Below, in pieces: positions 1 to 64,000 of a stretch of DNA of 64,000 nt; the stretch's first letter is position 1, and each line of letters begins with the position of its first letter. The stretch lies in assembly GCA_001025035.1 (NCBI GenBank), contig LCZK01000009.1, positions 558,001 through 622,000 on the forward strand, written 5' to 3'. The notes beneath the pieces are model-generated. The model did not search any database. It was not told the origin of the DNA and worked only from the letters and a program-made list of their open reading frames with translations. Both the position numbers and the translations under genes were made by a program. The DNA is from Actinobacteria bacterium IMCC26207. GTDB taxonomy: Bacteria; Actinomycetota; Acidimicrobiia; Acidimicrobiales; Microtrichaceae.

Positions 1-46
1 AACCCCGTTCTTATTGCTTCGCTCCCCCTAGAGCCTGGCCTGCGCG

Positions 47-114
47 GTTTCAGACAGTTCCCGTTGTTTCAGACAGTTCCCGTTGTTTCAGACAGTTCCC
101 GTTGTTTCAGACAG
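47..114. repeat. 19-bp tandem repeat, 3.6 copies
   Basis: The unit GTTTCAGACAGTTCCCGTT is repeated three times exactly and then 11 more bases. It ends ten bases before the GTG start chosen for the sulfatase. The 19-bp unit is not a multiple of three and no coding role is seen. It is one of many locus-specific short tandem arrays at gene edges in this window. Confidence 0.95.
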
Positions 115-123
115 AATGGGTTC

Positions 124-1710
124 GTGACTGATTCCGTAAACACCAGTGCCGACAATCTGCCCCGGCCCAATATTTTGCTGATCACATTGGATCAGTTCCG
201 GGCCGAATGCCTATCCGCTGCGGGGCACCCCAACGTGCAAACCCCCAACCTTGACCGACTCGCCGAACAAGGCTTGCGCTTTGCAAACCACTACAGCAAC
301 TGCGCCCCTTGCGCTCCCGGCCGCGCATCGCTGCTGACTGGGCTCTGGCAAATGAACCACCGGGTAACGAACAACGGCGCACCCTTGGCAGACAATCTCC
401 CGATGCTGCCAAGGGAACTGCGCAGGGCGGGCTACGACCCAACCTTGTTTGGCTACACCGACACTGCGCTTGACCCAGCCACGTTGGAATCCGACGATCC
501 CAGGCGATGCAGCTACGAGCAGCCCATGGATGGATTCTCCGTCGGTGTCCTACTTGACGACAACATCGATCCGTGGATCGACTGGCTTGCGGATCAGGGC
601 TTTGCGGTACCCGATGAGAACCGAAAGATTTATGACCCCGCAGAGGTTCCGATTCCCGAGGGTCGAGGGGCAACTTGGCCACCCTCTACGTATTCGGCGC
701 AGCAAACCGAATCGGCGTTTTTGACCGAGGCAGCACTGAACTGGATCTCTTCACCAGACCGTGGAACTCAACCTTGGTGCGCGCACTTATCGTACCTACG
801 CCCGCATCCCCCGTACCTTGCCCCCTCGCCCTATAACGACATGTTCGACCCAGCCGACATGCCCGAGGTGGTGCGTCACCCGAGCATGCAACAAGAAGCC
901 GAGCAACACCCGTTCTTGGCTGCAGCCCTCACCATCGTGCCCTCCCCCGCCGAGGAACTCGACCAGCGACAACTGCAAGCCACGTACTTCGGCATGATCG
1001 CAGAAGTCGACCATCAGGTTGGGGTGCTACTCGACGGCCTCGACCAACTCGGTTGTACCGACAACACCATCGTGATCCTGACCTCTGATCACGGTGAACA
1101 ACTAGGCGACCACTGGTTCGTCGAGAAGCTGGGATTTTTTGATCAGAGCTATCGGATTCCACTCATCATCCGGGCACCTGGCCGTATCGAGCAGCCAGGC
1201 CGCGTGATCGAGGCCTTCAGTGAGAATGTTGACATTTTCCCAACGCTGCTTGAGCTCATTGGAGCGACCCCACCTGATTTTTGTGATGGTGCAAGCCTGC
1301 TGCCGTTCCTCGAGCAACCAGCCTTGGCTGCGTCTGGACCAGAGAACTGGCGATCGGCCGTGCAGTTTGAATTCGACTTTCGCGAGCCCAACAGCACCAT
1401 CATCGAGTCGATCTTCGGTATTCGCCAAGATCAGTGTGCTATCTCTGTGATCCGCGATCACGAGGCCAAATATGTGCACTTTTCCGGCGGATTACCGCCA
1501 CTTTTTTATGACCTGCGAGAGGATCCAGAAGAACTGCACAACGCAGCGCAGGACCCAGCTCTGGCGAGCAGGATTCTGGGCTACGCGCAACGCCTACTCA
1601 GCATGAAACTGGAACATAGCGACCCACGCCTTGCCAATACGCGGGCCACCGGGTTTGGAACCATTCATCGAGCCGACCCACCTCGGCCAGGTAGTCAGTC
1701 ACCGACCTAG
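124..1710 (+). CDS. Type I sulfatase (formylglycine-dependent)
   Basis: Predicted sulfatase of the alkaline phosphatase superfamily, hydrolysing a sulfate ester of unknown nature. From the GTG chosen here it has 528 residues. A metal-binding Asp lies in LLITLDQFRAE (about residue 23), the Cys converted to formylglycine lies in CAPGRASLLTG (about residue 63, C-x-P-x-R form), and TSDHGEQLGDHW (about residue 320) gives further metal ligands. No signal peptide is visible, so a cytoplasmic enzyme is likely. A TTG 60 bases upstream is in frame but would translate the tandem repeat, so it is not preferred. The gene stands alone on this strand before the transporter. Family assignment is secure and the substrate is unknown; sulfated polysaccharide or choline sulfate would be guesses. 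Confidence 0.9.
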   Translation: MTDSVNTSADNLPRPNILLITLDQFRAECLSAAGHPNVQTPNLDRLAEQGLRFANHYSNCAPCAPGRASLLTGLWQMNHRVTNNGAPLADNLPMLPRELRRAGYDPTLFGYTDTALDPATLESDDPRRCSYEQPMDGFSVGVLLDDNIDPWIDWLADQGFAVPDENRKIYDPAEVPIPEGRGATWPPSTYSAQQTESAFLTEAALNWISSPDRGTQPWCAHLSYLRPHPPYLAPSPYNDMFDPADMPEVVRHPSMQQEAEQHPFLAAALTIVPSPAEELDQRQLQATYFGMIAEVDHQVGVLLDGLDQLGCTDNTIVILTSDHGEQLGDHWFVEKLGFFDQSYRIPLIIRAPGRIEQPGRVIEAFSENVDIFPTLLELIGATPPDFCDGASLLPFLEQPALAASGPENWRSAVQFEFDFREPNSTIIESIFGIRQDQCAISVIRDHEAKYVHFSGGLPPLFYDLREDPEELHNAAQDPALASRILGYAQRLLSMKLEHSDPRLANTRATGFGTIHRADPPRPGSQSPT

Positions 1711-1783
1711 GCCACAAGAACGGTAGAGTAACCACCTCGCCCGGCTTCCTTTTTTGGTCGCCCTGACACTGTCTCGAACAGCC

Positions 1784-3040
1784 ATGGCCAGTCGGTTCCG
1801 CATTCCGAGTCCGCGTCCCCTGGAGTTTCGCCGACGGTTGGTAGATCTCCTTGGGCCGACCGGGGATGCAACGCGCCAAAGCTTGGTAGCGCTCGGAGTT
1901 AACTCCTGCACCAGCTTTGCGGCGGGAGCTGTACTTGGCTCGATTACCGGCACCCTGGAACTGCTCCCTGGGTTACTCGTCATGATTCCTGCAGCAATTG
2001 GCCTGCGCGGCAACATCTTTGGTGCAGTCGGAAACCGAATCTCGACTGCTATTCATACGGGTACCTTTCGCGTCTCTACCAAGCGCGAATCCGTACTCAT
2101 TCAGAACGTCCTGGCCTCGATGTCGCTGACCTTCATGCTGTCGCTGTTGCTTGCGTTTCTCGCCAAGATCATCTCGGTGGCTTTTGGTATCGCCAACACG
2201 ATCAGCGTGATCGACTTGGCACTGATCTCTATTCTCGGCGGCGTCATCGCCAGCGTGATCGTGCTAGCGGCCACTGTCTTGCTCGCCATCGGTGCAGTGC
2301 GTAGAGAGTGGGACCTTGACAACCTGGTGGCACCCACGGTCTCCACGCTGGGAGACGTTGTCACCATCCCTGCGCTGTTCCTTGCCACAAAGGTTCTGGG
2401 CCACGGATCGTTCACCACTGCAATCGGCTGGCTCATGATTCTGCTCACTCTGATCGTGATCCTGGCAAGCCTTCGCACCCACTTGGCATCGTTCCGTCAG
2501 ATCATCCGTGAGTCCTTGCCCGTACTGAGCATTGCCCTTGTGCTGTCTACCTTGGCGGGCATCGCAGTTGAGAGTCAGATGGCTCTGTTCACCGGGTATC
2601 CCGCCCTCCTGGTTCTGCTCCCTGCCTTTGTCAGTTCTGCGGGCGCGCTTGGCGGCATCCTTGCGAGCCGCATGGCCACAAACTTGCATCTCGGTCTTGT
2701 TGAACCTGTCATGCGCCCAGGCAGAGAAGCACGCCGTGATGCGCTGCTCGTCCTGCTCATTGGGTTTCCCGTTTTTGTGTTCAACGGAGTCGGCGCCTAC
2801 GTCATCGGCACCCTCCTGGGCCAGGCAAGCCCCGGTTTGGGTTGGATGGTGGCATCCTCGCTGGCCGGCGGACTCATTGCTGTGATCTTCGTGATTGCGT
2901 TGGCCTATTACGGCACGATCGCCGCTTGGCGAGCCAAGCTCGACCCCGACACCTACGGAATTCCGGTGGTGACTGCCTCGGTTGACTTCGTGGGCGTCCT
3001 CGCGCTGATTCTGGCTCTCGTCACCTTCGGTATCACCTGA
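1784..3040 (+). CDS. MgtE/SLC41-like divalent cation transporter, two-repeat form
   Basis: Integral membrane protein of about 418 residues built from two similar MgtE-type membrane halves and lacking the cytoplasmic N and CBS domains of classical MgtE. The first half contains GLRGNIFGAVGNRI and a later DNLVAPTVSTLGDVVTIPAL segment; the second half echoes these with PAFVSSAGALGGILASRM and DPDTYGIPVVTASVDFVG. The paired Asn/Asp-rich pore motifs are those of SLC41-like Mg2+ (or other divalent) transporters. About ten hydrophobic helices are visible. ATG 1784 is chosen; a TTG ten codons upstream is also open. No M-box-like leader fits in the 73-base gap after the sulfatase. The cation is inferred from the family only. 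Confidence 0.85.
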   Translation: MASRFRIPSPRPLEFRRRLVDLLGPTGDATRQSLVALGVNSCTSFAAGAVLGSITGTLELLPGLLVMIPAAIGLRGNIFGAVGNRISTAIHTGTFRVSTKRESVLIQNVLASMSLTFMLSLLLAFLAKIISVAFGIANTISVIDLALISILGGVIASVIVLAATVLLAIGAVRREWDLDNLVAPTVSTLGDVVTIPALFLATKVLGHGSFTTAIGWLMILLTLIVILASLRTHLASFRQIIRESLPVLSIALVLSTLAGIAVESQMALFTGYPALLVLLPAFVSSAGALGGILASRMATNLHLGLVEPVMRPGREARRDALLVLLIGFPVFVFNGVGAYVIGTLLGQASPGLGWMVASSLAGGLIAVIFVIALAYYGTIAAWRAKLDPDTYGIPVVTASVDFVGVLALILALVTFGIT

Positions 3041-3054
3041 AACTGCCAGACCCG

Positions 3055-3077
3055 GGCTCTTCAGCTCGAGCCTGTTT
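3055..3077. terminator. Weak hairpin between convergent genes
   Basis: GGCTC pairs with GAGCC across an 8-base loop and is followed on the + strand by TGTTT. The position between two convergent stop codons fits a terminator for the transporter gene, but the stem is short and the T-tract weak. Confidence 0.3.
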
Positions 3078-3079
3078 GA

Positions 3080-4372
3080 TCAGCTTGACCCGAGTAGTTC
3101 TGTCACGAGCGCTGCAACGGGGCTGCGCTCAGAACGAGTCAGCGTGACGTGCCCAAATAGCGAGTTGCCGCGCAAGGTAGACACCACCGATGCCACACCG
3201 TCATATCGACCCACATGAAGATTGTCTCGTTGTGCAACGTCGTGAGTCAGAACTACGCGGCTCCCAGCACCCAGACGAGTGAGTGCCGTCAGCAACACCA
3301 TCTTCTCTAGGTTCTGAGCCTCATCAACAATCACAAACGTGTCCGTCAAGGTCCGGCCCCGAATATGTGTGAGCGGCAAAACCTCGAGCAGCTTGCGAGC
3401 AATCACTTCTTCAATCACCTCGGGACCAGCAATGGACTCCAAAGCGTCGTTGACTGCTGCTGCCCAGGGGCCCATTTTTTCGTCAGCATCGCCGGGCAGA
3501 AAACCAAGGTCCTGCCCGCCCACCGCATAAAGCGGTCGAAACACAATGACCTTCTTTTGAGTTCGACGTTCCAACACCGCTTCTAGGCCAGCGGCTAGCG
3601 CCAAGACTGACTTGCCGGTTCCTGCAGGGCCGCCCAGTGAGACGATTCCAACGCTGTCATCGCTCAACAAGTCGAGGGCAACACGCTGTTCAGCGGAGCG
3701 GCCGCGCACGTCAAACAAGTGGCGATCGCCATCTAACAAATGGGCGCGACCATCACTATGCAAACGTGCCAAAGCCGAGCTGCTTGGCGAACGCAATACC
3801 AGTCCCGCGTTCGTTGGCAGATCGGCAGCCTCGGCCAAGAACAGACTGCGCTCTTGGTACAGGCGATCGATGGTTTCGGCTTCGGTTGCAAGCTCAACGA
3901 GGCCAGACCAACCCTCTGCGCCGCCAGTGATTTCGTTGCGGTACTCCTCTGCGCCGAGACCTGCAACAGAGGCCTTCAGGCGCAAGGGAAGGTCCTTACT
4001 CACCAGGGTGACGAGCAGACCTTTATCAGCCAGGTTGCGACCGACGGCAAGGATTCTGTGGTCATTTTCGGAGCTTGAAAAAGCTGCAGGCAAGCTCGAG
4101 GTATCGACATGGTTGAGTTCCACGCGAACCGTGCCGCCAACATCATTCACTGGAATCGGCTCAGTCAGCGTTCCGTGTTCGATGCGCAAGCGTTCTAAGT
4201 ACCTCAGGGCTTCCCGGGCGGACCAGCCCAGCTCGGGGTGGAGGCGCTTGGCCTCCAGCTCCATGAGGACCACGAGCGGAACAACCACTTCGTGCTCTTC
4301 AAACTTTTCCAGCGCTGCAGGGTCCGCTAGCAGCACTGAAGTGTCGAGGACATAGGTGCGAGTGTCGATCAG
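3080..4372 (-). CDS. PhoH family ATPase with N-terminal PIN domain (PhoH2 type)
   Basis: Two-domain protein: a PIN-type RNase domain (roughly residues 1-140, with the acidic motif [13 protein letters not shown] at its very start) fused to a PhoH P-loop ATPase (Walker A GPAGTGKS near residue 255, Walker [13 protein letters not shown] near 350). PhoH2 proteins of this build are reported as RNA helicase/RNases. The start is the odd point. The first ATG/GTG/TTG in frame is GTG at 4336, which would delete the catalytic LDTS of the PIN domain, and an in-frame TAG closes the frame further upstream. The only near-cognate starts are CTG at 4372, preceded by GAGAGG at nine bases, and ATC just after it. 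CTG is used here. The gene is convergent with the transporter and divergent from the next gene. Confidence 0.85.
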
Positions 4373-4536
4373 TCGACGGTACCTCTCGGAACTGCCCTCC
4401 GCGCGGCATGCAAGCTGCCAAATCTATGAACTTCTTATGAACGAAGGCCCCGCCGGATTTTGCTGCAGCCTCATTAGAGTAGAAAGGGATCTGCAAAGCA
4501 GCAGCACCAGGTTCACGAACCCGAGGAGGACACACC

Positions 4537-5064
4537 ATGAGCGATGATCCAACAGGACAATTCACGCCACCACCGGTACCTCCCCCCTACAACCCAGCAC
4601 CCACAGGCCCACCGAGTGCACCTCCAACAGCTTGGGGAGAGTCCACGCTGGGGTCAGCAGCAGTTCCTACAACGCCAGGGTTTGCCGCTCAGCCTGCTAC
4701 TGCTGAGCCAAAGAAGTCTCGTGCCGGACTCATCATTGGCCTGCTCGTGATTCTGGCCCTAGTCGCAGGAGCCGCCTTTGTCGGCGTTGCTACCGTGCTC
4801 AACTCCGGGCCAGAGCTCGCACTGACGGTTCGCACCTGCCAGATCGAGGCCGACGGCTCGCTCACTGCTACTGGTTCCTACACCGGCGCATCGGACTCCA
4901 CCTCACTAGTGGTCAAGTTCATAGAGGTCACCACCAAGGACTTGGTTGCTTCAGACAAAGTGACAGAAATCAGAAGCACTGGGAACGGCAACTGGGAAGG
5001 CACCGGGAAAGCCGGTGACTCAGTGCAACAAGTCACCTGCGAGATCACCAGCACAAAGAGCTAA
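4537..5064 (+). CDS. Small proline-rich single-pass membrane protein
   Basis: I do not recognise a named family. The 175-residue product has a Pro/Thr-rich cytoplasmic N-terminus (residues 1-60, many PPP and PxP turns), a positively charged KKSR stop, one membrane helix (about 66-90, LIIGLLVILALVAG) and an exported domain of about 85 residues with two Cys, which could form a disulfide. The build resembles actinobacterial DUF4352- or LppX-like tail proteins only loosely. A strong ribosome-binding site GAGGAGG sits ten bases before ATG. The palindrome GGTTCACGAACC lies just upstream of that site, in the divergent gap with phoH, and could be a small leader hairpin. Confidence 0.75.
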   Translation: MSDDPTGQFTPPPVPPPYNPAPTGPPSAPPTAWGESTLGSAAVPTTPGFAAQPATAEPKKSRAGLIIGLLVILALVAGAAFVGVATVLNSGPELALTVRTCQIEADGSLTATGSYTGASDSTSLVVKFIEVTTKDLVASDKVTEIRSTGNGNWEGTGKAGDSVQQVTCEITSTKS

Positions 5065-5101
5065 GCCCTGAGGTGATCTGACGGGTCGTCAGGTACGCGA
5101 C

Positions 5102-5107
5102 TAGCTT
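5102..5107 (+). promoter_or_regulatory. Candidate leaderless -10 (TAGCTT)
   Basis: TAGCTT stands seven bases before the ATG of the acyl-CoA dehydrogenase and no ribosome-binding site is visible. The same TAnnnT-N6/7-start arrangement recurs at five other genes here, which suggests leaderless mRNAs; a single case alone would be weak. Confidence 0.35.
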
Positions 5108-5114
5108 GCACATC

Positions 5115-6299
5115 ATGAACCTCGACTTGACCGCCGAGGAGTTGGCATTCCGCGAGGAAGCCAGCACCTGGTTGCGTGAGAACCTGCCCACAGAAGCTCG
5201 GCCCCCAGAGGGCCAAGAGATGCGGGCATTCGATTTAGCCTGGCAACGAACCCTCTTTGACGGTGGCTGGGCTGGCATCAACTGGCCCACCGAGTACGGC
5301 GGGCGTGGCCTAACTGATATCCAGCAGATGATTTGGTACGAGGAGTTTGCCAAGGCAAACCCACCGTTCACTCTGAACAACTCCTGCACGTTCGTGGGCA
5401 ATCTGCACGGCGGGCCAACCATCATCGTGAATGGCAACGAGGAGCAGCGCTCTACCTACCTTCCTCAGATCCTGAAGGGTGAAGCCGTCTGGTGCCAAGG
5501 TTTTTCTGAGCCAGGCTCGGGCTCCGACCTAGCCAGCTTGAGCACCAAGGCAGAGATCGACGGAGACGAGCTCGTCGTGACTGGTCAAAAGACTTGGACC
5601 AGCTATGCCCATGTCGCAGATGTGCAAGAACTATTAGTTCGTACCGACCCGACCGCTCCGAAACATAAGGGCATTACCTGGGTGGTATGCGATATGAACT
5701 CGCCCGGGATTGAGATCCGTGAGATTCGCACCATGAGTCACGTCACAGATTTTTGCGAAGTCTTTTATGACGAGGTTCGCATCCCGATGAGCAATGTGGT
5801 GGGAGGGCTTCATAACGGCTGGCGCACTGCAATGTCCACCTTGGGATTTGAGCGCGGCACTGCGTTCATGGCCGATCAGGTAGAGCTTGCAGCAACAGTG
5901 GAACGGCTCATCGACGAGGCCAAAATCCGAGTTGGTCCGGACGGCAAACGTCCCGCAATACAAGATGACGAACTCGCCCGCAGGCTTTCGCTTGCTCGAG
6001 CAGAAGTGGCCGCCTTGCGAGCAATGACCATCACTGGGATCTCTCGCAATGCTCGAACGGACACTCCAGGACCAGAAGGCTCAATCGTGCGGCTCTTCCA
6101 CGGAGAACTTCATCAGCGCGTGTACCAACTCGCACTCGACATCATCGGAGCCGATGCACTTCGGCTCACCGAGGTTGACGGAGAAGGCGTTTGGACAGGC
6201 CCCTATCTGCAGTCCTTTGCCTACACAATCGGTGGCGGCACAAGCGATATTCAACGCAACATCGTGGGCGAGCGTGTGCTCGGCCTGCCGCGGGCCTGA
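5115..6299 (+). CDS. Acyl-CoA dehydrogenase, large subunit of a FadE-type pair
   Basis: FAD-dependent acyl-CoA dehydrogenase of 394 residues with the full N-terminal, beta and C-terminal domains. The FAD/substrate motif GFSEPGSGSDLASL is at about residue 130, and the C-terminal IGGGTSDIQRNIVGERVLG motif lacks the Glu used as base in medium-chain enzymes. The Glu in TLGFERGTAF (about 246) is at the alternative base position used in steroid-type FadE heteromers. The next gene is a shorter dehydrogenase ten bases downstream, so the two probably form an alpha2-beta2 enzyme. ATG is chosen over a TTG three codons upstream. Substrate could be a sterol side chain or a branched fatty acyl-CoA; this is inference. 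Confidence 0.92.
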   Translation: MNLDLTAEELAFREEASTWLRENLPTEARPPEGQEMRAFDLAWQRTLFDGGWAGINWPTEYGGRGLTDIQQMIWYEEFAKANPPFTLNNSCTFVGNLHGGPTIIVNGNEEQRSTYLPQILKGEAVWCQGFSEPGSGSDLASLSTKAEIDGDELVVTGQKTWTSYAHVADVQELLVRTDPTAPKHKGITWVVCDMNSPGIEIREIRTMSHVTDFCEVFYDEVRIPMSNVVGGLHNGWRTAMSTLGFERGTAFMADQVELAATVERLIDEAKIRVGPDGKRPAIQDDELARRLSLARAEVAALRAMTITGISRNARTDTPGPEGSIVRLFHGELHQRVYQLALDIIGADALRLTEVDGEGVWTGPYLQSFAYTIGGGTSDIQRNIVGERVLGLPRA

Positions 6300-6309
6300 G
6301 GAGCACAAG

Positions 6310-7335
6310 ATGGATCTCTTACCAACCGAAGAACAAGACGAAATCATCAACACGGTTCGCAGCCAACTCGAACGCAACTTCGACCTGCATGCGCTAGCCG
6401 AACTCGATGGCGCTAACTCGGTGGTGGATTCGACGCTTTGGAAACAATGCGCCGAGCTTGGCTGGTTCGGATTGGGGCTACCAGAGGCCCTTGGCGGAGT
6501 CGGTTACACCTTGGCCGAGGAAGCCTTGCTCTTTGCCGAGATTGGCACCCACGCAGCCCCCGGGCCGTTCCTACCAACCGTGTTAGCTGCCCGTCTAGCG
6601 GCCATGGTCGGAGCTACTGATCTCGCCGCGCAGATCTTGGCGGGAACCCAATTAGTGGCACTTGCCGAGCCTCACGGAGATACTGCTGCAGTTGCTGGTG
6701 CAACAGTCTCGGGTACCTTCCGCGTCACCGACTTTGGTGGAGCAGATTTGGTCTTGGTACTCGTAGGTGGCAGCGCCGCCATCGTGGCCGCATCAGACCT
6801 AGTTGCCGAGCCTCTTGCCTCGCTTGATCGCCTAGTTCCCACTGCTATTGGAACCGTTTCGCAGGTACCGGCCCTGTGTTACCAAGATGATGCCTCGGGG
6901 CTTCAACTTCGAGCCACGGTGCTCATTGCAGCCGAACTCGCGGGAATTGCAACTGCGACTGCGCAGCAGTCAACGCAGTACGCCAAGGACCGCGAACAGT
7001 TTGGAACTCCGATTGGCTCATTCCAAGCGGTGAAGCATCGCTGTGCAGATATGGCGGTGCGCGCTGACGCAGCCAACTCACTTGTTCGCTACAGCGCGAT
7101 TGCAGTTCTCGACGGCCTTCCCGATGCTGCTTTTCACGCTCATGCTGCACGCGTAGTTGCAACGAATGCCGCAATTGAGAATTCGCAGATCAACGTGCAG
7201 AATCACGGCGGCATTGGGTTCACCTACGAACACACTGCTCACCGGTTTGTAACACGAGCTCAGGTACGGTCTCGCACAGTGGGCGATCTGCGGTCTCACC
7301 TTGGCGGGCTGCTCGATCAACCCGCTGCCCTCTAG
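6310..7335 (+). CDS. Acyl-CoA dehydrogenase, small partner subunit
   Basis: 341-residue acyl-CoA dehydrogenase homologue with a shortened, divergent middle domain: the N-terminal helical part (MDLLPTEEQDEIINTVRSQL) is followed by a low-motif region rich in Ala/Val and then a C-terminal domain containing QFGTPIGSFQAVKHRCADM and QNHGGIGFTYEHTAHRF. This is the pattern of the small subunits of paired actinobacterial FadE enzymes, in which the FAD site is made by the partner. The start ATG has GAGGAG nine bases upstream, and the gap to the upstream gene is ten bases, indicating one operon. The frame stays open far upstream inside the previous gene, but that part is not homologous and is excluded. 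Confidence 0.9.
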   Translation: MDLLPTEEQDEIINTVRSQLERNFDLHALAELDGANSVVDSTLWKQCAELGWFGLGLPEALGGVGYTLAEEALLFAEIGTHAAPGPFLPTVLAARLAAMVGATDLAAQILAGTQLVALAEPHGDTAAVAGATVSGTFRVTDFGGADLVLVLVGGSAAIVAASDLVAEPLASLDRLVPTAIGTVSQVPALCYQDDASGLQLRATVLIAAELAGIATATAQQSTQYAKDREQFGTPIGSFQAVKHRCADMAVRADAANSLVRYSAIAVLDGLPDAAFHAHAARVVATNAAIENSQINVQNHGGIGFTYEHTAHRFVTRAQVRSRTVGDLRSHLGGLLDQPAAL

Positions 7336-7345
7336 AGTCGAGGGC

Positions 7346-8638
7346 ATGCCCGAAGACCTGCTTAGTCTGTCGAGCCGCCTACTGAGCGGCGAACTCTCGA
7401 TGAAGGATCGGCCACCTGTGTCGATTCTGGGGAGAACGGAACTCACTGAAGTAGCGGACGGAATCGGGTTCGTTGAGAGCTTCGCAAACGTGGTTGCGCT
7501 TCGGGCTGATGCCGAAAGCGCAGGCGGAGATTCCAGCGAACTCGTACTCGTGGATGCTGCATCGCCGTTTCATGCAACAGCGGTGCATTCAGCGATTCGA
7601 GACTGGACTCAAGCTCCCCTCTCGGCCGTGGTGTTTACCCATGGCCACGTTGATCATGTGGGTGGCGTCGGCGAGTTCGAAGCAGAGGCCGATGCCGGCC
7701 CCGTCAGGGTGATTGCGCATGAAAACCTTCCGCTTCGATTTGACCGCTATTCCCTCACCAGCGGCTACAACGGCATCATCAATCAGAGACAGTTTCAACT
7801 TGGTGCGCCGCTGTTCCCAACCGAGTTTCGCTACCCCGATCAAACCTATGTGGAGCAGTTCAGCCTGCCGTTCGGCGGCGAGAACTTGGAACTCTTTCAC
7901 GACAAGGGTGAAACCGATGATGCCACTTGGGTGTGGTCGCCTGAGCGGCGCGTTCTCTGTACGGGAGACTTGTTTATTTGGGTAGCGCCCAACTGCGGGA
8001 ACCCTCAGAAGGTTCAGCGGTATCCGGTCGAGTGGGCTGCCGCATTGCGGAAAATGGCAAGCTTGAATGCTGAACTTCTTTTGCCCGGTCACGGCCTTCC
8101 GATTGCGGGAGTGGAGCAGATCCGTGTGGTGCTCACCGAGACGGCAGAGTTTCTGGAGTCGCTGTGCACACAGACCCTTGAGTTGATGAATGCCGGGGCG
8201 CGCCTAGATGAACTCATTCACACGGTGACTCCGCCTGCGCACCTGACCGACCGTCCATGGTTGCAGCCCACGTACGACGACCCGGAATTTGTGGTTCATA
8301 ACCTGTGGCGCTTGTACGGCGGTTGGTATGACGGCAACCCCGCCACCCTCAAGCCAGCCCCCGAGGCAGCGCTTGCCCAAGAGATTGCTGACCTTGCCGG
8401 TGGCGCATCGGTGCTTGCAACACGTGCGGCCGAACTGAGTGCTGCTGGTGAGCACCGGCTCGCCGGGCATCTGGCCGAACTCGCCGCTCTGGCTGCTCCC
8501 GCAGATCCTGGAATCCATGCAGTCCGTGCTGAAGTGTTCGGCACTCGCGCTGGACTCGAACGGTCACTGATGTCTCAGGGAGTCTTCAAGTGGGCGGAAC
8601 ACGAATCCCGAAAGATTGCGGATTCCCCCAAAGATTGA
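7346..8638 (+). CDS. Alkylsulfatase-like metallo-beta-lactamase-fold hydrolase
   Basis: MBL-fold protein of 430 residues related to SdsA1/BDS1-type linear alkylsulfatases. The zinc motif THGHVDHVGG is near residue 98, followed by the family motif NGIINQRQF and GETDDATWVW...CTGDLFIW for the remaining metal ligands, then an alkylsulfatase-type dimerisation helix region (FVVHNLWRLYGGWYDGNP onward). The usual C-terminal SCP2-like lipid-binding domain of secreted alkylsulfatases seems absent and there is no signal peptide, so a cytoplasmic enzyme is likely. It follows the dehydrogenase pair by ten bases and probably belongs to that operon. Catabolism of a sulfated or thioester lipid is inferred from context. 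Confidence 0.85.
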   Translation: MPEDLLSLSSRLLSGELSMKDRPPVSILGRTELTEVADGIGFVESFANVVALRADAESAGGDSSELVLVDAASPFHATAVHSAIRDWTQAPLSAVVFTHGHVDHVGGVGEFEAEADAGPVRVIAHENLPLRFDRYSLTSGYNGIINQRQFQLGAPLFPTEFRYPDQTYVEQFSLPFGGENLELFHDKGETDDATWVWSPERRVLCTGDLFIWVAPNCGNPQKVQRYPVEWAAALRKMASLNAELLLPGHGLPIAGVEQIRVVLTETAEFLESLCTQTLELMNAGARLDELIHTVTPPAHLTDRPWLQPTYDDPEFVVHNLWRLYGGWYDGNPATLKPAPEAALAQEIADLAGGASVLATRAAELSAAGEHRLAGHLAELAALAAPADPGIHAVRAEVFGTRAGLERSLMSQGVFKWAEHESRKIADSPKD

Positions 8639-8664
8639 AACTGGCTCGCCCAGCACAGCACGGC

Positions 8665-8683
8665 TCAGATCAGATCAGATCAG
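8665..8683. repeat. Five-base AGATC repeats at a convergent gene end
   Basis: TCAGATCAGATCAGATCAG spans the 3' end of the minus-strand phosphotransferase gene. Read on the minus strand it is a run of overlapping CTGATCTGA steps, so the stop codon TGA is present several times in a row. It fits the window-wide pattern of duplicated stop regions. Confidence 0.8.
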
Positions 8684-9755
8684 CAGATTTGAGTTCACTC
8701 GCATGCGTGCTACTTCGCTGCGCCATAACCATAAACATCTCATCCCCGCGTTCGGTTCGTTCCACTCCCATCGAAGCCATCACTGCCATCAGCAACCCTT
8801 CAAAGGCATAGCGGCGGTACCAGTCCCAGCAATCATTCCAAGCCAACTCGATTCCGCGAGCAATCAGGCCTTGGTGGTACTGCTGCACCAAAGCTTGTTC
8901 GTGCATCGCTCGGGCCTCGTCGAGCAGGCTTCCCCCAACAAAATAAGCAAGGTCAGCTAGTGGGTAGCCGTAGCTCACAGTCTGAAAATCAACAACCGCC
9001 ACTCGATCAGCACCAAACAACAAATTGTCGAGTCGGAAATCGTTATGAGTCAACGTCCGTGGCCCGGGACGATTCGACAAATACGGCGTCAGATTCTCGC
9101 CGAGCCAACGCACAGTCTGTGACAGTTCAGGACTGAGTCGATCCGCGTAACGCTCAAGAAATGCTGGAAACAGCCCCGCCACTAGCTGCGCAAAACCGGC
9201 ACCCGCCGTGCCGCCACGATTCAGCCAAGCCAGATCAAGTTCCTCAAGGCTGACATCATTCCAACGCGGAGCGTGCAGCCCCACTAGCTCCGTCACCCCA
9301 AGTGCTGCCTGCTCGGGGCTACAGCCACCGAGCTGATCACCTTGAGCGGCTGGAGCCTGATCCGCAAGGAGTAGGGCAAACGCGTCTGACTGCAGATCGT
9401 GGCCAGCAAAGAAACACTGTGGGCAATTCACATCAACCGTGCCAGCAAGATCCCGGTAGAAAATCACTTCGAGTTCATAGTTGCGCATGGTCTTGGCGGC
9501 AGTCAGGCTGACCGGGTTTGTACTCGGCACCTTTGCGACAATCACTGCCGGGCCAGCATCTGCAGACTCCCAACTGAGCGAGAGACGTCTGGTTTCTGCC
9601 ACCTGACCAGTACCGATCGGCTCTGCATGCACAGCAGTAACGCGTGCTCCACCAGTGTGTTCCGCAAGGGCAAACGTCAACCAATCTGCAGTCAGATCCT
9701 CTGCACTCAAGGGAAGAGGAAGTCCGTCACCAAGCTTCGTTATAGGGAGCGTCAT
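8670..9755 (-). CDS. Phosphotransferase of the aminoglycoside/choline kinase-like fold
   Basis: 361-residue kinase-fold protein. The catalytic loop is LTHNDFRLDNLLFG (Asp and Asn visible) and the metal-binding motif is VAVVDFQTVSYG; the N-lobe contains a Lys in VIVAKVPST. The overall pattern matches the EcKL/CHK-type (ecdysteroid kinase-like, DUF1679) branch that is common near lipid and steroid degradation genes in actinobacteria. The substrate is probably a small alcohol; which one cannot be said. It is convergent with the metallo-hydrolase gene and divergent from the hexapeptide acyltransferase. No signal peptide or membrane segment is present. Confidence 0.82.
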   Translation of the reverse strand: MTLPITKLGDGLPLPLSAEDLTADWLTFALAEHTGGARVTAVHAEPIGTGQVAETRRLSLSWESADAGPAVIVAKVPSTNPVSLTAAKTMRNYELEVIFYRDLAGTVDVNCPQCFFAGHDLQSDAFALLLADQAPAAQGDQLGGCSPEQAALGVTELVGLHAPRWNDVSLEELDLAWLNRGGTAGAGFAQLVAGLFPAFLERYADRLSPELSQTVRWLGENLTPYLSNRPGPRTLTHNDFRLDNLLFGADRVAVVDFQTVSYGYPLADLAYFVGGSLLDEARAMHEQALVQQYHQGLIARGIELAWNDCWDWYRRYAFEGLLMAVMASMGVERTERGDEMFMVMAQRSSTHASELKSADLI

Positions 9756-9811
9756 AAGGACCGAACAGTAACCACTCTGCTTCGAACAGGCATGAAGTCT
9801 GCGACTGCGAG

Positions 9812-9817
9812 TACCGT
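9812..9817 (+). promoter_or_regulatory. Candidate leaderless -10 (TACCGT)
   Basis: TACCGT lies six bases before the GTG at 9824. The spacing equals that of several other genes in the window and supports GTG 9824 as both transcription and translation start of the acyltransferase gene. Confidence 0.4.
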
Positions 9818-9823
9818 CTCCGC

Positions 9824-10528
9824 GTGCAGTTCCCCACGCTTCCCTTCGCCCTTCCCGGCAAATCAGGGCTGAATTCGCTCCGAATCAACCTTGTTCATCC
9901 GCTCATGCACAACGCCGCGACTGCTGTTGTGGAGTTCTCTCGAGTGACATTGCGTTGGGCTTACGTTGGATCACAAGACCAAGAAAAGTTTGGGTTTGGC
10001 TCCTTCGGCAGCGGCAGCATCATCGAACAGCCCTATTCAATTTTGTTACAACCGCAGCACATCTCGATTGGAAACGACACCCTGATTGCAGCAGGAGCAA
10101 CCTTGGCTGTGTGGCCCGAAGGAGACCCCGAAACAACTCCGACTCCCACCGAACCACTCTTGCGGATTGGATCACGGGTATGGGGTGCACGCGGCCTTTC
10201 CATCGTCTGCCATAAGAGCGTTGTGATTGGTGACGACGTGTGGTTCGGCCCGGGCGTGTACATCACTGATGCCAGCCACGATTCGAGTGATCCCGATACT
10301 CCCATTGGTCTGCTCATGGAACCAGCTAGAGAAGTACGAATTGGAGATGGGTCCTGGCTAGGAACGGGAGTCGTCGTGCTGCCGGGAGTAACCATTGGCG
10401 ACCACGTTGCCGTCGGGGCGAACTCCGTGGTCTGTACAGATCTGCCCTCAAACTCAGTAGCAGTGGGATCGCCAGCCAAAGTGGTGCGCCATCTGAAATC
10501 CCCAACTGCGGCAAACTCCGCACTGTGA
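9824..10528 (+). CDS. Hexapeptide-repeat (left-handed beta-helix) acyltransferase
   Basis: 234-residue acyltransferase of the LbetaH family. Imperfect hexapeptide turns run from about residue 60 to the end (ISIGNDTLIAAGATLAV, VVIGDDVWFGPGVYITD, VRIGDGSWLGTGVVVLPGV, TIGDHVAVGANSVV), as in Maa/NodL/WbbJ-like O-acetyltransferases. A His in TDASHD is the likely catalytic base. Two start sites are possible: GTG 9824 (used, with the leaderless -10) and ATG 9905. The stop overlaps the next GTG by four bases, so this gene begins a translationally coupled set with the thioesterase, SDR and ABC1 kinase. The acceptor is unknown; a sugar or lipid head group is possible. Confidence 0.85.
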   Translation: MQFPTLPFALPGKSGLNSLRINLVHPLMHNAATAVVEFSRVTLRWAYVGSQDQEKFGFGSFGSGSIIEQPYSILLQPQHISIGNDTLIAAGATLAVWPEGDPETTPTPTEPLLRIGSRVWGARGLSIVCHKSVVIGDDVWFGPGVYITDASHDSSDPDTPIGLLMEPAREVRIGDGSWLGTGVVVLPGVTIGDHVAVGANSVVCTDLPSNSVAVGSPAKVVRHLKSPTAANSAL

Positions 10529-11064
10529 CTCCCCCTCTAGATACGCCCACACCAGAGACCCCCACATCAGACACGCCCCCTCCAGATACCCAGATCCTGA
10601 TGGATGCCCCGGCGCTTGATGCGTTCATGGCCCAAGCATTTGGTCAGCCACTGAACTGGACAATTGAGCGAGTGGATCTCGACGGGATTCGAGTTCGCCA
10701 GCCCACAACACAAGCGCAATCTCGTCCCGGCGGAACAGTTTCGGGCCCCACCTTGATGGCCATGGCTGATGGCGTTGCCTATATGGCTTTGCTCTCTCGC
10801 ATCGGCCCGGCAGCACTGGCAGTGACGAGCAATTTGAATATCAATTTTCTACGCAGACCCCGACTCGTTGACCTAGTCACTGATGCTCGACCACTCAAGA
10901 TCGGCAGAAACTTGGCTGTGATTGAAGTCTCGGTCTTTTCTGATGGCGGCCAAGCCGAAGATCTGCAAAAACCGGTGGCGCATGCCACGGTGACCTATTC
11001 ACTTACCTTGCTCGGGTCCCCAATCGAGTCCCGAACAATCACCGAAGGAGGAACACAAGCATGA
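10525..11064 (+). CDS. Hotdog-fold thioesterase (PaaI-like)
   Basis: 179-residue protein. The hotdog domain runs from about residue 26, with the active-site helix region RPGGTVSGPTLMAMADGVAY and the following strand TSNLNINFLRRP, typical of PaaI-like acyl-CoA thioesterases. Residues 1-25 are a disordered Pro/Thr/Asp tail made by a degenerate 15-bp in-frame repeat; ATG 10600 would remove it. The GTG start overlaps the previous stop (GTGA), and the 3' end overlaps the SDR start (ATGA), indicating tight translational coupling. Acyl-CoA hydrolysis is expected, chain length unknown. Confidence 0.85.
   Translation: MTPPLDTPTPETPTSDTPPPDTQILMDAPALDAFMAQAFGQPLNWTIERVDLDGIRVRQPTTQAQSRPGGTVSGPTLMAMADGVAYMALLSRIGPAALAVTSNLNINFLRRPRLVDLVTDARPLKIGRNLAVIEVSVFSDGGQAEDLQKPVAHATVTYSLTLLGSPIESRTITEGGTQA
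10540..10587. repeat. 15-bp degenerate in-frame repeat in the thioesterase N-terminus
   Basis: About three units of the form ACGCCCACACCAGAG encode TPTPE-TPTSD-TPPPD. The unit length keeps the frame, as in the other repeats that fall inside coding regions. Confidence 0.75.
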
Positions 11065-11852
11065 GCATTCTCGATCAGTTCAGAGTGGACGGAAAAGTTG
11101 CACTCGTCACTGGCGCCGGTCGTGGCATCGGGAGAGCATCAGCAATTGCCCTCGCAGAGGCTGGGGCCGATGTGGTCCTCGCTGCTCGTACTCCCGACCA
11201 ACTCGAAGAGGTTGCTGAAGAGATACGTCAGATGGGCCGCCGTGCCGAACCAGTGGTGTTCGACATGATGGAGCTCGATCGATTAGGAGAGCTGGTGACC
11301 TGCGCCGTTGAGAACCTTGGCGGATTGGACCTGCTGGTCAACAATGCCGGAGGTTCGGCTCCGAAGGCATTCTTGGACACATCCATGAGATCGTTTGAGC
11401 GAGCATTCACCTTCAATGTCACCACTGCGTTTGAGATGACCAAACAAGCAGTTCCCGCCATGCTTGCTCGGGGTGGCGGGGCAGTGGTCAACATTTCATC
11501 GGCAGCTGGGCGGATGCCTGACCGGGGATTTTCTGCCTACGGCACAGCCAAAGCTGCTCTGACCCATTTGACCAAAGAACTTGCCACTGACTTGTCCCCT
11601 CGAATTCGTGTCAACGGCATTGCAGTGGGCTCGGTGCAAACCTCGGCCCTCGAGACCGTGCTCACTGACGACAACATTCGCCGCCTCATGGAAGAGGCCA
11701 CTCCCCTGAAACGACTAGGAACGCCAGAAGACATCTCGGCTGGGGTGCTCTACCTCTGTTCACCTGCCGGTGCCTACATGACAGGCAAGCTGCTCGAAAT
11801 TGATGGCGGGATGATCTCACAGACTCTGGGGTTAGGCCTGCCTGACTTGTGA
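11061..11852 (+). CDS. Short-chain dehydrogenase/reductase (FabG-like)
   Basis: Classical SDR of 263 residues: the dinucleotide motif TGAGRGIG at about residue 15, NNAG at about 93, the catalytic Ser in VNISSAAG, and the YGTAK Tyr-Lys pair. The tail YMTGKLLEIDGGM is that of FabG-like enzymes. It probably oxidises or reduces a 3-hydroxyacyl-type or alcohol substrate; the residue after the second strand (AARTPDQL) with Arg suggests NADP(H). It overlaps the thioesterase by four bases and is followed by the ABC1 kinase with a GTGA overlap. Confidence 0.92.
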   Translation: MSILDQFRVDGKVALVTGAGRGIGRASAIALAEAGADVVLAARTPDQLEEVAEEIRQMGRRAEPVVFDMMELDRLGELVTCAVENLGGLDLLVNNAGGSAPKAFLDTSMRSFERAFTFNVTTAFEMTKQAVPAMLARGGGAVVNISSAAGRMPDRGFSAYGTAKAALTHLTKELATDLSPRIRVNGIAVGSVQTSALETVLTDDNIRRLMEEATPLKRLGTPEDISAGVLYLCSPAGAYMTGKLLEIDGGMISQTLGLGLPDL

Positions 11853-13243
11853 GCACTTTTGAAGGGGGACCGCTAGCAACTGGGCCAAGGCCACGGGACC
11901 TTGCTACGACTGAGCCTGATCTCGACAAGTTTGGATTCGCCGAACTCAGGCGAGTCATCACGGTAGGCCTGGTCTGCATCTGGTGCACCCTGCTGGCATT
12001 ACCACGGCGCTTTACCTCTTCATACTCAAGCTTTGCTGACGCAGCCGCTAACGGGCTCATCGATGCATTCATGCGCCTCGGGCCGACCTTCGTCAAGCTC
12101 GGTCAGATCATTGCCTCCTCCCCTGGGATCTTTCCCGTTTGGCTCACGGGGCCTGCGCGAAGATGCCTTGACGAGGTTCCGGCTTTTAGTTCCGAACTCG
12201 TTCGACTGACTGTGTCCGAGGACCTAGGCCGGCCGCTGCACGAGCTCTTCAACTCATTCGAGGACGAACCGCTCTCGGCGGCCTCCATCGGACAAGTTCA
12301 CGCCTGCACGCTGCTTGATGGACGTGAGGCTGTGGTCAAAGTTCAGCGCCCGAATCTGCGCCAGCAGATGACTACTGACCTGCGGGTACTCCAAGCAATT
12401 GCGCGGCTCGGCCAGCGAAGCAGTTGGGGAAGAAGTGCCAACTTATTGGGCATGGTGGCCGACGTATCAGCCCTAACCGCCCAGGAACTCAACCCCGTAC
12501 TTGAAGCCTGGAATCAGCAACGCTTTCGAGACAAGATCGGGGCATTCGGCGACAACACTTGGATTACTGCGCCCGAGGTGTACTGGGATTACTGCGGGCC
12601 AAGGACCATCTGCATGGAACGCGTTCGTGGGATTCCCATGGATCAATTCGAAGAAATCGAAGCGCGTGGAGTGGATGGGGAATTGCTGCTGCGCAGAGGG
12701 GCCAAAGTCTGGGTCGAGGCCGTTCTGGTTCATGGCCCCTTCCATGGCGATATGCATGCTGGAAACATCTGGTTGCTCGAGGATGGTCGGGCATGCTTCT
12801 TGGACTTTGGAATCATGGGAGAACTCGATAGCGAGTGGCGAGAGGTTGTGCGCGACCTGTATTTCACCTGCGTATTCGATCGGGAATTTCTTCGTATAGC
12901 GCAGGCCTACCGTCGGGTCGGGGTGTTCCCTGCTGATATGGGCACCGATGAGGAAATCGGAGAGCGCATCGGCATGATTCTGGGCCCGCTGCTGGACTCG
13001 GGCATGGCATCGGTCAGTCTCGGGGACTTGATTACCTCGAGCGTTGTGCTCATGAAGGAGTTCGGCGGAACTCCACCGCAGGAACTGATGTTGGTTGGTA
13101 AGCAACTTCTCTATATCGAGCGCTACACCAAGGAACTCGCCCCGGACTACGCAATGATCACTGATCCGTTTCTGCTGAGCAACGTCTTCCCCGAGGCGGC
13201 CGAAGAACTCCGCGCCCAGACAGGCACAGTCTTCCCAGACTGA
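11849..13243 (+). CDS. ABC1/UbiB-like atypical kinase
   Basis: 464-residue UbiB/ADCK-type protein. The family hallmarks are present in order: the KxGQ motif (PTFVKLGQIIASS, about residue 80), the Ala-rich loop SAASIGQVH replacing the P-loop, VVKVQRPN with the ion-pair Lys, the catalytic GPFHGDMHAGNIW, and the metal motif FLDFGIMGEL. Such proteins are ATPases linked to isoprenoid lipid (quinone) handling. There is no obvious C-terminal membrane helix. The GTG start overlaps the SDR stop. The last codons TVFPD-stop are the first unit of the hairpin repeat array that follows. Confidence 0.9.
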   Translation: MSTFEGGPLATGPRPRDLATTEPDLDKFGFAELRRVITVGLVCIWCTLLALPRRFTSSYSSFADAAANGLIDAFMRLGPTFVKLGQIIASSPGIFPVWLTGPARRCLDEVPAFSSELVRLTVSEDLGRPLHELFNSFEDEPLSAASIGQVHACTLLDGREAVVKVQRPNLRQQMTTDLRVLQAIARLGQRSSWGRSANLLGMVADVSALTAQELNPVLEAWNQQRFRDKIGAFGDNTWITAPEVYWDYCGPRTICMERVRGIPMDQFEEIEARGVDGELLLRRGAKVWVEAVLVHGPFHGDMHAGNIWLLEDGRACFLDFGIMGELDSEWREVVRDLYFTCVFDREFLRIAQAYRRVGVFPADMGTDEEIGERIGMILGPLLDSGMASVSLGDLITSSVVLMKEFGGTPPQELMLVGKQLLYIERYTKELAPDYAMITDPFLLSNVFPEAAEELRAQTGTVFPD

Positions 13244-13385
13244 ACCAGCACAGTCTTCCCAGACTGAACCAGCACAGTCTTCCCAGACTGAACCAGCACA
13301 GTCTTCCCAGACTGAACCAGCACAGTCTTCCCAGACTGAACCAGCACAGTCTTCCCAGACTGATTAGGCCAGTCTTCCCAGACTG
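13227..13385. repeat. Seven-copy hairpin array carrying in-frame stop codons
   Basis: CAGTCTTCCCAGACTG (6-bp perfect stem, 4-base loop) occurs at 13227, 13251, 13275, 13299, 13323, 13347 and 13370. The first six are spaced exactly 24 bp; the last is diverged and spaced 23. The first copy is the 3' end of the ABC1 kinase gene including its TGA. Each 24-bp unit keeps the frame and ends with TGA, so every unit would code TSTVFPD-stop. It may act as a strong transcript end or 3' stabiliser, or be a slippage product; no T-tract follows the hairpins. Confidence 0.97.
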
Positions 13386-13469
13386 AACCAGCCAAAATGA
13401 GAACACGTTCTTGTTCTGCTCTATGGTGCCTGCACATAATTAATCGAGCACCGATCACGAGGGAGTACC

Positions 13470-14363
13470 GTGACCACACCGAGCAATTCAGACAGCAGTT
13501 CAGCCAGCAATTCAGCCAGCAATTCAGCCAGCAGTTCAGGAAGCGCAGCAGAGAACGAAGCAGCAGTTCTGACCGAACGCCAAGGACACCTGTTGATCGT
13601 CACGCTGAACCGGCCGGAGCGAAAGAACGCCATCAATGGCGAGATGCTGGTTCGGATGCTCGACGCATTTATCGAGGCCGATACGAATCCTGACATTCGG
13701 GCCATCGTGCTGACTGGTGCTGGTGGAGATTTCTGCTCTGGAGCCGATCTGAAAGAGATGGCGGGCGGACATCAGGGCGATGTCGCCCCAGGAGAGATTG
13801 ATGTTCCGGCTCGGCTAGCCGCTGACCCGGACTTGCCATGGAAAGCGCTCTTGCGATCCTGGCAGCCAGATGTTCCGATCATTCTGGCCGCCGAAGGTGC
13901 AGCAATTGCTGGCGGAACCGAACTACTCGGAGCCACCGAGATTCGTGTGGCTGGCCGCTCAACCAAGTTTGGTATCTCCGAAGTGAAATGGTCGCTCTAC
14001 CCAATGGGCGGGTCCGTGGTTCGTATTCCTCGGCAAATTCCGTACACCATTGCGTGTGATCTGTTGCTCACCGGCCGCCATATCTCCGCCGAAGAGGCGT
14101 TGCAGATTGGCTTGATTGGCTATGTGGTTGAGGATGGCGAAGCCCTCGCAAAGGCCATCGAAATTGGCCAGCAAATCTGCGAGAACGGCCCTCTCTCCGT
14201 AAAGGCAATCCTGCGCACTCTGCGAGAGACCAATGGCATGCGTCAAGACGAGGCCCTTGAGCACGAGTTCACCTACGGGTGGGACGTATTCGGCTCGGAG
14301 GATGCCCGTGAAGGCCCGCGTGCATTCAAAGAAAAGCGCAAGCCAAACTTCCAGGGCAAGTAG
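13470..14363 (+). CDS. Enoyl-CoA hydratase/isomerase family protein
   Basis: Crotonase-fold protein of 297 residues. Oxyanion-hole segments are [10 protein letters not shown] (about residue 90) and [17 protein letters not shown] (about 145); the two Glu of crotonase correspond to GGTEL and FGISEVKW here, so hydratase chemistry is feasible. The N-terminal 30 residues are a Ser/Asn/Ala tail made by a 12-bp repeat and are not part of the fold. The start GTG has GGGAG six bases upstream. The gene begins a cluster with an F420 oxidoreductase and an SDR and lies in the beta-oxidation neighbourhood. Isomerase or hydrolase function is not excluded. Confidence 0.9.
13489..13536. repeat. 12-bp in-frame repeat in the crotonase N-terminus
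   Basis: Four units of CAGCCAGCAATT (first and last slightly diverged) encode [16 protein letters not shown]. It lies only about 100 bases downstream of the hairpin array, but the unit is unrelated. Confidence 0.85.
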
Positions 14364-14417
14364 GCAGCACAAGAAAGCAAGCAGCCAGAACCAGAAATAC
14401 AGATTTCAGGAGATCAC

Positions 14418-15446
14418 ATGCAACTCGGACTTCAGCTCGGATATTGGGGGCAAATGCCCTCGCCCGATTGGGTGGAACGTGCCGTTGAGGCCGAACGCTT
14501 GGGCTTCACCTCGGTGTGGACAGCGGAAGCCTGGGGTTCCGATGCCCTGACACCCCTTGCGTTCTTAGCGGCCAAGACTGACCGCATCCGGCTTGGGACA
14601 TCCGTGATGCAACTTGCCGCACGCACGCCAACGGCTACTGCCATGTCGGCCATCACCATGGACTATCTGTCGAATGGTCGCTTCATGCTTGGCCTTGGGG
14701 TCTCAGGGCCGCAGGTGGTCGAAGGGTGGTACGGAAGGCCCTCGAGTAAGCCACTCGCTCGAACTCGCGAATACGTAGAGATCATTCGACAGGTGATGGC
14801 ACGCGAGGAACCGCTCAATTATCAGGGCGAGTTTCATCAGCATCCCTACTCAGGTGAGGGCAGCATCGGTCTCGGCAAGCCCCTCAAGTCCATCGTGCAT
14901 CCACTGCGTCGCAGAATCCCGATTTACCTCGGAGCGGAAGGCCCCAAGAACGTCACTCAAACTGCCGAGATTGCCGATGGCTGGTTGCCGCTGTACTACT
15001 CCCCGTACCGCCAAGAGGTCTACTCCGACCAGCTCGAGTCTGCAGCAGATGACTTTGAGGTTGCAGCACTCTCGGCATTCATCGTGACCCCCGACGATCG
15101 CCCGGAAACCATCGAGGCAGCCCTCGGCGGGACCCGAGCGATGCTGGCCTTTTACATTGGCGGGATGGGCGCAAAGGGGCAGAATTATCACACGAAACTT
15201 GCTGCTCGAATGGGCCTCGGCAAGCAGGCCGAGAAGATCCAAGACTTGTTCTTTGACGGCAAGGCTGATCAGGCAATCGGTGAAGTTCCTGTGTCATTTG
15301 CAGACGAGATTTCACTTGTGGGTACACCCGCACGCATTGCGGATCGCGTTGCCGCTTGGAAAGAGTCGGCCGTTACCGAGATTTTGGTTCATGCCGGCTC
15401 CACCGACGAACTGCGTCAAGCAGCCGAACTTATTCTTCCCGCCTAA
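14418..15446 (+). CDS. LLM-class F420-dependent oxidoreductase
   Basis: Luciferase-like TIM-barrel protein of 342 residues. The start MQLGLQLGYWG, the strand RIRLGTSVMQLAARTP and the segment GRFMLGLGVSGPQVVEGWYG are typical of actinobacterial LLM proteins that use coenzyme F420; the family member type resembles those annotated as F420-dependent in mycobacteria. A good ribosome-binding site (CAGGAG) precedes ATG. It follows the crotonase by 54 bases and precedes an SDR by 15 bases. The substrate may be an alpha,beta-unsaturated or hydroxy-acyl compound by context only. Confidence 0.88.
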   Translation: MQLGLQLGYWGQMPSPDWVERAVEAERLGFTSVWTAEAWGSDALTPLAFLAAKTDRIRLGTSVMQLAARTPTATAMSAITMDYLSNGRFMLGLGVSGPQVVEGWYGRPSSKPLARTREYVEIIRQVMAREEPLNYQGEFHQHPYSGEGSIGLGKPLKSIVHPLRRRIPIYLGAEGPKNVTQTAEIADGWLPLYYSPYRQEVYSDQLESAADDFEVAALSAFIVTPDDRPETIEAALGGTRAMLAFYIGGMGAKGQNYHTKLAARMGLGKQAEKIQDLFFDGKADQAIGEVPVSFADEISLVGTPARIADRVAAWKESAVTEILVHAGSTDELRQAAELILPA

Positions 15447-15461
15447 TAGGAGTACTGCACA

Positions 15462-16271
15462 ATGAATCGTTTTGAAGGTCAGACCGTGCTCGTGACCGGA
15501 GCTGCTTCAGGAATTGGCTTTGCCACCGTGGAGCGCCTGCTCGCTGATGGAGCATGCGTTTTTGGCATTGATATCCAAGAACCGACGAGTGAACTTTCTG
15601 GTCACGATGGTCGCTTCGAGTTTCTCTCGGTGGACGTTCGTGATGCTGTCGCAGTTGAAGCCGCAGTAGCTGCGACGGTTCAAAAGTTCGGACGCATCGA
15701 TGGGCTCATGACTGCTGCCGGAGTAGCCGGAGGCGGAGCCGTTCATGACCTTCCTCAGGAGGAATGGGATCGGATCATTTCCATCAATCTGACTGGCACC
15801 TATATCGCATGCAAGTTTGTGCTGAAGGCAATGCTTGCGCAGGAACCGCTGACAGATCCCGCAGGCCACAGCAGTCGCGGTTCCATCGTGACAGTCTCAA
15901 GCGTTGAGGGCCTTGAAGGAACCACAGGTGGCAGCGCTTATAACGCTTCCAAAGGTGGGGTCGTGCTGCTCACCAAGAACCTAGCGATTGACTACGGCGG
16001 CCAGAGCATTCGGGCGAATGCCGTCTGTCCCGGGTTTATCGAGACTCCTATGACGGACGAAGTCTTTAATATGCCTGGCATGGAAGCGGTCCGTGACTCC
16101 TTCCGTAGGGCTCACATGGTTCGTCGCTTCGGACAGCCCTCCGAGATTGCTGCTGTCGCTGCATTCCTGCTGTCCCATGATGCTTCGTTCATGACAGGGC
16201 AGGCAGTAGCAGTGGATGGCGGCTACACGGCTGGCCATGAACACGGACTTGTTGAACTCTTAGGCTTGTAA
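15462..16271 (+). CDS. Short-chain dehydrogenase/reductase
   Basis: Classical SDR, 269 residues: TGAASGIG (about residue 12), Asp in FGIDIQEP after the second strand (NAD preference), AAGVAGGG in place of NNAG, catalytic Ser in VTVSSVEG and the YNASK Tyr-Lys pair. The tail MTGQAVAVDGGYTAGH is usual. AGGAG lies nine bases before the ATG. It is the last gene of the crotonase-LLM-SDR set. The 3' end LLGL-stop is duplicated in degenerate form in the spacer. Confidence 0.9.
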   Translation: MNRFEGQTVLVTGAASGIGFATVERLLADGACVFGIDIQEPTSELSGHDGRFEFLSVDVRDAVAVEAAVAATVQKFGRIDGLMTAAGVAGGGAVHDLPQEEWDRIISINLTGTYIACKFVLKAMLAQEPLTDPAGHSSRGSIVTVSSVEGLEGTTGGSAYNASKGGVVLLTKNLAIDYGGQSIRANAVCPGFIETPMTDEVFNMPGMEAVRDSFRRAHMVRRFGQPSEIAAVAAFLLSHDASFMTGQAVAVDGGYTAGHEHGLVELLGL

Positions 16272-16340
16272 CGAATCGGGCTTGTAACGAACTAGGCCTG
16301 TAACGAACTGTGCCTCTAAAAAATTGAGCCTGTAAAGGGC
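16263..16340. repeat. Degenerate 16-18 bp repeats copying an SDR stop region
   Basis: GGCTTGTAACGAATCG, GGCTTGTAACGAACTA and GGCCTGTAACGAACTGT follow one another, then GCCTCTAAAAAATTGA and GCCTGTAAAG. The first unit is the end of the SDR gene (Gly-Leu-TAA). Every unit retains a TAA. The array fills the gap between convergent genes. Confidence 0.85.
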
Positions 16341-16344
16341 CTGC

Positions 16345-17901
16345 CTAGACGGCTGCAGTGACGGAGTCAGTGAGCGAGCCAGAGCCAGAACTCACTGCTG
16401 GTGCAACCAGCGGCCACGGATTCTCTCGTTCCACGTGCAGGGCAACATCAAAGAGTTCCGCATCTCGATGGTGACGGGCTAACACCTGCATGCCGACCGG
16501 TAGGTCATTTACCGTACCGACCGGAATCGACACTGCCGGATTTCCGTAAATGTTCGAGATGATGGTGAGTCCACCCATGGTGACTAAGTCTGGGACTTTG
16601 TCCACCACTGCCTCAATAAGCGAGTTCGACATTCTTGGGAAGCCAGCATTCAAGACTCGCAGACTTGCCATCAGGCCCTTGAACGCTACGCGTGCAGCGG
16701 AGGATGACTTTGCCTGATCCAAGAAATTGTCAGTAGGACTCGAGGTAGTTGCATCGGCTGCAAACGCTGGGCCGGGGTTGGTACTCGAGATGATGTAATC
16801 CACCTTCTCAAAGGCCCCTGCCATAGCGGCGTTTGCTTCAATCCTCTGCTGCTCGGCAACTGCAGCCAGATTCAAGTTGTACATGGCCTGAGCCAGGATG
16901 GTTCCCATGGCGATCTCGTCGGTGAGCAGCGGAGCGCACTTTGGCCACAGGGGACCAAACTCGGCCAGCAAGGTAGAAAGATTTCCCATCGCCCACTGGG
17001 CCGCCAAGTTGGGGAGTTCAAGCGAGATATCCACCTCGACCATGCCAGCTGAGGCAATCAGTTCAGAGGCCTGTTTCCGGAGGTGGTCCTCGACCCCGGG
17101 CTCCAAAGCAACTCCGGCAATCGAGGGAAGCACAGCAACTCTGCGCCCAGCCAGCTCGTTAGATCCAAGCTGCTTCTCCCAGTTCCCTGGATTGGGAAGA
17201 CTTGACGGGTCATGCGGGTCAAGGCCGGCGCAGACGTCATAAAAGCGCGCTGCATCTCGAACCGAGCGAGCAAGGCTGCCGACCACCACAGTGCCGGGAC
17301 GGAAGTAGGCATGCGGTCCTCGAGAGATTCTCCCGTAGGTGCCCTTCATTCCAAGAAGGCCGCAGTAACCAGCGGGGATGCGAATCGATCCTCCGCCATC
17401 GCCGCCCGAGGCAATGCTGACAAGTCCCCCAGCCACAGCGGCTGCACTTCCACCCGAGGAGCCGCCCGCAGTCTTTCCGTGCTGCCACGGGTTATGAGCG
17501 ATGCCATTGAGCTTGGTGACGCTCACGTTGAGGCCACCGAACTCTGAGGCAGTGGTCAGACCCACCGGCACTGCACCGCCATCCTCTACAAATCTGCGGA
17601 CCAGTTCGCTATCCGCTGACGCAATTCGATCCTTGAATACCAGCGAGGCGCCCGTGTCGGGCCACCCCTTCACTTGGTCGAGTTCCTTGATTCCGGTGGG
17701 AACCCCGCCAAAGGGCCGAGTCAGGTCCGCCGAAGCCGCTGCCTGCAGAGCGCGCTCGGGGTCGATATGAGAAAAGCAGTTCAGATCGCTGCGATCAATC
17801 GCGTCGTAGGTTGCCTGCAGTTCCTCTTTCGGGGAGCGTTCTCCAGCGCGAAACGCGTCCACTAATGAGCATGCATCGCCTAACCACGGTGTATCAGTCA
17901 T
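16345..17901 (-). CDS. Amidase signature family enzyme
   Basis: 518-residue amidase of the Ser-cisSer-Lys family. The Lys is in GVPTGIKELDQ (about residue 72), the Gly/Ser-rich stretch with the cis-Ser is TAGGSSGGSAAAVAGG (about 150) and the nucleophile Ser is in GGDGGGSIRIPAGYCG (about 175). It hydrolyses an amide of unknown structure; no GatB-like partner is near, so it is not the tRNA amidotransferase subunit. ATG 17901 is preferred to a TTG two codons upstream. It is divergent from parC and convergent with the SDR. No signal peptide is seen. Confidence 0.9.
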   Translation of the reverse strand: MTDTPWLGDACSLVDAFRAGERSPKEELQATYDAIDRSDLNCFSHIDPERALQAAASADLTRPFGGVPTGIKELDQVKGWPDTGASLVFKDRIASADSELVRRFVEDGGAVPVGLTTASEFGGLNVSVTKLNGIAHNPWQHGKTAGGSSGGSAAAVAGGLVSIASGGDGGGSIRIPAGYCGLLGMKGTYGRISRGPHAYFRPGTVVVGSLARSVRDAARFYDVCAGLDPHDPSSLPNPGNWEKQLGSNELAGRRVAVLPSIAGVALEPGVEDHLRKQASELIASAGMVEVDISLELPNLAAQWAMGNLSTLLAEFGPLWPKCAPLLTDEIAMGTILAQAMYNLNLAAVAEQQRIEANAAMAGAFEKVDYIISSTNPGPAFAADATTSSPTDNFLDQAKSSSAARVAFKGLMASLRVLNAGFPRMSNSLIEAVVDKVPDLVTMGGLTIISNIYGNPAVSIPVGTVNDLPVGMQVLARHHRDAELFDVALHVERENPWPLVAPAVSSGSGSLTDSVTAAV

Positions 17902-18014
17902 ACACAAGCATGCATGACCTATGAGATGTCAGTCCACCCAGAACTCGCTCAATCGAAAGGCCCAACGATCCGGCCTGTCACCCGACTGTCTCTCGGCACT
18001 GGAAGAATGGGCCA

Positions 18015-20465
18015 ATGCCTCGCCAAGAAGAGTTATTCGGGAGCTTTGCCCGAGAAGTTATTGATGTGCCCGTCACAGACGAGATGGAGAACTCCTACCT
18101 CGCCTATTCCCTCTCGGTCATCACTGCTCGCGCCATCCCAGATATTCGCGATGGCCTCAAGCCCGTGCAACGCCGGATTTTGCATTCAATGGCGAACAAC
18201 GGCCTTCGCCCAGACCGACCACACCGAAAATGTGCCGGCGTGGTCGGCGACACCATGGGCAAGTATCACCCTCACGGCGATGGCTCTATTTACGATGCCC
18301 TCACCAAAATGGGCCAGGACTTCAGTCGCAATATCACCCTGATTGATCCACACGGAAACTTCGGCAGCCTGGATGATCCACCGGCTGCGCATCGCTATAC
18401 CGAATGTCGCCTGACGCAGGCCGCAATGGAGATGCTCAGCGAAATCGACGAGGACACTGTCGAGATGCGCGCCACCTTTGATGGCGAGAACGAAGAGCCC
18501 CTATACCTTCCAGCACGGCTGCCAAATCTGTTGGTCAACGGCACTACTGGCATTGCTGTGGGCATGGCAACGAATATGGCGAGTCACAACTTGGGTGAGG
18601 TAGCCGAAGCCATCAAGTTGGTGATGACCAAACGCAGGCCAAGGCCGACAATCGAAGAACTCATGCAGGTGCTTCCGGGTCCCGATTTTCCCTCCGGCGG
18701 CATCATCATCGATGACAGCATCCGAGATGCTCTCGAGACGGGCCGTGGCAGTTTCCGTATCCGAGCAAAAGTCGAGATCGTCAATCTGACTCGGGCCCGT
18801 CAGGGGCTCATCGTCACCGAGTTGCCCTATCAGGTCGGCCCCGAGCGGGTCGTGGCTCGGGTTCGCGAACTCATGCGAGCAGAGAAGCTTCCGATGGTGA
18901 CCGACATCAAAGACCTATCGGATCGCAAGACTGGTCTGCGCCTAGAGGTTGAACTGCGGCCCGGTGCGAATGCTCGCGGTGTGCTGACAGACCTGTTCCG
19001 CCAGACTCCCCTCGAAGAGACCTTCGGGGTAAATAACGTGGTGCTGATCGATGGCAACCCGACCACTGTCGGACTCTACGAGTTATGCCATCACTACATT
19101 GAACATCGCCTTGACGTTGTGCGGCGCCGAACCCAATTCAGGCTCGACAAAGCAGAACGCCGGCTCCATCTACTCGAGGGCCTGCTGCTTGCGCTTGATG
19201 CAATCGATCTAGTGGTGTCGATTATTCGCTCCTCCCAAGATGTCGGGGAAGCCCGCTCTCGCCTGATTGAGCAGCTCAACTTGTCTGACGTGCAGGCAGT
19301 TCACATCTTGGATATGCAGCTACGCCGCCTGACGGCCTTAGCCAAGCTCGAACTCGAGACCGAGGCAAGCGAGCTACGCGGCCAAATCGAGGACTACAAC
19401 AAGATCCTGTCCTCTGAGCAGCGCCAACGCACCATTGTGTTGAAGGAACTTGAAGAGATGGTGGAGTGCTTCGATTCCCCACGGCGCTCCCGAATTATCA
19501 GCCCCGAACAACTTGAAGACGTCTCCCTTGAAGACGTAGCAGCCGAGGTTGCCGCTGCCAGGGTCGAAGAGGCCTGCGTGGTGTCATTATCGCAATCAGG
19601 AATGATCGGCCGAGAGCCTGTAGATGGGCCCAAGCCAGCCACCTTCGGCCGCCACGATGTTCTGATCCAACGCGTTGGCACCACCACGCACTCTCAGATC
19701 TGGGGACTCACTACTAGGGGCCGAGTCTTTCCGAGCAGCGTGGAAGCCATCGGAGAAGTCACAGGACGCAGTCGAGGCACCGCTCTCAGCGAACTGTTCG
19801 CACTCGACAAAGGCGAGAGCATTCGGATTCTGGTCACGGCCGCTGTCGCCGCCGGCGGAGGTGGCGGCGATGTTCCGCCACCTCTCATGCTTGTCACTGC
19901 TCAAGGAATGATGAAACGGATCAGCGTCGAGGAACTCGTCGGAACTCCTGCCGGCAAGACTGCAATCAAACTCAAACCAGGAGACTCCATAGTGGCTGCC
20001 TTCTCAGCCCCCGATGGCCAAGACGTCGCTGTGATTGCCTCGAACGCTCAAGCCATGCGATGCGAAGCGGATGCCGTTTCAGTCCAAGGCCGAGGGGCGG
20101 CCGGAGTCAGCGGGATGAAGCTGTCTGACGGCGCCACCGTGGTCGGTGCAGGCGCTGTTGATGAGGAATCAATTCTGCTGACGGTTACGGATTCACAAAC
20201 TGCCAAGGTGACCAGTGCATCCGAGATTCCCACCAAGGGGCGTGCAACAGCGGGGCTGCGCATCACGAAGTTCCGTACCGAAAAGCGTCTGGACTGGGCC
20301 TATGTCGGGACCGAGCAGGACCTGCTGCTTGTGGTGGGAACCGAAGAAGCACCCTCTAAAGCAGACGCCTCACCCGAACCACTCACCATTGCCCATACGG
20401 CAAGAGACCTGGTCTCAAAGGCGACTCGCCGCCGCTTCTTGGCTGTGGGTTTCGGGCGCTGGTAA
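18015..20465 (+). CDS. parC: DNA topoisomerase IV subunit A (ParC-like)
   Basis: 816-residue type IIA topoisomerase A subunit. The winged-helix cleavage domain carries the catalytic Tyr in PAAHRYTECRL (Tyr128). The quinolone-pocket segment reads KYHPHGDGSIYDAL: the position of E. coli GyrA Ser83 is Gly (codon 18282-18284) and that of Asp87 is Asp. The C-terminal beta-pinwheel (after about 520) is present, but the canonical QRRGGKG-like GyrA box is not, which favours ParC over GyrA. The order A then B, with parE 37 bases downstream, is also unlike the gyrB-gyrA order. GGAAG lies nine bases before the ATG. Confidence 0.88.
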   Translation: MPRQEELFGSFAREVIDVPVTDEMENSYLAYSLSVITARAIPDIRDGLKPVQRRILHSMANNGLRPDRPHRKCAGVVGDTMGKYHPHGDGSIYDALTKMGQDFSRNITLIDPHGNFGSLDDPPAAHRYTECRLTQAAMEMLSEIDEDTVEMRATFDGENEEPLYLPARLPNLLVNGTTGIAVGMATNMASHNLGEVAEAIKLVMTKRRPRPTIEELMQVLPGPDFPSGGIIIDDSIRDALETGRGSFRIRAKVEIVNLTRARQGLIVTELPYQVGPERVVARVRELMRAEKLPMVTDIKDLSDRKTGLRLEVELRPGANARGVLTDLFRQTPLEETFGVNNVVLIDGNPTTVGLYELCHHYIEHRLDVVRRRTQFRLDKAERRLHLLEGLLLALDAIDLVVSIIRSSQDVGEARSRLIEQLNLSDVQAVHILDMQLRRLTALAKLELETEASELRGQIEDYNKILSSEQRQRTIVLKELEEMVECFDSPRRSRIISPEQLEDVSLEDVAAEVAAARVEEACVVSLSQSGMIGREPVDGPKPATFGRHDVLIQRVGTTTHSQIWGLTTRGRVFPSSVEAIGEVTGRSRGTALSELFALDKGESIRILVTAAVAAGGGGGDVPPPLMLVTAQGMMKRISVEELVGTPAGKTAIKLKPGDSIVAAFSAPDGQDVAVIASNAQAMRCEADAVSVQGRGAAGVSGMKLSDGATVVGAGAVDEESILLTVTDSQTAKVTSASEIPTKGRATAGLRITKFRTEKRLDWAYVGTEQDLLLVVGTEEAPSKADASPEPLTIAHTARDLVSKATRRRFLAVGFGRW

Positions 20466-20502
20466 CTCAGACTGTCAGCTAGCCGTGATTGACTAAGTAC
20501 AA

Positions 20503-22572
20503 ATGGCACAGCCCACCCCAACCTCCGCACGCAATCGAACCCCCGCCGCCTACGACGCAAAGAGCATCCAACTGCTCAAAGGCCTTGAGGCTGTCCGCAA
20601 ACGCCCAGGCATGTACATCGGCGGCACCGGCCCCGAGGGCCTACATCACTTGGTGTGGGAACTTATTGACAATTCAGTAGATGAGGCAGCAGCAGGCTTT
20701 GCCAACCTGATCGAAGTCACCCTGCATCGAGATAACTCGGTAGAAGTTTCCGATAATGGCCGCGGTATCCCAATCGGAAAGAAGGACGGCAAGCGCACTG
20801 CGCTCGAGGTGGTCTTTACGGAGCTTCACGCAGGCGGCAAGTTTGGCACCGGCGCGTACTCCTCTTCGGGTGGCTTGCACGGGGTTGGTGCCTCGGTAGT
20901 GAACGCTCTGGCTGCCAAGCTCATCGTTGAAGTCGACCTTGATGGGGCTACGCATCGACTCAGCTTCGAGAATCAACTCCCGGGCAAGTTCTCGGCGACT
21001 GGCAAATTCACCCCCGGATCAACTCTCGAGGTCATTCGCAAGATTCCCCCTCGCCGGACTGGCACTCGAGTTCGCTTCTGGCCCGACTTGGACATTTTTG
21101 ATCCAGGACTGTCACTCGAATACGAGATCATTCGGGATCACTGTGCCCAGGTCTGCTTCTTGGTGCCCGGCCTCAAGGTGCGCCTGATCGATAAGCGCGG
21201 GTCATCACCACGAGAGCCCGAAGAGTTCGTAGCCAAAGGCGGCTTGGCTGACCTTGTAGAAACGCTGTCTATCGGCGAGCCAATTACCGAGATCATCACC
21301 TTGCACGGCCAAGGAACCTTTGAAGAGAAGGTTCCAGTTGAGGGCCGCATGCAGGTCGTAGAGCGCACCTGCACGGTGGACATTGCGATTCGTTGGGTCA
21401 AAGGCTTCGAGCCCGTTCTGTGCAGCTTCGTCAATACCATCCCCACAGTTGAGGGTGGCACGCACATAGCTGGTTTTGAGCGTGCCATGACCAAGGTCTC
21501 GAACGACGTACTGCTCGCCGGCACAAAGAAACTGGCCCGGTTTGCCAAGGTGGGCAAGGACCGCGCCGAGAAAGGCGACGTCCAAGAGGGCATGGTCGCT
21601 GCAATCAAAGTGACCTTCCCCGAGCCCCAGTTCAAAGGTCAGACCAAACAGGAACTCGGCACACCCGCAATTCAGAGCATCGTGTACGAGGTCGTTCGAG
21701 ACAATTTCACCAACTGGATTGAGGGCGGCGGAAAGAAAACTCATATTGCGGCGCTACGCGACAAGATCACCCAGGCCGTCATTAACCGCGTGACCACCAA
21801 GGCCACGCTTGATGCTCGCCGAAAGGCTGCCAACCTCAGCTCGGGGGCAATGCCGGACAAGCTTGCTGACTGCCGGCGGCACGGCATTGACGCCGAGTTG
21901 CTCATCGTCGAGGGGGATTCAGCTGCCGGCCCCGCAAAGGCTGGCCGTAATGCCGAGTACATGGCAGTGCTGCCACTTCGCGGCAAGGTAGTCAACGCCG
22001 GCAAATCAACGCTCAAACAAGTCATCGAGAATGCCGAAGCGCAGGCGCTCTTTACTGCCGTTGGCGCCGGATCTGGTGCGGACTTCAACTTGGATCAGGC
22101 CAGATATGGCCGGATCATCATTCTGTGCGATGCCGATGTTGATGGCAGTCACATCAGGTGCCTGTTACTGACCCTGATGTATCACTACATGCGGCCGCTA
22201 CTCGAAGCTGGACGAGTTTTTGCAGCCCAACCGCCGCTCTACACCGTCAAGGTGGGCGACAAGGTGGTGCATGCATTTTCTGATGCAGACAAAGACCGCC
22301 TGACAACAGAGTTGAGTAGCGGCAATAGAAAAGCGGAGAACCTGCAATGGGTACGGTTCAAAGGTCTCGGAGAGATGGACGTCGAGGAACTCGCCGTGAC
22401 CTGCCTTGATGCAGAGACTCGAATCCTAAGACGAATCACTATGGATGACGCCAAGGCCCTCATTGACGCAGGCGACCTTTTCGAAACGCTCATGGGAACC
22501 GACGTCGCTCGCCGCCGGCAATTTCTGCTCGATCACTCAGAACTGGTAGATCGCGACATACTGGATGTGTGA
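20503..22572 (+). CDS. parE: DNA topoisomerase IV subunit B (ParE-like)
   Basis: 689-residue B subunit. The GHKL ATPase domain has DNSVDEAAAGFA and VSDNGRGIPIG plus the GGLHGVGASVVNAL loop; the transducer follows, then the TOPRIM domain with LLIVEGDSAAGPA and ILCDADVDGSHI, and the C-terminal QRYKGLGEM-like motif is RFKGLGEMDVEEL. The gene follows parC closely, so the two should be co-expressed. Function is ATP-dependent decatenation of replicated chromosomes. Whether a separate gyrase exists lies outside the window, so a role as gyrase is not formally excluded. Confidence 0.9.
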   Translation: MAQPTPTSARNRTPAAYDAKSIQLLKGLEAVRKRPGMYIGGTGPEGLHHLVWELIDNSVDEAAAGFANLIEVTLHRDNSVEVSDNGRGIPIGKKDGKRTALEVVFTELHAGGKFGTGAYSSSGGLHGVGASVVNALAAKLIVEVDLDGATHRLSFENQLPGKFSATGKFTPGSTLEVIRKIPPRRTGTRVRFWPDLDIFDPGLSLEYEIIRDHCAQVCFLVPGLKVRLIDKRGSSPREPEEFVAKGGLADLVETLSIGEPITEIITLHGQGTFEEKVPVEGRMQVVERTCTVDIAIRWVKGFEPVLCSFVNTIPTVEGGTHIAGFERAMTKVSNDVLLAGTKKLARFAKVGKDRAEKGDVQEGMVAAIKVTFPEPQFKGQTKQELGTPAIQSIVYEVVRDNFTNWIEGGGKKTHIAALRDKITQAVINRVTTKATLDARRKAANLSSGAMPDKLADCRRHGIDAELLIVEGDSAAGPAKAGRNAEYMAVLPLRGKVVNAGKSTLKQVIENAEAQALFTAVGAGSGADFNLDQARYGRIIILCDADVDGSHIRCLLLTLMYHYMRPLLEAGRVFAAQPPLYTVKVGDKVVHAFSDADKDRLTTELSSGNRKAENLQWVRFKGLGEMDVEELAVTCLDAETRILRRITMDDAKALIDAGDLFETLMGTDVARRRQFLLDHSELVDRDILDV

Positions 22573-22661
22573 GCATGCTGCATCTTGGCTCTACGGCCGT
22601 AGCCTTAGTATTTGCACGGTCCTGAACAGCTGAGGGACCTTGATCAGCCGAGGGGCAGAAC

Positions 22662-23891
22662 TTGTCTGTGGGGGTAACCGACAACCGATTGATCAATGTG
22701 GATGGGCCCAAGCTCGGCCACATTCCAGCCTTCGATGGTTTTCGAGGCCTGTTCGTGCTGCAGGTAGTGCTCTATCACGCACTTGTCACTGACTTTCTGC
22801 GGGGCTCCCCCATCATCATTGACTGGTTTTTTGTTGCTAGCGGGTTCCTCATTACTACGTTGCTGATGGACGAACGCAAGGCCACCGAGACCAACGACTT
22901 GCGGCGGTTCTACCAGCGCCGAGCGCTGCGCTTGTTCCCAGCGATGTACCTGATGATCTTTGTGTCCACCCTGATGATCATCTTCGCTATCAACTTTGTC
23001 CCCGCAGCCCAAGAGCAATTGCATACATGGTGGATCGAACCACTCGCGGCCGCTACCTACTGCTACTACATCGTTGCGGCCTTTATGCCAGCAACTCTTG
23101 ACGGTGTCCTTGGCCACACGTGGAGCCTGACCGTAGAAGAACAGTTCTACTTCATCTGGCCACTGATCTTCTTTGCAGCAATGCGTCTCAAGCGGCGCAG
23201 TTCAGACCTCAAGCTGATCATTGGGTCCGTGATCTTTATCGTCGTGGTGATGAGCACGCGTGTGATCTTCCAATCCGAGATTGTCATTCTTGGCCCTGAT
23301 GGAGTGACCTTCTCTGACGAGAACGACCCGACCTGGCAGGGCATCGTCTACCGCTTAGCTTCTGCTCGGCCCGACATGATTGTGTACGGCTGTCTGCTGG
23401 CTTTCTTTATTCGCTCAATCCCTCGGCCGATCACTGCGCAGTGGCGGCGCTGGATTGCGATCGGCGGAGTAATCGGGTGGATTGGCTTCTTGGGGTTCAT
23501 CGCCCTTGGGGACCGCGCCCCCGGCTTTGAGTTGTTCGGCGGACCGATGTACCAAGTCTGCTTACTCTTGCTGGCACCGCTTATTTTGGATTTGTACTTG
23601 CGCCAAGAGAGCCGCATCTCACGGGGACTTGCCCATCGCCATCTGCAATGGCTAGGCCAGCGTTCCTACGGCATTTACTTGTGGCATATCCCGGTGTTGT
23701 ACCCGTTCCTTGCTCTGATGGACGGTGTGTTTGGATTGAAGAAACTCATTTTGGGTTTAATCGGGGCCACTCTGGGTGTGCTCGCAGGAATCGCCTCGTA
23801 TCGTTTTATCGAACAACCATTCCTGCGTATCAAAGACACGCGCTACAAACGTCCACAAGATCCCCAGTCGACAAGCTCTACTCCCACATGA
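22662..23891 (+). CDS. Acyltransferase-3 family membrane protein (OafA-like), copy 1
   Basis: Integral membrane O-acyltransferase of 409 residues with about ten helices. The family motifs are an N-terminal HIPAFDGFRGLFVLQVVLYH with the conserved His, the Arg-rich FYQRRALRLFPAMYL, the TWSLTVEEQFYFIWPL motif and the late RSYGIYLWHIPVLY. It probably transfers an acetyl or other acyl group to an exported glycan or lipid. The TTG start has GAGGGG seven bases upstream; the position agrees with family N-termini. No C-terminal SGNH domain is present. A close paralogue follows. Confidence 0.87.
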   Translation: MSVGVTDNRLINVDGPKLGHIPAFDGFRGLFVLQVVLYHALVTDFLRGSPIIIDWFFVASGFLITTLLMDERKATETNDLRRFYQRRALRLFPAMYLMIFVSTLMIIFAINFVPAAQEQLHTWWIEPLAAATYCYYIVAAFMPATLDGVLGHTWSLTVEEQFYFIWPLIFFAAMRLKRRSSDLKLIIGSVIFIVVVMSTRVIFQSEIVILGPDGVTFSDENDPTWQGIVYRLASARPDMIVYGCLLAFFIRSIPRPITAQWRRWIAIGGVIGWIGFLGFIALGDRAPGFELFGGPMYQVCLLLLAPLILDLYLRQESRISRGLAHRHLQWLGQRSYGIYLWHIPVLYPFLALMDGVFGLKKLILGLIGATLGVLAGIASYRFIEQPFLRIKDTRYKRPQDPQSTSSTPT

Positions 23892-23941
23892 CGACTCCCA
23901 CATGACCACAGCCACATGACCACAGCCACATGACCACAGCC
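23881..23941. repeat. 14-bp tandem repeat joining two acyltransferase genes
   Basis: Four units (CTCCCACATGACGA, CTCCCACATGACCA, then CAGCCACATGACCA twice) plus a partial one join the genes. The first unit contains the stop of the upstream gene (CACATGA) and the last contains the ATGACC start of the downstream gene, so each copy holds an overlapping ATG and TGA. The unit is not a multiple of three, so each copied ATG is in a different frame from its neighbours. Confidence 0.95.
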
Positions 23942-25096
23942 CCGAGCGCCGCTAGCCCCGGCTTTCTAGCCACCCTCAAGGGCCCAACTGAGCGCAAGCT
24001 TGGTTGGAACCCTGCCCTTGATGGCGCGCGCGGAGTCAGCGTGGTGCTCGTGATGTCATTTCACTTCATGGGCAGCAGATACTTAGACGGTGCACCCATT
24101 TTGGTGGACATGTTCTTCATGCTCTCGGGATTTTTGATTACCACGCTGATGTTCGAAGAACGGGCCGCTCGCGGGGCAATCTCGCTACGCGACTTCTACC
24201 TGCGGCGAGTCTTTAGGCTGTTCCCTGCGGTCTACACCCTGCTCGCAGTGTTCCTGGTTTTCGCCCTGCTCTTCGGGGGAGTCGAACGAGAGCAATACGT
24301 CATCGAATTCTTAGCCGCAGCGTTCTACGTCTACGACTTCTTAATTGCTTGGGTCGGAGTCGAGGGCCAAGCACTGGTTCAACTCTGGACACTCTCCCTT
24401 GAGGAGCAGTTCTACTTTGTCTGGCCACTGTTGTTGATTGCAGCAATGAAGGCCGGCAAGGCCCGCCGCATGAATGCCTTGCTCGTTGGCATGTTTGCCG
24501 TGGTCATCATCATGCCCGTACTACGCATGACTCTGACCCCTGAACTCGGAGGGAAGACCTTTGAATCTTTCCTCTTCGGATTCTCGATTCTGCGACCAGA
24601 CTCGCTGGTCTTGGGCTGTCTTGTGGCGATGATCTTTCGCCTTGACCCCGCAAAGAACTCGGCAGCCCTGCAACGCTTTTTGCCCATCGGAGGCAATATC
24701 GCCCTGGTGATGTTTGCAATGACGCTCTGCCTTGGCGGGTTCACGCCCTTCGCCCCGTTTGTCAGTTTGTTCTACAACTTGACCGTGATTGCCATGGCGC
24801 TGTGGATTCTTGATCTTGTCCGACGTCCGCAGGCCAAGTTTGCATCCCTGCTTGCTCTGCCAATCTGTCGATGGTTTGGCAAGCGCTCCTACGGCATCTA
24901 CATCTGGCACCTGTTGATTTACTTTGTCATCCTGAGCTTTTTTGAGAATGTGTTTGTAGGCCGCCCCAAGATGGCTCTGTTGGTCACCTTTCCGATTGCA
25001 TTTGCCGTGACTATCGGAGTCTCGGTGCTGTCATGGAATTACGTCGAGACTCCAGCGCTCAAATACAAAGAACGTTTCGCACGAATCTCTAAGTGA
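23930..25096 (+). CDS. Acyltransferase-3 family membrane protein (OafA-like), copy 2
   Basis: 388-residue paralogue of the preceding protein: WNPALDGARGVSVVLVMSFH, FYLRRVFRLFPAVY, LWTLSLEEQFYFVWPLLL and KRSYGIYIWHLLIYF align with it in order. The two probably arose by gene duplication and then diverged, and may act on different acceptors or as partners. The ATG is the last of four placed in a row by the 14-bp repeat; no good ribosome-binding site is seen, so coupling through the overlapping ATGA units is possible. There is no SGNH domain. Confidence 0.87.
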   Translation: MTTAPSAASPGFLATLKGPTERKLGWNPALDGARGVSVVLVMSFHFMGSRYLDGAPILVDMFFMLSGFLITTLMFEERAARGAISLRDFYLRRVFRLFPAVYTLLAVFLVFALLFGGVEREQYVIEFLAAAFYVYDFLIAWVGVEGQALVQLWTLSLEEQFYFVWPLLLIAAMKAGKARRMNALLVGMFAVVIIMPVLRMTLTPELGGKTFESFLFGFSILRPDSLVLGCLVAMIFRLDPAKNSAALQRFLPIGGNIALVMFAMTLCLGGFTPFAPFVSLFYNLTVIAMALWILDLVRRPQAKFASLLALPICRWFGKRSYGIYIWHLLIYFVILSFFENVFVGRPKMALLVTFPIAFAVTIGVSVLSWNYVETPALKYKERFARISK

Positions 25097-25154
25097 GCCA
25101 ACCCGCGAAACGGATCACAGGCCCAACCCAATAACCCGGCCCTAGACGCGAAAC

Positions 25155-25180
25155 GAACGGCCACAGAGTCTGCGCCGTTC
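25155..25180. terminator. Hairpin between convergent genes
   Basis: GAACGGC and GCCGTTC form a perfect 7-bp stem with a 12-base loop in the 200-base gap between the second acyltransferase and the phasin-like gene. No T-tract follows on either strand, so it is only a candidate terminator. Confidence 0.4.
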
Positions 25181-25198
25181 ACTTCGCTAGTTATTCAG

Positions 25199-25285
25199 TT
25201 GCTTACTGAATCAACGCTGCTGACTTAATCAACGCTGCTGACTGAGTCAGGGCTGCCGATCAAGTCAGGGCTAATTGAGTCTGGG
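25199..25285. repeat. Degenerate 18-bp repeat downstream of the phasin-like gene
   Basis: GCTGCTGACTTAATCAAC, GCTGCTGACTGAGTCAGG and GCTGCCGATCAAGTCAGG are three 18-bp units, flanked by partial ones. On the minus strand, the sense of the upstream gene, they carry repeated TGA, TTGA and TAA triplets just after its stop codon. Confidence 0.8.
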
Positions 25286-25296
25286 CCGACTACGGC

Positions 25297-25617
25297 TCAG
25301 GCTGCAGCCTTGGTGCGTACTGGACCGGACTTGCGGTCAAGCAACTGATCGGTAAGTGGCTGTGCTGCATTTGCTGCGCTGAGTGCCACTGCTTTGTTGG
25401 TGGTTACAAGCTTGGATGCAAACTTGGCTTGGTTGTTGATCAAGTCTTTGGGGGTAGGGAACTTCTCGGCGAACGGAACGGCAGGAATCTGCGGGACGTT
25501 CTCAACCACAAAGTTGACGGCGGTTGCAATTGCGTCAGTGAGTGGTTCGTTCACACTGTTGATGGCCTTGATGACCTGATCCTGAACCTCTGTCATGCGT
25601 GTAATCACGGTAGTCAT
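25297..25617 (-). CDS. Small phasin-like amphipathic protein
   Basis: 106-residue Ala/Val/Thr-rich helical protein without Cys, Trp or signal peptide. It has a central PFAEKFPTPKDLINNQAKF segment and a Lys/Ala-rich tail (KSGPVRTKAAA), resembling phasin-like or HBHA-N-terminal-like proteins of actinobacteria that bind storage granules or lipids. The assignment is by general character, not by a diagnostic motif. It has a perfect ribosome-binding site (AAGGAG) and a near-consensus promoter bracketed by two inverted repeats, so it is probably abundant and tightly regulated. It is divergent from the peroxiredoxin gene. Confidence 0.7.
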   Translation of the reverse strand: MTTVITRMTEVQDQVIKAINSVNEPLTDAIATAVNFVVENVPQIPAVPFAEKFPTPKDLINNQAKFASKLVTTNKAVALSAANAAQPLTDQLLDRKSGPVRTKAAA

Positions 25618-25654
25618 TTGATCTCCTTCTTGTTGGGGCACTGCTAACTGCTCT

Positions 25655-25670
25655 GCTAACTGTAGTTAGC
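25655..25670. promoter_or_regulatory. Operator 1: GCTAAC-TGTA-GTTAGC
   Basis: Perfect inverted repeat with 6-bp arms and a 4-base centre. It contains the -10 hexamer of the phasin-like gene. A third GCTAAC half-site lies at 25643-25648. The arrangement is that of a repressor (for example TetR-type) operator; the regulator is not identified. Confidence 0.8.
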
Positions 25671-25687
25671 ACTGCTCACTCTGTCAA
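25659..25687 (-). promoter_or_regulatory. Promoter of the phasin-like gene
   Basis: Read on the minus strand it is TTGACA (25687-25682), a 17-base spacer and TACAGT (25664-25659). The -35 is a perfect consensus. Transcription should begin near 25652, giving a leader of about 35 bases that includes AAGGAG. Confidence 0.8.
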
Positions 25688-25694
25688 CGCTTCC

Positions 25695-25710
25695 GCTAAC
25701 AAAAGTTAGC
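25695..25710. promoter_or_regulatory. Operator 2: GCTAAC-AAAA-GTTAGC
   Basis: A second perfect copy of the same inverted repeat with a different centre, eight bases upstream of the -35. The two centres are 40 bp apart, close to four helical turns, so proteins bound to both would face the same side of the DNA. Confidence 0.8.
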
Positions 25711-25735
25711 ATTCTCTCAGAATGGCAAGCCGGTA

Positions 25736-25763
25736 TTGACTTTTCCATAAACCCGACTAAGTT
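25736..25763 (+). promoter_or_regulatory. Candidate promoter of the peroxiredoxin gene
   Basis: TTGACT, a 16-base spacer and TAAGTT precede the peroxiredoxin ATG by about 60 bases. Operator 2 lies 25 bases upstream, so the regulator of the phasin-like gene could also touch this promoter. Confidence 0.5.
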
Positions 25764-25824
25764 GGTCAGGAATAGATCCTGCTGGACCTATCCCCCGAAC
25801 ACACATAGAAAGCTGGCCCAAGAC

Positions 25825-26460
25825 ATGGCTCTTCAACTCGGCGATACCGCACCCAACTTCACCGCCGCCACTACCGATGGCGAGATCGACTTGTACGATT
25901 GGAAGGGCGATAGCTGGGCGATCCTGTTCTCTCACCCCAAAGATTTCACCCCTGTGTGCACCACCGAACTTGGAGCCGTTGCCCGCCTGAAGCCCGAATG
26001 GGACAAGCGCAACGTCAAGGTAGTGGGACTGTCCGTTGATGAACTCACGAATCACGCTGCATGGTCAGCTGACATTGAAGAGACTCAGGGCTCCGCAGTG
26101 AACTTTCCGATCATTGCCGATACCGACCGTAAGGTCTCAGACCTCTACGACCTGATCCACCCGAATGCCAGCGACACTCTGACTGTCCGCTCAGTGTTCG
26201 TCATTGGTCCAGACAACAAGGTCAAGCTGATCATCACCTACCCAGCATCAACTGGCCGCAACTTTGACGAGATTCTTCGAGTCGTTGATTCCCTTCAACT
26301 GACCGCAAAACACAAGGTCGCAACTCCAGTGAACTGGAAGCATGGCGAGGATGTCATCATCGCTGGTGCTGTGAGCGACGAGGACGCAAAGCTGCAGTAC
26401 CCAGGTGGATGGAACGCAGTGAAGCCCTACCTCCGCCTAGTTCCCGCACCGACCGACTAA
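25825..26460 (+). CDS. 1-Cys peroxiredoxin (Prx6/AhpC-TSA family)
   Basis: 211-residue thiol peroxidase. The peroxidatic Cys is in DFTPVCTTELG (about residue 47), preceded by the Thr of the active site, and the conserved Arg is in TVRSVFVIG. No second Cys is found, so it is a 1-Cys enzyme of the Prx6 group, with the long C-terminal domain (PVNWKHGEDVIIAG) used for dimerisation. It reduces hydroperoxides in the cytoplasm with an external thiol. ATG 25825 starts at the family N-terminus (MALQLGDTAPNF). Divergent from the phasin-like gene. Confidence 0.93.
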   Translation: MALQLGDTAPNFTAATTDGEIDLYDWKGDSWAILFSHPKDFTPVCTTELGAVARLKPEWDKRNVKVVGLSVDELTNHAAWSADIEETQGSAVNFPIIADTDRKVSDLYDLIHPNASDTLTVRSVFVIGPDNKVKLIITYPASTGRNFDEILRVVDSLQLTAKHKVATPVNWKHGEDVIIAGAVSDEDAKLQYPGGWNAVKPYLRLVPAPTD

Positions 26461-26471
26461 ACAGTGCGGTA

Positions 26472-28148
26472 GTGAACGGGGCAATTGCGAATACCAAACC
26501 AGCAGCAGATTCCTCTGGGCCTGCTGCTGCCACCTACCCATATGTGTTGATACTCGCAATTTGTTCTGCCCTAGCGGTCTTGATCTCGAACATCTCTGGC
26601 ATCGCGTCTGGTGACGATGGGGTTGGATACCGCGCCATTGCAGACTCGCTGCTCGACGGGCAGGGATACGGCTACTTCTTGGAGCGGCCGGTCACTATTT
26701 GGCCGCCAATCTGGTCAACATTGATGGCCGGGGTTGCATGGGTCACCCCGCTCAACACGATGGGTGCAGTAATCCTGCTCAATGCTGTAGTTGCGGCCGC
26801 AGTGGTTGTTGTTGGCAACCGCTTGCTGCGCCTGTTTGTGAGCAATGCGCGCTTAGTTCTACTGGGAACGCTGGTCTTGGCCTTCGGTCCGTCAACCATC
26901 GGCCTCGGCCATGTTCTGATGACCGATATGGCCTTTGCACTTCTGGTCATGACCTGGATGCTGACGCTGATGCGTTTTCGGCGCACGGGATCACTTGCCA
27001 CACTCGCTTTGTCGGGGCTCTTGGTCTGGGTTGGATTCGGCCTGCGATATATCGGCTTGGTCTTGATTGCTTTCGGCGGACTCTGGCTGCTGCTTGACCA
27101 GAACCGCAGTTGGCTCATGCGAGTTCGCAACGGAGCCATCTATGGGGTTGTCTCGATCATCGCCCCTGGTTTGTGGATGGCTCGCAACTACTCCATCGAT
27201 GGCACCTTCACTGGTGAACGTCACCCATCAGCACGAGGGTTAGTTGATAACGGCTTTGACATTGCTGCCACCCTTGGCCGGTTCTTGCTACCCGGTCTTG
27301 GCAACGGACTGACCAAGATTTGGGCAGCAGTTGGTCTGAGTGTTCTAGCCGTTGGCCTGTACCTCGTTTGGCGAATTCTGCAAGTACCTAGGCCAGATCA
27401 GCCAACACAGGAACTACTGCGCACCGGGCAGATCTTCCACCGGCTCCTCAAAATTCCCGGTACCACTCTGGGGCTGTTGTTGTTCTTCCCGATCCTCTAC
27501 ATGACGTACATGCTCTACGTGCGAACCACGACTGCACTCAATCAATTAGATCTGCGGCTGCTGTACCCGGCGTACTTTCCACTCATGTTTCTGGCGCTTG
27601 CACTCATCGACCGCCTACCGCGACTGAACAGCGCAGATGTGGGAGCCAACGCAGATACGGGAGCCAGTGCTGATATAGGAGAACCGAGCAAGACCGGCTG
27701 GTTCAAACTGGGCTACGGCGGTGCTCATGTCTGGGCTGCAGCGAATATCGCTGCTGGCTTCGTAGCCATGATTGCCTTCGCTGCTGGCCACCCGTACTTC
27801 ATTGGCAACTACGAGGCAGATGTATTCAAAGAGATTCGAGCCAATCCAGCGCTCGATGCGCTACCAGCGAACTGCAAGCTGTATTCCAATCTTCCCAACG
27901 GCCTGTACCCCAACTACGGGCCTCAATGGAGTCCACAGCAGCGTGCATTGGAATCAAGCGAACAGATTCCTGACCTCGAAGAAATCACTGCAACGCTGGA
28001 CAGCACTGATTCATGCTTGATCTGGATTGATGAGCCTCCGGTCTACGGACACTTGTGGACGCTGCAGCAATTGCAGACTCGGCTTACGCTCACGGAGTTG
28101 GCACAGAGCGGCAACCTGAGCGTGTACCGCATGCAGGCTCCCCGCTAA
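26472..28148 (+). CDS. GT-C fold membrane glycosyltransferase (PMT/ArnT-like)
   Basis: 558-residue membrane protein with about eleven helices and a small exported C-terminal domain. The first outer loop has the acidic pair SGDDGVGYRAIADSLLDG, as in family 39/83 glycosyltransferases that use polyprenyl-phosphate sugars. A degenerate 18-bp repeat codes the loop ADVGANADTGASADIGE (about residue 390). GTG 26472, just after the peroxiredoxin stop, is the only convenient start. It is followed by a GT2 protein, so both may act on one glycan. Donor and acceptor are unknown. Confidence 0.75.
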   Translation: MNGAIANTKPAADSSGPAAATYPYVLILAICSALAVLISNISGIASGDDGVGYRAIADSLLDGQGYGYFLERPVTIWPPIWSTLMAGVAWVTPLNTMGAVILLNAVVAAAVVVVGNRLLRLFVSNARLVLLGTLVLAFGPSTIGLGHVLMTDMAFALLVMTWMLTLMRFRRTGSLATLALSGLLVWVGFGLRYIGLVLIAFGGLWLLLDQNRSWLMRVRNGAIYGVVSIIAPGLWMARNYSIDGTFTGERHPSARGLVDNGFDIAATLGRFLLPGLGNGLTKIWAAVGLSVLAVGLYLVWRILQVPRPDQPTQELLRTGQIFHRLLKIPGTTLGLLLFFPILYMTYMLYVRTTTALNQLDLRLLYPAYFPLMFLALALIDRLPRLNSADVGANADTGASADIGEPSKTGWFKLGYGGAHVWAAANIAAGFVAMIAFAAGHPYFIGNYEADVFKEIRANPALDALPANCKLYSNLPNGLYPNYGPQWSPQQRALESSEQIPDLEEITATLDSTDSCLIWIDEPPVYGHLWTLQQLQTRLTLTELAQSGNLSVYRMQAPR

Positions 28149-28154
28149 CGCTCA

Positions 28155-28193
28155 CCCCAGTATCCGCCACCCCAGTATCCGCCACCCCAGCCC
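28155..28193. repeat. 15-bp tandem repeat between glycosyltransferase genes
   Basis: ACCCCAGTATCCGCC is present twice exactly, followed by a partial ACCCCAGCC. It fills the 61-base spacer and contains no stop codon copy, unlike most others. Confidence 0.9.
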
Positions 28194-28209
28194 TGATCTG
28201 ATCGACACT

Positions 28210-29379
28210 ATGGGAGTGCATCCCCGCTTCACTGTGGTGATTCCGGTACAAAATCGAGCCGATGTAGTGGGCCGCGCCATCGCAAGTGTCGTCGCACAGA
28301 CATTTGCTGATCTGGAACTCATTCTGGTGGATGACGGATCAACCGACGACAGCGTCGCCGCCGCTCGCGCAGTTGCCGATAAACGAGTCCGGATTTTTCG
28401 TCAAGAACAGCAAGGCCTAGAAGCCGCTCGCTCCGCCGGCATGCAACAAGCCCGAGGAAGCTGGGTTTTGTTCCTAGACCCCGATGACGAGGTTGCCCCG
28501 GCTTGGCTAGCCCGTCTCGGTCGACTCATTGATTCCACACAGGCCGAGTTGGTGAGTTGCGGAGGAGAACAGTTCTACCGCGACGGAACACAGAGCACCT
28601 TTCGACCAGTGCTCCTCTCACCCCAGCCCGTGGACCCCGCAAGCAAGTGGCATCACCCCGTAGATCACGGGTACAAGGCCTGCTTCCGGTCAGGAACATT
28701 CGCTACAAGTCGTGAACGTCTCGAACAAGTTGGTGCCTTTAGGCCTCTCAGCCAGCAGAACTCTTCTCACCTGCTGGTGTCCACTGTGACGTCAGCCGGA
28801 GTTGGGAATCTTGGCGATGAAGATCCCGCTCAAGCAGGAGCGCACTGCTTTAGCCCAGACAGTTTTGATCTAGCTAGCCGGCAAGAGCCAGAAGCAGTTC
28901 CGGCTTTGAGCCTGCTCGAAATCGGCCAACGACTTGCAGCCGCAGTGATTGAGGATGGCCATATCATCAGCTACACCCCGGAGCCCTTGGTCAGGTGGAA
29001 CGAAGCACCAGATGGGCCCTGCGCAGATGGTGATGCACTCCGCTTGAGTTGGGCATTGCAGGCTCTCGACGCAATGGCGCGGACGCCGATTCCGGAAGCG
29101 ACGTTGCTCGCCCGCTACGCAACCATCGGCGGAGTAGCAGCCGCCAGGTTGCGACAGCACACCCAAGCGCGTTCTATGTTCAAGTTGGCTAGGCAGGCTT
29201 CACCCGAGGTAGCCAAGCATTGGACGCGTTGGGCAGCCTCGTGCGTTGCACCAATTTCGAATCGGATTTGGCAGCCAACTCCTGAATATTCTGCAGAATC
29301 AAGCGTGCCTGTGCTTTCCGAAGAGGCCTCGCTGCTGAGCAGTCCCGACCTGTTCGCTCAGGCCGCCAGCGCTGCCTAG
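28210..29379 (+). CDS. Glycosyltransferase family 2
   Basis: 389-residue protein with a GT-A domain at its N-terminus: FTVVIPVQNRADVVGRAI, LILVDDGSTDDS and the metal-binding DPDDEV (about residue 95). The second half is less conserved; it contains an Ala/Arg-rich helical segment and a Ser-rich tail. No membrane helix is visible, so it is a cytoplasmic inverting enzyme that could feed the upstream membrane glycosyltransferase. ATG is preceded by GATC-rich sequence without a clear ribosome-binding site. Confidence 0.85.
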   Translation: MGVHPRFTVVIPVQNRADVVGRAIASVVAQTFADLELILVDDGSTDDSVAAARAVADKRVRIFRQEQQGLEAARSAGMQQARGSWVLFLDPDDEVAPAWLARLGRLIDSTQAELVSCGGEQFYRDGTQSTFRPVLLSPQPVDPASKWHHPVDHGYKACFRSGTFATSRERLEQVGAFRPLSQQNSSHLLVSTVTSAGVGNLGDEDPAQAGAHCFSPDSFDLASRQEPEAVPALSLLEIGQRLAAAVIEDGHIISYTPEPLVRWNEAPDGPCADGDALRLSWALQALDAMARTPIPEATLLARYATIGGVAAARLRQHTQARSMFKLARQASPEVAKHWTRWAASCVAPISNRIWQPTPEYSAESSVPVLSEEASLLSSPDLFAQAASAA

Positions 29380-29439
29380 ACAAGGCCGCGCCCGGGCTTC
29401 GGTGCCCAGCGAACTACAATCGGGGCTTTCTGGCGCATC

Positions 29440-29490
29440 CCCTGATGCACGTTCTGATGCACGTTCTCATTCATCAGGGCGGCTCCGCCC
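29440..29490 (+). promoter_or_regulatory. Two mutually exclusive hairpins in the ABC transporter leader
   Basis: CCCTGATG (29440-29447) pairs with CATCAGGG (29472-29479) around a duplicated GATGCACGTTCT. The last GGG of this stem also begins GGGCGG-CT-CCGCCC (29477-29490). The two structures cannot both be complete. The start codon is 25 bases downstream. It could be an attenuation-like leader or merely a terminator of the upstream gene. Confidence 0.4.
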
Positions 29491-29515
29491 GTCCGAACCC
29501 GAAGGGCTACTCACC

Positions 29516-30259
29516 ATGAGTTCAACAGCGACCGAAACTGCCGCAGCAGGCTCTATCGAGGCCAGTAAAATTTATGGCGATGGCGAGACTGAGATTCGCG
29601 CTCTGGATGAAGTCACCGTCAGCTTTGAACAGAGCCGCTTCACTGCGATCATGGGACCGTCTGGATCAGGCAAGTCCACGTTGATGCACTGCCTCGCTGG
29701 GCTTGACCGCCTGAGTTCTGGCCGAGTCTTTATCGGCGATACATACCTTGACGACCTGAGCGAGAGTCAACTTACGGAGTTACGCCGAGACAAGATTGGC
29801 TTTGTGTTTCAGGCCTTCAACCTGATTCCTACCCTGTCTGCACTCGAGAACATCACGTTGCCTATGGACTTGGCTGGCCGAAAGCCCGACAAGCAATGGA
29901 TGGACACTGTGATCGATACCGTTGGGCTTCGACCACGCCTTGACCACCGCCCCAGCGAGCTCTCTGGTGGCCAGCAGCAGCGAGTTGCCGTTGCTCGTGC
30001 CTTGGCGAGTCAGCCACAGATTGTGTTCGCAGATGAGCCCACCGGAAACTTGGATTCACGATCAGGCACAGATTTGTTGGACTTTATGCGCCATGCAGTT
30101 TCTGACCTAGGACAGACCATTGTGATGGTGACCCATGATCCAAGTGCCGCTGCGCACTCAGACCGCGTCATCTTTCTTGCCGACGGCAAAATTCGCGATG
30201 AGATGATCGAACCCACTGCCGACCGGGTGCTCGATCTGATGAAACAACTTGGAGATTGA
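29516..30259 (+). CDS. ABC transporter ATP-binding protein (LolD/MacB type)
   Basis: 247-residue ATPase. Walker A is GPSGSGKST (about residue 48), the Q-loop is FVFQAFNLIP, the signature is LSGGQQQRVAVARAL, Walker B is IVFADEPTGNLDS and the switch His is in MVTHD. The NLIPTLSALENITLPM stretch is typical of the LolD/MacB/FtsE branch, which works with FtsX-like permeases, and the permease gene follows by six bases. An upstream in-frame extension (to 29402) would cover the hairpin region and is not homologous. Confidence 0.95.
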   Translation: MSSTATETAAAGSIEASKIYGDGETEIRALDEVTVSFEQSRFTAIMGPSGSGKSTLMHCLAGLDRLSSGRVFIGDTYLDDLSESQLTELRRDKIGFVFQAFNLIPTLSALENITLPMDLAGRKPDKQWMDTVIDTVGLRPRLDHRPSELSGGQQQRVAVARALASQPQIVFADEPTGNLDSRSGTDLLDFMRHAVSDLGQTIVMVTHDPSAAAHSDRVIFLADGKIRDEMIEPTADRVLDLMKQLGD

Positions 30260-30265
30260 GCACCA

Positions 30266-32911
30266 ATGTTTAGGGTTGCTCTGAAAGACATCCTTGCGCG
30301 TAAGCGCCGACTCGTTACCACCGGCTTAGCAATCATTTTGGGAATTGCGTTCTTGACTGGCACCCAAGTGCTGTCAGGTGTCCTCAAGGAATCAATTGAA
30401 TCTCTAATCGGCACTTCCTACCAAGGCATTGACGCTGTGATTCGCTCACCCGAAGAACAAGACTTGGGCTTTGGCCAAAAAATCCGTTCTCCCATTCCAG
30501 AAGCGCTCGTTGCCCAAGTAGATGAGGTCAGTGGAGTTCGCAAGGCTTTGGGTGTGGTGGAAACCACCTCAGCACAGTTAGTCGGAACGAACGGCAAGAT
30601 TGTTGGCTCCAACTTTGGTCCACCAACCTTGGTGTACAACTGGCTCAATGACCCGCTGCTACAAGTGGGCAAGCTCACAGAGGGACGCATACCAACTGAA
30701 ACAACCGAAATGGTTCTTGACTTCACCTCTGCCAAAGATGCCGGATACAAAGTTGGCGATCAGGTCACCGTCTCTTCGCAGAAGGGTAGCGAGAAGTTCA
30801 ACCTGGTTGGGCTGATGGGCCTGGGCAAAGACGGCACTCTGGCTGGTGGGGCAAAGATGATGTTTTTCACTACGCCCACAGCGCAACGCCTTGCCCAGCT
30901 ACCCGCACAGTTCAATTACATCGCAGTTGCTGCTCAAGAGGGAACAAGCCAAGAGGTTTTGGCTTCAAGCCTTGCCACTGCGCTACCAGATGCCCAAGTG
31001 GTGACCGGTGAGAAATTCACACGAGAGAATCAGAAGTCGGTTTCGAAGTTTGTCGACATCCTCACAACCTTTGTTTCGGTGTTTGGCTACGTGGCGCTCT
31101 TTGTGGCCTGTTTTATTATCTACAACACCTTCTCGATTCTGGTCGCTCAGCGAACCAGAGAAACTGCCTTGTTGCGGGCAATCGGTGCGAAACGAAAACA
31201 AGTACTGCTAGCGATTGTGCTCGAAGCTGTACTCGTAGGACTCGTTGCCTCGGTGCTTGGGCTCGTCGGTGGTGTGGCGTTGGCCTCGGTACTGAAAGCC
31301 TTTGTGGGTACCCTGTTCACTGTCCAATCAGGGCTTCCGACACTGACTTCTCGCGCCATTGCGACGGCATTCATTGTGGGGATCGGAGTCACCGTTCTCT
31401 CGGGGCTTGTTCCCGCTTGGAGATCAACCAAGGTGCCGCCGATTGCAGCTTTGTCTGATGTAGCAGTCGATCGATCGAGCGTGTCACGATCTCGGATCAT
31501 CTGGGGAACACTCTTCCTTGTGGGCGGAACCACGCTGCTTGGCTTGGGCCTTGCAGACGCAGGACCAAACCCGCTCGTGCTCTTCGGTCTGGGAGCTGTG
31601 CTGTTCTTGGTATCTGTGGCCGTGATTCTGGGCCCATTGATTGCGGCACCCTTTAGCCGCTTTCTGGTCTGGCCATTCACCCGCGGAACAGCAATTACAC
31701 CTCGGCTCGCGGGTGAGAATGCTGCTCGCAATCCGCGCCGCACGGCCGCTACTGCTGCTGCGCTCACCATTGGTGTCACTCTGGTCACGCTGATCGCTGT
31801 AATGGCAAGTTCGATCAAAGCCAGCGTTGAGTCAACGGTCAACTCCACGATCTCAGCCGACTTTGTGATCAACTCGAGCACCTTCTCGATCGGCACCGGT
31901 ATCCCCACCACCGCTGTAGTAGAGGCCCGAGCAGTTCCAGGAGTAGCCCTAGCTAGCCCAGTGCGGTTTGCTCCCTTCCGACTAACTGATTCCTACTCTC
32001 AGCAGCAAGCTGCCGCCAAGCCTGCAAAGGAGCAGCAGAGTCTTCTTGGCGCGGGGGATGCCGCACCGCCAGGCGAGGACACATTCATGCTCGGCGTGGA
32101 GCCAAAGAGTTACTTTGAGATCAACGATGTCGGTACCACCGCAGGGTCACCGAAGGACTTGCTGCCTGGAACCTTTGCTGCAGAACTCAAAGAGGCAGAG
32201 AAGCGCGGCTGGAAACTCGGCGATAAGGTGCCGGTCTACTTTGCCAAGACTGGGGTTCAGGAACTCGAACTTGCCATGACCTTCGATCAGAACTCCGGCG
32301 GAGGCAGCTACTTGTTGCCCTTAGCAACTTTTGAGGCGAACGTCCTAGCCCTGTTCAACACCGACTTCGTTGTCTACATAAAGACCGAACCCGGAGCCGA
32401 CCTAGCTCAGGTTCGCAAACAACTCGACGCAATCGTTGCAGACTCTCCCGCAATCTCGGTACAGGATCTCGGTGAGTACGCCGATGCCCAGACTGCCCCG
32501 TTCGATACCTTCTTGGCGGTCGTCTACGGACTGCTCGGGCTAGCCGTCATCATTGCGCTCATTGGCATTGCCAACACCCTGTCGCTGTCGGTGCTTGAGC
32601 GTACGCGAGAGTTGGGCTTGCTGCGCGCAGTTGGCATGTCCCGCAAACAGCTGCGACACACCGTTATTGGCGAATCGATGATCATCGCCGTGTTCGGAAC
32701 CGCGATCGGGCTCACGATCGGGATCATCTTCTCGTTTGCCTTGTCAGTAGTGATCTCGGCTGATTCACCGGGGATTTTCAAATACACCCTGCCCGTTAAC
32801 CAGCTCGTGATCATTACGCTCGTGGCTGCACTCGCGGGAGTGCTTGCCGCTCTGGCACCAGCTTGGCGAGCATCTCGCCTCGACGTGCTCAAAGCAGTCT
32901 CGTCTGTGTAA
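30266..32911 (+). CDS. FtsX-like ABC permease with two permease domains
   Basis: 881-residue membrane protein: one N-terminal helix, an exported MacB-type periplasmic core domain, a first FtsX domain (about 265-390), a pair of central helices, a second exported domain and a C-terminal FtsX domain (about 755-881). The FtsX motifs RETALLRAIGAKRKQ and RELGLLRAVGMSRKQ are clear internal repeats. With the preceding ATPase it forms a mechanotransmission-type exporter for lipids, lipoproteins or a peptide; the cargo is unknown. Family length (800-900 for double-domain actinobacterial forms) agrees. Confidence 0.93.
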   Translation: MFRVALKDILARKRRLVTTGLAIILGIAFLTGTQVLSGVLKESIESLIGTSYQGIDAVIRSPEEQDLGFGQKIRSPIPEALVAQVDEVSGVRKALGVVETTSAQLVGTNGKIVGSNFGPPTLVYNWLNDPLLQVGKLTEGRIPTETTEMVLDFTSAKDAGYKVGDQVTVSSQKGSEKFNLVGLMGLGKDGTLAGGAKMMFFTTPTAQRLAQLPAQFNYIAVAAQEGTSQEVLASSLATALPDAQVVTGEKFTRENQKSVSKFVDILTTFVSVFGYVALFVACFIIYNTFSILVAQRTRETALLRAIGAKRKQVLLAIVLEAVLVGLVASVLGLVGGVALASVLKAFVGTLFTVQSGLPTLTSRAIATAFIVGIGVTVLSGLVPAWRSTKVPPIAALSDVAVDRSSVSRSRIIWGTLFLVGGTTLLGLGLADAGPNPLVLFGLGAVLFLVSVAVILGPLIAAPFSRFLVWPFTRGTAITPRLAGENAARNPRRTAATAAALTIGVTLVTLIAVMASSIKASVESTVNSTISADFVINSSTFSIGTGIPTTAVVEARAVPGVALASPVRFAPFRLTDSYSQQQAAAKPAKEQQSLLGAGDAAPPGEDTFMLGVEPKSYFEINDVGTTAGSPKDLLPGTFAAELKEAEKRGWKLGDKVPVYFAKTGVQELELAMTFDQNSGGGSYLLPLATFEANVLALFNTDFVVYIKTEPGADLAQVRKQLDAIVADSPAISVQDLGEYADAQTAPFDTFLAVVYGLLGLAVIIALIGIANTLSLSVLERTRELGLLRAVGMSRKQLRHTVIGESMIIAVFGTAIGLTIGIIFSFALSVVISADSPGIFKYTLPVNQLVIITLVAALAGVLAALAPAWRASRLDVLKAVSSV

Positions 32912-32952
32912 CCAACTGTATGACCCACTGAGTATTCAGGAGTTCCCAAGCA

Positions 32953-33342
32953 ATGTCTGTTGACCCCGCAGATCTTCCCGCAAGTACTCGTGAGTTTCTT
33001 GCAGAGCGACACCTAGCAACGCTGACTACCCTGCGCGCCGACGGGTCGCCACATGTGGTGCCCGTGGGTTTTTCTTATGACATTGATGCGCGCCTAGTAC
33101 GAATCATTACCTTTCCGGGGTCGGTCAAAGTTCGCAATGCCGAGCGCGGCGGTCGGGCAGTTGTGAGCCAGGTTGACGGGGGTCGCTGGCTGTCACTTGA
33201 GGGAACGATCACTGCTACCCAAGACCCCGAACGGGTTGCTGCCGCCGTAGAGGGGTACAGCTACCGATACCAAGAACCAAGCGAGCGCGCAGATCGTGTC
33301 GCGCTAGAGATCTCAGTAGACCGCATACTGGGCCGGGCCTAA
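32953..33342 (+). CDS. PPOX-class F420-dependent protein
   Basis: 129-residue split-barrel protein of the FDOR-B group. The start motif LATLTTLRADGSPHVVPVGF and the cofactor strand GSVKVRNAERGGRAVVSQVDG are characteristic. Members bind F420 (less often FMN or heme) and reduce small conjugated compounds. GGAG lies nine bases before ATG. It follows the permease gene by 41 bases. At least two further F420-type split barrels are present in this window. Confidence 0.85.
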   Translation: MSVDPADLPASTREFLAERHLATLTTLRADGSPHVVPVGFSYDIDARLVRIITFPGSVKVRNAERGGRAVVSQVDGGRWLSLEGTITATQDPERVAAAVEGYSYRYQEPSERADRVALEISVDRILGRA

Positions 33343-33359
33343 CTGCCCGGATTACCTGC

Positions 33360-33410
33360 TCTGTTTATTAGGCACTGTATTTATTAGGCACTGTGTTTAT
33401 TAGGCAGTCT
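33360..33410. repeat. 16-bp repeat copying the 3' end of the SdpI-like gene
   Basis: Three units of the form TGTTTATTAGGCAC are present. On the minus strand they read ...ACAGTGCCTAA-TAAA..., a near copy of the last codons and TAA of the minus-strand gene that ends at 33400, placed downstream of it. Confidence 0.85.
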
Positions 33411-33780
33411 GTTCATCGGGCAGTTCACGCGCAGCACGCACTGCAGCAACGGTGGCAACTGAGGTTGCAGTGAGCAGTGCCACAGCTCCGATCGCTGCGA
33501 CTGCCACTCCCACAATATCGAGCCCAGTAACGAGCACTGCCGCGCCACAGGCAGCCGCTATCGCTCCACCAATACCAAGTGGCCCCGCAGCAGCCTCATG
33601 AGCCACATACCAAGCCTCATCAGATGCCCGGGTCACAGGTAAACGAATCCCGACAAACTTGTTCGGAGGGAGTCGACGCTGGGAACCAAGCCAACAAACC
33701 CAAAGTTCTGCGGCGCCGATGACCACAAGGATCACCCCAACCACAAGCCCCCAGGCAGTCTGCTCAGTCAATCTGAGCAA
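33400..33780 (-). CDS. SdpI/YhfL-like small membrane protein
   Basis: 126-residue protein with three to four helices and the SdpI signature PNKFVGIRLPVTRASDEAWYVAH around residue 40-60 (immunity-type membrane family, also common outside toxin loci). No sdpC-like toxin is near. The start is a TTG overlapping the 3' end of the SnoaL-like gene; a second TTG three codons later is equally possible. Function is unknown beyond family membership. Confidence 0.75.
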   Translation of the reverse strand: MLRLTEQTAWGLVVGVILVVIGAAELWVCWLGSQRRLPPNKFVGIRLPVTRASDEAWYVAHEAAAGPLGIGGAIAAACGAAVLVTGLDIVGVAVAAIGAVALLTATSVATVAAVRAARELPDEQTA

Positions 33781-34159
33781 TATCGGTAGCAGTCCAGTAA
33801 GCCTTCATCTCTGTCACAAGGCCCTCGTCATTGAAGGTAAAGACATCAATAATGTCGACTGCAAACTTTGCGCCGCCCATCGAGGTGATTGCACGAAGAG
33901 GCGCAGCCGCAAAGTGATCAACCGCCCGAATAGGACCAGTCACCACAAGTTCGAGCGACTCAGCAAACTCGTGAGTACCTGCAAAGAACTCGCGCACTGC
34001 TGCCCGGCCAACAAAGGCTGGCTTATCTACTGGGTCAGCGACTACGGCATCCTCGGCAAAGATCGCTGCGATGGCGTCAATATCGCCTGCACTATGCGCA
34101 GCCGCATATGCAACGACGACTGCCTTCATCTGGTCGGTAGTGAGTTCATTGGTAGACAT
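33764..34159 (-). CDS. SnoaL-like/ketosteroid isomerase-fold protein
   Basis: 131-residue NTF2-like protein: helix YAAAHSAGDIDAIAAIFAED, DPVDKPAFVGRAAVREFF and the final strands VDIIDVFTFNDEGLVTEM. This matches the SnoaL-like/KSI family found with steroid and polyketide enzymes. A catalytic Asp near DP (about residue 42) is present. It lies between the SDR and the SdpI-like gene on one strand, and may act on the product of the SDR. Actual isomerase activity is not demonstrated by the sequence. Confidence 0.8.
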   Translation of the reverse strand: MSTNELTTDQMKAVVVAYAAAHSAGDIDAIAAIFAEDAVVADPVDKPAFVGRAAVREFFAGTHEFAESLELVVTGPIRAVDHFAAAPLRAITSMGGAKFAVDIIDVFTFNDEGLVTEMKAYWTATDIAQID

Positions 34160-34185
34160 AGGTTGAATCTGTAGCAGAACTTGCC

Positions 34186-34250
34186 GGGCTTGTCCTACTT
34201 GAGCAGAGCTTCTCCTACTTGAGCCGGGCTTCGCCTACTTGAGCAGGGCT
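34186..34250. repeat. 20-bp repeat copying the 3' end of the mycofactocin-type SDR gene
   Basis: Three units of the form GGCTTCTCCTACTTGAGC occur. The rightmost is the end of the minus-strand SDR gene (Leu-Leu-Lys-TAG); the other two lie downstream of it, and each keeps the CTA that reads TAG on that strand. Confidence 0.9.
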
Positions 34251-35077
34251 CCGGCATCAACGGGCAGCGTTACCCCGGTCACGTAGCGAGCCTCATCGGA
34301 ACAAAGCCAGAGCAACGCATCAGAGATGTCTCCAGGTTCAACCCACGGAATATCCATCGGCTGTTGTGGGCGAAGGAACTCTGCGGCATCTGCGACGGTT
34401 GGATTCTCCATATCCATACGAACCAGCTTGGGAAACAGATCGTTCTGAATCATTGGGGTGGCCACTGAAGTCGGATGGATCGTGTTGACACGAATCTGAT
34501 TCGGGGCCAACTCAAGAGCTAATGAACGCATGAACCCGACTACCCCATGCTTAGCGGCGTTATAGGCCGGGCAGCCATAAAAACCCTTAAGGCCAGCTGT
34601 TGAGGAAGTGATCACAATCGCCCCGCCCTCATTTTGCTGAATGATCTTTTTCATGCCGGCCCGCACAGTGTTGAACACGCCAGTCAGGTTGATCCCGATG
34701 GTTTCGTCCCACTGCTCAGAGGTAAGAAATTGGGTTGGATTTGGTGAGTACGTTCCCGCGTTCGCCACAATGACATCTAGGCGGCCAAAGCGTTCGTAGC
34801 CAGCGTTAACTACCTCACGCAGCCGGGGCAGGTCTCGCACATCTCCGACTTCGGCGTGCATGACTCCGCCTGCAGATTCCACAAGCTTGACGGTCTCTGC
34901 AAGGTCGGCCTCGGTGGCAAGGGGGTAGTAGCACTCAGGCAAATCTGAACACACATCCACGCCAATAATTTTGGCCCCCTCAGACGCGAACTTCACTGCA
35001 TGAGAGCGTCCTTGGCCACGAGCTGCACCCGTAATAAAAACGACTTTGCCTTCAAACCGAGCTGGACGTTCTGCCAT
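34235..35077 (-). CDS. Mycofactocin-coupled SDR family oxidoreductase
   Basis: 280-residue SDR of the subfamily with a firmly bound nicotinamide cofactor that is recycled through mycofactocin. The signature start GKVVFITGAARGQGRSHAV, the long insertion DLPECYYPLATEADLAETVKLVE and NAGTYSPN match this subfamily rather than FabG. Catalytic residues are the Ser of TSSTAG and YNAAK. Substrate is probably an alcohol. Neighbouring SnoaL-like and F420 proteins fit a catabolic role. AGAGGGA lies eight to ten bases before ATG. The mycofactocin biosynthesis genes themselves are not in this window. Confidence 0.85.
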   Translation of the reverse strand: MAERPARFEGKVVFITGAARGQGRSHAVKFASEGAKIIGVDVCSDLPECYYPLATEADLAETVKLVESAGGVMHAEVGDVRDLPRLREVVNAGYERFGRLDVIVANAGTYSPNPTQFLTSEQWDETIGINLTGVFNTVRAGMKKIIQQNEGGAIVITSSTAGLKGFYGCPAYNAAKHGVVGFMRSLALELAPNQIRVNTIHPTSVATPMIQNDLFPKLVRMDMENPTVADAAEFLRPQQPMDIPWVEPGDISDALLWLCSDEARYVTGVTLPVDAGALLK

Positions 35078-35115
35078 GATGCGAATCCCTCTACTAGTGC
35101 CGGTGCCGGGCGAGC

Positions 35116-38100
35116 TTATGCCCCTTTACTCAGACCTTTGTATCCTTCTGTGAACCCGACTGCACGCAGTGCCTCGGCCCAAGAAGAAGCGGTCGCTGAT
35201 TCACCGTCGATGGTTTCTATTCGCAGCCTGCGAACCCGTGAACTACTGCTGCTAGATCCACCGAAGCCTGTTGCGCTCGCAAACGATCCGAGCATCTGCA
35301 CCCAAGAGTCATGCTGAGATGCTGCTTCGAAGGTGAGGAGCCGCTTGCCTCCACGCTCAAGATAGGCACAGAGGTCACCATCCACGATGAGTGCATAGGC
35401 ACCGATCGCTCGGGATGGTCTGCCGGAACTCTCTGGCCAAGGCAAAGCGGCACCGAAAGGCTGCGCAGGGTCCGTTGCAGCGAGCAGCCAAGCGTCAGGC
35501 CTATCAGACCTATCAGGCCTATCAGACCTATCCGACTGAGTCATAGCCCGGAGCAGGTCCACGGCCCCAGGTTTGGCGAACTGCGCTGCACCAAGGCCAT
35601 CCACGAAATACCCGCGACGTACCTGACCGCGCTCCTCAAGCAGCTTGAGGACTGGATACACCCCAGCAAATCCCCCCTCTACCCCTTCGGCTAACGCCAT
35701 CTCTCGGGTGAGTACGCCGTAACGCTCGAGCAGTTGAAGTGCGCGTTGTGTCACGAACTCGGTTGGGCTTGGGGCCGGCACAAAGAGTGGTGCGGTCAAC
35801 GACCAACGACCAGCCCCCGCTGGCGGGCCAAGCCGTGAAACCCGCAAGGAAGCTCGAGCAGCGCTGCTGCTTGGCCTACGCGAACGAGACCCCGATGCAG
35901 ACCGAGATGCAGACCGAGATGTAGAGCGAGGGGAACCGCCAGATGCTTTGGCTCGCAGTGGAGAAAGCGAATCACTGGTCACCTCTCCAGCCCAGACCAA
36001 GTCCCAGAGCGCCTCGAGAACACTCTGGTCGTCATATGGCAGCGATGCAGCCGCCACTGCTGCTGTGAGCTCCGCCCAGAACGATGCTCCGTGAGTGCTG
36101 AGGTGTGCTCGAAGCACATGGTGATGTGGTTCATCGGTACCAGATTCCTCGGCTGTCGCTACTGCTGGCACTAAAGCTGCAACCTGATCGCGAAACATCA
36201 GGCGCACGCGACCGTCATGCGCCCCAACTGCCCCAGCTCCAAGCCAGACCACCTCACCCGTGGCACAGAGCAGGTCGAGATCAGCTGAGGAGAAGTTCTT
36301 GACTCGTTGACACAGTATGTCTGCCTCGATCAATGATCCCGGCAAGGCCGCTCCCTGTAACAGCCCAATCGCTTCGGCCACGGCATCTGTTCCGCTACGT
36401 CCCGATCCAATCCCTTGCCATCTTGGCAAGAAGCGAGCGAGTGCAGCCGAATCAACTGGCTCGACCTCTTTACGCAGAGCTGCAAGCGAACGACGCCGCA
36501 ACCTGCGCAGGACCTCGGCATCGCAGAACTCAACCCCTGATCCACCCGGAAGAAATTCACCAGTGAGTAGACGTTGCGTGCCAACGAGTTCGGCTAGCGA
36601 CAAGCGGGCTATCTCTTGGGAGATCCCTAAGCGTGCTGCAATCTGCGCTGTGGTGAAAGGTCCATGTGTGCGAGCAAAGCGCTCTACCAAATCTCGGAGC
36701 GGACTCTCACCACTTTCTGCTGAGACTGAATCGGTGAACGCAGTCGGTAAGCCCACAGGAATAGCAAGGCCAAGGCCATCACGCAGGCGGGCAGCATCCT
36801 CTGCTGCGCTATAGCGCTGTTCGCCGGCCATGTTGACAGTGATGACTCGTCGTCGTTCCACAAGGTGCTCGAGCCATACCTGAAGGACCTGCGGCGAAGC
36901 TTCACCGATGCGTGCAGCAAGTTCGATTTCGGTGAGTGGACCGAGCACGCGCAGCAGGTCATGCAGTTCGTCAGCGTCACGGGCGGCACGGTCAAGAGTG
37001 AGCCGCTGCAGTTCCATCTCGACGAGATCAACAACCTCTGGATCTAATAGAGACCGAAGTTCCTCCACGCCGAGGAGGTCCCGCAGTAACTCCCGGTCTA
37101 AGGAAAGCGCCGCGGCCCGCCGTTCTGCGAGCGGAGCGTCGCCTTCGTACATAAAGACAGCGATCCAGCCAAAGAGCAGCGAACGCGCAAAGGGTGAAGC
37201 AATGGGGGTTTCCACCTGAACCACGCGAATCCTGCGAGAGCGAACCTCACTCATGATCAACCGCAAGGCCGGTAGGTCAAAAATATCGTTGCAGCACTCT
37301 CGGGTGGTCTCGAGCAAAATTGGAAAGCTGGGGTATTTCGAGGCCACCGACAGCAGATCGGCTGCCCGCTGTCGCTGCTGCCACAGTGGGGTGCGTTGGC
37401 CCGGTCGGCGCCGTGGCAACAGCAGAGCTCGAGCCGCAGCCTCTCTGAATCGGGCAGCAAAAGCTGCTGTTCCTGGAAGTGCTGCAACCACCTCGGACTC
37501 GACCTCGTCGGGGTCGGGGAACAACAACTCCATGGGCAGGTCTTCTGCTGCCTCGGGTAAGCGAACCACGATGCCATCGTCAGACCAGAGCACTTCAGCG
37601 CCGAAACCATCGCCTAATTCGGAAGAGAAATGCGCATCGAGGCGTGTGCGAATGATGGTGGCCCAAGGTGCATGGACTCGCGAACCAAACGGTGAGTGGA
37701 TACACACTCGCCAATCACCGATCTCATCTCGAAAGCGTTCAACGAGCAGCGTCCGATCAGAGGGAATCGCCCCCGTGGCCTGAGCCTGCTCATCGAGATA
37801 CGTCAACAGAGTGCTGACTGCGGCATCGTCAAGGGCATGACGTGTGCGCAGTTCTGCTTCGGCCTCTTCTTGAGGCAGGGTGGAAATCCTTCGCAGGAAT
37901 TCACCAACTGCTCGCCCTAATTCGGCCTCACGCCCCGGGCCATCACCGTGCCAGAACGGCATTTTTCCGGGCTGCCCTGGAGCAGGACTGACAATCACGC
38001 GCTCAAAGGTGATCTCTTCGATTCGCCAGGTTGTGGCACCGAGTAGAAAGGTTTCGCCTACCCGAGACTCATAAACCATCTCTTCGTCCAGCTCGCCCAC

Positions 38101-39777
38101 TCGAGTGCCCTCGGGCAAGAACACTCCAAAGAGACCCCTATCTGGGATGGTGCCGCCTGAGATAACGGCTAGGCGTTGGGCTCCTGCGCGACCGCGCACA
38201 GTGCCCGCTAAACGATCCCACACCACACGGGGTCGTAGTTCGGCGAACTCTTCGGCCGGGTAGCGACCAGCAAGCAGATCAAGGGTATTTTCGAAGAGTT
38301 CCCAAGACAGCGTGGAATAGTTCGCCGCCGACCGGCACAGATCAAACAGTTCAGTGACCTGCCACTCATCGAGCGCACAACTCGCAACGATCTGCTGCGC
38401 CAGCACATCAAGTGGATTCACCGGAACCTTGGTGTGCTCAATGAGGCCCTCCTGCATCCGCTGCGCCACCACCGCAGCCTCGAGTAGATCCGCTCGATGC
38501 TTCGGGAAGATCCTCCCGCGACTCGCTACTGCGACTTGATGACCAGCACGGCCGATGCGTTGCAGACCCGCAGAGACAGAGCCCGGCGAGGCCACCTGAA
38601 TGACCAGATCTACAGCCCCCATATCGATGCCGAGTTCAAGCGAACTCGTGGCCACGAGACCCTTGAGCTGACCGCGTTTCAGCTCGTCTTCTACGACGAG
38701 TCGGCGCTCGCGAGACAGCGACCCGTGATGCGCCTTGACGAGTTCTTCACTCTCCCCGTCCGTCGCGAGATCTTCGGGCTCGTGACTCCCCTGTTCTGCT
38801 GCAAGTTCATTGAGCCGACTCGCCAACCGCTCGGCCATTCTGCGCGCATTCACAAACAGCAGCGTGGAATGGTTCTCTTCGATCAACTTGAGTAACTCGG
38901 CATCCATTGATGGCCAGGCCGACCCAGAACCGGCATCGAGTTCTGGCACCGGAACCACCACCGAGAGTTCGAGTTCCTTGCGCATGCCTGCATCCACAAT
39001 GGTGACCGGCCGTTGAATCGGAGCCTGATCACTAGGAGTGAACCCTCCCAGGAATGCTGCAACGGCCTCGAGTGGCCGCTGGGTAGCCGAGAGCCCGATC
39101 CGTTGCAGCTTGCGCCGAGTCTGATCACGAGCCGCCCTGAGGTACTCCAAGCGTTCAAGGCTCAAACTCAGATGAGCACCCCGTTTGGTAGGTGCAAGAG
39201 CATGGATCTCATCCAGAATCACGCAATCCACGCTCACTAATGACTCACGAGCGGCAGAGGTGAGCATGAGATAGAGCGACTCGGGGGTAGTGATCAGGAT
39301 GTCGGGCGGAGTGCGAACTAACGCTCGGCGTTCAGTGGCCGTGGTATCTCCGGTACGAACTCCGACTGTGGGTGCAACGAATTCAAGACCAAGCCGCTGC
39401 GCTGCAAGTGCAACTCCTCGAAGTGGACTCTGCAGATTTTTCTCTACGTCGACTGCGAGCGCACGCATAGGCGAGATGTACAGCACTCGCACTCCCGCAC
39501 CAGGCTCGCTCGCAGAACCAGGCTCACTCGGAGAACCAGACTCGCTCGCAGAACCAGACTGGTCGCGAGCTTGGACTGAGCGGGCGCCGAGAGCATCGAT
39601 GGCCCACAAAAATGCCGCCAAAGTCTTGCCTGAGCCCGTAGGGGCACACAGCAAGGTGTTCTCCCCTGCGCTGATCGGCCCCCAGGCCTGTGCCTGTGCC
39701 GCAGTTGGCTCTGGGAAGGAAGATTCAAACCAAGCACGCACCGCCGGAGAGAAAGGTGAAAGAGAATCTCCGGCCAT
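35116..39777 (-). CDS. lhr: Lhr-like superfamily 2 DNA helicase
   Basis: Large helicase of 1553 residues with the complete Lhr build: DEAD-type core (Walker A CAPTGSGKT at about 45-52, DEIH in VDCVILDEIHALAP, SAT in GLSATQRP, C-terminal RecA motif QRIGRAGHQ), the winged-helix/Lhr middle region and a long C-terminal Lhr-CTD. Actinobacterial Lhr is a DNA-damage-induced 3'-5' helicase. Three low-complexity inserts come from in-frame repeats: SGSASESGSPSEPGSASEPG near 75, an SRSASRSASGSRSRR stretch near 1305 and a SDRSDRPDRSDRPD stretch near 1445. Its start lies 17 bases from the start of the divergent DtxR-type gene. Confidence 0.93.
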   Translation of the reverse strand: MAGDSLSPFSPAVRAWFESSFPEPTAAQAQAWGPISAGENTLLCAPTGSGKTLAAFLWAIDALGARSVQARDQSGSASESGSPSEPGSASEPGAGVRVLYISPMRALAVDVEKNLQSPLRGVALAAQRLGLEFVAPTVGVRTGDTTATERRALVRTPPDILITTPESLYLMLTSAARESLVSVDCVILDEIHALAPTKRGAHLSLSLERLEYLRAARDQTRRKLQRIGLSATQRPLEAVAAFLGGFTPSDQAPIQRPVTIVDAGMRKELELSVVVPVPELDAGSGSAWPSMDAELLKLIEENHSTLLFVNARRMAERLASRLNELAAEQGSHEPEDLATDGESEELVKAHHGSLSRERRLVVEDELKRGQLKGLVATSSLELGIDMGAVDLVIQVASPGSVSAGLQRIGRAGHQVAVASRGRIFPKHRADLLEAAVVAQRMQEGLIEHTKVPVNPLDVLAQQIVASCALDEWQVTELFDLCRSAANYSTLSWELFENTLDLLAGRYPAEEFAELRPRVVWDRLAGTVRGRAGAQRLAVISGGTIPDRGLFGVFLPEGTRVGELDEEMVYESRVGETFLLGATTWRIEEITFERVIVSPAPGQPGKMPFWHGDGPGREAELGRAVGEFLRRISTLPQEEAEAELRTRHALDDAAVSTLLTYLDEQAQATGAIPSDRTLLVERFRDEIGDWRVCIHSPFGSRVHAPWATIIRTRLDAHFSSELGDGFGAEVLWSDDGIVVRLPEAAEDLPMELLFPDPDEVESEVVAALPGTAAFAARFREAAARALLLPRRRPGQRTPLWQQRQRAADLLSVASKYPSFPILLETTRECCNDIFDLPALRLIMSEVRSRRIRVVQVETPIASPFARSLLFGWIAVFMYEGDAPLAERRAAALSLDRELLRDLLGVEELRSLLDPEVVDLVEMELQRLTLDRAARDADELHDLLRVLGPLTEIELAARIGEASPQVLQVWLEHLVERRRVITVNMAGEQRYSAAEDAARLRDGLGLAIPVGLPTAFTDSVSAESGESPLRDLVERFARTHGPFTTAQIAARLGISQEIARLSLAELVGTQRLLTGEFLPGGSGVEFCDAEVLRRLRRRSLAALRKEVEPVDSAALARFLPRWQGIGSGRSGTDAVAEAIGLLQGAALPGSLIEADILCQRVKNFSSADLDLLCATGEVVWLGAGAVGAHDGRVRLMFRDQVAALVPAVATAEESGTDEPHHHVLRAHLSTHGASFWAELTAAVAAASLPYDDQSVLEALWDLVWAGEVTSDSLSPLRAKASGGSPRSTSRSASRSASGSRSRRPSSSAARASLRVSRLGPPAGAGRWSLTAPLFVPAPSPTEFVTQRALQLLERYGVLTREMALAEGVEGGFAGVYPVLKLLEERGQVRRGYFVDGLGAAQFAKPGAVDLLRAMTQSDRSDRPDRSDRPDAWLLAATDPAQPFGAALPWPESSGRPSRAIGAYALIVDGDLCAYLERGGKRLLTFEAASQHDSWVQMLGSFASATGFGGSSSSSSRVRRLRIETIDGESATASSWAEALRAVGFTEGYKGLSKGA

Positions 39778-39782
39778 TGCCC

Positions 39783-39788
39783 TACGCT
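39783..39788 (+). promoter_or_regulatory. Candidate leaderless -10 (TACGCT) of the DtxR-type gene
   Basis: TACGCT lies six bases before the ATG, in a divergent gap of only 17 bases, and there is no ribosome-binding site. A -35 would have to overlap the start of lhr. Confidence 0.45.
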
Positions 39789-39794
39789 AGTGAT

Positions 39795-40460
39795 ATGGCA
39801 GGTGCAAGAGCGAAAGAGTTCCATCCTGCATTCGAGGAATACTGCGAAGCTATCTGGGAACTCCGCGAAGACGAGATTGATGTCATTCAGGCCCGAATCG
39901 CTGAGCGCGTCGAGGTGTCTCGGCCTGCAGTTTCCGAGATGATCCGCCGAATGGAACAGGAGCAGCTGCTGATCGTCGGCGACAAAATCACGCTGACCGA
40001 AACTGGTATGGCCCTTGCCGAGCGGGTGGTTCGCCGCCACCGCCTAGCCGAGCGATTCCTGACCGATATTTTGGATCTCTCTTGGGCGGACGCTCACCTT
40101 GAGGCAGGCAAGTGGGAACATGTGATCTCGGAGTCAGTGGAGATCGCCCTAGCGCGAGTTCTAGGAGACCCAACCACCTGCCCGCATGGCAATCCCATCC
40201 CCGGGGCCAACTATGAGGCCCCAGATTCGTATCCCTTGCGAGCAGTACCGGTGGGGTCGGCATTCACGGTGAGTCGCATACCTGAGGAACTGGAATTCAC
40301 TCCGGGTCTCTTAGACTTTTTGGAAGAAAACTCCCTGCTTCCTGGCCACTCAGGAGTCCTGACGGCTCTGTCCCCAGATGGCACTGCAACAGTCAAGATC
40401 GACGGACAGCACGTTGGAATCGGATCCTTCGCAGCGGAGCGAATCCTAGTGATTGCCTAG
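39795..40460 (+). CDS. DtxR/MntR-family metal-dependent regulator
   Basis: 221-residue repressor with an N-terminal winged helix (RIAERVEVSRPAVSEMIRRM), a dimerisation domain (RHRLAERFLTD, EHVISESVE) and a C-terminal FeoA/SH3-like domain (about 155-221). Ligand positions are atypical: the place of DtxR Met10 is Glu in EEYCE, and the place of DtxR Cys102 is Gly in EAGKWEH, whereas the His and Glu of RHRLAER and WEH are kept. Metal selectivity may differ from both IdeR and MntR. Divergent from lhr; the stop codon shares CTAG with the convergent HelD gene. Confidence 0.88.
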   Translation: MAGARAKEFHPAFEEYCEAIWELREDEIDVIQARIAERVEVSRPAVSEMIRRMEQEQLLIVGDKITLTETGMALAERVVRRHRLAERFLTDILDLSWADAHLEAGKWEHVISESVEIALARVLGDPTTCPHGNPIPGANYEAPDSYPLRAVPVGSAFTVSRIPEELEFTPGLLDFLEENSLLPGHSGVLTALSPDGTATVKIDGQHVGIGSFAAERILVIA

Positions 40461-42532
40461 TCCAACAGGACTTCTGGTAGCTGCCCCGTGTGGATCACGG
40501 TGAGGCGTTTAGTGGAGCGAGTGAGCGCAACGTAGAGCGACTGTGCTCCGCGAATTTGCTCATTGAGGACGCGCTTCGGTTCAACCACCAGCACCGAGTC
40601 CAACTCGAGGCCTTTGACAAGGTTCACGGGAACCACCGTCACCTGTTTCTCTAACCCCTGCCTTGTCGCTCGGCCGTAATCGATTCCTGCCCGGGTCAGA
40701 GCCGCGTCAATTTGTTCAGCCATCGACTCAGGGACGATCACACCAATGTTTCCCGAGCCGATTGTCTTGAGCTCATAGCGGACTCGCTCAACTACCTCAG
40801 CTTCGAGTTCGCTACTCGCCACGCCCAAGATCAGCGGTGGCTCACCCGTGTGACGAATAGATTGAGGAGGGGCAATCCCCGGCGCAGCCAAGACCAACAT
40901 CTTGGCGGCAAGTTCCATAATGGGACCTGGAACCCGGTAGCCGATTGTTAGATCAGCTCGCCGGGGCGGCCTGCGGTCCGGCAGGTATTCGAGTACTGAT
41001 TCCCAACTCTCATGTGGCCAAGCACCCGTTGCTTGTGCAATGTCACCCACGATGGTCATTGAGCCATTCAGCGAACGACGGTCCAGCATTCGCAACTCCA
41101 TCGGTGACAAGTCCTGTGCCTCATCAACCACGATGTGGCCAAAGGTGCGAACAGCGTCAGCCTCGAGGTGCTTCGGACGTGGTCCAAGCAATTCGAGCGC
41201 CTCATCCAGAAGCGGTACGTCGTCTGCTGGAAAAACGACTTCGTTGGGAACATGGCTGCGCTCTCGGAACAACAGAGGCCACTCGGAGTCTTTGAGACGC
41301 CCGCTCCCAGCAGAACGCAACAATCCACGCGATCCGAACAAGTCGTTCAGTAACTCGGCCGGAGTGAGCACCGGCCACATGCGTTCGAGCGCCTCGATGA
41401 CAGCCGGGTCACGGCGAATGCGCTCACGGATGGCCTCGAGAGTCTCTTCGCTACGCGAAGTGCTCGCCAGCCGCTCAAAGACCAACTGCTCGACATGGCG
41501 CCGGCCGGCATTGTGAGTACGAGAGCGCCGGCGCGCCTGCTCGATAATCTCTACGGAATCCTCGGGGGTGAGTACCAAGAACTGCAATCCGTATGGAACC
41601 CGAAGCGACTCGCGTAGCGGATGTTGACGGTCGCGAACAGCTCGGCGAATCACGTTGATCATGCGGCTATCACCTTTGACCCTGCCAACCTCGGTTAGGT
41701 CATGGCCGCTTGAGCGAATCGCTGGCACTAAGTCGGCTAGCACAGCAATCTGGATTCCTGCCTCGCCTAATGAGGGCAGCACCTGCTCGATATAGGACAA
41801 GAACACACGGTTAGGCCCAAGCACCAACACGCCTTGACCTTCGAGCGGAAATCGCTGTGAGTACAACAAGTAGGCCGCCCGATGTAGAGCAACAACGGTC
41901 TTTCCTGTTCCTGGGCCTCCTTGAACTACCAGCACGCCTTGCAGAGGGGACCGAATGATTCGATCCTGTTCGGTCTGGATCGTGCCAACGATGTCTGACA
42001 ACTTGCCCGAGCGTGACTCCTCGAGTGCAGCGATCAGTGCGCCGTGGCCCTGCACCTGACCCTGATCGAGTGCCGCAGTGGCGGACCCAAACAGTTCGTC
42101 ATCGATTCCGAGCAACGTCTGACCGCGGCTAGCAAAATGGCGACGGCGACGCAGCCCCATGGGGTCAAGGCCCGTTGCCCGGTAAAAGGTTTCGGCTAAG
42201 GGCGCTCGCCAGTCCACAACAATGGAGTTGCTCTTATCGTCCGATACTGCGATTCGGCCGATATGAAAGCTTTCTCCTTCTGGATCTTCCTCTGTGGGCT
42301 CAGTATCAACCCGACCAAAAATCAAGGAACGCTCACCGAGTTCGAGTTGGTGCAGGCGTACACCCACTCGCTCCCACACCACATCACGCTCATAACGATT
42401 CTGATACGTGCCACCCTGCCCATCCACGACACCCTCTCGCATTGCCTCGGCAACGGCGCGAGCGCGCTCCAAGCACAAGTAAGCGTTGTCTATATAGGCC
42501 TGCTCAAGTTCGAGCTCGGGGTGATTTGCCAC
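40457..42532 (-). CDS. HelD-like RNA polymerase-recycling ATPase
   Basis: 691-residue superfamily 1 ATPase. An N-terminal coiled helical region (about 1-70, LEQAYIDNAYLCLERARAVAE) precedes the LIFGRVDTEPTEEDPEG and SFHIGRIAVSD segments of HelD/HelR proteins; Walker A is QGGPGTGKTVVALHRA (about 205) and Walker B is HIVVDEAQDLSPME. Such proteins pull stalled RNA polymerase off DNA, and some confer rifamycin tolerance. GTG start with CAGGAG five bases upstream. The 3' end shares its CTAG with the stop of the DtxR-type gene. UvrD or RecB identity is unlikely given the N-terminus. Confidence 0.88.
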   Translation of the reverse strand: MANHPELELEQAYIDNAYLCLERARAVAEAMREGVVDGQGGTYQNRYERDVVWERVGVRLHQLELGERSLIFGRVDTEPTEEDPEGESFHIGRIAVSDDKSNSIVVDWRAPLAETFYRATGLDPMGLRRRRHFASRGQTLLGIDDELFGSATAALDQGQVQGHGALIAALEESRSGKLSDIVGTIQTEQDRIIRSPLQGVLVVQGGPGTGKTVVALHRAAYLLYSQRFPLEGQGVLVLGPNRVFLSYIEQVLPSLGEAGIQIAVLADLVPAIRSSGHDLTEVGRVKGDSRMINVIRRAVRDRQHPLRESLRVPYGLQFLVLTPEDSVEIIEQARRRSRTHNAGRRHVEQLVFERLASTSRSEETLEAIRERIRRDPAVIEALERMWPVLTPAELLNDLFGSRGLLRSAGSGRLKDSEWPLLFRERSHVPNEVVFPADDVPLLDEALELLGPRPKHLEADAVRTFGHIVVDEAQDLSPMELRMLDRRSLNGSMTIVGDIAQATGAWPHESWESVLEYLPDRRPPRRADLTIGYRVPGPIMELAAKMLVLAAPGIAPPQSIRHTGEPPLILGVASSELEAEVVERVRYELKTIGSGNIGVIVPESMAEQIDAALTRAGIDYGRATRQGLEKQVTVVPVNLVKGLELDSVLVVEPKRVLNEQIRGAQSLYVALTRSTKRLTVIHTGQLPEVLLD

Positions 42533-42616
42533 GCGGTCTCCTGTATGAGCCGGTCGGGATCAGGGGATCGATAAGTGTACCTACTCCCCCGGGCACAGAA
42601 AATCGGGTACCCCAGA

Positions 42617-42658
42617 GCCCGATTACTAGCCCAATTACTAGCCCGACTACTGGCCCAG
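42617..42658. repeat. 12-bp repeat spanning a minus-strand stop codon
   Basis: GCCCGATTACTA, GCCCAATTACTA and GCCCGACTACTG follow one another, then a partial GCCCAG. Read on the minus strand, the last codons GGC-CAG-TAG are followed by GGC-TAG-TAA twice, so the gene end is copied with its stop. Confidence 0.9.
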
Positions 42659-42907
42659 TTCCTCGCCGATCTCATGAAGAGCCGACCTGAGCGCTAGTCG
42701 CAAACGGCGCGCTTGGGACGCATCGAGATGCGCCACTAGGCCTGTTGCTGGGGCCCCGAACTCCTCGGTGGTCAGTTGTATTCGAGGGGTGGCATCGAGG
42801 TAGTCATCACAGACTGAGACTGCCCAGTTCAGGGGCAACATTTCGGCTGCATCCTCGGGGTCAACCGGTGGAACAGGAATTTGATCGTCGTCGATACTGC
42901 GGCGCAT
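42647..42907 (-). CDS. Hypothetical small acidic protein
   Basis: 86 residues, no family recognised. Pro/Asp-rich N-terminus (DDDQIPVPPVDPEDAAEM), then a mixed strand/helix part with HLDASQARRLRLALRSALHEIG. No signal peptide or membrane helix. AGGGAG lies five bases before ATG, which supports a real gene. It is divergent from hemE and upstream of HelD on the same strand, with the repeat in between. Confidence 0.6.
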   Translation of the reverse strand: MRRSIDDDQIPVPPVDPEDAAEMLPLNWAVSVCDDYLDATPRIQLTTEEFGAPATGLVAHLDASQARRLRLALRSALHEIGEELGQ

Positions 42908-42984
42908 GTGGCTCCCTGATGGTTATGGCTCCAGATGATTGATACAGATGATTATGGCCCCAGATGGGAGAACTCAGGGTACGC

Positions 42985-44049
42985 ATGATTGACTTACACA
43001 GGATGACTCAAGCTCATGCAGACTCTATTTTTATTCGTGCTTGCACTGGCCTAGCGACTGAGCGCCCTCCGGTCTGGTTTATGCGCCAGGCGGGACGTTC
43101 CCTTCCCGAGTACCGCGCTATTCGCGGCACGGGCACCATCCTTCGTGCAATCGCTGATCCCGATTTGGCCACAAAAATCACCCTGCAACCAGTGCAGCGT
43201 TACGGCACCGATGCAGCGATTCTGTACTCAGACATCATGACTCCCGTGCACGCAATTGGGTTCGGGGTAGATATCGCTCCGGGAATCGGGCCGGTGGTTG
43301 AGCACCCCTTTCGCTCGCGAGCGGACCTGCAGCGGCTTCGTCCGCTCGACGCAGAGGCCGACACTCCCTATGTGGTGGAGACAGTTCGGAATTTAGTAAG
43401 CGAACTCTCGGTACCGCTCATTGCCTTTGCTGGAGCACCGTTCACTGTTGCGAGCTATCTGCTCGAAGGAAAACCGTCTCGTACGTATGTCAAGACCAAG
43501 GCGCTCATGCATACCGACGAGGCACTCTGGTTTGACCTGATGGATTCCCTAGCGGACTTGGCAATTGACTCGCTCCGATCGCAGATCAGTAACGGTGCTG
43601 CGGCAGCGCAACTCTTTGATTCCTGGGCGGGTGCACTCAGCCCGAGTGATTATGAAAAATTCGTGCTTCCAAGCTCAACCAAAGTCATGACTGCGGTTGC
43701 CGAACTTGGGGTACCGCGAATTCATTTTGGTGTAAATACTGCCGAGCTACTCGGATTGATGGCATCCGCAGGAGCAGAGGTAGTCGGCGTGGACTGGAGA
43801 ACCCCGCTCGACGCTGCTCGCACCCGTGTGCCCGAATCGGTAGGCCTTCAGGGAAACCTTGACCCTGCTCTGCCCGCTGCCGGATGGGGACCGACTGAGC
43901 CTGCTGTGCTTGATGTACTCGCTCGCGGCAAAGGAAACCCTGGGGGGCGCGGCGGTCACATCTTCAATCTGGGCCACGGTGTACTTCCTGAAACAAACCC
44001 AGAGGTCCTCGAGCGAGTGATCGAACTCATCCACTCCACAACTCCATAA
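42985..44049 (+). CDS. hemE: Uroporphyrinogen III decarboxylase
   Basis: 354-residue enzyme that decarboxylates uroporphyrinogen III to coproporphyrinogen III. RPPVWFMRQAGRSLPEYR (catalytic Arg/Gln motif), AAILYSDIMTP with the substrate-binding Asp, GAPFTVASYLLEG and IFNLGHGVLPET are all present. ATG 42985 is used; ATG 43003 is also possible and begins closer to the usual family N-terminus. First gene of hemE-hemH-hemY, 11 bases before hemH. The spacer in front contains a diverged duplication (TATGGCTCCAGAT and TATGGCCCCAGAT). Confidence 0.95.
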   Translation: MIDLHRMTQAHADSIFIRACTGLATERPPVWFMRQAGRSLPEYRAIRGTGTILRAIADPDLATKITLQPVQRYGTDAAILYSDIMTPVHAIGFGVDIAPGIGPVVEHPFRSRADLQRLRPLDAEADTPYVVETVRNLVSELSVPLIAFAGAPFTVASYLLEGKPSRTYVKTKALMHTDEALWFDLMDSLADLAIDSLRSQISNGAAAAQLFDSWAGALSPSDYEKFVLPSSTKVMTAVAELGVPRIHFGVNTAELLGLMASAGAEVVGVDWRTPLDAARTRVPESVGLQGNLDPALPAAGWGPTEPAVLDVLARGKGNPGGRGGHIFNLGHGVLPETNPEVLERVIELIHSTTP

Positions 44050-44060
44050 AGGCCAAAGAA

Positions 44061-45050
44061 ATGACTCCAAACAGTTCAACTGACGCACTGCATATCGGCA
44101 TCCTTGTCATGGCGTATGGCACTCCCTCAAGTCCCGAGAACATTCCCGAGTACTACACGCATATTCGCCGTGGTCGGCCACCCACTGACGAACAGCTGCA
44201 AGATCTGATCAGCAGGTACGCGGCTATTGGCGGGATCTCTCCGTTGCGCGAACGAACCCAAGCTCAGCTCGATGCAGTTGAAGCAGCGCTCAAGGTCCTA
44301 GCGGGTGACTCCGCACACCCCGACTGCTTCTTGGTTCAACTCGGCCAAAAACATGCTGCTCCCTTCATTGAAGATGGGGTAGCAGCGCTGGTTCAGGCCG
44401 GGGCGCAGCGCATTGTTGGCCTCGTCCTTGCACCGCATTATTCGGGTTTCAGCGTGGGGCAATACCAGGCGCGAGCCGCGAGCGCCGCAGAGGAGTTTGG
44501 AGTGCCCTTCGTAGGCCTTGACTCTTGGAGCCTGAATGAGGCGTATCTCACGCATCAGGCCAATTCGGTTCGGGAACAACTTCAGGGCTTACCCGCGAAC
44601 ACGCATGTCTTCTTCACTGCACACTCACTACCTGAACGAGTGCTGCTCGATGACCCCTATCCAGAGCAGCTTCTAGCATCAGCTGAAGCAATCGCAGAGC
44701 GTGCTGGATTAGCCAGCAGTAACCAGGCCGGCAGTAATCAAACCTCTAGCAGTAATCAAACCTGGAGCATCGGTTGGCAATCCGCCGGGCGAACACCTGA
44801 GCCTTGGCGGGGACCAGACATTTTGGACTGCATCAAAGAAGTGTCTGCCACTGGCTCGGCTGAGGGGGTCCTAGTAGTGCCGCAGGGCTTTACTGCGGAT
44901 CACCTCGAGGTGCTCTTCGACCTAGATATTGAAGCTGCTGACCTGGCCGCTCAACTCGGCTTGGCCTTTGCTCGAACCGAGGTGGTCAATGCTGACTCCG
45001 CAGTGATGGCTGCGCTCGCCTCACTGCTGTTTGACCTCGCCGAGATATGA
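44061..45050 (+). CDS. hemH: Ferrochelatase, coproporphyrin type
   Basis: 329-residue ferrochelatase that inserts iron into coproporphyrin III (inferred from the gram-positive type gene set). GILVMAYGTPSSPENIPEYY, HYSGFSVGQYQ, FTAHSLPERV with the catalytic His, and FTADHLEVLFDLDIEA with the catalytic Glu are present. The Cys of [2Fe-2S] ferrochelatases are not seen. A repeated SNQ insertion (NQAGSNQTSSSNQ, about residue 220) from a 15-bp-type duplication lies just before WQSAGRTPEPW. ATG is ten codons into the overlap-free spacer; the stop overlaps hemY by four bases. Confidence 0.93.
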   Translation: MTPNSSTDALHIGILVMAYGTPSSPENIPEYYTHIRRGRPPTDEQLQDLISRYAAIGGISPLRERTQAQLDAVEAALKVLAGDSAHPDCFLVQLGQKHAAPFIEDGVAALVQAGAQRIVGLVLAPHYSGFSVGQYQARAASAAEEFGVPFVGLDSWSLNEAYLTHQANSVREQLQGLPANTHVFFTAHSLPERVLLDDPYPEQLLASAEAIAERAGLASSNQAGSNQTSSSNQTWSIGWQSAGRTPEPWRGPDILDCIKEVSATGSAEGVLVVPQGFTADHLEVLFDLDIEAADLAAQLGLAFARTEVVNADSAVMAALASLLFDLAEI

Positions 45051-46438
45051 GCCAATTGCTCATCATCGGCGGCGGCATCACTGGTCTGGCTGCTGCTTGG
45101 GAAGCCGTGCAGTTTCCCAGAGTTGAAGTCACCCTGATTGATGCTCAGCCTCGACTGGGTGGCAAAATTCTGGGCTCAGAAATCGCCATTGCGGATGAGC
45201 AGTCCTTGATGATCGACGAAGGCGCTGATGCCTTCTTGGCCCGTGTGCCAGACGCAGTTCAGCTCTGTAAAGAGCTTGGCCTAGAGGAAGAGTTCACCCA
45301 CCCTGCAGTCGGCCGAGCCCAAGTCTTTCTGGGGGGTGAGCTTCGATTCCTACCCACTGACACTGTGCTGGGAGTGCCCCTAAATTTTGAGTCGCTAGCT
45401 GCGAGCGGACTGCTCTCGGCCGCGGCCATTGAGCGTGCTCGCTCAGAGGTTGATGCCGATTGGCCCGCGCCCACAGGTGATGTGTCCATTGGGGAATTCC
45501 TGACCGAGCGATACGGGCGCGAGCTAGTGGAACATGTGGTTGCGCCGTTGATCGGTGGCATCAACGCCGGGAACGTGGACAGGCTCAGCCTGCAGGCAGT
45601 CACCCCGCAACTCTTTGCGGCCGCTCGTGGCGGCGGCAGCTTGACCCTGGCACTGCGTAAACAGCAACAACAGTCCCCTGCTGATCCGACGGATCCTGTC
45701 TTTACAGCGCTGCGTGGTGGTACCTCAGTCCTAGTTGACGCGCTCCACGATGCCCTCGAAGCCAGAGGGGTCCAGATCCTTACTGAGTCCGAAGCAGTGA
45801 GCTGTTCGCAGTCAGACCAAGGCAAGATCCTCACTGAGTTGAGCACCGGGCCCATCTCATCTGATGAGGTGCTGATCTGCGCTTCGGCTGCCAAGGCCGC
45901 TCAGCTACTTCGCAGCATCAGCCCAAACACAGCCAGGCAGCTTGAACAAATTTCCTATTCCTCAGTTGCGTTACTCACGTTCGTCTTTAACAAAGAGTCG
46001 GTACCGGGCGAGCTACTTGCATCTGGATTTTTGATTCCCCGGACGGCTCAGCTGCTCATGACTGCTGCCTCGGTGGGGTCAACCAAATGGGCTCATTGGG
46101 ATGATGGGAAACACGTTGTGCTGCGCGTTTCTGCTGGTCACTCGGGTGATCTTCGAGGCGCAGAGCTGACAGACGAAGAACTCATCTTGGGCTTGCAAGC
46201 TGATCTGCAGACCACCTTAGGAATCACAGACCCTGCAGTAGCCACTCGGGTTTCTCGGTGGCCCGATGGATTTGCGCAGTACGAAGTTGGGCATCTGCAA
46301 CTCATTGAGAGCATTGAGCAATCCCTGAACAAAGATTGCCCGCAGATTTTGCTCGCAGGTTCCTCGTATCGGGGCCTTGGGATTCCTGCATGCATCGAGC
46401 AAGGCCGAAGCGCCGCCGCCAAACTCGTAGACAGCTAG
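45047..46438 (+). CDS. hemY: Coproporphyrinogen III oxidase (HemY/CgoX type)
   Basis: 463-residue FAD oxidase of coproporphyrinogen III in the coproporphyrin-dependent heme route. The FAD-binding IIGGGITGLAAAWEA starts at residue 6, the substrate-domain GVPLNFESLAASGL and the final SYRGLGIPACIEQGRSAA are family-typical. Start ATG overlaps the hemH stop. The usual third partner, chdC/hemQ, does not follow; a divergent lipoprotein gene does, so chdC must be elsewhere if the route is complete. Confidence 0.93.
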   Translation: MSQLLIIGGGITGLAAAWEAVQFPRVEVTLIDAQPRLGGKILGSEIAIADEQSLMIDEGADAFLARVPDAVQLCKELGLEEEFTHPAVGRAQVFLGGELRFLPTDTVLGVPLNFESLAASGLLSAAAIERARSEVDADWPAPTGDVSIGEFLTERYGRELVEHVVAPLIGGINAGNVDRLSLQAVTPQLFAAARGGGSLTLALRKQQQQSPADPTDPVFTALRGGTSVLVDALHDALEARGVQILTESEAVSCSQSDQGKILTELSTGPISSDEVLICASAAKAAQLLRSISPNTARQLEQISYSSVALLTFVFNKESVPGELLASGFLIPRTAQLLMTAASVGSTKWAHWDDGKHVVLRVSAGHSGDLRGAELTDEELILGLQADLQTTLGITDPAVATRVSRWPDGFAQYEVGHLQLIESIEQSLNKDCPQILLAGSSYRGLGIPACIEQGRSAAAKLVDS

Positions 46439-46477
46439 CTACTGCAGTCTCAGCTACTGCAGTACTAACTACTGCCC
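46438..46477. repeat. 15-bp repeat between convergent hemY and lipoprotein genes
   Basis: GCTACTGCAGTCTCA and GCTACTGCAGTACTA plus a diverged third copy occur. On the minus strand each retains GCAGTAG; the third holds the true Ser-Ser-TAG end of the lipoprotein gene. Confidence 0.85.
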
Positions 46478-46992
46478 AAGCTGACCTCGCGAACGTCACC
46501 TTGCACCGTTTGCTCGGCTGAGCTCCCAAACTTCAAGGTGATCTCGAAGGGCTTGTTCAAATCAAGCGCCTTCTTCAAGCCGATCAGCTCGATGTAGGCG
46601 CCGCTCTTGGTCAAATTGACTGTCTGCGAAGGAACCAAGGACACAGGCTCATCTGGCACCAACCTTGCCGACTCAGCCCACTCTTCCGAGATGCTCACCC
46701 CAACGAGTGAATCCTGAGTTGCGCCGCCAGTAATGCTGAGCGAAACCATCACGTCTTGGCCTGCTTCGGTGGGCGGAGCGAACACATTCGACACACTGGG
46801 CAAGGTTGCAGGTGCTGCAGTTGTGGTGGTGGCTTCGGCCTCGGCCTCTGCTTCAGTCGTGGTGGTCGTCGAAGACTCCGTGCTGCTGCAGGCGGTCAGG
46901 GAACCGCCAGCCACACACAAGATGGCCAAACCAAATCCAAGTGCCCGGCGAGTTCTCAACTTGGTGTGATCGTGTTTTGCAAAACGCAACAT
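46465..46992 (-). CDS. PCuAC-like lipoprotein lacking copper ligands
   Basis: 175-residue exported lipoprotein. The signal peptide has a lipobox LTAC (Cys about residue 30), followed by a Thr/Glu/Ala-rich linker and a cupredoxin-like DUF461/PCuAC domain (SITGGATQDSLVGVSISEEW, TKSGAYIELIGLKKAL). In true PCuAC chaperones the His and Met of the H-M-x10-M-x21-H-x-M motif bind Cu(I); in this protein those residues are absent. Start ATG 46992 has AAAGGA five bases upstream; longer forms have no signal peptide at the start. Probably a structural or divergent relative. Confidence 0.82.
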   Translation of the reverse strand: MLRFAKHDHTKLRTRRALGFGLAILCVAGGSLTACSSTESSTTTTTEAEAEAEATTTTAAPATLPSVSNVFAPPTEAGQDVMVSLSITGGATQDSLVGVSISEEWAESARLVPDEPVSLVPSQTVNLTKSGAYIELIGLKKALDLNKPFEITLKFGSSAEQTVQGDVREVSLGSS

Positions 46993-46998
46993 AAGAAT

Positions 46999-47034
46999 CC
47001 TTTGATGTGCAATATGCCTTTGATGTGCACTGTG
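46999..47034. repeat. 18-bp duplication copying a ribosome-binding site
   Basis: CCTTTGATGTGCAATATG and CCTTTGATGTGCACTGTG are adjacent near-copies. On the minus strand each reads ...GCACATCAAAGG; the copy next to the gene supplies the AAAGGA ribosome-binding site of the lipoprotein gene, so the second is a spare copy 18 bp upstream. Confidence 0.85.
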
Positions 47035-47231
47035 CCTACGGACTTTCGCTCGGCACAGACTGCCTTTCACAATAGGCCAAGCAGCTAGGTGACCTGATAA
47101 CCCGCACCCGCTAACCCGTACCTGCTCGCTCCGCGCTACTGGCTCCAACCCCTAGGCGCGCTCAGCGGATTTTCTCAGGCTACGGCTTGGGTTCGTACAA
47201 GTTGGCCGGCAGGGTGCGAAGATCATGGTTC

Positions 47232-48710
47232 GTGAAACCGCATCTGCTCCGTCTCGTATTAGGTCTGCTTGCTGGGCTGATGATCTGCGCTGCGCTACCA
47301 CCTTGGGGATGGTGGCCACTCGCTATGGTCGGAATCGCCTTGTGGGCTGCGCTGCTGGGCAATCAGGCAGGGCTGCAGCGCTTCCTGATCTCTTGGATGG
47401 TTGGCCTAGGTTGGTTTGCGCCTTCGGTACTCTGGATGTGGAAACTCACACCCCCTGGCTACTTGGGCGGTCTGCTGTTTGGTTGGACGATCATGGTCGG
47501 CCTGGTTGGCCTATCCGTTCCGCCGAACCGCTGGAGGCTCTTGATGCTGCCGGCAAGCGTGGTGATCTTTGAGTGGTTCCACTGCCACGCGCCATTCGGG
47601 GGCGTGCCGTTGTCCCTGCTGTCGATGAGCCAAGGCCGCGGTCCGCTGTTGCCGATTGCTCGACTTGGCGGAGGCCTACTGGTGAGTGCTGCAGTGGCCG
47701 CTTTGGGCATTGCGTTGTACATCGCTGTGGCAGAGAAACAGTGGAAGCAACCGTTAGCTGTGCTGTTGGGTTGTGCGCTGCTCGTCGGGGCTGGCATGGC
47801 CTCGCTCAATCTGGTGCACCCGATCTCGGGCCCCGATAACCAGATGCGCATTGCTGCAGTTCAGGGTGGAGGCAAACAGGGGACGCTGTTCGACTCCGAG
47901 CAGGTTCCCGAGGTGTTCAACGCTCACCTACGAGCAACGCAATCAATAGATCAGCCTGTTGATTTGGTGATCTGGCCCGAGAACGCCATCAACGTAGCGG
48001 GACCTTTTAGCCAAGATGCTTGGAAAGATCAGATTGCAACAGAAGCAGAGCGCCTCAACGCTCCAATCCTGGCGGGGGTAGTCGAGGATGATCCGAACGA
48101 TCCCAAGCAGTTCCTGAACTACTCAGTGATAGTCAATCCCGATGGCACTCTCGGTGACCGTTACGACAAAGAACGCAGGGTTCCCTTCGGCGAATACGTT
48201 CCGCTTCGCTGGCTCTTTGAGCCACTCGGCGGTAGTTCCCTTCCGCCTCGTGACGCATCACCCGGGGTAGGACCCTCGATGGTAGAGACCCCTGCGGGGC
48301 CTATTGCGGTGGCCATTAGTTGGGAAGTTTTCTTTGCGCGACGGATTCGAGAAGGGGTCCGACTCGGAGGCGAAGTTGTTGTCAATCCAACGAACGGTTC
48401 GAGTTACTGGCTGACTCAGGTACAAACCCAGCAACTTGCTACCTCTGCATTTCGAGCAGTCGAGAGTGGCCGCTGGCTTGTTCAGACCTCACCCACAGGG
48501 TTTTCAGCTGTATTTGATGACACAGGCAAGATCTTGCAGCGCAGCAACATCAGTGAATCCAAGGTGTTGATCGCAAGCGTCCCTCGGATGACCGGAACAA
48601 CTCCTGCGCAGGCACTCGGAGACGTACCAGCGCTGTTTTTGGCCGGAATTGCCATCGCTTTGGCAGGGTCTCACCGCATCCGCAGCCGTTCCAAGAGCCC
48701 CGTCATTTGA
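47232..48710 (+). CDS. lnt: Apolipoprotein N-acyltransferase-like protein, Cys to Ser at the active site
   Basis: 492-residue protein: six to seven N-terminal membrane helices and a nitrilase domain (about 205-460). The nitrilase Glu is in DLVIWPENAI and the Lys in RYDKERRVPFGEY, as in Lnt. The third catalytic residue, a Cys in the usual ICYEV-type motif, is Ser here (AISWEV; codon AGT at 48318-48320). In Lnt this Cys carries the acyl group. Either Ser takes over or activity is lost. GTG 47232 is used; GTG 47214 and TTG 47187 are also open. No Ppm1-type dolichol mannose synthase is fused or adjacent. Confidence 0.85.
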   Translation: MKPHLLRLVLGLLAGLMICAALPPWGWWPLAMVGIALWAALLGNQAGLQRFLISWMVGLGWFAPSVLWMWKLTPPGYLGGLLFGWTIMVGLVGLSVPPNRWRLLMLPASVVIFEWFHCHAPFGGVPLSLLSMSQGRGPLLPIARLGGGLLVSAAVAALGIALYIAVAEKQWKQPLAVLLGCALLVGAGMASLNLVHPISGPDNQMRIAAVQGGGKQGTLFDSEQVPEVFNAHLRATQSIDQPVDLVIWPENAINVAGPFSQDAWKDQIATEAERLNAPILAGVVEDDPNDPKQFLNYSVIVNPDGTLGDRYDKERRVPFGEYVPLRWLFEPLGGSSLPPRDASPGVGPSMVETPAGPIAVAISWEVFFARRIREGVRLGGEVVVNPTNGSSYWLTQVQTQQLATSAFRAVESGRWLVQTSPTGFSAVFDDTGKILQRSNISESKVLIASVPRMTGTTPAQALGDVPALFLAGIAIALAGSHRIRSRSKSPVI

Positions 48711-48731
48711 CCATCAGCATTTGACCATCAG
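48704..48731. repeat. Perfect 14-bp duplication at the lnt stop codon
   Basis: CATTTGACCATCAG occurs twice in a row. The first copy contains the lnt TGA; the second copy puts another TGA 14 bases downstream. Confidence 0.95.
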
Positions 48732-48758
48732 GTAGCCGCACAGCGAAGCTTGTACCTT

Positions 48759-50084
48759 ATGAACAAAGGTGCGGCGAGCTCAGGACCAGGATCATTGCCG
48801 CGATTACCCGGCCCGGATGACCCGCTTCGCATTGCCTACCTCACGTATCGAGGGAAACCGCACGTAGGTGGACAGGGCGTGTACACACGGCATCTGACAA
48901 AGGCGCTCGTCGACCTTGGTCACAGCGCAGAGGTGCTCTCAGGCCAGCCATACCCCATTCTTGATGAGCGGGTTCCGCTCGTGAGCCTGCCAAGTTTAGA
49001 TATTTACAACGATTACTTTCCCATGCGCATGCCTGCCTGGTGGGAACTCAAAGATAAGTGGGACTACGCCGAGGTCACAGCGTTCTCGAGTGGCACCTTC
49101 CCCGAACCCCTAGCATTTTCATTGCGCGCTTGGGATCACCTGAAGGCCCGCCGCAATGATTTTGACCTGGTACAAGACAACCAATGTCTGGGCTACGGAT
49201 TGCTCCTGATGGAGCGCATGGGTCTACCAGTTCTGGGAACCATTCATCACCCCATCACCATGGACCGCCGGCTAGAAATGCAACACGCTGAGTCGGCTTA
49301 TGAGCGCTGGTCAAAGTCGCGCTGGTATGCATTTACCAAGATGCAAACTCGAGTTGCCAAGCGTCTACGGCGAGTCATCACCGTGAGTCGATCCTCATAT
49401 GACGACATCTGCCGAGACCATATGGTCTCACCTGAGCGTCTCTTTGTTGTTCCAGTCGGGGTGGATCCTGAACTGTTTATTCCACTGCCCGGCATTGAGC
49501 GCAAGACCAATCAAATCATCTCAACTGCCTCGTCGGATGTTGCAATGAAAGGGCAGCGTTACCTGCTCGAAGCGCTCGCCAAGCTCCGCGCCGAGCGACC
49601 AAACCTCAAGCTGATCATGGTGGGTCGACTCAAAGAGGGATCGGCTGCTCAGCGCACCATTGAGCAACTTGGCCTTGAAGACGCCGTGGAGTTCGTATCG
49701 GGCATCACTGATGAACGACTCGTGGAGCTCTACAACGAATCTGCCTGCGCGGTTGTGCCTTCCCTCTACGAGGGTTTCTCACTCCCGGCGATTGAGGCAA
49801 TGAGCACCGGATGCCCCCTGGTCGCTACGACTGGCGGGGCAATTCCCGAGGTGGCCGGCCCCGATGGCGAGACCTGCTTCATGACCATTCCTGCCGATAG
49901 CGAATCCCTTGCAGCGGGAATCCGCCGAGCGCTCGATAATCCTGAGGCTGCGAAACAAATTGGTGCAGCGGGGCGCGATCGTGTGATTTCTCGCTGGAGT
50001 TGGAGACATACCGCTGTTCGCACCGTGGACCATTACCGGGCGCTCCTCGAAGACACTGCTCGAGACCGATACGACCGCCGCTAG
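48759..50084 (+). CDS. Glycosyltransferase family 4
   Basis: 441-residue GT-B retaining glycosyltransferase. RIAYLTYRGKPHVGGQGVY is the N-terminal Gly-rich acceptor loop; the C-terminal donor domain has LYEGFSLPAIEAMSTG, the E-x7-E nucleotide-sugar motif, near residue 345. Length and motifs fit GT4 enzymes of the cell envelope. ATG is chosen over a TTG three codons upstream. It is followed at 39 bases by a methyltransferase and then an alpha-toroid protein, forming a conserved-looking biosynthetic trio. Donor sugar unknown. Confidence 0.9.
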   Translation: MNKGAASSGPGSLPRLPGPDDPLRIAYLTYRGKPHVGGQGVYTRHLTKALVDLGHSAEVLSGQPYPILDERVPLVSLPSLDIYNDYFPMRMPAWWELKDKWDYAEVTAFSSGTFPEPLAFSLRAWDHLKARRNDFDLVQDNQCLGYGLLLMERMGLPVLGTIHHPITMDRRLEMQHAESAYERWSKSRWYAFTKMQTRVAKRLRRVITVSRSSYDDICRDHMVSPERLFVVPVGVDPELFIPLPGIERKTNQIISTASSDVAMKGQRYLLEALAKLRAERPNLKLIMVGRLKEGSAAQRTIEQLGLEDAVEFVSGITDERLVELYNESACAVVPSLYEGFSLPAIEAMSTGCPLVATTGGAIPEVAGPDGETCFMTIPADSESLAAGIRRALDNPEAAKQIGAAGRDRVISRWSWRHTAVRTVDHYRALLEDTARDRYDRR

Positions 50085-50123
50085 TACACCACTCGACACA
50101 GAGAACCGCATAAGGACTACGCC

Positions 50124-50966
50124 GTGCTAACAGTTGATTATCAAGAACTCGGACTGAGCGAGGGAGACCTTGTTCTCGATATGGGGGCAGGCGCTGGACG
50201 CCACTCCTTTGAGTGCTTTCGCAGAGGTGCACGAGTTGTGGCCTTGGATTACGACTTCGCAGAACTGCCGCCCGTCTCAGCTTTGTTCTGGGCAATGCGA
50301 GAGGCCGGAGAAGCTGACCCAGAAGGCCTTGGCGCCTGCCTGAATGGCGACGCACTTCGATTGCCATTTGCCGACAACACCTTCGATCGCATCATCTGCT
50401 CCGAAGTTTTTGAGCACATCCCAGATGATGAGGGTGCAATGGCAGAACTTGCGCGGGTGCTGAAGCCCGGCGGCATTCTGGCAGCGACAGTCCCCGCATG
50501 GTTCCCCGAGAAGGTCTGCTGGGCGCTCTCAGCGGAGTACCACGCTCCACTCGCCGCCGGCGGCCACGTTCGTGTCTATACCGAACCACTCTTTCGCCAT
50601 CGCCTTACCGAAGCTGGGCTGAAGCCACAAAGCTCGCACCGGGCTCACGCCTTGCATGCGCCGTACTGGTGGCTGAAATGCATAGTTGGCGTGAGTAACG
50701 ACATCCACCCGCTGGTTCAGGCGTACCACAAATTGCTGGTCTGGGATATTGCCAAAGCACCAGCGCTGACGCGTACGGCCGAGCGGCTGCTCAATCCGGT
50801 TCTGGGCAAGAGCATCGTGGTGTATTCCCGCAAGCCAGCAACGAGCAATCGCAACTCAACAAAGCAGGCCACTGCTGTCCTACCCGAGAGTGCTCGTCAC
50901 GCTCGCGTGAATTTTGCCGACTCCTCGGGTGCCTCTTCCACCGAGAGGGCCGATGCCGGTGTCTGA
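50124..50966 (+). CDS. Class I SAM-dependent methyltransferase
   Basis: 280-residue methyltransferase: SAM-binding motif I VLDMGAGAGRHSFECF, post-I acidic VVALDYD, NGDALRLPFADNTFD and the motif IV/VI region EVFEHIPDDEGAMAELARVLKPGG. A C-terminal variable part of about 90 residues, with an SSGASS tail, follows. GTG start. It overlaps the next gene by 14 bases, suggesting one transcript with the glycosyltransferase and the toroid protein. Acceptor unknown, possibly the glycolipid made by the neighbours. Confidence 0.9.
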   Translation: MLTVDYQELGLSEGDLVLDMGAGAGRHSFECFRRGARVVALDYDFAELPPVSALFWAMREAGEADPEGLGACLNGDALRLPFADNTFDRIICSEVFEHIPDDEGAMAELARVLKPGGILAATVPAWFPEKVCWALSAEYHAPLAAGGHVRVYTEPLFRHRLTEAGLKPQSSHRAHALHAPYWWLKCIVGVSNDIHPLVQAYHKLLVWDIAKAPALTRTAERLLNPVLGKSIVVYSRKPATSNRNSTKQATAVLPESARHARVNFADSSGASSTERADAGV

Positions 50967-52008
50967 TCATTATCTCGTCGACATCGACGGCCTTGTAACT
51001 GCAGCCGAGCTCAGCGCCACTGTTGATGCCGTTGCAGACTGGCAACTCCCCTCTGGGATGGTGCCTTGGTTCCCGGGCGGACATGCAGACCCCTGGAACC
51101 ATACCGAGGCCCTGATGGCGCTGATGTTGGGGGGCCACCGTGAGGCCGCTGAACGGGGATTCGACTGGCTGGCCTCGCTGCAACGAGAAGATGGCGCTTG
51201 GCATCAGTACTACCTCGATGGTGAAATCGAACAGGACAAACTTGACGCAAACTGCGTGGCCTATGTTGCGGCAGGAGTTTGGTTTCACTGGTTGACCTAC
51301 CGTGACCGCGGAGCGCTCGAGTCCATGTGGCCGATGGTGCGTGCCGCAACCGATTTTGTACTGGGTTTGCAGCAGCCCCGAGGCGAGATCATTTGGGCAC
51401 GTCATGCGGATTCCACCCCCTTTGCCTTTGCTCTGCTCACAGGGTCCTCCTCGATCTGCCATAGCCTGAGATGCTCGATTGCTATAGCTCAAGAGTTGGG
51501 CCACGAGCGTCCAAACTGGGAGCTTGCCGCCGGGCGCCTCTTTGCTGTGATTCGCGACGACCCCGATGCTTTTGCTCCGAAGCACCGTTGGGCCATGGAC
51601 TGGTACTACCCCGTGCTCTGCGGGATTCTGGGCGGCGAGGCAGGCCGAGAACGCCTACGGCATCGCCATGAGGCGTTCACCTTGAAGGGATGGGGTATTC
51701 GATGTGTCTCAGACCGCCCGTGGGTGACCGCTGCAGAGACCTGTGAGTGTGCCATTGCATACCTAGCAGTTGGCGAGGTGGACACAGCCAAGGAACTCTT
51801 TGCTTGGGCGCAACAACTTCGTACTGAAGGCCAGCGATACTGGACAGGAATCGTTATTCCTGAAGAAGTTCATTTTCCAGGCGGCGAACAATCCACCTAC
51901 ACCTCGGCTGCAGTCATCCTTGCAGCCGACGCATTAGGCGGAAAGTCTGCAACCTCAGGACTCTTTAGCAATCACTCTGCTCTACCCGATGTGAGTGCAC
52001 CCTCTTGA
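50953..52008 (+). CDS. Alpha-toroid protein, prenyltransferase/terpene-cyclase-like
   Basis: 351-residue helical-repeat protein. Repeats such as FDWLASLQREDGAWHQYY, TDFVLGLQQPRG and IAYLAVGEVDTAKELF give the alpha/alpha toroid seen in squalene cyclases, prenyltransferase beta subunits and some glycoside hydrolases; QxxDGxW-like QREDGAW is visible once. No DxDD cyclase motif is seen, so cyclase function is doubtful. Third member of the glycosyltransferase-methyltransferase set; ATG 50953 starts inside the previous gene. Function is not assignable from sequence. Confidence 0.75.
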   Translation: MPVSDHYLVDIDGLVTAAELSATVDAVADWQLPSGMVPWFPGGHADPWNHTEALMALMLGGHREAAERGFDWLASLQREDGAWHQYYLDGEIEQDKLDANCVAYVAAGVWFHWLTYRDRGALESMWPMVRAATDFVLGLQQPRGEIIWARHADSTPFAFALLTGSSSICHSLRCSIAIAQELGHERPNWELAAGRLFAVIRDDPDAFAPKHRWAMDWYYPVLCGILGGEAGRERLRHRHEAFTLKGWGIRCVSDRPWVTAAETCECAIAYLAVGEVDTAKELFAWAQQLRTEGQRYWTGIVIPEEVHFPGGEQSTYTSAAVILAADALGGKSATSGLFSNHSALPDVSAPS

Positions 52009-52463
52009 ATAAGCCCACCATGAATCAGCCCAGCCCAAATCAGCCCTACAGGATCACCACAGCACGCAGCGCCCTGTCAGCCTTGACCGTGCTGGTGTTC
52101 TCCATTGGATTCCTCGTGCAGCCAGTCGCTGCCGAACCTGGCGATACCACTACCTCGCTCCCCGAAGACAACCGACTGCTCGGCAACAGCATTCAGCGAC
52201 CAAATATGGGCATGAAGCCGCTCAGTCCAACCGATCCGGGCGGATGGCTTCAGGTCTCTCTGTTCTTCTTAATCTGCGGGGCAATCATCCTGATTGCCGT
52301 CGCAGTGTGGTACTCGTCAAAGAAGAAGCGGGCGAAAAGGGCAGATGCCGGACTCGATCCAGTTTCGCTAGCTCGGGCCACAGGAAAGGGTGTGCGAGCG
52401 CCATCACCGCTCGATAAAACTCCAGAGACCGCTGGCTCAGAGAATGCGGGTCAGGACTCGTAG
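52005..52463 (+). CDS. Exported single-pass membrane protein
   Basis: 152-residue protein of no recognised family. The N-terminus has a signal-like hydrophobic stretch (SALTVLVFSIGFLVQPVAAEP), an exported loop with NMGMKPLSPTDPGGW and a second helix LFFLICGAIILIAVAVWY, followed by KKKRAKR and a cytoplasmic tail. TTG overlapping the previous stop (TTGA) or ATG 52020 may start it. The Asn/Gln/Pro N-terminus is a short repeat (NKPTMNQPSPNQP). Convergent overlap of 27 bases with the next gene. Confidence 0.6.
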   Translation: MNKPTMNQPSPNQPYRITTARSALSALTVLVFSIGFLVQPVAAEPGDTTTSLPEDNRLLGNSIQRPNMGMKPLSPTDPGGWLQVSLFFLICGAIILIAVAVWYSSKKKRAKRADAGLDPVSLARATGKGVRAPSPLDKTPETAGSENAGQDS

Positions 52464-53099
52464 CGAGCCCGTTGCCGATACTTCCTTGAACTGACCCGAG
52501 GCCAGCGCTGGAAGATAAATCTGCTCATAGGGAGGGCGTCCGCCATCTGATGGGTTCGGAAACACATCATGAATCGCGAGCGTGCCGCCGAGCGCAACGT
52601 GGGGTGTCCAGAGCCTGAAATCCAGAGCGGCCGGCTCTTCTCCATGGCCACCATCAATAAAGACAAAGGCGCAGGGAGTGGACCAGACGCGTGAGACCGT
52701 TGGCGAGTCACCAGCAACGGCTATCACTGAGCCCTCGAGTCCTGCAAGGTAGATCGTGCGGCGAAACCATCCCAGCGTGTCCATCACACCGAGTTCATCG
52801 TCCATCAGGTCGGGCTCATGCCATTCCCACCCAGGCTGATTCTCTTCGGAGCCACGGTGATGATCAACCGCAATGAGCACCGTGTCGGCGGCTTGAGCAG
52901 CGGCCCCTAGGTAGACCGAGGACTTCCCGCAATACGAGCCGACCTCTAATAAGGGCGACCCTGGCAGCGTCAGTGCTGCTGAAAGGCCAGCTTGGTAGAG
53001 CGCAAGACCCTCATCGGGAGGCATGAATCCTCGAGCGGCCTCTGCCGCACTGCGCAAAATCGGGTCCATCTCAGCTTGCTGCGTCTGAACTGAGTCCAT
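52437..53099 (-). CDS. Class I SAM-dependent methyltransferase (Methyltransf_24-like)
   Basis: 220-residue protein with LLEVGSYCGKSSVYLGAAA as SAM motif I, VLIAVDHHRGSEEN and the typical metal/acid segment CAFVFIDGGHGEE followed by LWTPHVALGGTLAIHDVF. This is the pattern of the Methyltransf_24 family, often beside glycosylation genes. Its start shares one base with the GtrA gene stop, so they are co-transcribed. Substrate unknown. Confidence 0.82.
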   Translation of the reverse strand: MDSVQTQQAEMDPILRSAAEAARGFMPPDEGLALYQAGLSAALTLPGSPLLEVGSYCGKSSVYLGAAAQAADTVLIAVDHHRGSEENQPGWEWHEPDLMDDELGVMDTLGWFRRTIYLAGLEGSVIAVAGDSPTVSRVWSTPCAFVFIDGGHGEEPAALDFRLWTPHVALGGTLAIHDVFPNPSDGGRPPYEQIYLPALASGQFKEVSATGSLRVLTRIL

Positions 53100-53608
53100 C
53101 AGATCGGGACGTCTCCGTGCATCATCTCAAGTTCATCCTCATCAGGCTCTTCGCCATGATGCGTGGCCTTGAAGATCCAACGGTCGAGCACCAAGTACCG
53201 GACTACCCAGACCACGCCAAACCCGATCAGTTGCGCCATAAACACTGCGATCTGTTCAGTAACGCCCTGGCCGCGGAACTGCTGTTCAACAAGGTAAGTC
53301 AACAAGGTGGCAAAGCTGACTCCAAGAATCCCTGCAATCCAGAACACCAGGATCTGGGTGCGAAGATTGTCTTTCGAGACTTCCTTCCAGACCAAATACT
53401 TGTTGGCGAAGAAGTTCGGAAGAATCAAAATCAGAGCACTCAGAATTGAGGCCTTGGTGTAGTCGCCATCAAAGACGAAGGTGCCGAGCACCTGAATCAT
53501 GATCTGTCCCAATGGCACAAACACCACCGAGACCCCCACATAACGGATCTGTTTGCGGCCCTCATCGGAGCGAGCGTGCTCCAGCAGGGAAGAGGGAGAA
53601 AGATTCAC
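53099..53608 (-). CDS. GtrA-like membrane protein
   Basis: 169-residue protein with four helices, matching the GtrA/DPMS-like flippase-type family that helps translocate polyprenyl-linked sugars. NFFANKYLVWKE and VVRYLVLDRWIF are the conserved basic/aromatic motifs at helix ends. GTG start with a TAGCCT six bases upstream, which could be a leaderless -10, although the intervening AGGAAA could also be a ribosome-binding site. It precedes the methyltransferase and fits a sugar-lipid export step next to the GT4 genes. Confidence 0.8.
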   Translation of the reverse strand: MNLSPSSLLEHARSDEGRKQIRYVGVSVVFVPLGQIMIQVLGTFVFDGDYTKASILSALILILPNFFANKYLVWKEVSKDNLRTQILVFWIAGILGVSFATLLTYLVEQQFRGQGVTEQIAVFMAQLIGFGVVWVVRYLVLDRWIFKATHHGEEPDEDELEMMHGDVPI

Positions 53609-53614
53609 TTTCCT

Positions 53615-53620
53615 AGGCTA
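53615..53620 (-). promoter_or_regulatory. Candidate leaderless -10 (TAGCCT) of the GtrA-like gene
   Basis: On the minus strand TAGCCT stands six bases before the GTG, the same geometry as at four other genes here. The purine-rich AGGAAA between them gives an alternative reading as a leadered start. Confidence 0.35.
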
Positions 53621-53687
53621 TCGGAATGCTGGCTGCTAGCTAGAACTCAGTTGCCGACACAAAACAGCTGGAGTTGTAAGCAAGAAT

Positions 53688-54947
53688 TTGGATGTGCGTA
53701 GATTCCTGATTGCAGGCCTTCTGGCGGTCAGCGCTGTGGCTTGCGGTAACTCACAACCTTCCGATAGCCCTGCCGCCTCAGCTTCGCTCCCTGCCGCCTC
53801 AGCCTCGCTGCCTGCTACACCAGCTTCGCTCCCTGCTGTGTCGCTTGCCCCACTCCCTGCTGTCTCGCTTGAACCGCTCAAGGCAGACTTTGAGAATCCC
53901 ATCGCGGGTGCTGCCTTACCCGGCAGCGATTCCTTGCTCATCGCCGAGCGGGCAGGCAGAGTCATCCTTGTCAATCGCTCCGATGCCGGACAGGTCACCT
54001 CGACGGAGACAGCACTAGATATCGAGAAGCTGGTTGGAAGCACAGATGCCGAGCGCGGTCTGCTCGGAATCGCCGTTCGACCGGATGGCTCGGAATTGTT
54101 CCTGAGCTATACCTCGAGCAAAGACGGCAGCAGCCAACTCGACTCATACAAGCTCAATGGAGCGACAGTTGAGCCCAATACCCGAAAAAGCGTATTGAGC
54201 GTTGAGCAGCCTTTCGAGAATCACAACGGCGGCCATATCGCCTTTGGACCCGATGGGTTTTTATACATGTCCCTCGGTGATGGTGGCAGCTCTGGCGACC
54301 CCAATGGCAATGCCCAGAATCGGGCAGTGTTGCTCGGAAAGATTCTGCGGTTAGATCCCGATGCGGAACAGGCAGTAGCTGCTGACAATCCCTTTGTGAA
54401 CACTCCAGGAGCACAGCCGCAGATTTGGCTGACCGGTGTACGAAACCCTTGGCGATTTAGTTTCGACTCGGCCACGGGCGACCTCTGGGTCGGCGATGTC
54501 GGACAGAACCAGACCGAGGAGATCGACTTTCTTCCAGCAAGCCAAGGCGGGGGACGCGGAGCAAACCTTGGCTGGGATATCTACGAGGGAACGGCCGAAT
54601 TCGAGGACCCCAACCCCGCAACTGGAGCGAGCAGCGCCGGTCCATTTACCGAGCCTCTAGTGAGCTATTCACACGATGAAGGTTGTTCGGTTACTGGGGG
54701 TGTGGTGTATCGCGGCAAAGCAATCCCCTCCCTAGAAGGTGCATATCTATTCGCAGATTTTTGCAACCCCGAAATCAAAACCATTCGGCTGGCCTCAGTA
54801 ACCCAGCCAGATTCCGGCGCAGAGCCCAGTGTGGAATCCCTCGGGGTGGAGTTACCAAGCACGGTTGGATTCTTTGAGGATTCTTCCGGAGAAATCCTCG
54901 TGATCAGCCTGACAGAAGGCGTTTTTCAGATAGTCGATCAAAATTAA
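53688..54947 (+). CDS. PQQ-dependent sugar dehydrogenase-like lipoprotein
   Basis: 419-residue exported protein with a six-bladed beta-propeller of the soluble glucose dehydrogenase/HIPL type (AERGLLGIAVRPDGS, ENHNGGHIAFGPDGFLYM, SLGDGGSSGDPNGNAQN, GVRNPWRFSFDSATGDLWVGD). The His-Asn-Gly-Gly and Arg of the PQQ pocket are present. A signal peptide with lipobox VACG (about residue 19) precedes a 35-residue Ala/Ser/Pro linker made by a repeat of PAAS/LPAVS units. Start is TTG 53688 or GTG 53694. Sugar oxidation linked to envelope glycan turnover is plausible. Confidence 0.85.
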   Translation: MDVRRFLIAGLLAVSAVACGNSQPSDSPAASASLPAASASLPATPASLPAVSLAPLPAVSLEPLKADFENPIAGAALPGSDSLLIAERAGRVILVNRSDAGQVTSTETALDIEKLVGSTDAERGLLGIAVRPDGSELFLSYTSSKDGSSQLDSYKLNGATVEPNTRKSVLSVEQPFENHNGGHIAFGPDGFLYMSLGDGGSSGDPNGNAQNRAVLLGKILRLDPDAEQAVAADNPFVNTPGAQPQIWLTGVRNPWRFSFDSATGDLWVGDVGQNQTEEIDFLPASQGGGRGANLGWDIYEGTAEFEDPNPATGASSAGPFTEPLVSYSHDEGCSVTGGVVYRGKAIPSLEGAYLFADFCNPEIKTIRLASVTQPDSGAEPSVESLGVELPSTVGFFEDSSGEILVISLTEGVFQIVDQN

Positions 54948-54967
54948 ACATTGTTTAGTTAATGCTA

Positions 54968-54996
54968 TTGACACAAGTGTTAATCACGAGTATCTT
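54968..54996 (+). promoter_or_regulatory. Orphan promoter with consensus -35
   Basis: TTGACA, a 17-base spacer and TATCTT. No protein gene follows on this strand; the transcript would begin near 55003 and enter the hairpin below at once. Confidence 0.5.
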
Positions 54997-55002
54997 GGTC
55001 CT

Positions 55003-55065
55003 TGCCCCATCTGGTCCCAGAAGCTTGGTTTGTGAGAGCCCAGCTTCTGGGACCGGTGTCGTTTT
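55003..55065 (+). ncRNA. Candidate small RNA or terminator hairpin
   Basis: GGTCCCAGAAGCT (55013-55025) and AGCTTCTGGGACC (55042-55054) form a perfect 13-bp stem, extended by two further G-C pairs inside after one mismatch. GTTTTC follows. The structure sits just after the orphan promoter and between convergent genes. It may be a short structured RNA or simply the terminator of the sugar dehydrogenase gene. Confidence 0.4.
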
Positions 55066-55079
55066 CGGCAACTGCTAAC

Positions 55080-55114
55080 GAGACTTGCCTAGACCGGAGA
55101 CTTGGCCTAGACCG
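55080..55114. repeat. 17/18-bp duplication at a TetR gene stop
   Basis: GAGACTTGCCTAGACCG and GAGACTTGGCCTAGACCG are adjacent. On the minus strand the right copy holds the true Val-TAG end of the TetR gene and the left copy repeats it with another TAG. Confidence 0.92.
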
Positions 55115-55832
55115 GCCGGGTCATTCCCAGAATCAGAGACTCCATAGAAATCGCTAGGAGCGTCCAAGGGCGCGTTGAGGATTCACGCTCTTGGCTCCCA
55201 GGCCAGTCGTATTCCTTCCACAGCCGGTCAGGGCTTCCCAGCACGGGGCTAGCGAAACCGGTAATCAGGTTGCTTGAGGCAATCGAGAGCTCGCGATACC
55301 CCAACGGTGGCAGGGGTTCTCGAGCAATTCGAGCCAGGCCAACTGTCCAAAAATCATCAAGTCGTTTCAGGGTTTCTTCGGTTTCAGAGTCTGAGTACAT
55401 CCCGTGTAAGGCCAGCATTTCGGTGGCATTCCAAAGTGGGGCTTCCTCCCCCGAGGTGCGTTCCAACTCGGCTGCAGTTATTTCTACGATCAAATCCGTC
55501 ATGTTCGAAGGCAAATATTTTGCCATCTCAGCCAAGTCTTCTGGCACTGAGGACCGCTGCAGGAGCCGATCTGATACGGATTCTAGGTACGCCTCGAATG
55601 CCGAGGAATTTGCAGACCCGGTGTCTCCCCAGTAGTGATACAGCAAACCCCGACTCAGCCCAGCTCGCTTCGAGACTGCTCCAGCATTCAGGTATGCGTA
55701 GACCTCTCGCAAGCCGGTCCCTTGCGCATAGTGCTCCAAAACAAGTTCACAGCCAGCCTCAATCAGCCTGCCGCGCGCAATCGCCGCAGCTTTTTCGCTT
55801 TCCAACTGCGTTGGATTCTCTTGAGCGGCCAT
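55107..55832 (-). CDS. TetR-family transcriptional regulator
   Basis: 241-residue protein. The HTH is GAVSKRAGLSRGLLYHYWGD (about 52-71), preceded by the usual helix-1 sequence ARGRLIEAGCELV. The ligand domain is unassigned. Divergent from the PlsC-like gene with a 62-base gap; the regulator may control that gene, though no clear palindrome is visible there. Whether it recognises the GCTAAC-N4-GTTAGC operators at 25.7 kb cannot be told. Confidence 0.8.
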   Translation of the reverse strand: MAAQENPTQLESEKAAAIARGRLIEAGCELVLEHYAQGTGLREVYAYLNAGAVSKRAGLSRGLLYHYWGDTGSANSSAFEAYLESVSDRLLQRSSVPEDLAEMAKYLPSNMTDLIVEITAAELERTSGEEAPLWNATEMLALHGMYSDSETEETLKRLDDFWTVGLARIAREPLPPLGYRELSIASSNLITGFASPVLGSPDRLWKEYDWPGSQERESSTRPWTLLAISMESLILGMTRPV

Positions 55833-55894
55833 CGGAGCATTAACTTTACCCTTCAGCGCTTACCAAATGTGCTGCTCAGGGGTTACTGTTCCGA

Positions 55895-56506
55895 GTGAGA
55901 AAAATCTTGTCAAAGATCTGGTTGTTCCTGTGGCGGTGGAAGGTCAGCCAAGCTGAAGTTCTTCCCGATCGCTGCGTCATGATTGCCGCCCCGCATACGA
56001 GCAATTGGGATTTTCCCATGACCTTGGCAATTGCAGGCGCAACCGGCAATGAAATCCGCTGGCTCGGGAAATCGCAGATGTTTGTGCCAGTCATAGCGCC
56101 CATCTTCCGTTGGCTCGGAGGAACCTCGGTTGAGCGCTCAAGTGCGCACGGGCTAGTGGGCGACTTGGTGGCCGAGTTTGGCCGGCGCTCAGAGTTGATT
56201 CTGGTAGTTCCAGCCGAGGCAACTCGCAGCCCCGTTGAATATTGGAAGTCGGGCTTCTACCAAATTGCAATGCAGGCACAGGTACCGATCGTCTGCGCCT
56301 TTGTGGATAAAAAGACTCGAACCGGTGGCTACGGTCCTCTGATTATGCCAACGGGCGATCAGGCAAAGGACATGGACCTGATCCGGGCTTTCTACTCCGA
56401 TAAGACAGGGATCAAGCCGAACAGGTTCAACGTTCCGCGCCTACGAGAAGAAGATGCACTCTCTGCAGGCGCCGCGCCAACAGAAGACTCGGCTACTACT
56501 GACTAG
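55895..56506 (+). CDS. PlsC-like lysophospholipid acyltransferase family protein, short form
   Basis: 203-residue acyltransferase. The HX4D catalytic motif is PHTSNWDFPM (about residue 34); the substrate-binding region is LILVVPAEATRS, in which the usual FPEGTRS is changed to VPAEATRS. Two N-terminal basic/hydrophobic helices may associate with the membrane. GTG start; TACTGT lies five bases before it. Its stop overlaps the 3' end of the convergent PlsC gene by four bases. Confidence 0.82.
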   Translation: MRKILSKIWLFLWRWKVSQAEVLPDRCVMIAAPHTSNWDFPMTLAIAGATGNEIRWLGKSQMFVPVIAPIFRWLGGTSVERSSAHGLVGDLVAEFGRRSELILVVPAEATRSPVEYWKSGFYQIAMQAQVPIVCAFVDKKTRTGGYGPLIMPTGDQAKDMDLIRAFYSDKTGIKPNRFNVPRLREEDALSAGAAPTEDSATTD

Positions 56507-57258
56507 TTCTCGCCGAAGTCACGGCCCATGTCTTTGAGTTCCGTGATGATTCGTGAGCGTGTCTGTTCTCGCAGGTCAGCAACGTCATCCACGCCCAGGC
56601 CTTCAGTGCTGATCGGCTCCAGCACCCGCAGTTGCGCCACGGACTTTCCAAAGCGCCAATCATGTGGACGCAGAGCAGTCGAGGTACCAAAAACGGCTAT
56701 CGGCAAGATCGGTACGCCGGACTCTATTGCCAAACGAAACGCTCCGTCTTTGAACGGCAACAGGTCACCAGTAGTGGAGCGAGTTCCCTCGGGAAAGATC
56801 ATGACCGACACATGGTCGTCCAAGCGCAGGGCGCACTGCCTCATGGCCTCGGCTGCGCTCTTTGGGTCTTTGCGATCAAGCTCAATATCTTTGGCCATTT
56901 TCATGAGCCATCCAGCAACTGGAATCTTGAAATTCTCTTTCTTAGAGAGCCACTTCATCTCCCAAGGAAGGTTGCTGATCAGCAAAATATCAACAAACGA
57001 CTCGTGATTCGAAACAACTACGTACGGATTTCGAGGGTTCGCCGGATACTCGCCACCGAGCCGAAAAGTCCAGAGCGGATTAAGCTTTTGATGCACCACG
57101 GTGATCTTGCGAAACAAGAATCCGGTCCAATACCGAGATGGGTCAAAAGGGGCCGTGACAAGCCAGACAACAGCCATCGTGGGCAGCAGCAGGGCGATGC
57201 CCAAACCAAACACAAACCAAGACCAAATCGACCACAAAGTCAGTGACAGGTTCTTCAT
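56503..57258 (-). CDS. 1-acyl-glycerol-3-phosphate acyltransferase (PlsC-like)
   Basis: 251-residue acyltransferase with one N-terminal membrane helix. The motif VVSNHESFVDIL gives the NHX4D active site and FPEGTRSTTGDLLPFK the phosphate-binding site; both are canonical. Transfers an acyl chain to lysophosphatidic acid or a related lipid. ATG 57258 is used; GTG 57270 is also open. It ends within the convergent short acyltransferase. Confidence 0.9.
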   Translation of the reverse strand: MKNLSLTLWSIWSWFVFGLGIALLLPTMAVVWLVTAPFDPSRYWTGFLFRKITVVHQKLNPLWTFRLGGEYPANPRNPYVVVSNHESFVDILLISNLPWEMKWLSKKENFKIPVAGWLMKMAKDIELDRKDPKSAAEAMRQCALRLDDHVSVMIFPEGTRSTTGDLLPFKDGAFRLAIESGVPILPIAVFGTSTALRPHDWRFGKSVAQLRVLEPISTEGLGVDDVADLREQTRSRIITELKDMGRDFGEN

Positions 57259-57362
57259 AACTCTTTGCACTCCCTAGCTCAACGCTCTGCTCAGGATTTC
57301 CTCTCGAAGAAAAGTACCAGCATCGGCCGACCTGATCGCTCTCTATCCGCTGGCGCAATGCA

Positions 57363-57476
57363 CTCTGCTGGCGCAATGCACTCTGCTGGCGAAATGCACT
57401 CTGCATCCGCAATACGCTCTGCTGGCGAAATGCACTCTGCTGGCGCAATGCACTCTGCATCCGCAATACGCTCTGC
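57363..57476. repeat. 18-bp tandem array with two unit types
   Basis: Six full 18-bp units of CTCTG-starting sequence: type A (GCTGGCG[CA]AATGCA core) and type B (GCATCCGCAATACG core) in the order A, A, B, A, A, B, so a 54-bp higher-order unit is present twice. It ends at the ATG of the F420 protein gene and fills the divergent gap with plsC. Each type A unit contains an ATG. Confidence 0.95.
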
Positions 57477-57478
57477 CG

Positions 57479-57895
57479 ATGGAACTGACCGCTGCACTCG
57501 AGTTCGCCGCACACCACAGCGAAACACTGTTGACCACACTTCGCCGAGATGGCAGGCCGCAGCAATCAGTCGTGAACTATTTGCTCGAAGGCAGCACTTT
57601 CACCATCTCTATCACCGACACTCGGGCGAAGACTCGCAATTTGCGCCGCGACCCGCGCGCTGCGCTGTGGGTAGCGGGAAGCGGACCCTATGAGTGGGTG
57701 AGCTTCGATGGCACCGTCTCGCTCAGCCCCGTGGCCACTTCGCCTGATGATACAACCAGCGACGAACTCGTCGATTACTACCGTCTTGCTGCAGGTGAAC
57801 ACGAGAACTGGGAGGAATACCGAGAAGCGATGGTCGCCGACGGTCGCCTTCTTGCCAGGTTCACGGCGACGTCAGCAACCGGAATGCTCTCGTAG
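57479..57895 (+). CDS. PPOX-class F420-dependent oxidoreductase
   Basis: 138-residue split-barrel protein like mycobacterial Rv1155-type FDORs: LLTTLRRDGRPQQSVVNY, RAKTRNLRRDPRAALWV and the late strand WEEYREAMVADGRLLARF. F420 binding is inferred from the family. The ATG follows the 18-bp array directly and no clear ribosome-binding site is visible. It is convergent with soxR. Confidence 0.85.
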   Translation: MELTAALEFAAHHSETLLTTLRRDGRPQQSVVNYLLEGSTFTISITDTRAKTRNLRRDPRAALWVAGSGPYEWVSFDGTVSLSPVATSPDDTTSDELVDYYRLAAGEHENWEEYREAMVADGRLLARFTATSATGMLS

Positions 57896-57943
57896 TGAGC
57901 GTCTCATAGGCCTCGCAGAACTCAAACGCAGCTACAGATGAGC

Positions 57944-58423
57944 TCAATCAATGAGGCCTTGGTGAGTCGTGCCCGGCATGAGTCGCCGTGCACCTGGGCC
58001 TTCAACGCTGAGTCTGTCAGCAGGGTTCACGATCTTGCACCGTTCAAATGATAAGCAGCCGCAACCGATGCATGAAGTGAGATCATCTCGCAGTCGCTCA
58101 AGCAGGCCCATCCGCGCGTCGAGCACTTCTCGCCAACCCTCTGCAAGCACCGCCCAGTCGGCCTCGTTCGGGGTTCGCTGCTGCGGCAGAGTTGAGAGCG
58201 CCTCACCTATCTCTGTCAGCGGGATGCCGAGAGACTGCGAAGCGCGAATGAACGCAAGGCGCCGGAGCATCTCGCGGCTGAACCTTCGCTGGTTCCCCTC
58301 GTTCCGCGTGGATGAGATCAGACCTTTTCTCTCATAAAAGTGGAGCGCAGAAACCGAGAGGCCGCTGCGCTCGGCCAACTGACCAACCGACCATTCGCGA
58401 AACAGCTCTTCTCTGCTGGGCAC
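57944..58423 (-). CDS. soxR: SoxR redox-sensing regulator
   Basis: 159-residue MerR-family regulator. The N-terminal HTH is WSVGQLAERSGLSVSALHFY; the dimerisation helix follows, then the [2Fe-2S] cluster motif CIGCGCLSFERC with Cys at 118, 121, 123 and 129, the same spacing as E. coli SoxR. It is activated by oxidation of the cluster by redox-active compounds. GTG start. The divergent gap of 136 bases contains its operator. Confidence 0.95.
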   Translation of the reverse strand: MPSREELFREWSVGQLAERSGLSVSALHFYERKGLISSTRNEGNQRRFSREMLRRLAFIRASQSLGIPLTEIGEALSTLPQQRTPNEADWAVLAEGWREVLDARMGLLERLRDDLTSCIGCGCLSFERCKIVNPADRLSVEGPGARRLMPGTTHQGLID

Positions 58424-58474
58424 GGGGGGCTATCTGGCTGAACGTCTCTCTTAGGCACGGGGCGAACCTAGCAT

Positions 58475-58497
58475 TTGACCTCAACCTAAGTTGAGGT
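58475..58497. promoter_or_regulatory. SoxR box with overlapping -35
   Basis: ACCTCAACCTAAGTTGAGGT (58478-58497) is a perfect palindrome with 8-bp arms and a 4-base centre, almost identical to the E. coli soxS operator core CCTCAA-N6-TTGAGG. TTGACC (58475-58480) on the + strand is the likely -35 of the downstream operon. A -10 at the longer spacing of MerR promoters is not clear. Confidence 0.92.
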
Positions 58498-58559
58498 ATC
58501 AGAGTAGTGCGTCTGGGCGGAAGCACCGCCTAGGCCACTCAGACGTAGGAGCAACAGCG

Positions 58560-58877
58560 ATGGCAACGTTCATGGTGATCTGCACATTTCGAGAGGGCAC
58601 GGACATGACAGAGGTCTTTGCCACTGTCGCAGAGGAACAGGCTCAGGCTGCAGCCCTAGCCGCAGAAGGTCGTGTGGGATCTATTTACTTAGCGATAGCC
58701 CGAGGAACCGTTTTCATTGAGACGTTCGCCGAGGACCCACAAGAGGCTATTGCCACGGTCAAGACGCTACCCATGGCCGCTTGGTGGGATCTGGATGTCT
58801 TCGCAGTAAATGCTCCCCCCGAAGCCGAAGATGCAACAGGAGCCACAGCAGGAGACCCATCAGGAGAAGCGTCATGA
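58560..58877 (+). CDS. Small ferredoxin-like-fold protein, muconolactone isomerase-like
   Basis: 105-residue protein of the muconolactone delta-isomerase-like/dimeric alpha-beta barrel group: MATFMVICTFREGTDMTEVF and the end VKTLPMAAWWDLDVFAV. The core resembles small proteins of actinobacteria without assigned reactions. AGGAG lies ten bases before ATG. It is first in the SoxR-controlled operon, so a role in handling redox-active compounds is inferred. The stop overlaps the next ATG (ATGA). Confidence 0.72.
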   Translation: MATFMVICTFREGTDMTEVFATVAEEQAQAAALAAEGRVGSIYLAIARGTVFIETFAEDPQEAIATVKTLPMAAWWDLDVFAVNAPPEAEDATGATAGDPSGEAS

Positions 58878-59299
58878 GCGCCTTCACCGAAGCGGAACTC
58901 GCCTATTTAGGCTCGCAGCCGCTCATGCGTTTCGCCACCGCGTCAGCATCCGGTAAGCCGGACGTGGCACCAGTGATCTTTGAAGTTGAGGGCGACGCGA
59001 TTGTCACCGCTGGGTTCGATATCACCCACACGGTTCGCTACAGGAATATCCAGAACAACCCGCGTGCCACGCTCGTCATTGATGACCTAGCAACTATTGA
59101 TCCGTGGTCGCCACGCGGGATCAAGATCACCGGGACAGCCGAAATCGAGCAGGTCAACGGTGCCCCGCGGTTTCGCATTACGCCCGAGGTGATCATCAGT
59201 TGGGCAGTGAACGACACCACGCCGGGTATCCCAAAAATGGACCGCCGGGAAATCCCTCGCAGCACAGTCCCTCGCAGCACAGTCCCTCGCAGCGAGTAG
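58874..59299 (+). CDS. PPOX-class F420-dependent oxidoreductase, SoxR-controlled
   Basis: 141-residue FDOR-type split barrel: FTEAELAYLGSQPLMRFATA, GKPDVAPVIFEVEGD, THTVRYRNIQNNPRATLVID and a WSPRGIKITG strand resemble the MSMEG_5819-like group. ATGA overlap with the previous gene. The tail REIPRSTVPRSTVPRSE is a 15-bp in-frame repeat up to the stop. Probably reduces a quinone or similar compound sensed by SoxR; the cofactor is inferred. Confidence 0.85.
   Translation: MSAFTEAELAYLGSQPLMRFATASASGKPDVAPVIFEVEGDAIVTAGFDITHTVRYRNIQNNPRATLVIDDLATIDPWSPRGIKITGTAEIEQVNGAPRFRITPEVIISWAVNDTTPGIPKMDRREIPRSTVPRSTVPRSE
59253..59296. repeat. 15-bp in-frame repeat at the C-terminus of a PPOX protein
   Basis: TCCCTCGCAGCACAG twice, then a diverged third unit that runs into the stop codon. 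It encodes PRSTV-PRSTV-PRSE. Confidence 0.95.
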
Positions 59300-59324
59300 G
59301 CGTGGGCGAGGCGGCCAGCAGAGT

Positions 59325-59762
59325 TCAGCCTTTTGGTGACCAGCGGTACACGTTGGTCTCGCGTTCGACGAATCCGAGCCTGCGATACAGACGATTTGCA
59401 GCTTCACGAGATGGTCGAGAAGTGAGGTCAACCGTTCTCGCTCCAAGGCCCGCCGCAAGTTCGAGCGCTGCAGCATTGAGCGCCTCGCCCACACCTTTGC
59501 CACGAGCGGAAGAATCCACCACGACATCTTCTATCCACGCGCGCACCCCTGTTGGGATCCGGAATACCACCAGCGTCATGCAGCCAAGAATCGGACCAGA
59601 ATCATCGTGAGCCACAAGCAAGTGACTCGCTCCTGCTCCCAGCATTTCTTCTAGTTCAGCTGCAGTCGGAACCGCGGATGATGCTGACAACTGAGGGATC
59701 AGGTGCGCAAGAGCCTCAACCAACTCGGTGGTGACCACTGTGGACTCCTCAACGTGAATCAT
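59325..59762 (-). CDS. GNAT family N-acetyltransferase
   Basis: 145-residue acetyltransferase. The acetyl-CoA motif is VVDSSARGKGVGEALNAAAL (Q/RxxGxG/A form) and the C-terminal LTSRPSREAANRLYRRLGFV is typical. Substrate unknown. Convergent with the PPOX gene, divergent from the PAC2 gene. ATG with TATCAT six bases upstream on the minus strand and no ribosome-binding site, a likely leaderless start. Confidence 0.88.
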   Translation of the reverse strand: MIHVEESTVVTTELVEALAHLIPQLSASSAVPTAAELEEMLGAGASHLLVAHDDSGPILGCMTLVVFRIPTGVRAWIEDVVVDSSARGKGVGEALNAAALELAAGLGARTVDLTSRPSREAANRLYRRLGFVERETNVYRWSPKG

Positions 59763-59768
59763 GGCTGA

Positions 59769-59774
59769 ATGATA
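59769..59774 (-). promoter_or_regulatory. Candidate leaderless -10 (TATCAT) of the GNAT gene
   Basis: On the minus strand TATCAT lies six bases before the ATG. It is the closest match to TATAAT among the leaderless candidates in this window. Confidence 0.5.
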
Positions 59775-59803
59775 GGCCCGGTGGAGTATCCAGATGAGAC
59801 CGA

Positions 59804-59809
59804 TACCGT
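59804..59809 (+). promoter_or_regulatory. Candidate leaderless -10 (TACCGT) of the PAC2 gene
   Basis: TACCGT stands seven bases before ATG 59817. Together with the divergent TATCAT it forms a pair of back-to-back candidate promoters about 30 bp apart. Confidence 0.45.
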
Positions 59810-59816
59810 GAACTCA

Positions 59817-60659
59817 ATGAGTCATCTGTTGTGGACGGATCGCCCGGCGGGAGATCGACCAGTAATGATCGTTGCGTTCGAGGGCTGGAATGATGCTGCA
59901 GACGCGGCCACCTCTGCTGTGCAGTTTCTGACTGACCAGTGGCAAGGTCGCGAGTTTGCCCAGATTGATCCTGAAGAGTTCTACGACTTCACCGCCACCC
60001 GACCCCACGTGCGCAGCCTCGGTGGGCTTCGCAGGACCATCGACTGGCCAAAAAATAGCTTCTTTTGGGCAACTCCTCCGGATGCACCCGGAGGGGTGAT
60101 CTTGATGCGCGGGGTGGAACCACAACTCAAGTGGCGCAGCTTTTGTAGTCAGATTCTGCAGGTCGCCACGCAGTTGGAGTGCAGCATGGTGATGACGCTG
60201 GGGTCGCTACTCGCCGACGTTGCCCACACTCGGCCAACCCCCGTGTTTGGAAACGCCTATCAGCAGTCCGTGATTGACCGCTTTGAGCTTGACCAAGCCC
60301 ACTATGAGGGACCAACTGGAATCGTGGGGGTACTGCACACCGAGTGTTTGGCTGCTCAGATTGATTCCGCCTCGTTGTGGGCGGCAGTTCCTGCTTATGT
60401 TCCATCAGCCACCTCGCCGAAGGCCGCGCTCGCTCTGGTCCGCCGAATCTCGGAGGTCACCGAACTCACCCTTGATGCAGATGGCCTCGTTACCGCTGCA
60501 GCCGCATATGAACAAGAGATCACCACCCTGGTGTCCGAGGATGAAACCACCAGTGACTACGTCCGGCATCTTGAGCAGCAGCATGATCACAACGCTGGCT
60601 CCATTCAATCTGCGGATGACTTAGTAGAAGAGGTTGAGCGGTTCCTGCGGGAACAGTAG
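59817..60659 (+). CDS. PAC2 family protein (proteasome-assembly-chaperone-like)
   Basis: 280-residue PAC2-fold protein: PVMIVAFEGWNDAADAATSA, GGVILMRGVEPQLKWRSF and SLLADVAHTRPTPVFG are the family motifs. Actinobacterial members co-occur with proteasomes, but the function is not established and no proteasome gene is in this window. ATG 59817 is preferred because the fold begins there and a -10-like TACCGT precedes it; an ATG at 59769 would extend it by 16 residues. Convergent with the antiporter operon after eight bases. Confidence 0.85.
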   Translation: MSHLLWTDRPAGDRPVMIVAFEGWNDAADAATSAVQFLTDQWQGREFAQIDPEEFYDFTATRPHVRSLGGLRRTIDWPKNSFFWATPPDAPGGVILMRGVEPQLKWRSFCSQILQVATQLECSMVMTLGSLLADVAHTRPTPVFGNAYQQSVIDRFELDQAHYEGPTGIVGVLHTECLAAQIDSASLWAAVPAYVPSATSPKAALALVRRISEVTELTLDADGLVTAAAAYEQEITTLVSEDETTSDYVRHLEQQHDHNAGSIQSADDLVEEVERFLREQ

Positions 60660-60666
60660 CTCGGGC

Positions 60667-61014
60667 CTAGGGATACATCTCTGGCGGATCGGCTTGGCTG
60701 AGTTCATCAATGACGGTCTGATCATCAAGTTGATCGCCTGACTCATAGGCACTTCGTGCAACCATATGTGCACCAACTGGCGCGGTCAGAAACTGCAACA
60801 GAATCACGAGTACTAATAACGTGGCCCCGGAGAGTGCATTCACTCTCAGAATGGCGCCGATGGCTACGAGCACAAGCCCCAAGGTTGGCGGTTTGGTAGC
60901 TGCATGCATGCGGCCGAACACGTCGGGAAGGCGGTAGATGCCGAGCCCACCGAGCAATCCGAGCGCGCAGCCCGCAACGATGAGCACAGCGGCTATCACT
61001 TCGGTCACGCTCAT
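60667..61014 (-). CDS. mnhG: Mrp-type Na+/H+ antiporter subunit G
   Basis: 115-residue membrane subunit with three helices; GLLGGLGIYRLPDVFGRMHAAT and LGLVLVAIGAIL are MnhG/PhaG hallmarks. Last gene of the operon (B-C-D-E-F-G on this strand); ATG overlaps the end of mnhF by four bases. Part of the multi-subunit cation/proton antiporter in the cytoplasmic membrane. Confidence 0.93.
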   Translation of the reverse strand: MSVTEVIAAVLIVAGCALGLLGGLGIYRLPDVFGRMHAATKPPTLGLVLVAIGAILRVNALSGATLLVLVILLQFLTAPVGAHMVARSAYESGDQLDDQTVIDELSQADPPEMYP

Positions 61015-61271
61015 GCGCCGCGCCGCTCAATGAATCGCGCCACCATGGCCGTACCAAAGAATCCCACCATGGCCACAATGACCATCACGATCAAATAGGT
61101 ACTCTCGCCTGTGCGAGCAGAGAGAACGGCGATTCCCATCACCAAGAGAGTCAGCAGTAGGTCGGTTGCTACAACTCGATCAGCCAACGAGGGGCCCTGA
61201 ATGAGGCGTGCAAGAGTGACAAGGGCACCTACTGAGAGCAAAATAAACCCCAGATTTGTAGCAAGAATCAT
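61011..61271 (-). CDS. mnhF: Mrp-type Na+/H+ antiporter subunit F
   Basis: 86-residue membrane subunit with three helices; LARLIQGPSLADRVVATDLL is the MnhF motif with the conserved Asp-Arg. ATG 61271 overlaps the mnhE stop (ATGA); a longer reading to 61316 lies inside mnhE and is not needed. The stop overlaps mnhG by four bases. Confidence 0.92.
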   Translation of the reverse strand: MILATNLGFILLSVGALVTLARLIQGPSLADRVVATDLLLTLLVMGIAVLSARTGESTYLIVMVIVAMVGFFGTAMVARFIERRGA

Positions 61272-61891
61272 GTTGGGGAGCCCTCTGCGCCTGTGGGATT
61301 CGCTTCTCGCGGCCAAACGGGCGCGGGCTGCAGAATCGCTAGGCGATCCTCTGGCGAACCGAATGCTTTCACCACATACTCCTCGAGTTCAAGGCCATCT
61401 GCCCTGACCTGCGCGGGGTCACCAGTCCGGAGACAATGAACATAAAGCACTGGTGGCACCTGTACTCCGTTGCGGATCTGCAGGTGACCAGCAACGGGTT
61501 CGGTACCGATCTTGCCAAAAGCTTGTGGGCGAACATCTACCGTCAACGTTCCCGGCGTCAGGGTAATGGCATTGGCAACAAACGCAGTGACGAGTGGCGA
61601 GCAGGCCCGAAGTGGAACAGCAACAATTCCCTGATCCACCTGAATTCGCGGCCGCACCACCGCTCTCGCAACGCTCAGATTTGCAATGACAAGAGCCTTC
61701 ACGAACCACAGGCCAAGGCGAATCACCGACACAGGATGCGCTCCACCATTTTGCGTGGGTCCGGGTGGAAACAGCACCACAAGTGCTGTCGCCAGTACTA
61801 TCCCCGCAAGAGCGTTGCCCGGACTGAAGTCCCCCCATAAGAGGATCCAGACCGAACTAAGCCAAACAATCATCAGTACCCGAGTCATCAT
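61268..61891 (-). CDS. mnhE: Mrp-type Na+/H+ antiporter subunit E
   Basis: 207-residue subunit: short N-terminal helices (VWLSSVWILLWGDFSPGNALAG is longer than usual motifs, with Gly-Asn-Ala conserved) and a cytoplasmic domain with SPLVTAFVANAITLTPGTLT and the VLYVHCLR strand, typical of MnhE. It is about 40 residues longer at its C-terminus than the shortest family members. Overlaps both neighbours by four bases. Confidence 0.92.
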   Translation of the reverse strand: MMTRVLMIVWLSSVWILLWGDFSPGNALAGIVLATALVVLFPPGPTQNGGAHPVSVIRLGLWFVKALVIANLSVARAVVRPRIQVDQGIVAVPLRACSPLVTAFVANAITLTPGTLTVDVRPQAFGKIGTEPVAGHLQIRNGVQVPPVLYVHCLRTGDPAQVRADGLELEEYVVKAFGSPEDRLAILQPAPVWPREANPTGAEGSPT

Positions 61892-63381
61892 CCGAGCACC
61901 TTCTCGATGTAGGCACTTGGGTCCAAGAGTCCCTGCGCTGCTCGCTCAGATAAGTCAAAGAGTGTGCCGGCGAACAGAGCGATAGCAAGCGTCACTCCGA
62001 CTAAGGCAACGGTGGCGCCACGCATCAGGAGCGGGGTAGCTAGGCGAGTCTCACCCTCTGAAGCAGCAAGACGCAGGGTCGGGTCCTCTGCTGTCCCAAG
62101 GAACACGCCATTCCAAATCTTGATCATCGAGAACAAAGTGAGCAGGCTCACAACCAAACTCACACCAATAATTGCGTACTCGCCTGCACTCAACCCGGCT
62201 TGGATGATTCCCAACTTGCCCACAAACCCCGACAGGGGAGGTATCCCAGCCAAGCTGAGCGCAGCGAGTAGGAACAATGCAGCTACGAGTGGGGTTCTGC
62301 GAATCATGCCCCCAACTTTGCTCAACGCAGTTGACCCGGTGCTTTGTTCGACCAGTCCCGTAGCCAAAAACAGAGCTGTCTTCACGGGAATCTGATGAAA
62401 GATAAAGAACACGGTTCCCGCTACTCCGGCCACGCTAAAGAGACCAAGGCCAAGAATCATGTACCCGATCTGGCTGACAATATGGAAGCTCAAAATTCGC
62501 TTCATATCGTTCTGCGCTATGGCACCAAGTACCCCGATCACCATCGTAAGGCCCGCACAGACCAGGAGAATTGTTGACGGTCGGTGTTGTGGGAACAGCA
62601 GAGTTTGGGTTCGGATAATTGAGTAGACGCCAACCTTTGTGAGCAGGCCTGCGAACACTGCAGTGACTGGCATACGAGCCGTTGGGTAAGAGTCGGGTAG
62701 CCAGAAGAACAAGGGAAAGATTGCAGCCTTGATTCCAAACACCACCAACAAAAACATTGAGAGCGCTGTTTGTGTACCACTTGGGAGCTGCGCAATTTTG
62801 ACTGCCAGATCGGCCATGTTGACGGTGCCAGTTGCGGCATAGACCCAAGCAATACCGACAACAAACAGCGTTGACGCCAACAAGTTGATGATGATGTAGG
62901 TCATGCCAGAACGGATTTGCTCGCGCCTACCACCCAGGGTGATCAGCACATAGCTTGCTGCGAGCGTGATCTCATAAGCAACGAACAAGTTGAACAAGTC
63001 GCCCGTGGTGAACGACAGGGCGACCCCGGCTGTCATGACCAGATAGACCGGATGAAACACTGGTTGGTCCTGGTCGACACCAGGTTGGCCGATGGCGTAG
63101 ATCAGCACGCTGAGTACGGTCACCATGCTGATCACCAGCATGAGAGCGCTGAACATATCCACCACCAGCGTGATACCGAGCGGCGCTGGCCAGCCTCCCA
63201 TTTGCACTGACTGCACGCCATCTCGCTCAACTGCCAGCAGCAGAAATACGGAGTCAGCAACCACTGCAATCAGCGCCCCGACAGCCACGATGCGCTGAAG
63301 CGTTCGATGGTTATACGCAATGATCGCCAGTGCCGCAGCTAGGAGCGGGAGCACGATGGGAAGCACCAAGAGAACGCTCAC
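61888..63381 (-). CDS. mnhD: Mrp-type Na+/H+ antiporter subunit D
   Basis: 497-residue proton-translocating subunit homologous to complex I NuoM/NuoN, with about fourteen helices. FVAYEITLAASYVLITLGG contains the essential Glu of helix 5, and the Lys of helix 7 region is in FGIKAAIFPLFFWLPDSYP; AQNDMKRILSFHIVSQIGY holds the broken-helix Lys. Pumps protons against Na+. Translationally coupled to mnhC and mnhE. Confidence 0.95.
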   Translation of the reverse strand: MSVLLVLPIVLPLLAAALAIIAYNHRTLQRIVAVGALIAVVADSVFLLLAVERDGVQSVQMGGWPAPLGITLVVDMFSALMLVISMVTVLSVLIYAIGQPGVDQDQPVFHPVYLVMTAGVALSFTTGDLFNLFVAYEITLAASYVLITLGGRREQIRSGMTYIIINLLASTLFVVGIAWVYAATGTVNMADLAVKIAQLPSGTQTALSMFLLVVFGIKAAIFPLFFWLPDSYPTARMPVTAVFAGLLTKVGVYSIIRTQTLLFPQHRPSTILLVCAGLTMVIGVLGAIAQNDMKRILSFHIVSQIGYMILGLGLFSVAGVAGTVFFIFHQIPVKTALFLATGLVEQSTGSTALSKVGGMIRRTPLVAALFLLAALSLAGIPPLSGFVGKLGIIQAGLSAGEYAIIGVSLVVSLLTLFSMIKIWNGVFLGTAEDPTLRLAASEGETRLATPLLMRGATVALVGVTLAIALFAGTLFDLSERAAQGLLDPSAYIEKVLG

Positions 63382-63767
63382 TTTGGCCTACTCCACCAGC
63401 GACGCATCTCCGCCTCACCAAGCTGAGCGATTCTGGCATCCTCTACATCGTCCTCGACTTCATCGTCTTGAGTGAGTACCCAACTGCGATACGCAATTGC
63501 CAGCAAGAAGGAAATCACGCCAAAACTAATCACAATGGCGGTCAGTGCTAGAGCCTGCGGGAGCGGATCTGCAACGCTGTCCTCGGGGCCAAAGGCACCG
63601 AGGATGGGAGCTTTGCCAGCACGTCCCCCGACCACCATCAGCAGCAGGTTGGCCGAATGGGCCATCAGGGCTAAGCCCAAAATGATGCGCGAGAGCGTTC
63701 GCTGCAACAGCAGGTAGACACCGACAGAGAACAACACAGCGACGATCAGCGCAGAGAAAAAACTCAT
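63378..63767 (-). CDS. mnhC: Mrp-type Na+/H+ antiporter subunit C
   Basis: 129-residue NuoK-like membrane subunit with three helices: LIVAVLFSVGVYLLLQRTL, GLALMAHSANLLLMVVGG and DPLPQALALTAIVISFGV. Overlaps mnhD by four bases. An acidic tail (DDEVEDDVEDA) follows the third helix. Confidence 0.93.
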   Translation of the reverse strand: MSFFSALIVAVLFSVGVYLLLQRTLSRIILGLALMAHSANLLLMVVGGRAGKAPILGAFGPEDSVADPLPQALALTAIVISFGVISFLLAIAYRSWVLTQDDEVEDDVEDARIAQLGEAEMRRWWSRPK

Positions 63768-64000
63768 GGCTGAACCTCATCGGGGTCTGTGCCGTCTGCT
63801 CCGCCAAGCTGTTGAAGTAACAACAGCGACATTCCCAGCACAACTAGGTACACGCCAATATCGAAGAACAGCACCGAAGAGGTTTTGACGGTACCGAGCA
63901 CCATCAGATCGGCAGAGAAGATGGCGCTCTCTAAAAACTCATGACCCGTGAGCAGGGAGACGCAGCCCGTCAGGATGGCAAATAACATGCCGACTCCCAA
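63764..64000 (-). CDS. mnhB: Mrp-type Na+/H+ antiporter subunit B, 5' part missing
   Basis: Only the C-terminal 78 residues lie in the window; the gene runs off the right edge. LTGHEFLESAIFSADLMVLG, VKTSSVLFFDIGVYLVVLG and the tail match MnhB/the MnhA-B C-terminal domain. It overlaps mnhC by four bases. mnhA is presumably upstream, beyond the edge; a fused A-B gene is also possible. Confidence 0.85.
   Translation of the reverse strand: MGVGMLFAILTGCVSLLTGHEFLESAIFSADLMVLGTVKTSSVLFFDIGVYLVVLGMSLLLLQQLGGADGTDPDEVQP

What the first reader, a model, noticed from the sequence alone, without database searches (positions are those of the whole stretch)
47..59296. Window-wide locus-specific tandem duplications at gene ends, often copying the stop codon
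About eighteen short tandem arrays (12-24 bp units) are seen, each with its own unrelated sequence. Most sit at gene boundaries. In at least nine cases the unit is the final codons plus stop of the adjacent gene, copied one to six times downstream, on either strand (13.2, 16.3, 23.9, 33.4, 34.2, 42.6, 46.4, 48.7 and 55.1 kb). Copies within genes keep the frame and fall in disordered tails or linkers. One explanation is replication slippage tolerated only where proteins do not care; another is selection for backup stop codons or 3' structures. I know of no described system of this kind.
Basis: partly seen in the sequence, partly recalled or inferred. Interest (0 to 1): 0.8.

Follow-up and report, generated by a model that had tools for sequence, protein, structure and literature searches.

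The report
Tandem repeats piling up at gene ends
This bacterium and its relatives carry many short tandem repeats, each with its own sequence, that straddle the stop codons of genes and change copy number between species; they are likely ordinary copying slips that survive there because a duplication across a stop codon leaves the protein unchanged and the DNA just behind a gene appears to matter least.

Summary
All nine named arrays straddle a stop codon, plus one more at 14.4 kb. In 859 kb (26%) of the same genome 190 arrays were found: 96 inside genes (94 with units divisible by three), 38 across a stop, 3 across a start only, 53 intergenic; shuffled sequence gave none across a stop. Per position where a duplication would leave proteins intact, stop-crossing arrays are 6.7 times as frequent as interior intergenic ones; seven relatives pooled show 4.1 times. 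Between congeners 22 of 26 arrays differ in length, 18 by close to whole units.

The exotic readings fail: no reading-frame preference across stops, copied stop triplets no better kept than others, no unusual structure on average. Substitutions and small indels are also most frequent just behind stop codons and fall with distance. These are ordinary minisatellites (VNTRs), denser in noncoding DNA than in seven sampled relatives. MutS was found in none of 26 genomes of the order searched. Why this genus has so many, and whether mutation itself is also biased to gene ends, stays open.

The parts
13224..13392 (+). 24-bp array, 7.1 copies, across the TGA of gene 11849-13243 (ABC1 kinase-like)
   Evidence: 2 copies in G001 and G002, about 4 in G004
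14356..14397 (+).
   Evidence: copied triplet is CAG
16261..16309 (+). 16-bp array, 3.1 copies, across the TAA of gene 15462-16271
   Evidence: 48 nt shorter in G004
23884..23941 (+). 14-bp array, 4.1 copies, across the TGA of 22668-23891 and the start of 23930-25096
33359..33413 (-). 16-bp array, 3.4 copies, across the TAA of ORF 33400-33636(-)
   Evidence: 1.4 copies in G003, 2.4 in G004
34186..34250 (-). 20-bp array, 3.2 copies, across the TAG of 34235-35077(-)
   Evidence: about one copy in G002, one more than here in G003
42616..42657 (-). 12-bp array, 3.5 copies, across the TAG of ORF 42647-42907(-)
   Evidence: ORF supported by codon-position divergence 18/7/89; counted as intergenic
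46435..46475 (.). 15-bp array, 2.7 copies, across both stops of the convergent pair 45047-46438(+) and 46465-46992(-)
   Evidence: three units longer in G001, one shorter in G003
48704..48731 (+). 14-bp array, 2 perfect copies, across the TGA of 47325-48710
   Evidence: two copies also in G001, G003, G004, a decayed pair in G002
55080..55115 (-). 18-bp array, 2.1 copies, across the TAG of 55107-55832(-)
   Evidence: single copy in G003
47..114 (.). 19-bp intergenic array, 3.6 perfect copies, before gene 124-1710
   Evidence: two units fewer in G001, G004, G005
10546..10591 (+). 15-bp in-frame array near the start of gene 10525-11064
   Evidence: differs by whole units in G001, G004, G005
13482..13539 (+). 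12-bp in-frame array, Ser/Asn-rich N-terminal tail of 13470-14363
25200..25249 (.). 18-bp intergenic array, 2.8 copies
27632..27666 (+). 18-bp in-frame array in gene 26409-28148
28153..28190 (.). 15-bp array beginning just behind the stop of 26409-28148
29442..29467 (.). 12-bp intergenic array, 2.2 copies, same length in G001, G003, G004
35495..35532 (-). 18-bp in-frame array in the 1553-aa gene 35116-39777(-); further in-frame arrays at 35894-35930 and 39499-39557
44731..44769 (+). 18-bp in-frame array in gene 44061-45050
46999..47037 (.). 18-bp intergenic array, 2.2 copies, three units longer in G004
53768..53836 (+). 21-bp in-frame array in gene 53688-54947
57354..57476 (.). 18-bp units nested in a 54-bp higher-order array, intergenic
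59253..59293 (+). 15-bp array, 2.7 perfect copies, at the end of ORF 58874-59299; not compared with relatives

Best explanation
The arrays are independent tandem repeats that vary in copy number, mostly by whole units, between related species, likely made by slippage or duplication between short direct repeats anywhere in the genome and kept mainly where they would do no harm. A duplication whose unit spans a stop codon puts its extra copies behind the first stop, so the protein is unchanged at any unit length; [quoted passage not shown] SHOWN: reality, frame rule, straddling of the stop, copy-number change, like gradients of arrays, substitutions and small indels. INFERRED: that purifying selection causes the gradient, and that slippage is the birth mechanism.
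For: Frame rule: 94 of 96 in-gene arrays have units divisible by three; stop-crossing 13 of 36, mod 3 = 13/10/13. Asymmetry: 38 arrays cross a stop (2 of them also a start), 3 a start only; per protein-silent position 5.1/kb at stops, 0.76/kb interior, 0.53/kb at starts (42/8231, 39/51135, 5/9385). Array starts fall with distance from the stop: 3.6-3.9 per kb in the last 20 nt of the gene, 2.6 at 0-9 nt behind it, 1.6 at 10-19, 1.2 at 20-39, 0.8 at 40-79, 1.0 at 80-160. Substitutions against G001/G003/G004 fall alike: 0.108 at 0-19 nt, 0.074, 0.067, then 0.03-0.04 (0.16 at fourfold sites); same trend in G005 and, less smoothly, G002. Indels of 1-7 nt against G001/G003/G004/G005: 9, 7, 4, 0 events, 5.5, 6.6, 2.7, 0.0 per kb at 0-19, 20-39, 40-79, 80-399 nt. 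Copy number: 22 of 26 arrays with aligned flanks differ in length from G001, G003 or G004, 18 by close to whole units. Birth: 71 near-perfect two-copy arrays extend on average 4.1 nt beyond two copies. Ku not found in 6 of 6 genus genomes; MutS not found in 26 of 26.
Against: The stop excess over interior intergenic positions (6.7-fold) exceeds the roughly 3-fold substitution gradient, so a mutational bias may add to tolerance. Even in convergent intergenic regions, which hold no promoter for the flanking genes, 16 of 19 arrays cross a stop against 11.8 expected (P 0.011). The indel gradient rests on 20 small events. A cruder test puts the stop (42 of 462) only 1.65 times above random intergenic points (16 of 290); that test also counts later copies of long arrays. 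Two of the seven relatives do not show a clear stop excess singly: G038 (1/1891 stop, 2/11456 interior, 2/2027 start) and G047 (2/1946 against 11/12769). Part of the 4.1-nt overhang may be remains of a lost copy. The density in this genus is not explained.
Confidence: 0.82

Rival explanations
1. Gene 3' ends are true mutational hot spots: where ribosomes leave the transcript, R-loops or paused polymerase would raise the rate of tandem duplication around the stop codon.
For: Stop excess larger than the substitution gradient; excess also in convergent regions and in seven relatives pooled, 1.72 against 0.41 per kb, P 2e-7.
Against: Small non-repeat indels and substitutions follow a like gradient, which tolerance alone predicts; array coverage also rises inside genes near both protein ends (0.005 at 181-200 nt before the stop to 0.016 at 21-40 nt; 0.014 at 40-59 nt after the start against about 0.006-0.010 further in).
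Confidence: 0.13
2. Selection for backup stop codons: the copies catch ribosomes that read through or slip past the first stop.
For: The triplet one period on is a stop in 33 of 42 cases; next in-frame stop nearer in array genes, median 9 against 17 codons, one-sided P 0.038.
Against: No preference for units divisible by three (13/10/13); stop triplet identical in 29 of 42 (0.69) against 0.73 for other triplets; mean distance to the next in-frame stop about equal, 33.4 and 34.7 codons.
Confidence: 0.02
3. Selected 3' structures or terminators: the repeats would form hairpins or protein-binding sites that end or stabilise transcripts.
For: A few arrays fold well (13224-13392: CAGTCT-TCCC-AGACTG; 46435-46475; 55080-55115); 11% of stop-crossing and 9% of intergenic arrays reach the lowest 5% of their permutations.
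Against: Mean z of 38 stop-crossing arrays -0.20 +/- 0.18 against column-permuted arrays; TTTT within 12 nt after only 1 of 36; base make-up behind array genes like that of others, C 0.285 and 0.296, G 0.275 and 0.273 (31 and 339 genes).
Confidence: 0.03

Closest known systems
Bacterial minisatellites / VNTR loci (as used in MLVA typing; listings seen, definition recalled)
   Same: Locus-specific tandem units, in and between genes, with copy number differing mostly by whole units between relatives.
   Different: Dense in noncoding DNA (1.07 per noncoding kb against 0.26-0.84 in seven relatives) and concentrated across stop codons; measured here between species, not strains.
Tandem repeats of Borg elements (PMC9879509; abstract, section 6 part 1, section 9 and passages seen)
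   Different: Borg repeats are A-rich and were collected with a threshold that allowed no mismatch; these are mostly imperfect and lie in a bacterial chromosome.
Mycobacterial interspersed repetitive units, MIRU (passages of PMC2734929 seen; overlap of MIRUs with stop and start codons is recalled)
   Same: Tandem units between genes, variable copy number.
   Different: MIRUs are repeats of 40-100 bp scattered over 41 places; here 89 of 94 noncoding arrays had no dispersed relative at E 0.01 in the 859-kb sample.
TAACTGA direct repeats of Beggiatoaceae (PMC4679880, abstract seen)
   Same: Intergenic direct repeats whose unit holds stop triplets.
   Different: One fixed heptamer, in the genome described mostly just upstream of start codons; here units differ from array to array and start-crossing is rare.

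Membership tests
Minisatellite / VNTR locus | Head-to-tail copies of a unit of roughly 9-100 bp | tested here: met
Minisatellite / VNTR locus | Copy number varies between related genomes in whole units | tested here: met
   22 of 26 vary, 18 by close to whole units
Minisatellite / VNTR locus | Variation between strains of one species | not testable with these tools
   the genome search holds one genome per species
MIRU-like dispersed repeat family | Units at different loci share sequence | tested here: not met
   5 of 94 noncoding arrays have any dispersed relative in the sample
REP/PU-type palindromic repeats | Units are palindromic with structure above chance | tested here: not met
   mean z -0.20 +/- 0.18 for stop-crossing, 0.02 +/- 0.17 for intergenic arrays; single arrays do fold well
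Borg-type tandem repeats | In-ORF units divisible by three | tested here: met
   94 of 96
Borg-type tandem repeats | Perfect copies (a search threshold of that paper) | tested here: not met
   many arrays at 67-95% match
Borg-type tandem repeats | Strong A enrichment of the units | not tested
   only sequence behind array genes was measured, A 0.234 against 0.213
Backup-stop system | Copied stops in frame and kept better than neighbouring bases | tested here: not met

The most novel reading that the evidence does not exclude
Gene 3' ends in this order of bacteria are true hot spots of tandem duplication birth, tied to the end of translation or transcription, so that stop codons are continually re-copied and the zone behind genes is rebuilt from the genes' own last codons, giving a steady source of new C-termini and 3' regions.
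Probability: 0.13. Interest if true: 0.65.

Novelty: new member of a known kind. Interest (0 to 1): 0.3.

Why it matters
It shows in numbers where short tandem duplications survive in compact bacterial chromosomes: in frame in loose protein segments, and across stop codons at any length. The zone just behind stop codons is the fastest-changing noncoding DNA measured here, a useful warning against reading function into repeats there. These loci could serve as strain markers for this group. The density in a genus where no MutS was found makes the source of the duplications testable. If mutation itself proved biased to gene ends, that would be a new link between gene expression and genome change.

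Tried and rejected
Backup stops: rejected on frame and stop-triplet conservation, one weak result in favour told. Hairpins or terminators: rejected on mean folding and T-runs. C-rich, G-poor sequence behind array genes (a Rho-site idea): no difference found. Ku-dependent end joining as the source of duplications: Ku not found in any of 6 genus genomes, though five of them are only 62-84% complete. Dispersed mobile family: rejected (one array of 94 does have a 37-bp relative at 97%). Chance: rejected by shuffles. The 15-18 nt mode in the indel spectrum (29 of the 114 indels of 3-40 nt against G001/G003/G004) looked like a mechanism signature but is inflated by in-frame coding events, and the same mode among TRF arrays by TRF's length threshold, so nothing is built on it. 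Leading or lagging strand: GC skew on C9 was too flat to place the origin, so not tested. No Rfam match at gathering threshold in the window. An E. coli control was considered and not run because too few arrays were expected there (a guess).

Limits: genes were called with a home-made program that missed at least one gene (42647-42907), so some 'intergenic' arrays may be coding or stop-crossing; 26 of the 53 have units divisible by three, more than a third. The silent-target rates keep intergenic regions of 0-500 nt only; arrays elsewhere were dropped from those rates. An array across two stops counts at both gene ends there. Of the 25 window arrays, 24 were compared with relatives (59253-59293 was not). 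Indel and substitution counts pool relatives, so one change may count more than once. The relatives of the genus are fragmented drafts and copy numbers in them may be collapsed.
Full report
WHAT WAS CHECKED. The window is contig C9, 558001-622000, of a 3.32-Mb bacterial genome in 10 contigs, 92.7% complete. Record titles of relatives name Microthrixaceae, Acidimicrobiaceae and Acidimicrobiia bacteria among others, so it is likely a member of the Acidimicrobiia.

There are 25 arrays in the window (score at least 50, unit 8-60 bp, at least 1.9 copies, overlaps removed). For 42616-42657 this needs ORF 42647-42907(-), which my caller missed; its divergence by codon position among relatives is 18/7/89, as for a real gene. 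The stop lies at varied places in the array's beginning, so the unit usually holds some last codons, the stop and some bases behind it. In the 859-kb sample there are 190 arrays: 96 inside genes, 36 across a stop, 2 across a stop and a start, 3 across a start, 53 intergenic. Shuffling codons in genes and bases between genes gave, over three replicates together, 10 in-gene, 1 intergenic and no stop-crossing arrays. A second test without TRF found a copy of the stop-bearing unit directly behind 42 of 462 genes, against 1 of 462 with shuffled downstream sequence, 2 of 462 at points inside genes, 4 of 570 at starts and 16 of 290 at random intergenic points.

THE EXCESS IS MORE THAN 'NOT INSIDE A GENE'. 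A duplication is protein-silent if its unit ends at or behind the stop. Counting such unit positions in intergenic regions of 0-500 nt, arrays occur at 5.1 per kb across stops (42 gene ends, 8231 positions), 0.76 per kb in the interior (39, 51135) and 0.53 per kb across starts (5, 9385) (binomial P 6e-16 for stop against interior). With each array placed at random within its own region, 21 of 47 cross a stop in co-directional regions (8.7 expected, not reached in 10,000 draws) and 16 of 19 in convergent ones (11.8 expected, P 0.011). In 382 kb of the five other genus genomes, partly the same loci, 94 arrays fall 38 in genes, 33 across stops, 20 intergenic, 3 across starts; in 22 loci of other genera (332 kb), 31 arrays fall 17, 5, 9 and 0. 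In seven further genomes of the family and order (1.6 Mb), 26 stop-crossing over 15,103 positions stand against 39 interior over 93,999, 1.72 and 0.41 per kb, P 2e-7; the four from other families of the order alone give 10 and 18, P 0.003. G038 rests on one stop-crossing array (with two at starts) and G047 shows no excess.

WHY THERE. Array starts become rarer with distance from the stop: 3.57 and 3.86 per kb in the last 20 nt of the gene, 2.62 at 0-9 nt, 1.62 at 10-19, 1.2 at 20-39, 0.76 at 40-79, 0.96 at 80-160. Sequence divergence outside arrays does much the same. Against G001, G003 and G004 it is 0.108 at 0-19 nt behind the stop, 0.074 at 20-39, 0.067 at 40-59 and 0.03-0.04 beyond, with 0.16 at fourfold sites; G005 and G002 show the same trend, G002 less smoothly. 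Small indels (1-7 nt, against G001, G003, G004, G005) fall as well: 9, 7, 4 and 0 events in 1626, 1054, 1462 and 2074 aligned bases at 0-19, 20-39, 40-79 and 80-399 nt; longer ones outside arrays 8, 2, 1 and 1. So the zone just behind a stop is the least constrained noncoding DNA measured, and the arrays follow it. The array gradient is steeper than the substitution gradient, as expected if a 16-bp insertion harms more than a substitution, but an added mutational bias is not excluded.

WHAT IT IS NOT. Backup stops would favour units divisible by three and would keep the copied stop. Neither holds: 13/10/13 by unit length modulo 3 and 29 of 42 stop triplets identical, 0.69, against 0.73 for other triplets; any stop in 33 of 42. 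Array genes do have a nearer next in-frame stop by the median, 9 against 17 codons (43 and 713 genes), one-sided P 0.038, with about equal means. Structure: the mean folding z of 38 stop-crossing arrays is -0.20 +/- 0.18, with 11% in the lowest 5% of permutations, and 1 of 36 is followed by TTTT. Base composition behind array genes is like that behind others. The units do not form a dispersed family: 5 of 94 noncoding arrays have any relative elsewhere in the sample.

DYNAMICS AND SOURCE. The arrays are variable-number loci. Of 26 arrays with flanks aligned in G001, G003 or G004 (92.6-93.7% identity over aligned DNA), 22 differ in length, 18 by close to whole units, in all three classes (8 of 9 in genes, 7 of 8 intergenic, 7 of 9 across stops). 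Examples: 7.1, 2, 2 and about 4 copies at 13224 in the window, G001, G002 and G004; two units fewer at 47-114 in three relatives. Relatives also have stop- or junction-crossing copies that the window lacks, for example near 52005 and 60662. Near-perfect two-copy arrays run on average 4.1 nt beyond two copies (71 arrays), in line with birth between short direct repeats; PMC4169377 reports direct repeats, and a second kind of element, mediating such births in bacteria (abstract and one section read). Ku is not found in any of the six genus genomes, which speaks against Ku-dependent end joining. MutS is not found in 26 of 26 genomes searched, NucS is found in 20 of 26 including all six of the genus, and NucS is reported unable to correct indels (PMC8228993, passages seen). 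As this holds across the order, it does not explain why this genus has 1.07 noncoding arrays per noncoding kb against 0.26-0.84 in the seven others. In-gene arrays are not rarer elsewhere: all classes together, the GC-rich G010 and G034 have 31.5 per 100 kb against 22.1 here.

INSIDE GENES. 94 of 96 arrays keep frame. Their residues are enriched in T, P, S, G and N and depleted in F, C, W, Y and I; 17 lie within 40 aa of the N-terminus and 20 within 40 aa of the C-terminus, for which no null was computed. This composition is typical of loose, non-globular segments (general knowledge; no disorder predictor was run).

AGAINST WHAT IS KNOWN. This is minisatellite biology. The nearest published picture is that of the Borg elements (PMC9879509; [quoted passage not shown] Full-text searches for tandem repeats with stop codons, VNTR with 'overlapping the stop codon', 'downstream of the stop' with slippage, Acidimicrobiia with tandem repeats, prokaryotic genomes with stop codons, and short tandem duplications with stop codon listed 25 of 202, 20 of 2,375, 20 of 37, 0, 4 of 4 and 0 papers; no listed title or shown start of an abstract reports an excess of tandem repeats across bacterial stop codons. 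Papers under closed licences are not in that library.

VERDICT. A correct and strong observation, with an ordinary best explanation: slippage and duplication filtered by purifying selection, in a lineage with more noncoding tandem repeats than the seven relatives sampled.

Noticed in passing
59253-59385: tRNA-Leu(CAG) at 59295-59385 lies one base behind a 15-bp array (59253-59293) and overlaps the last 5 bases of ORF 58874-59299; Rfam at gathering threshold did not report the tRNA.
   Followed up: no
57354-57476: 18-bp units are nested in a 54-bp higher-order repeat; four relatives have 33 to 87 nt here instead of 123.
   Followed up: partly
L060: The public record is titled Bifidobacterium breve, but its relative of the window's 20503-22572 protein is 100% identical to it; the label is probably wrong.
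   Followed up: no
18015-22572: Looks like a type II topoisomerase gene pair (recalled, no family search run); a second relative of the 20503-22572 protein with 42% identity lies at C6:201551-203485.
   Followed up: no
genus and order genomes: MutS (PF00488) not found in 26 of 26 genomes; NucS (PF01939) found in 20 of 26, including all six of this genus.
   Followed up: yes
52005-52030: In relatives a 15-bp unit that appears to hold the start codon is repeated at the junction of genes 50953-52008 and 52020-52463; a possible start-copying case.
   Followed up: no
42647-42907: An 86-aa gene without Pfam match, missed by my caller, with clear codon-like divergence.
   Followed up: partly
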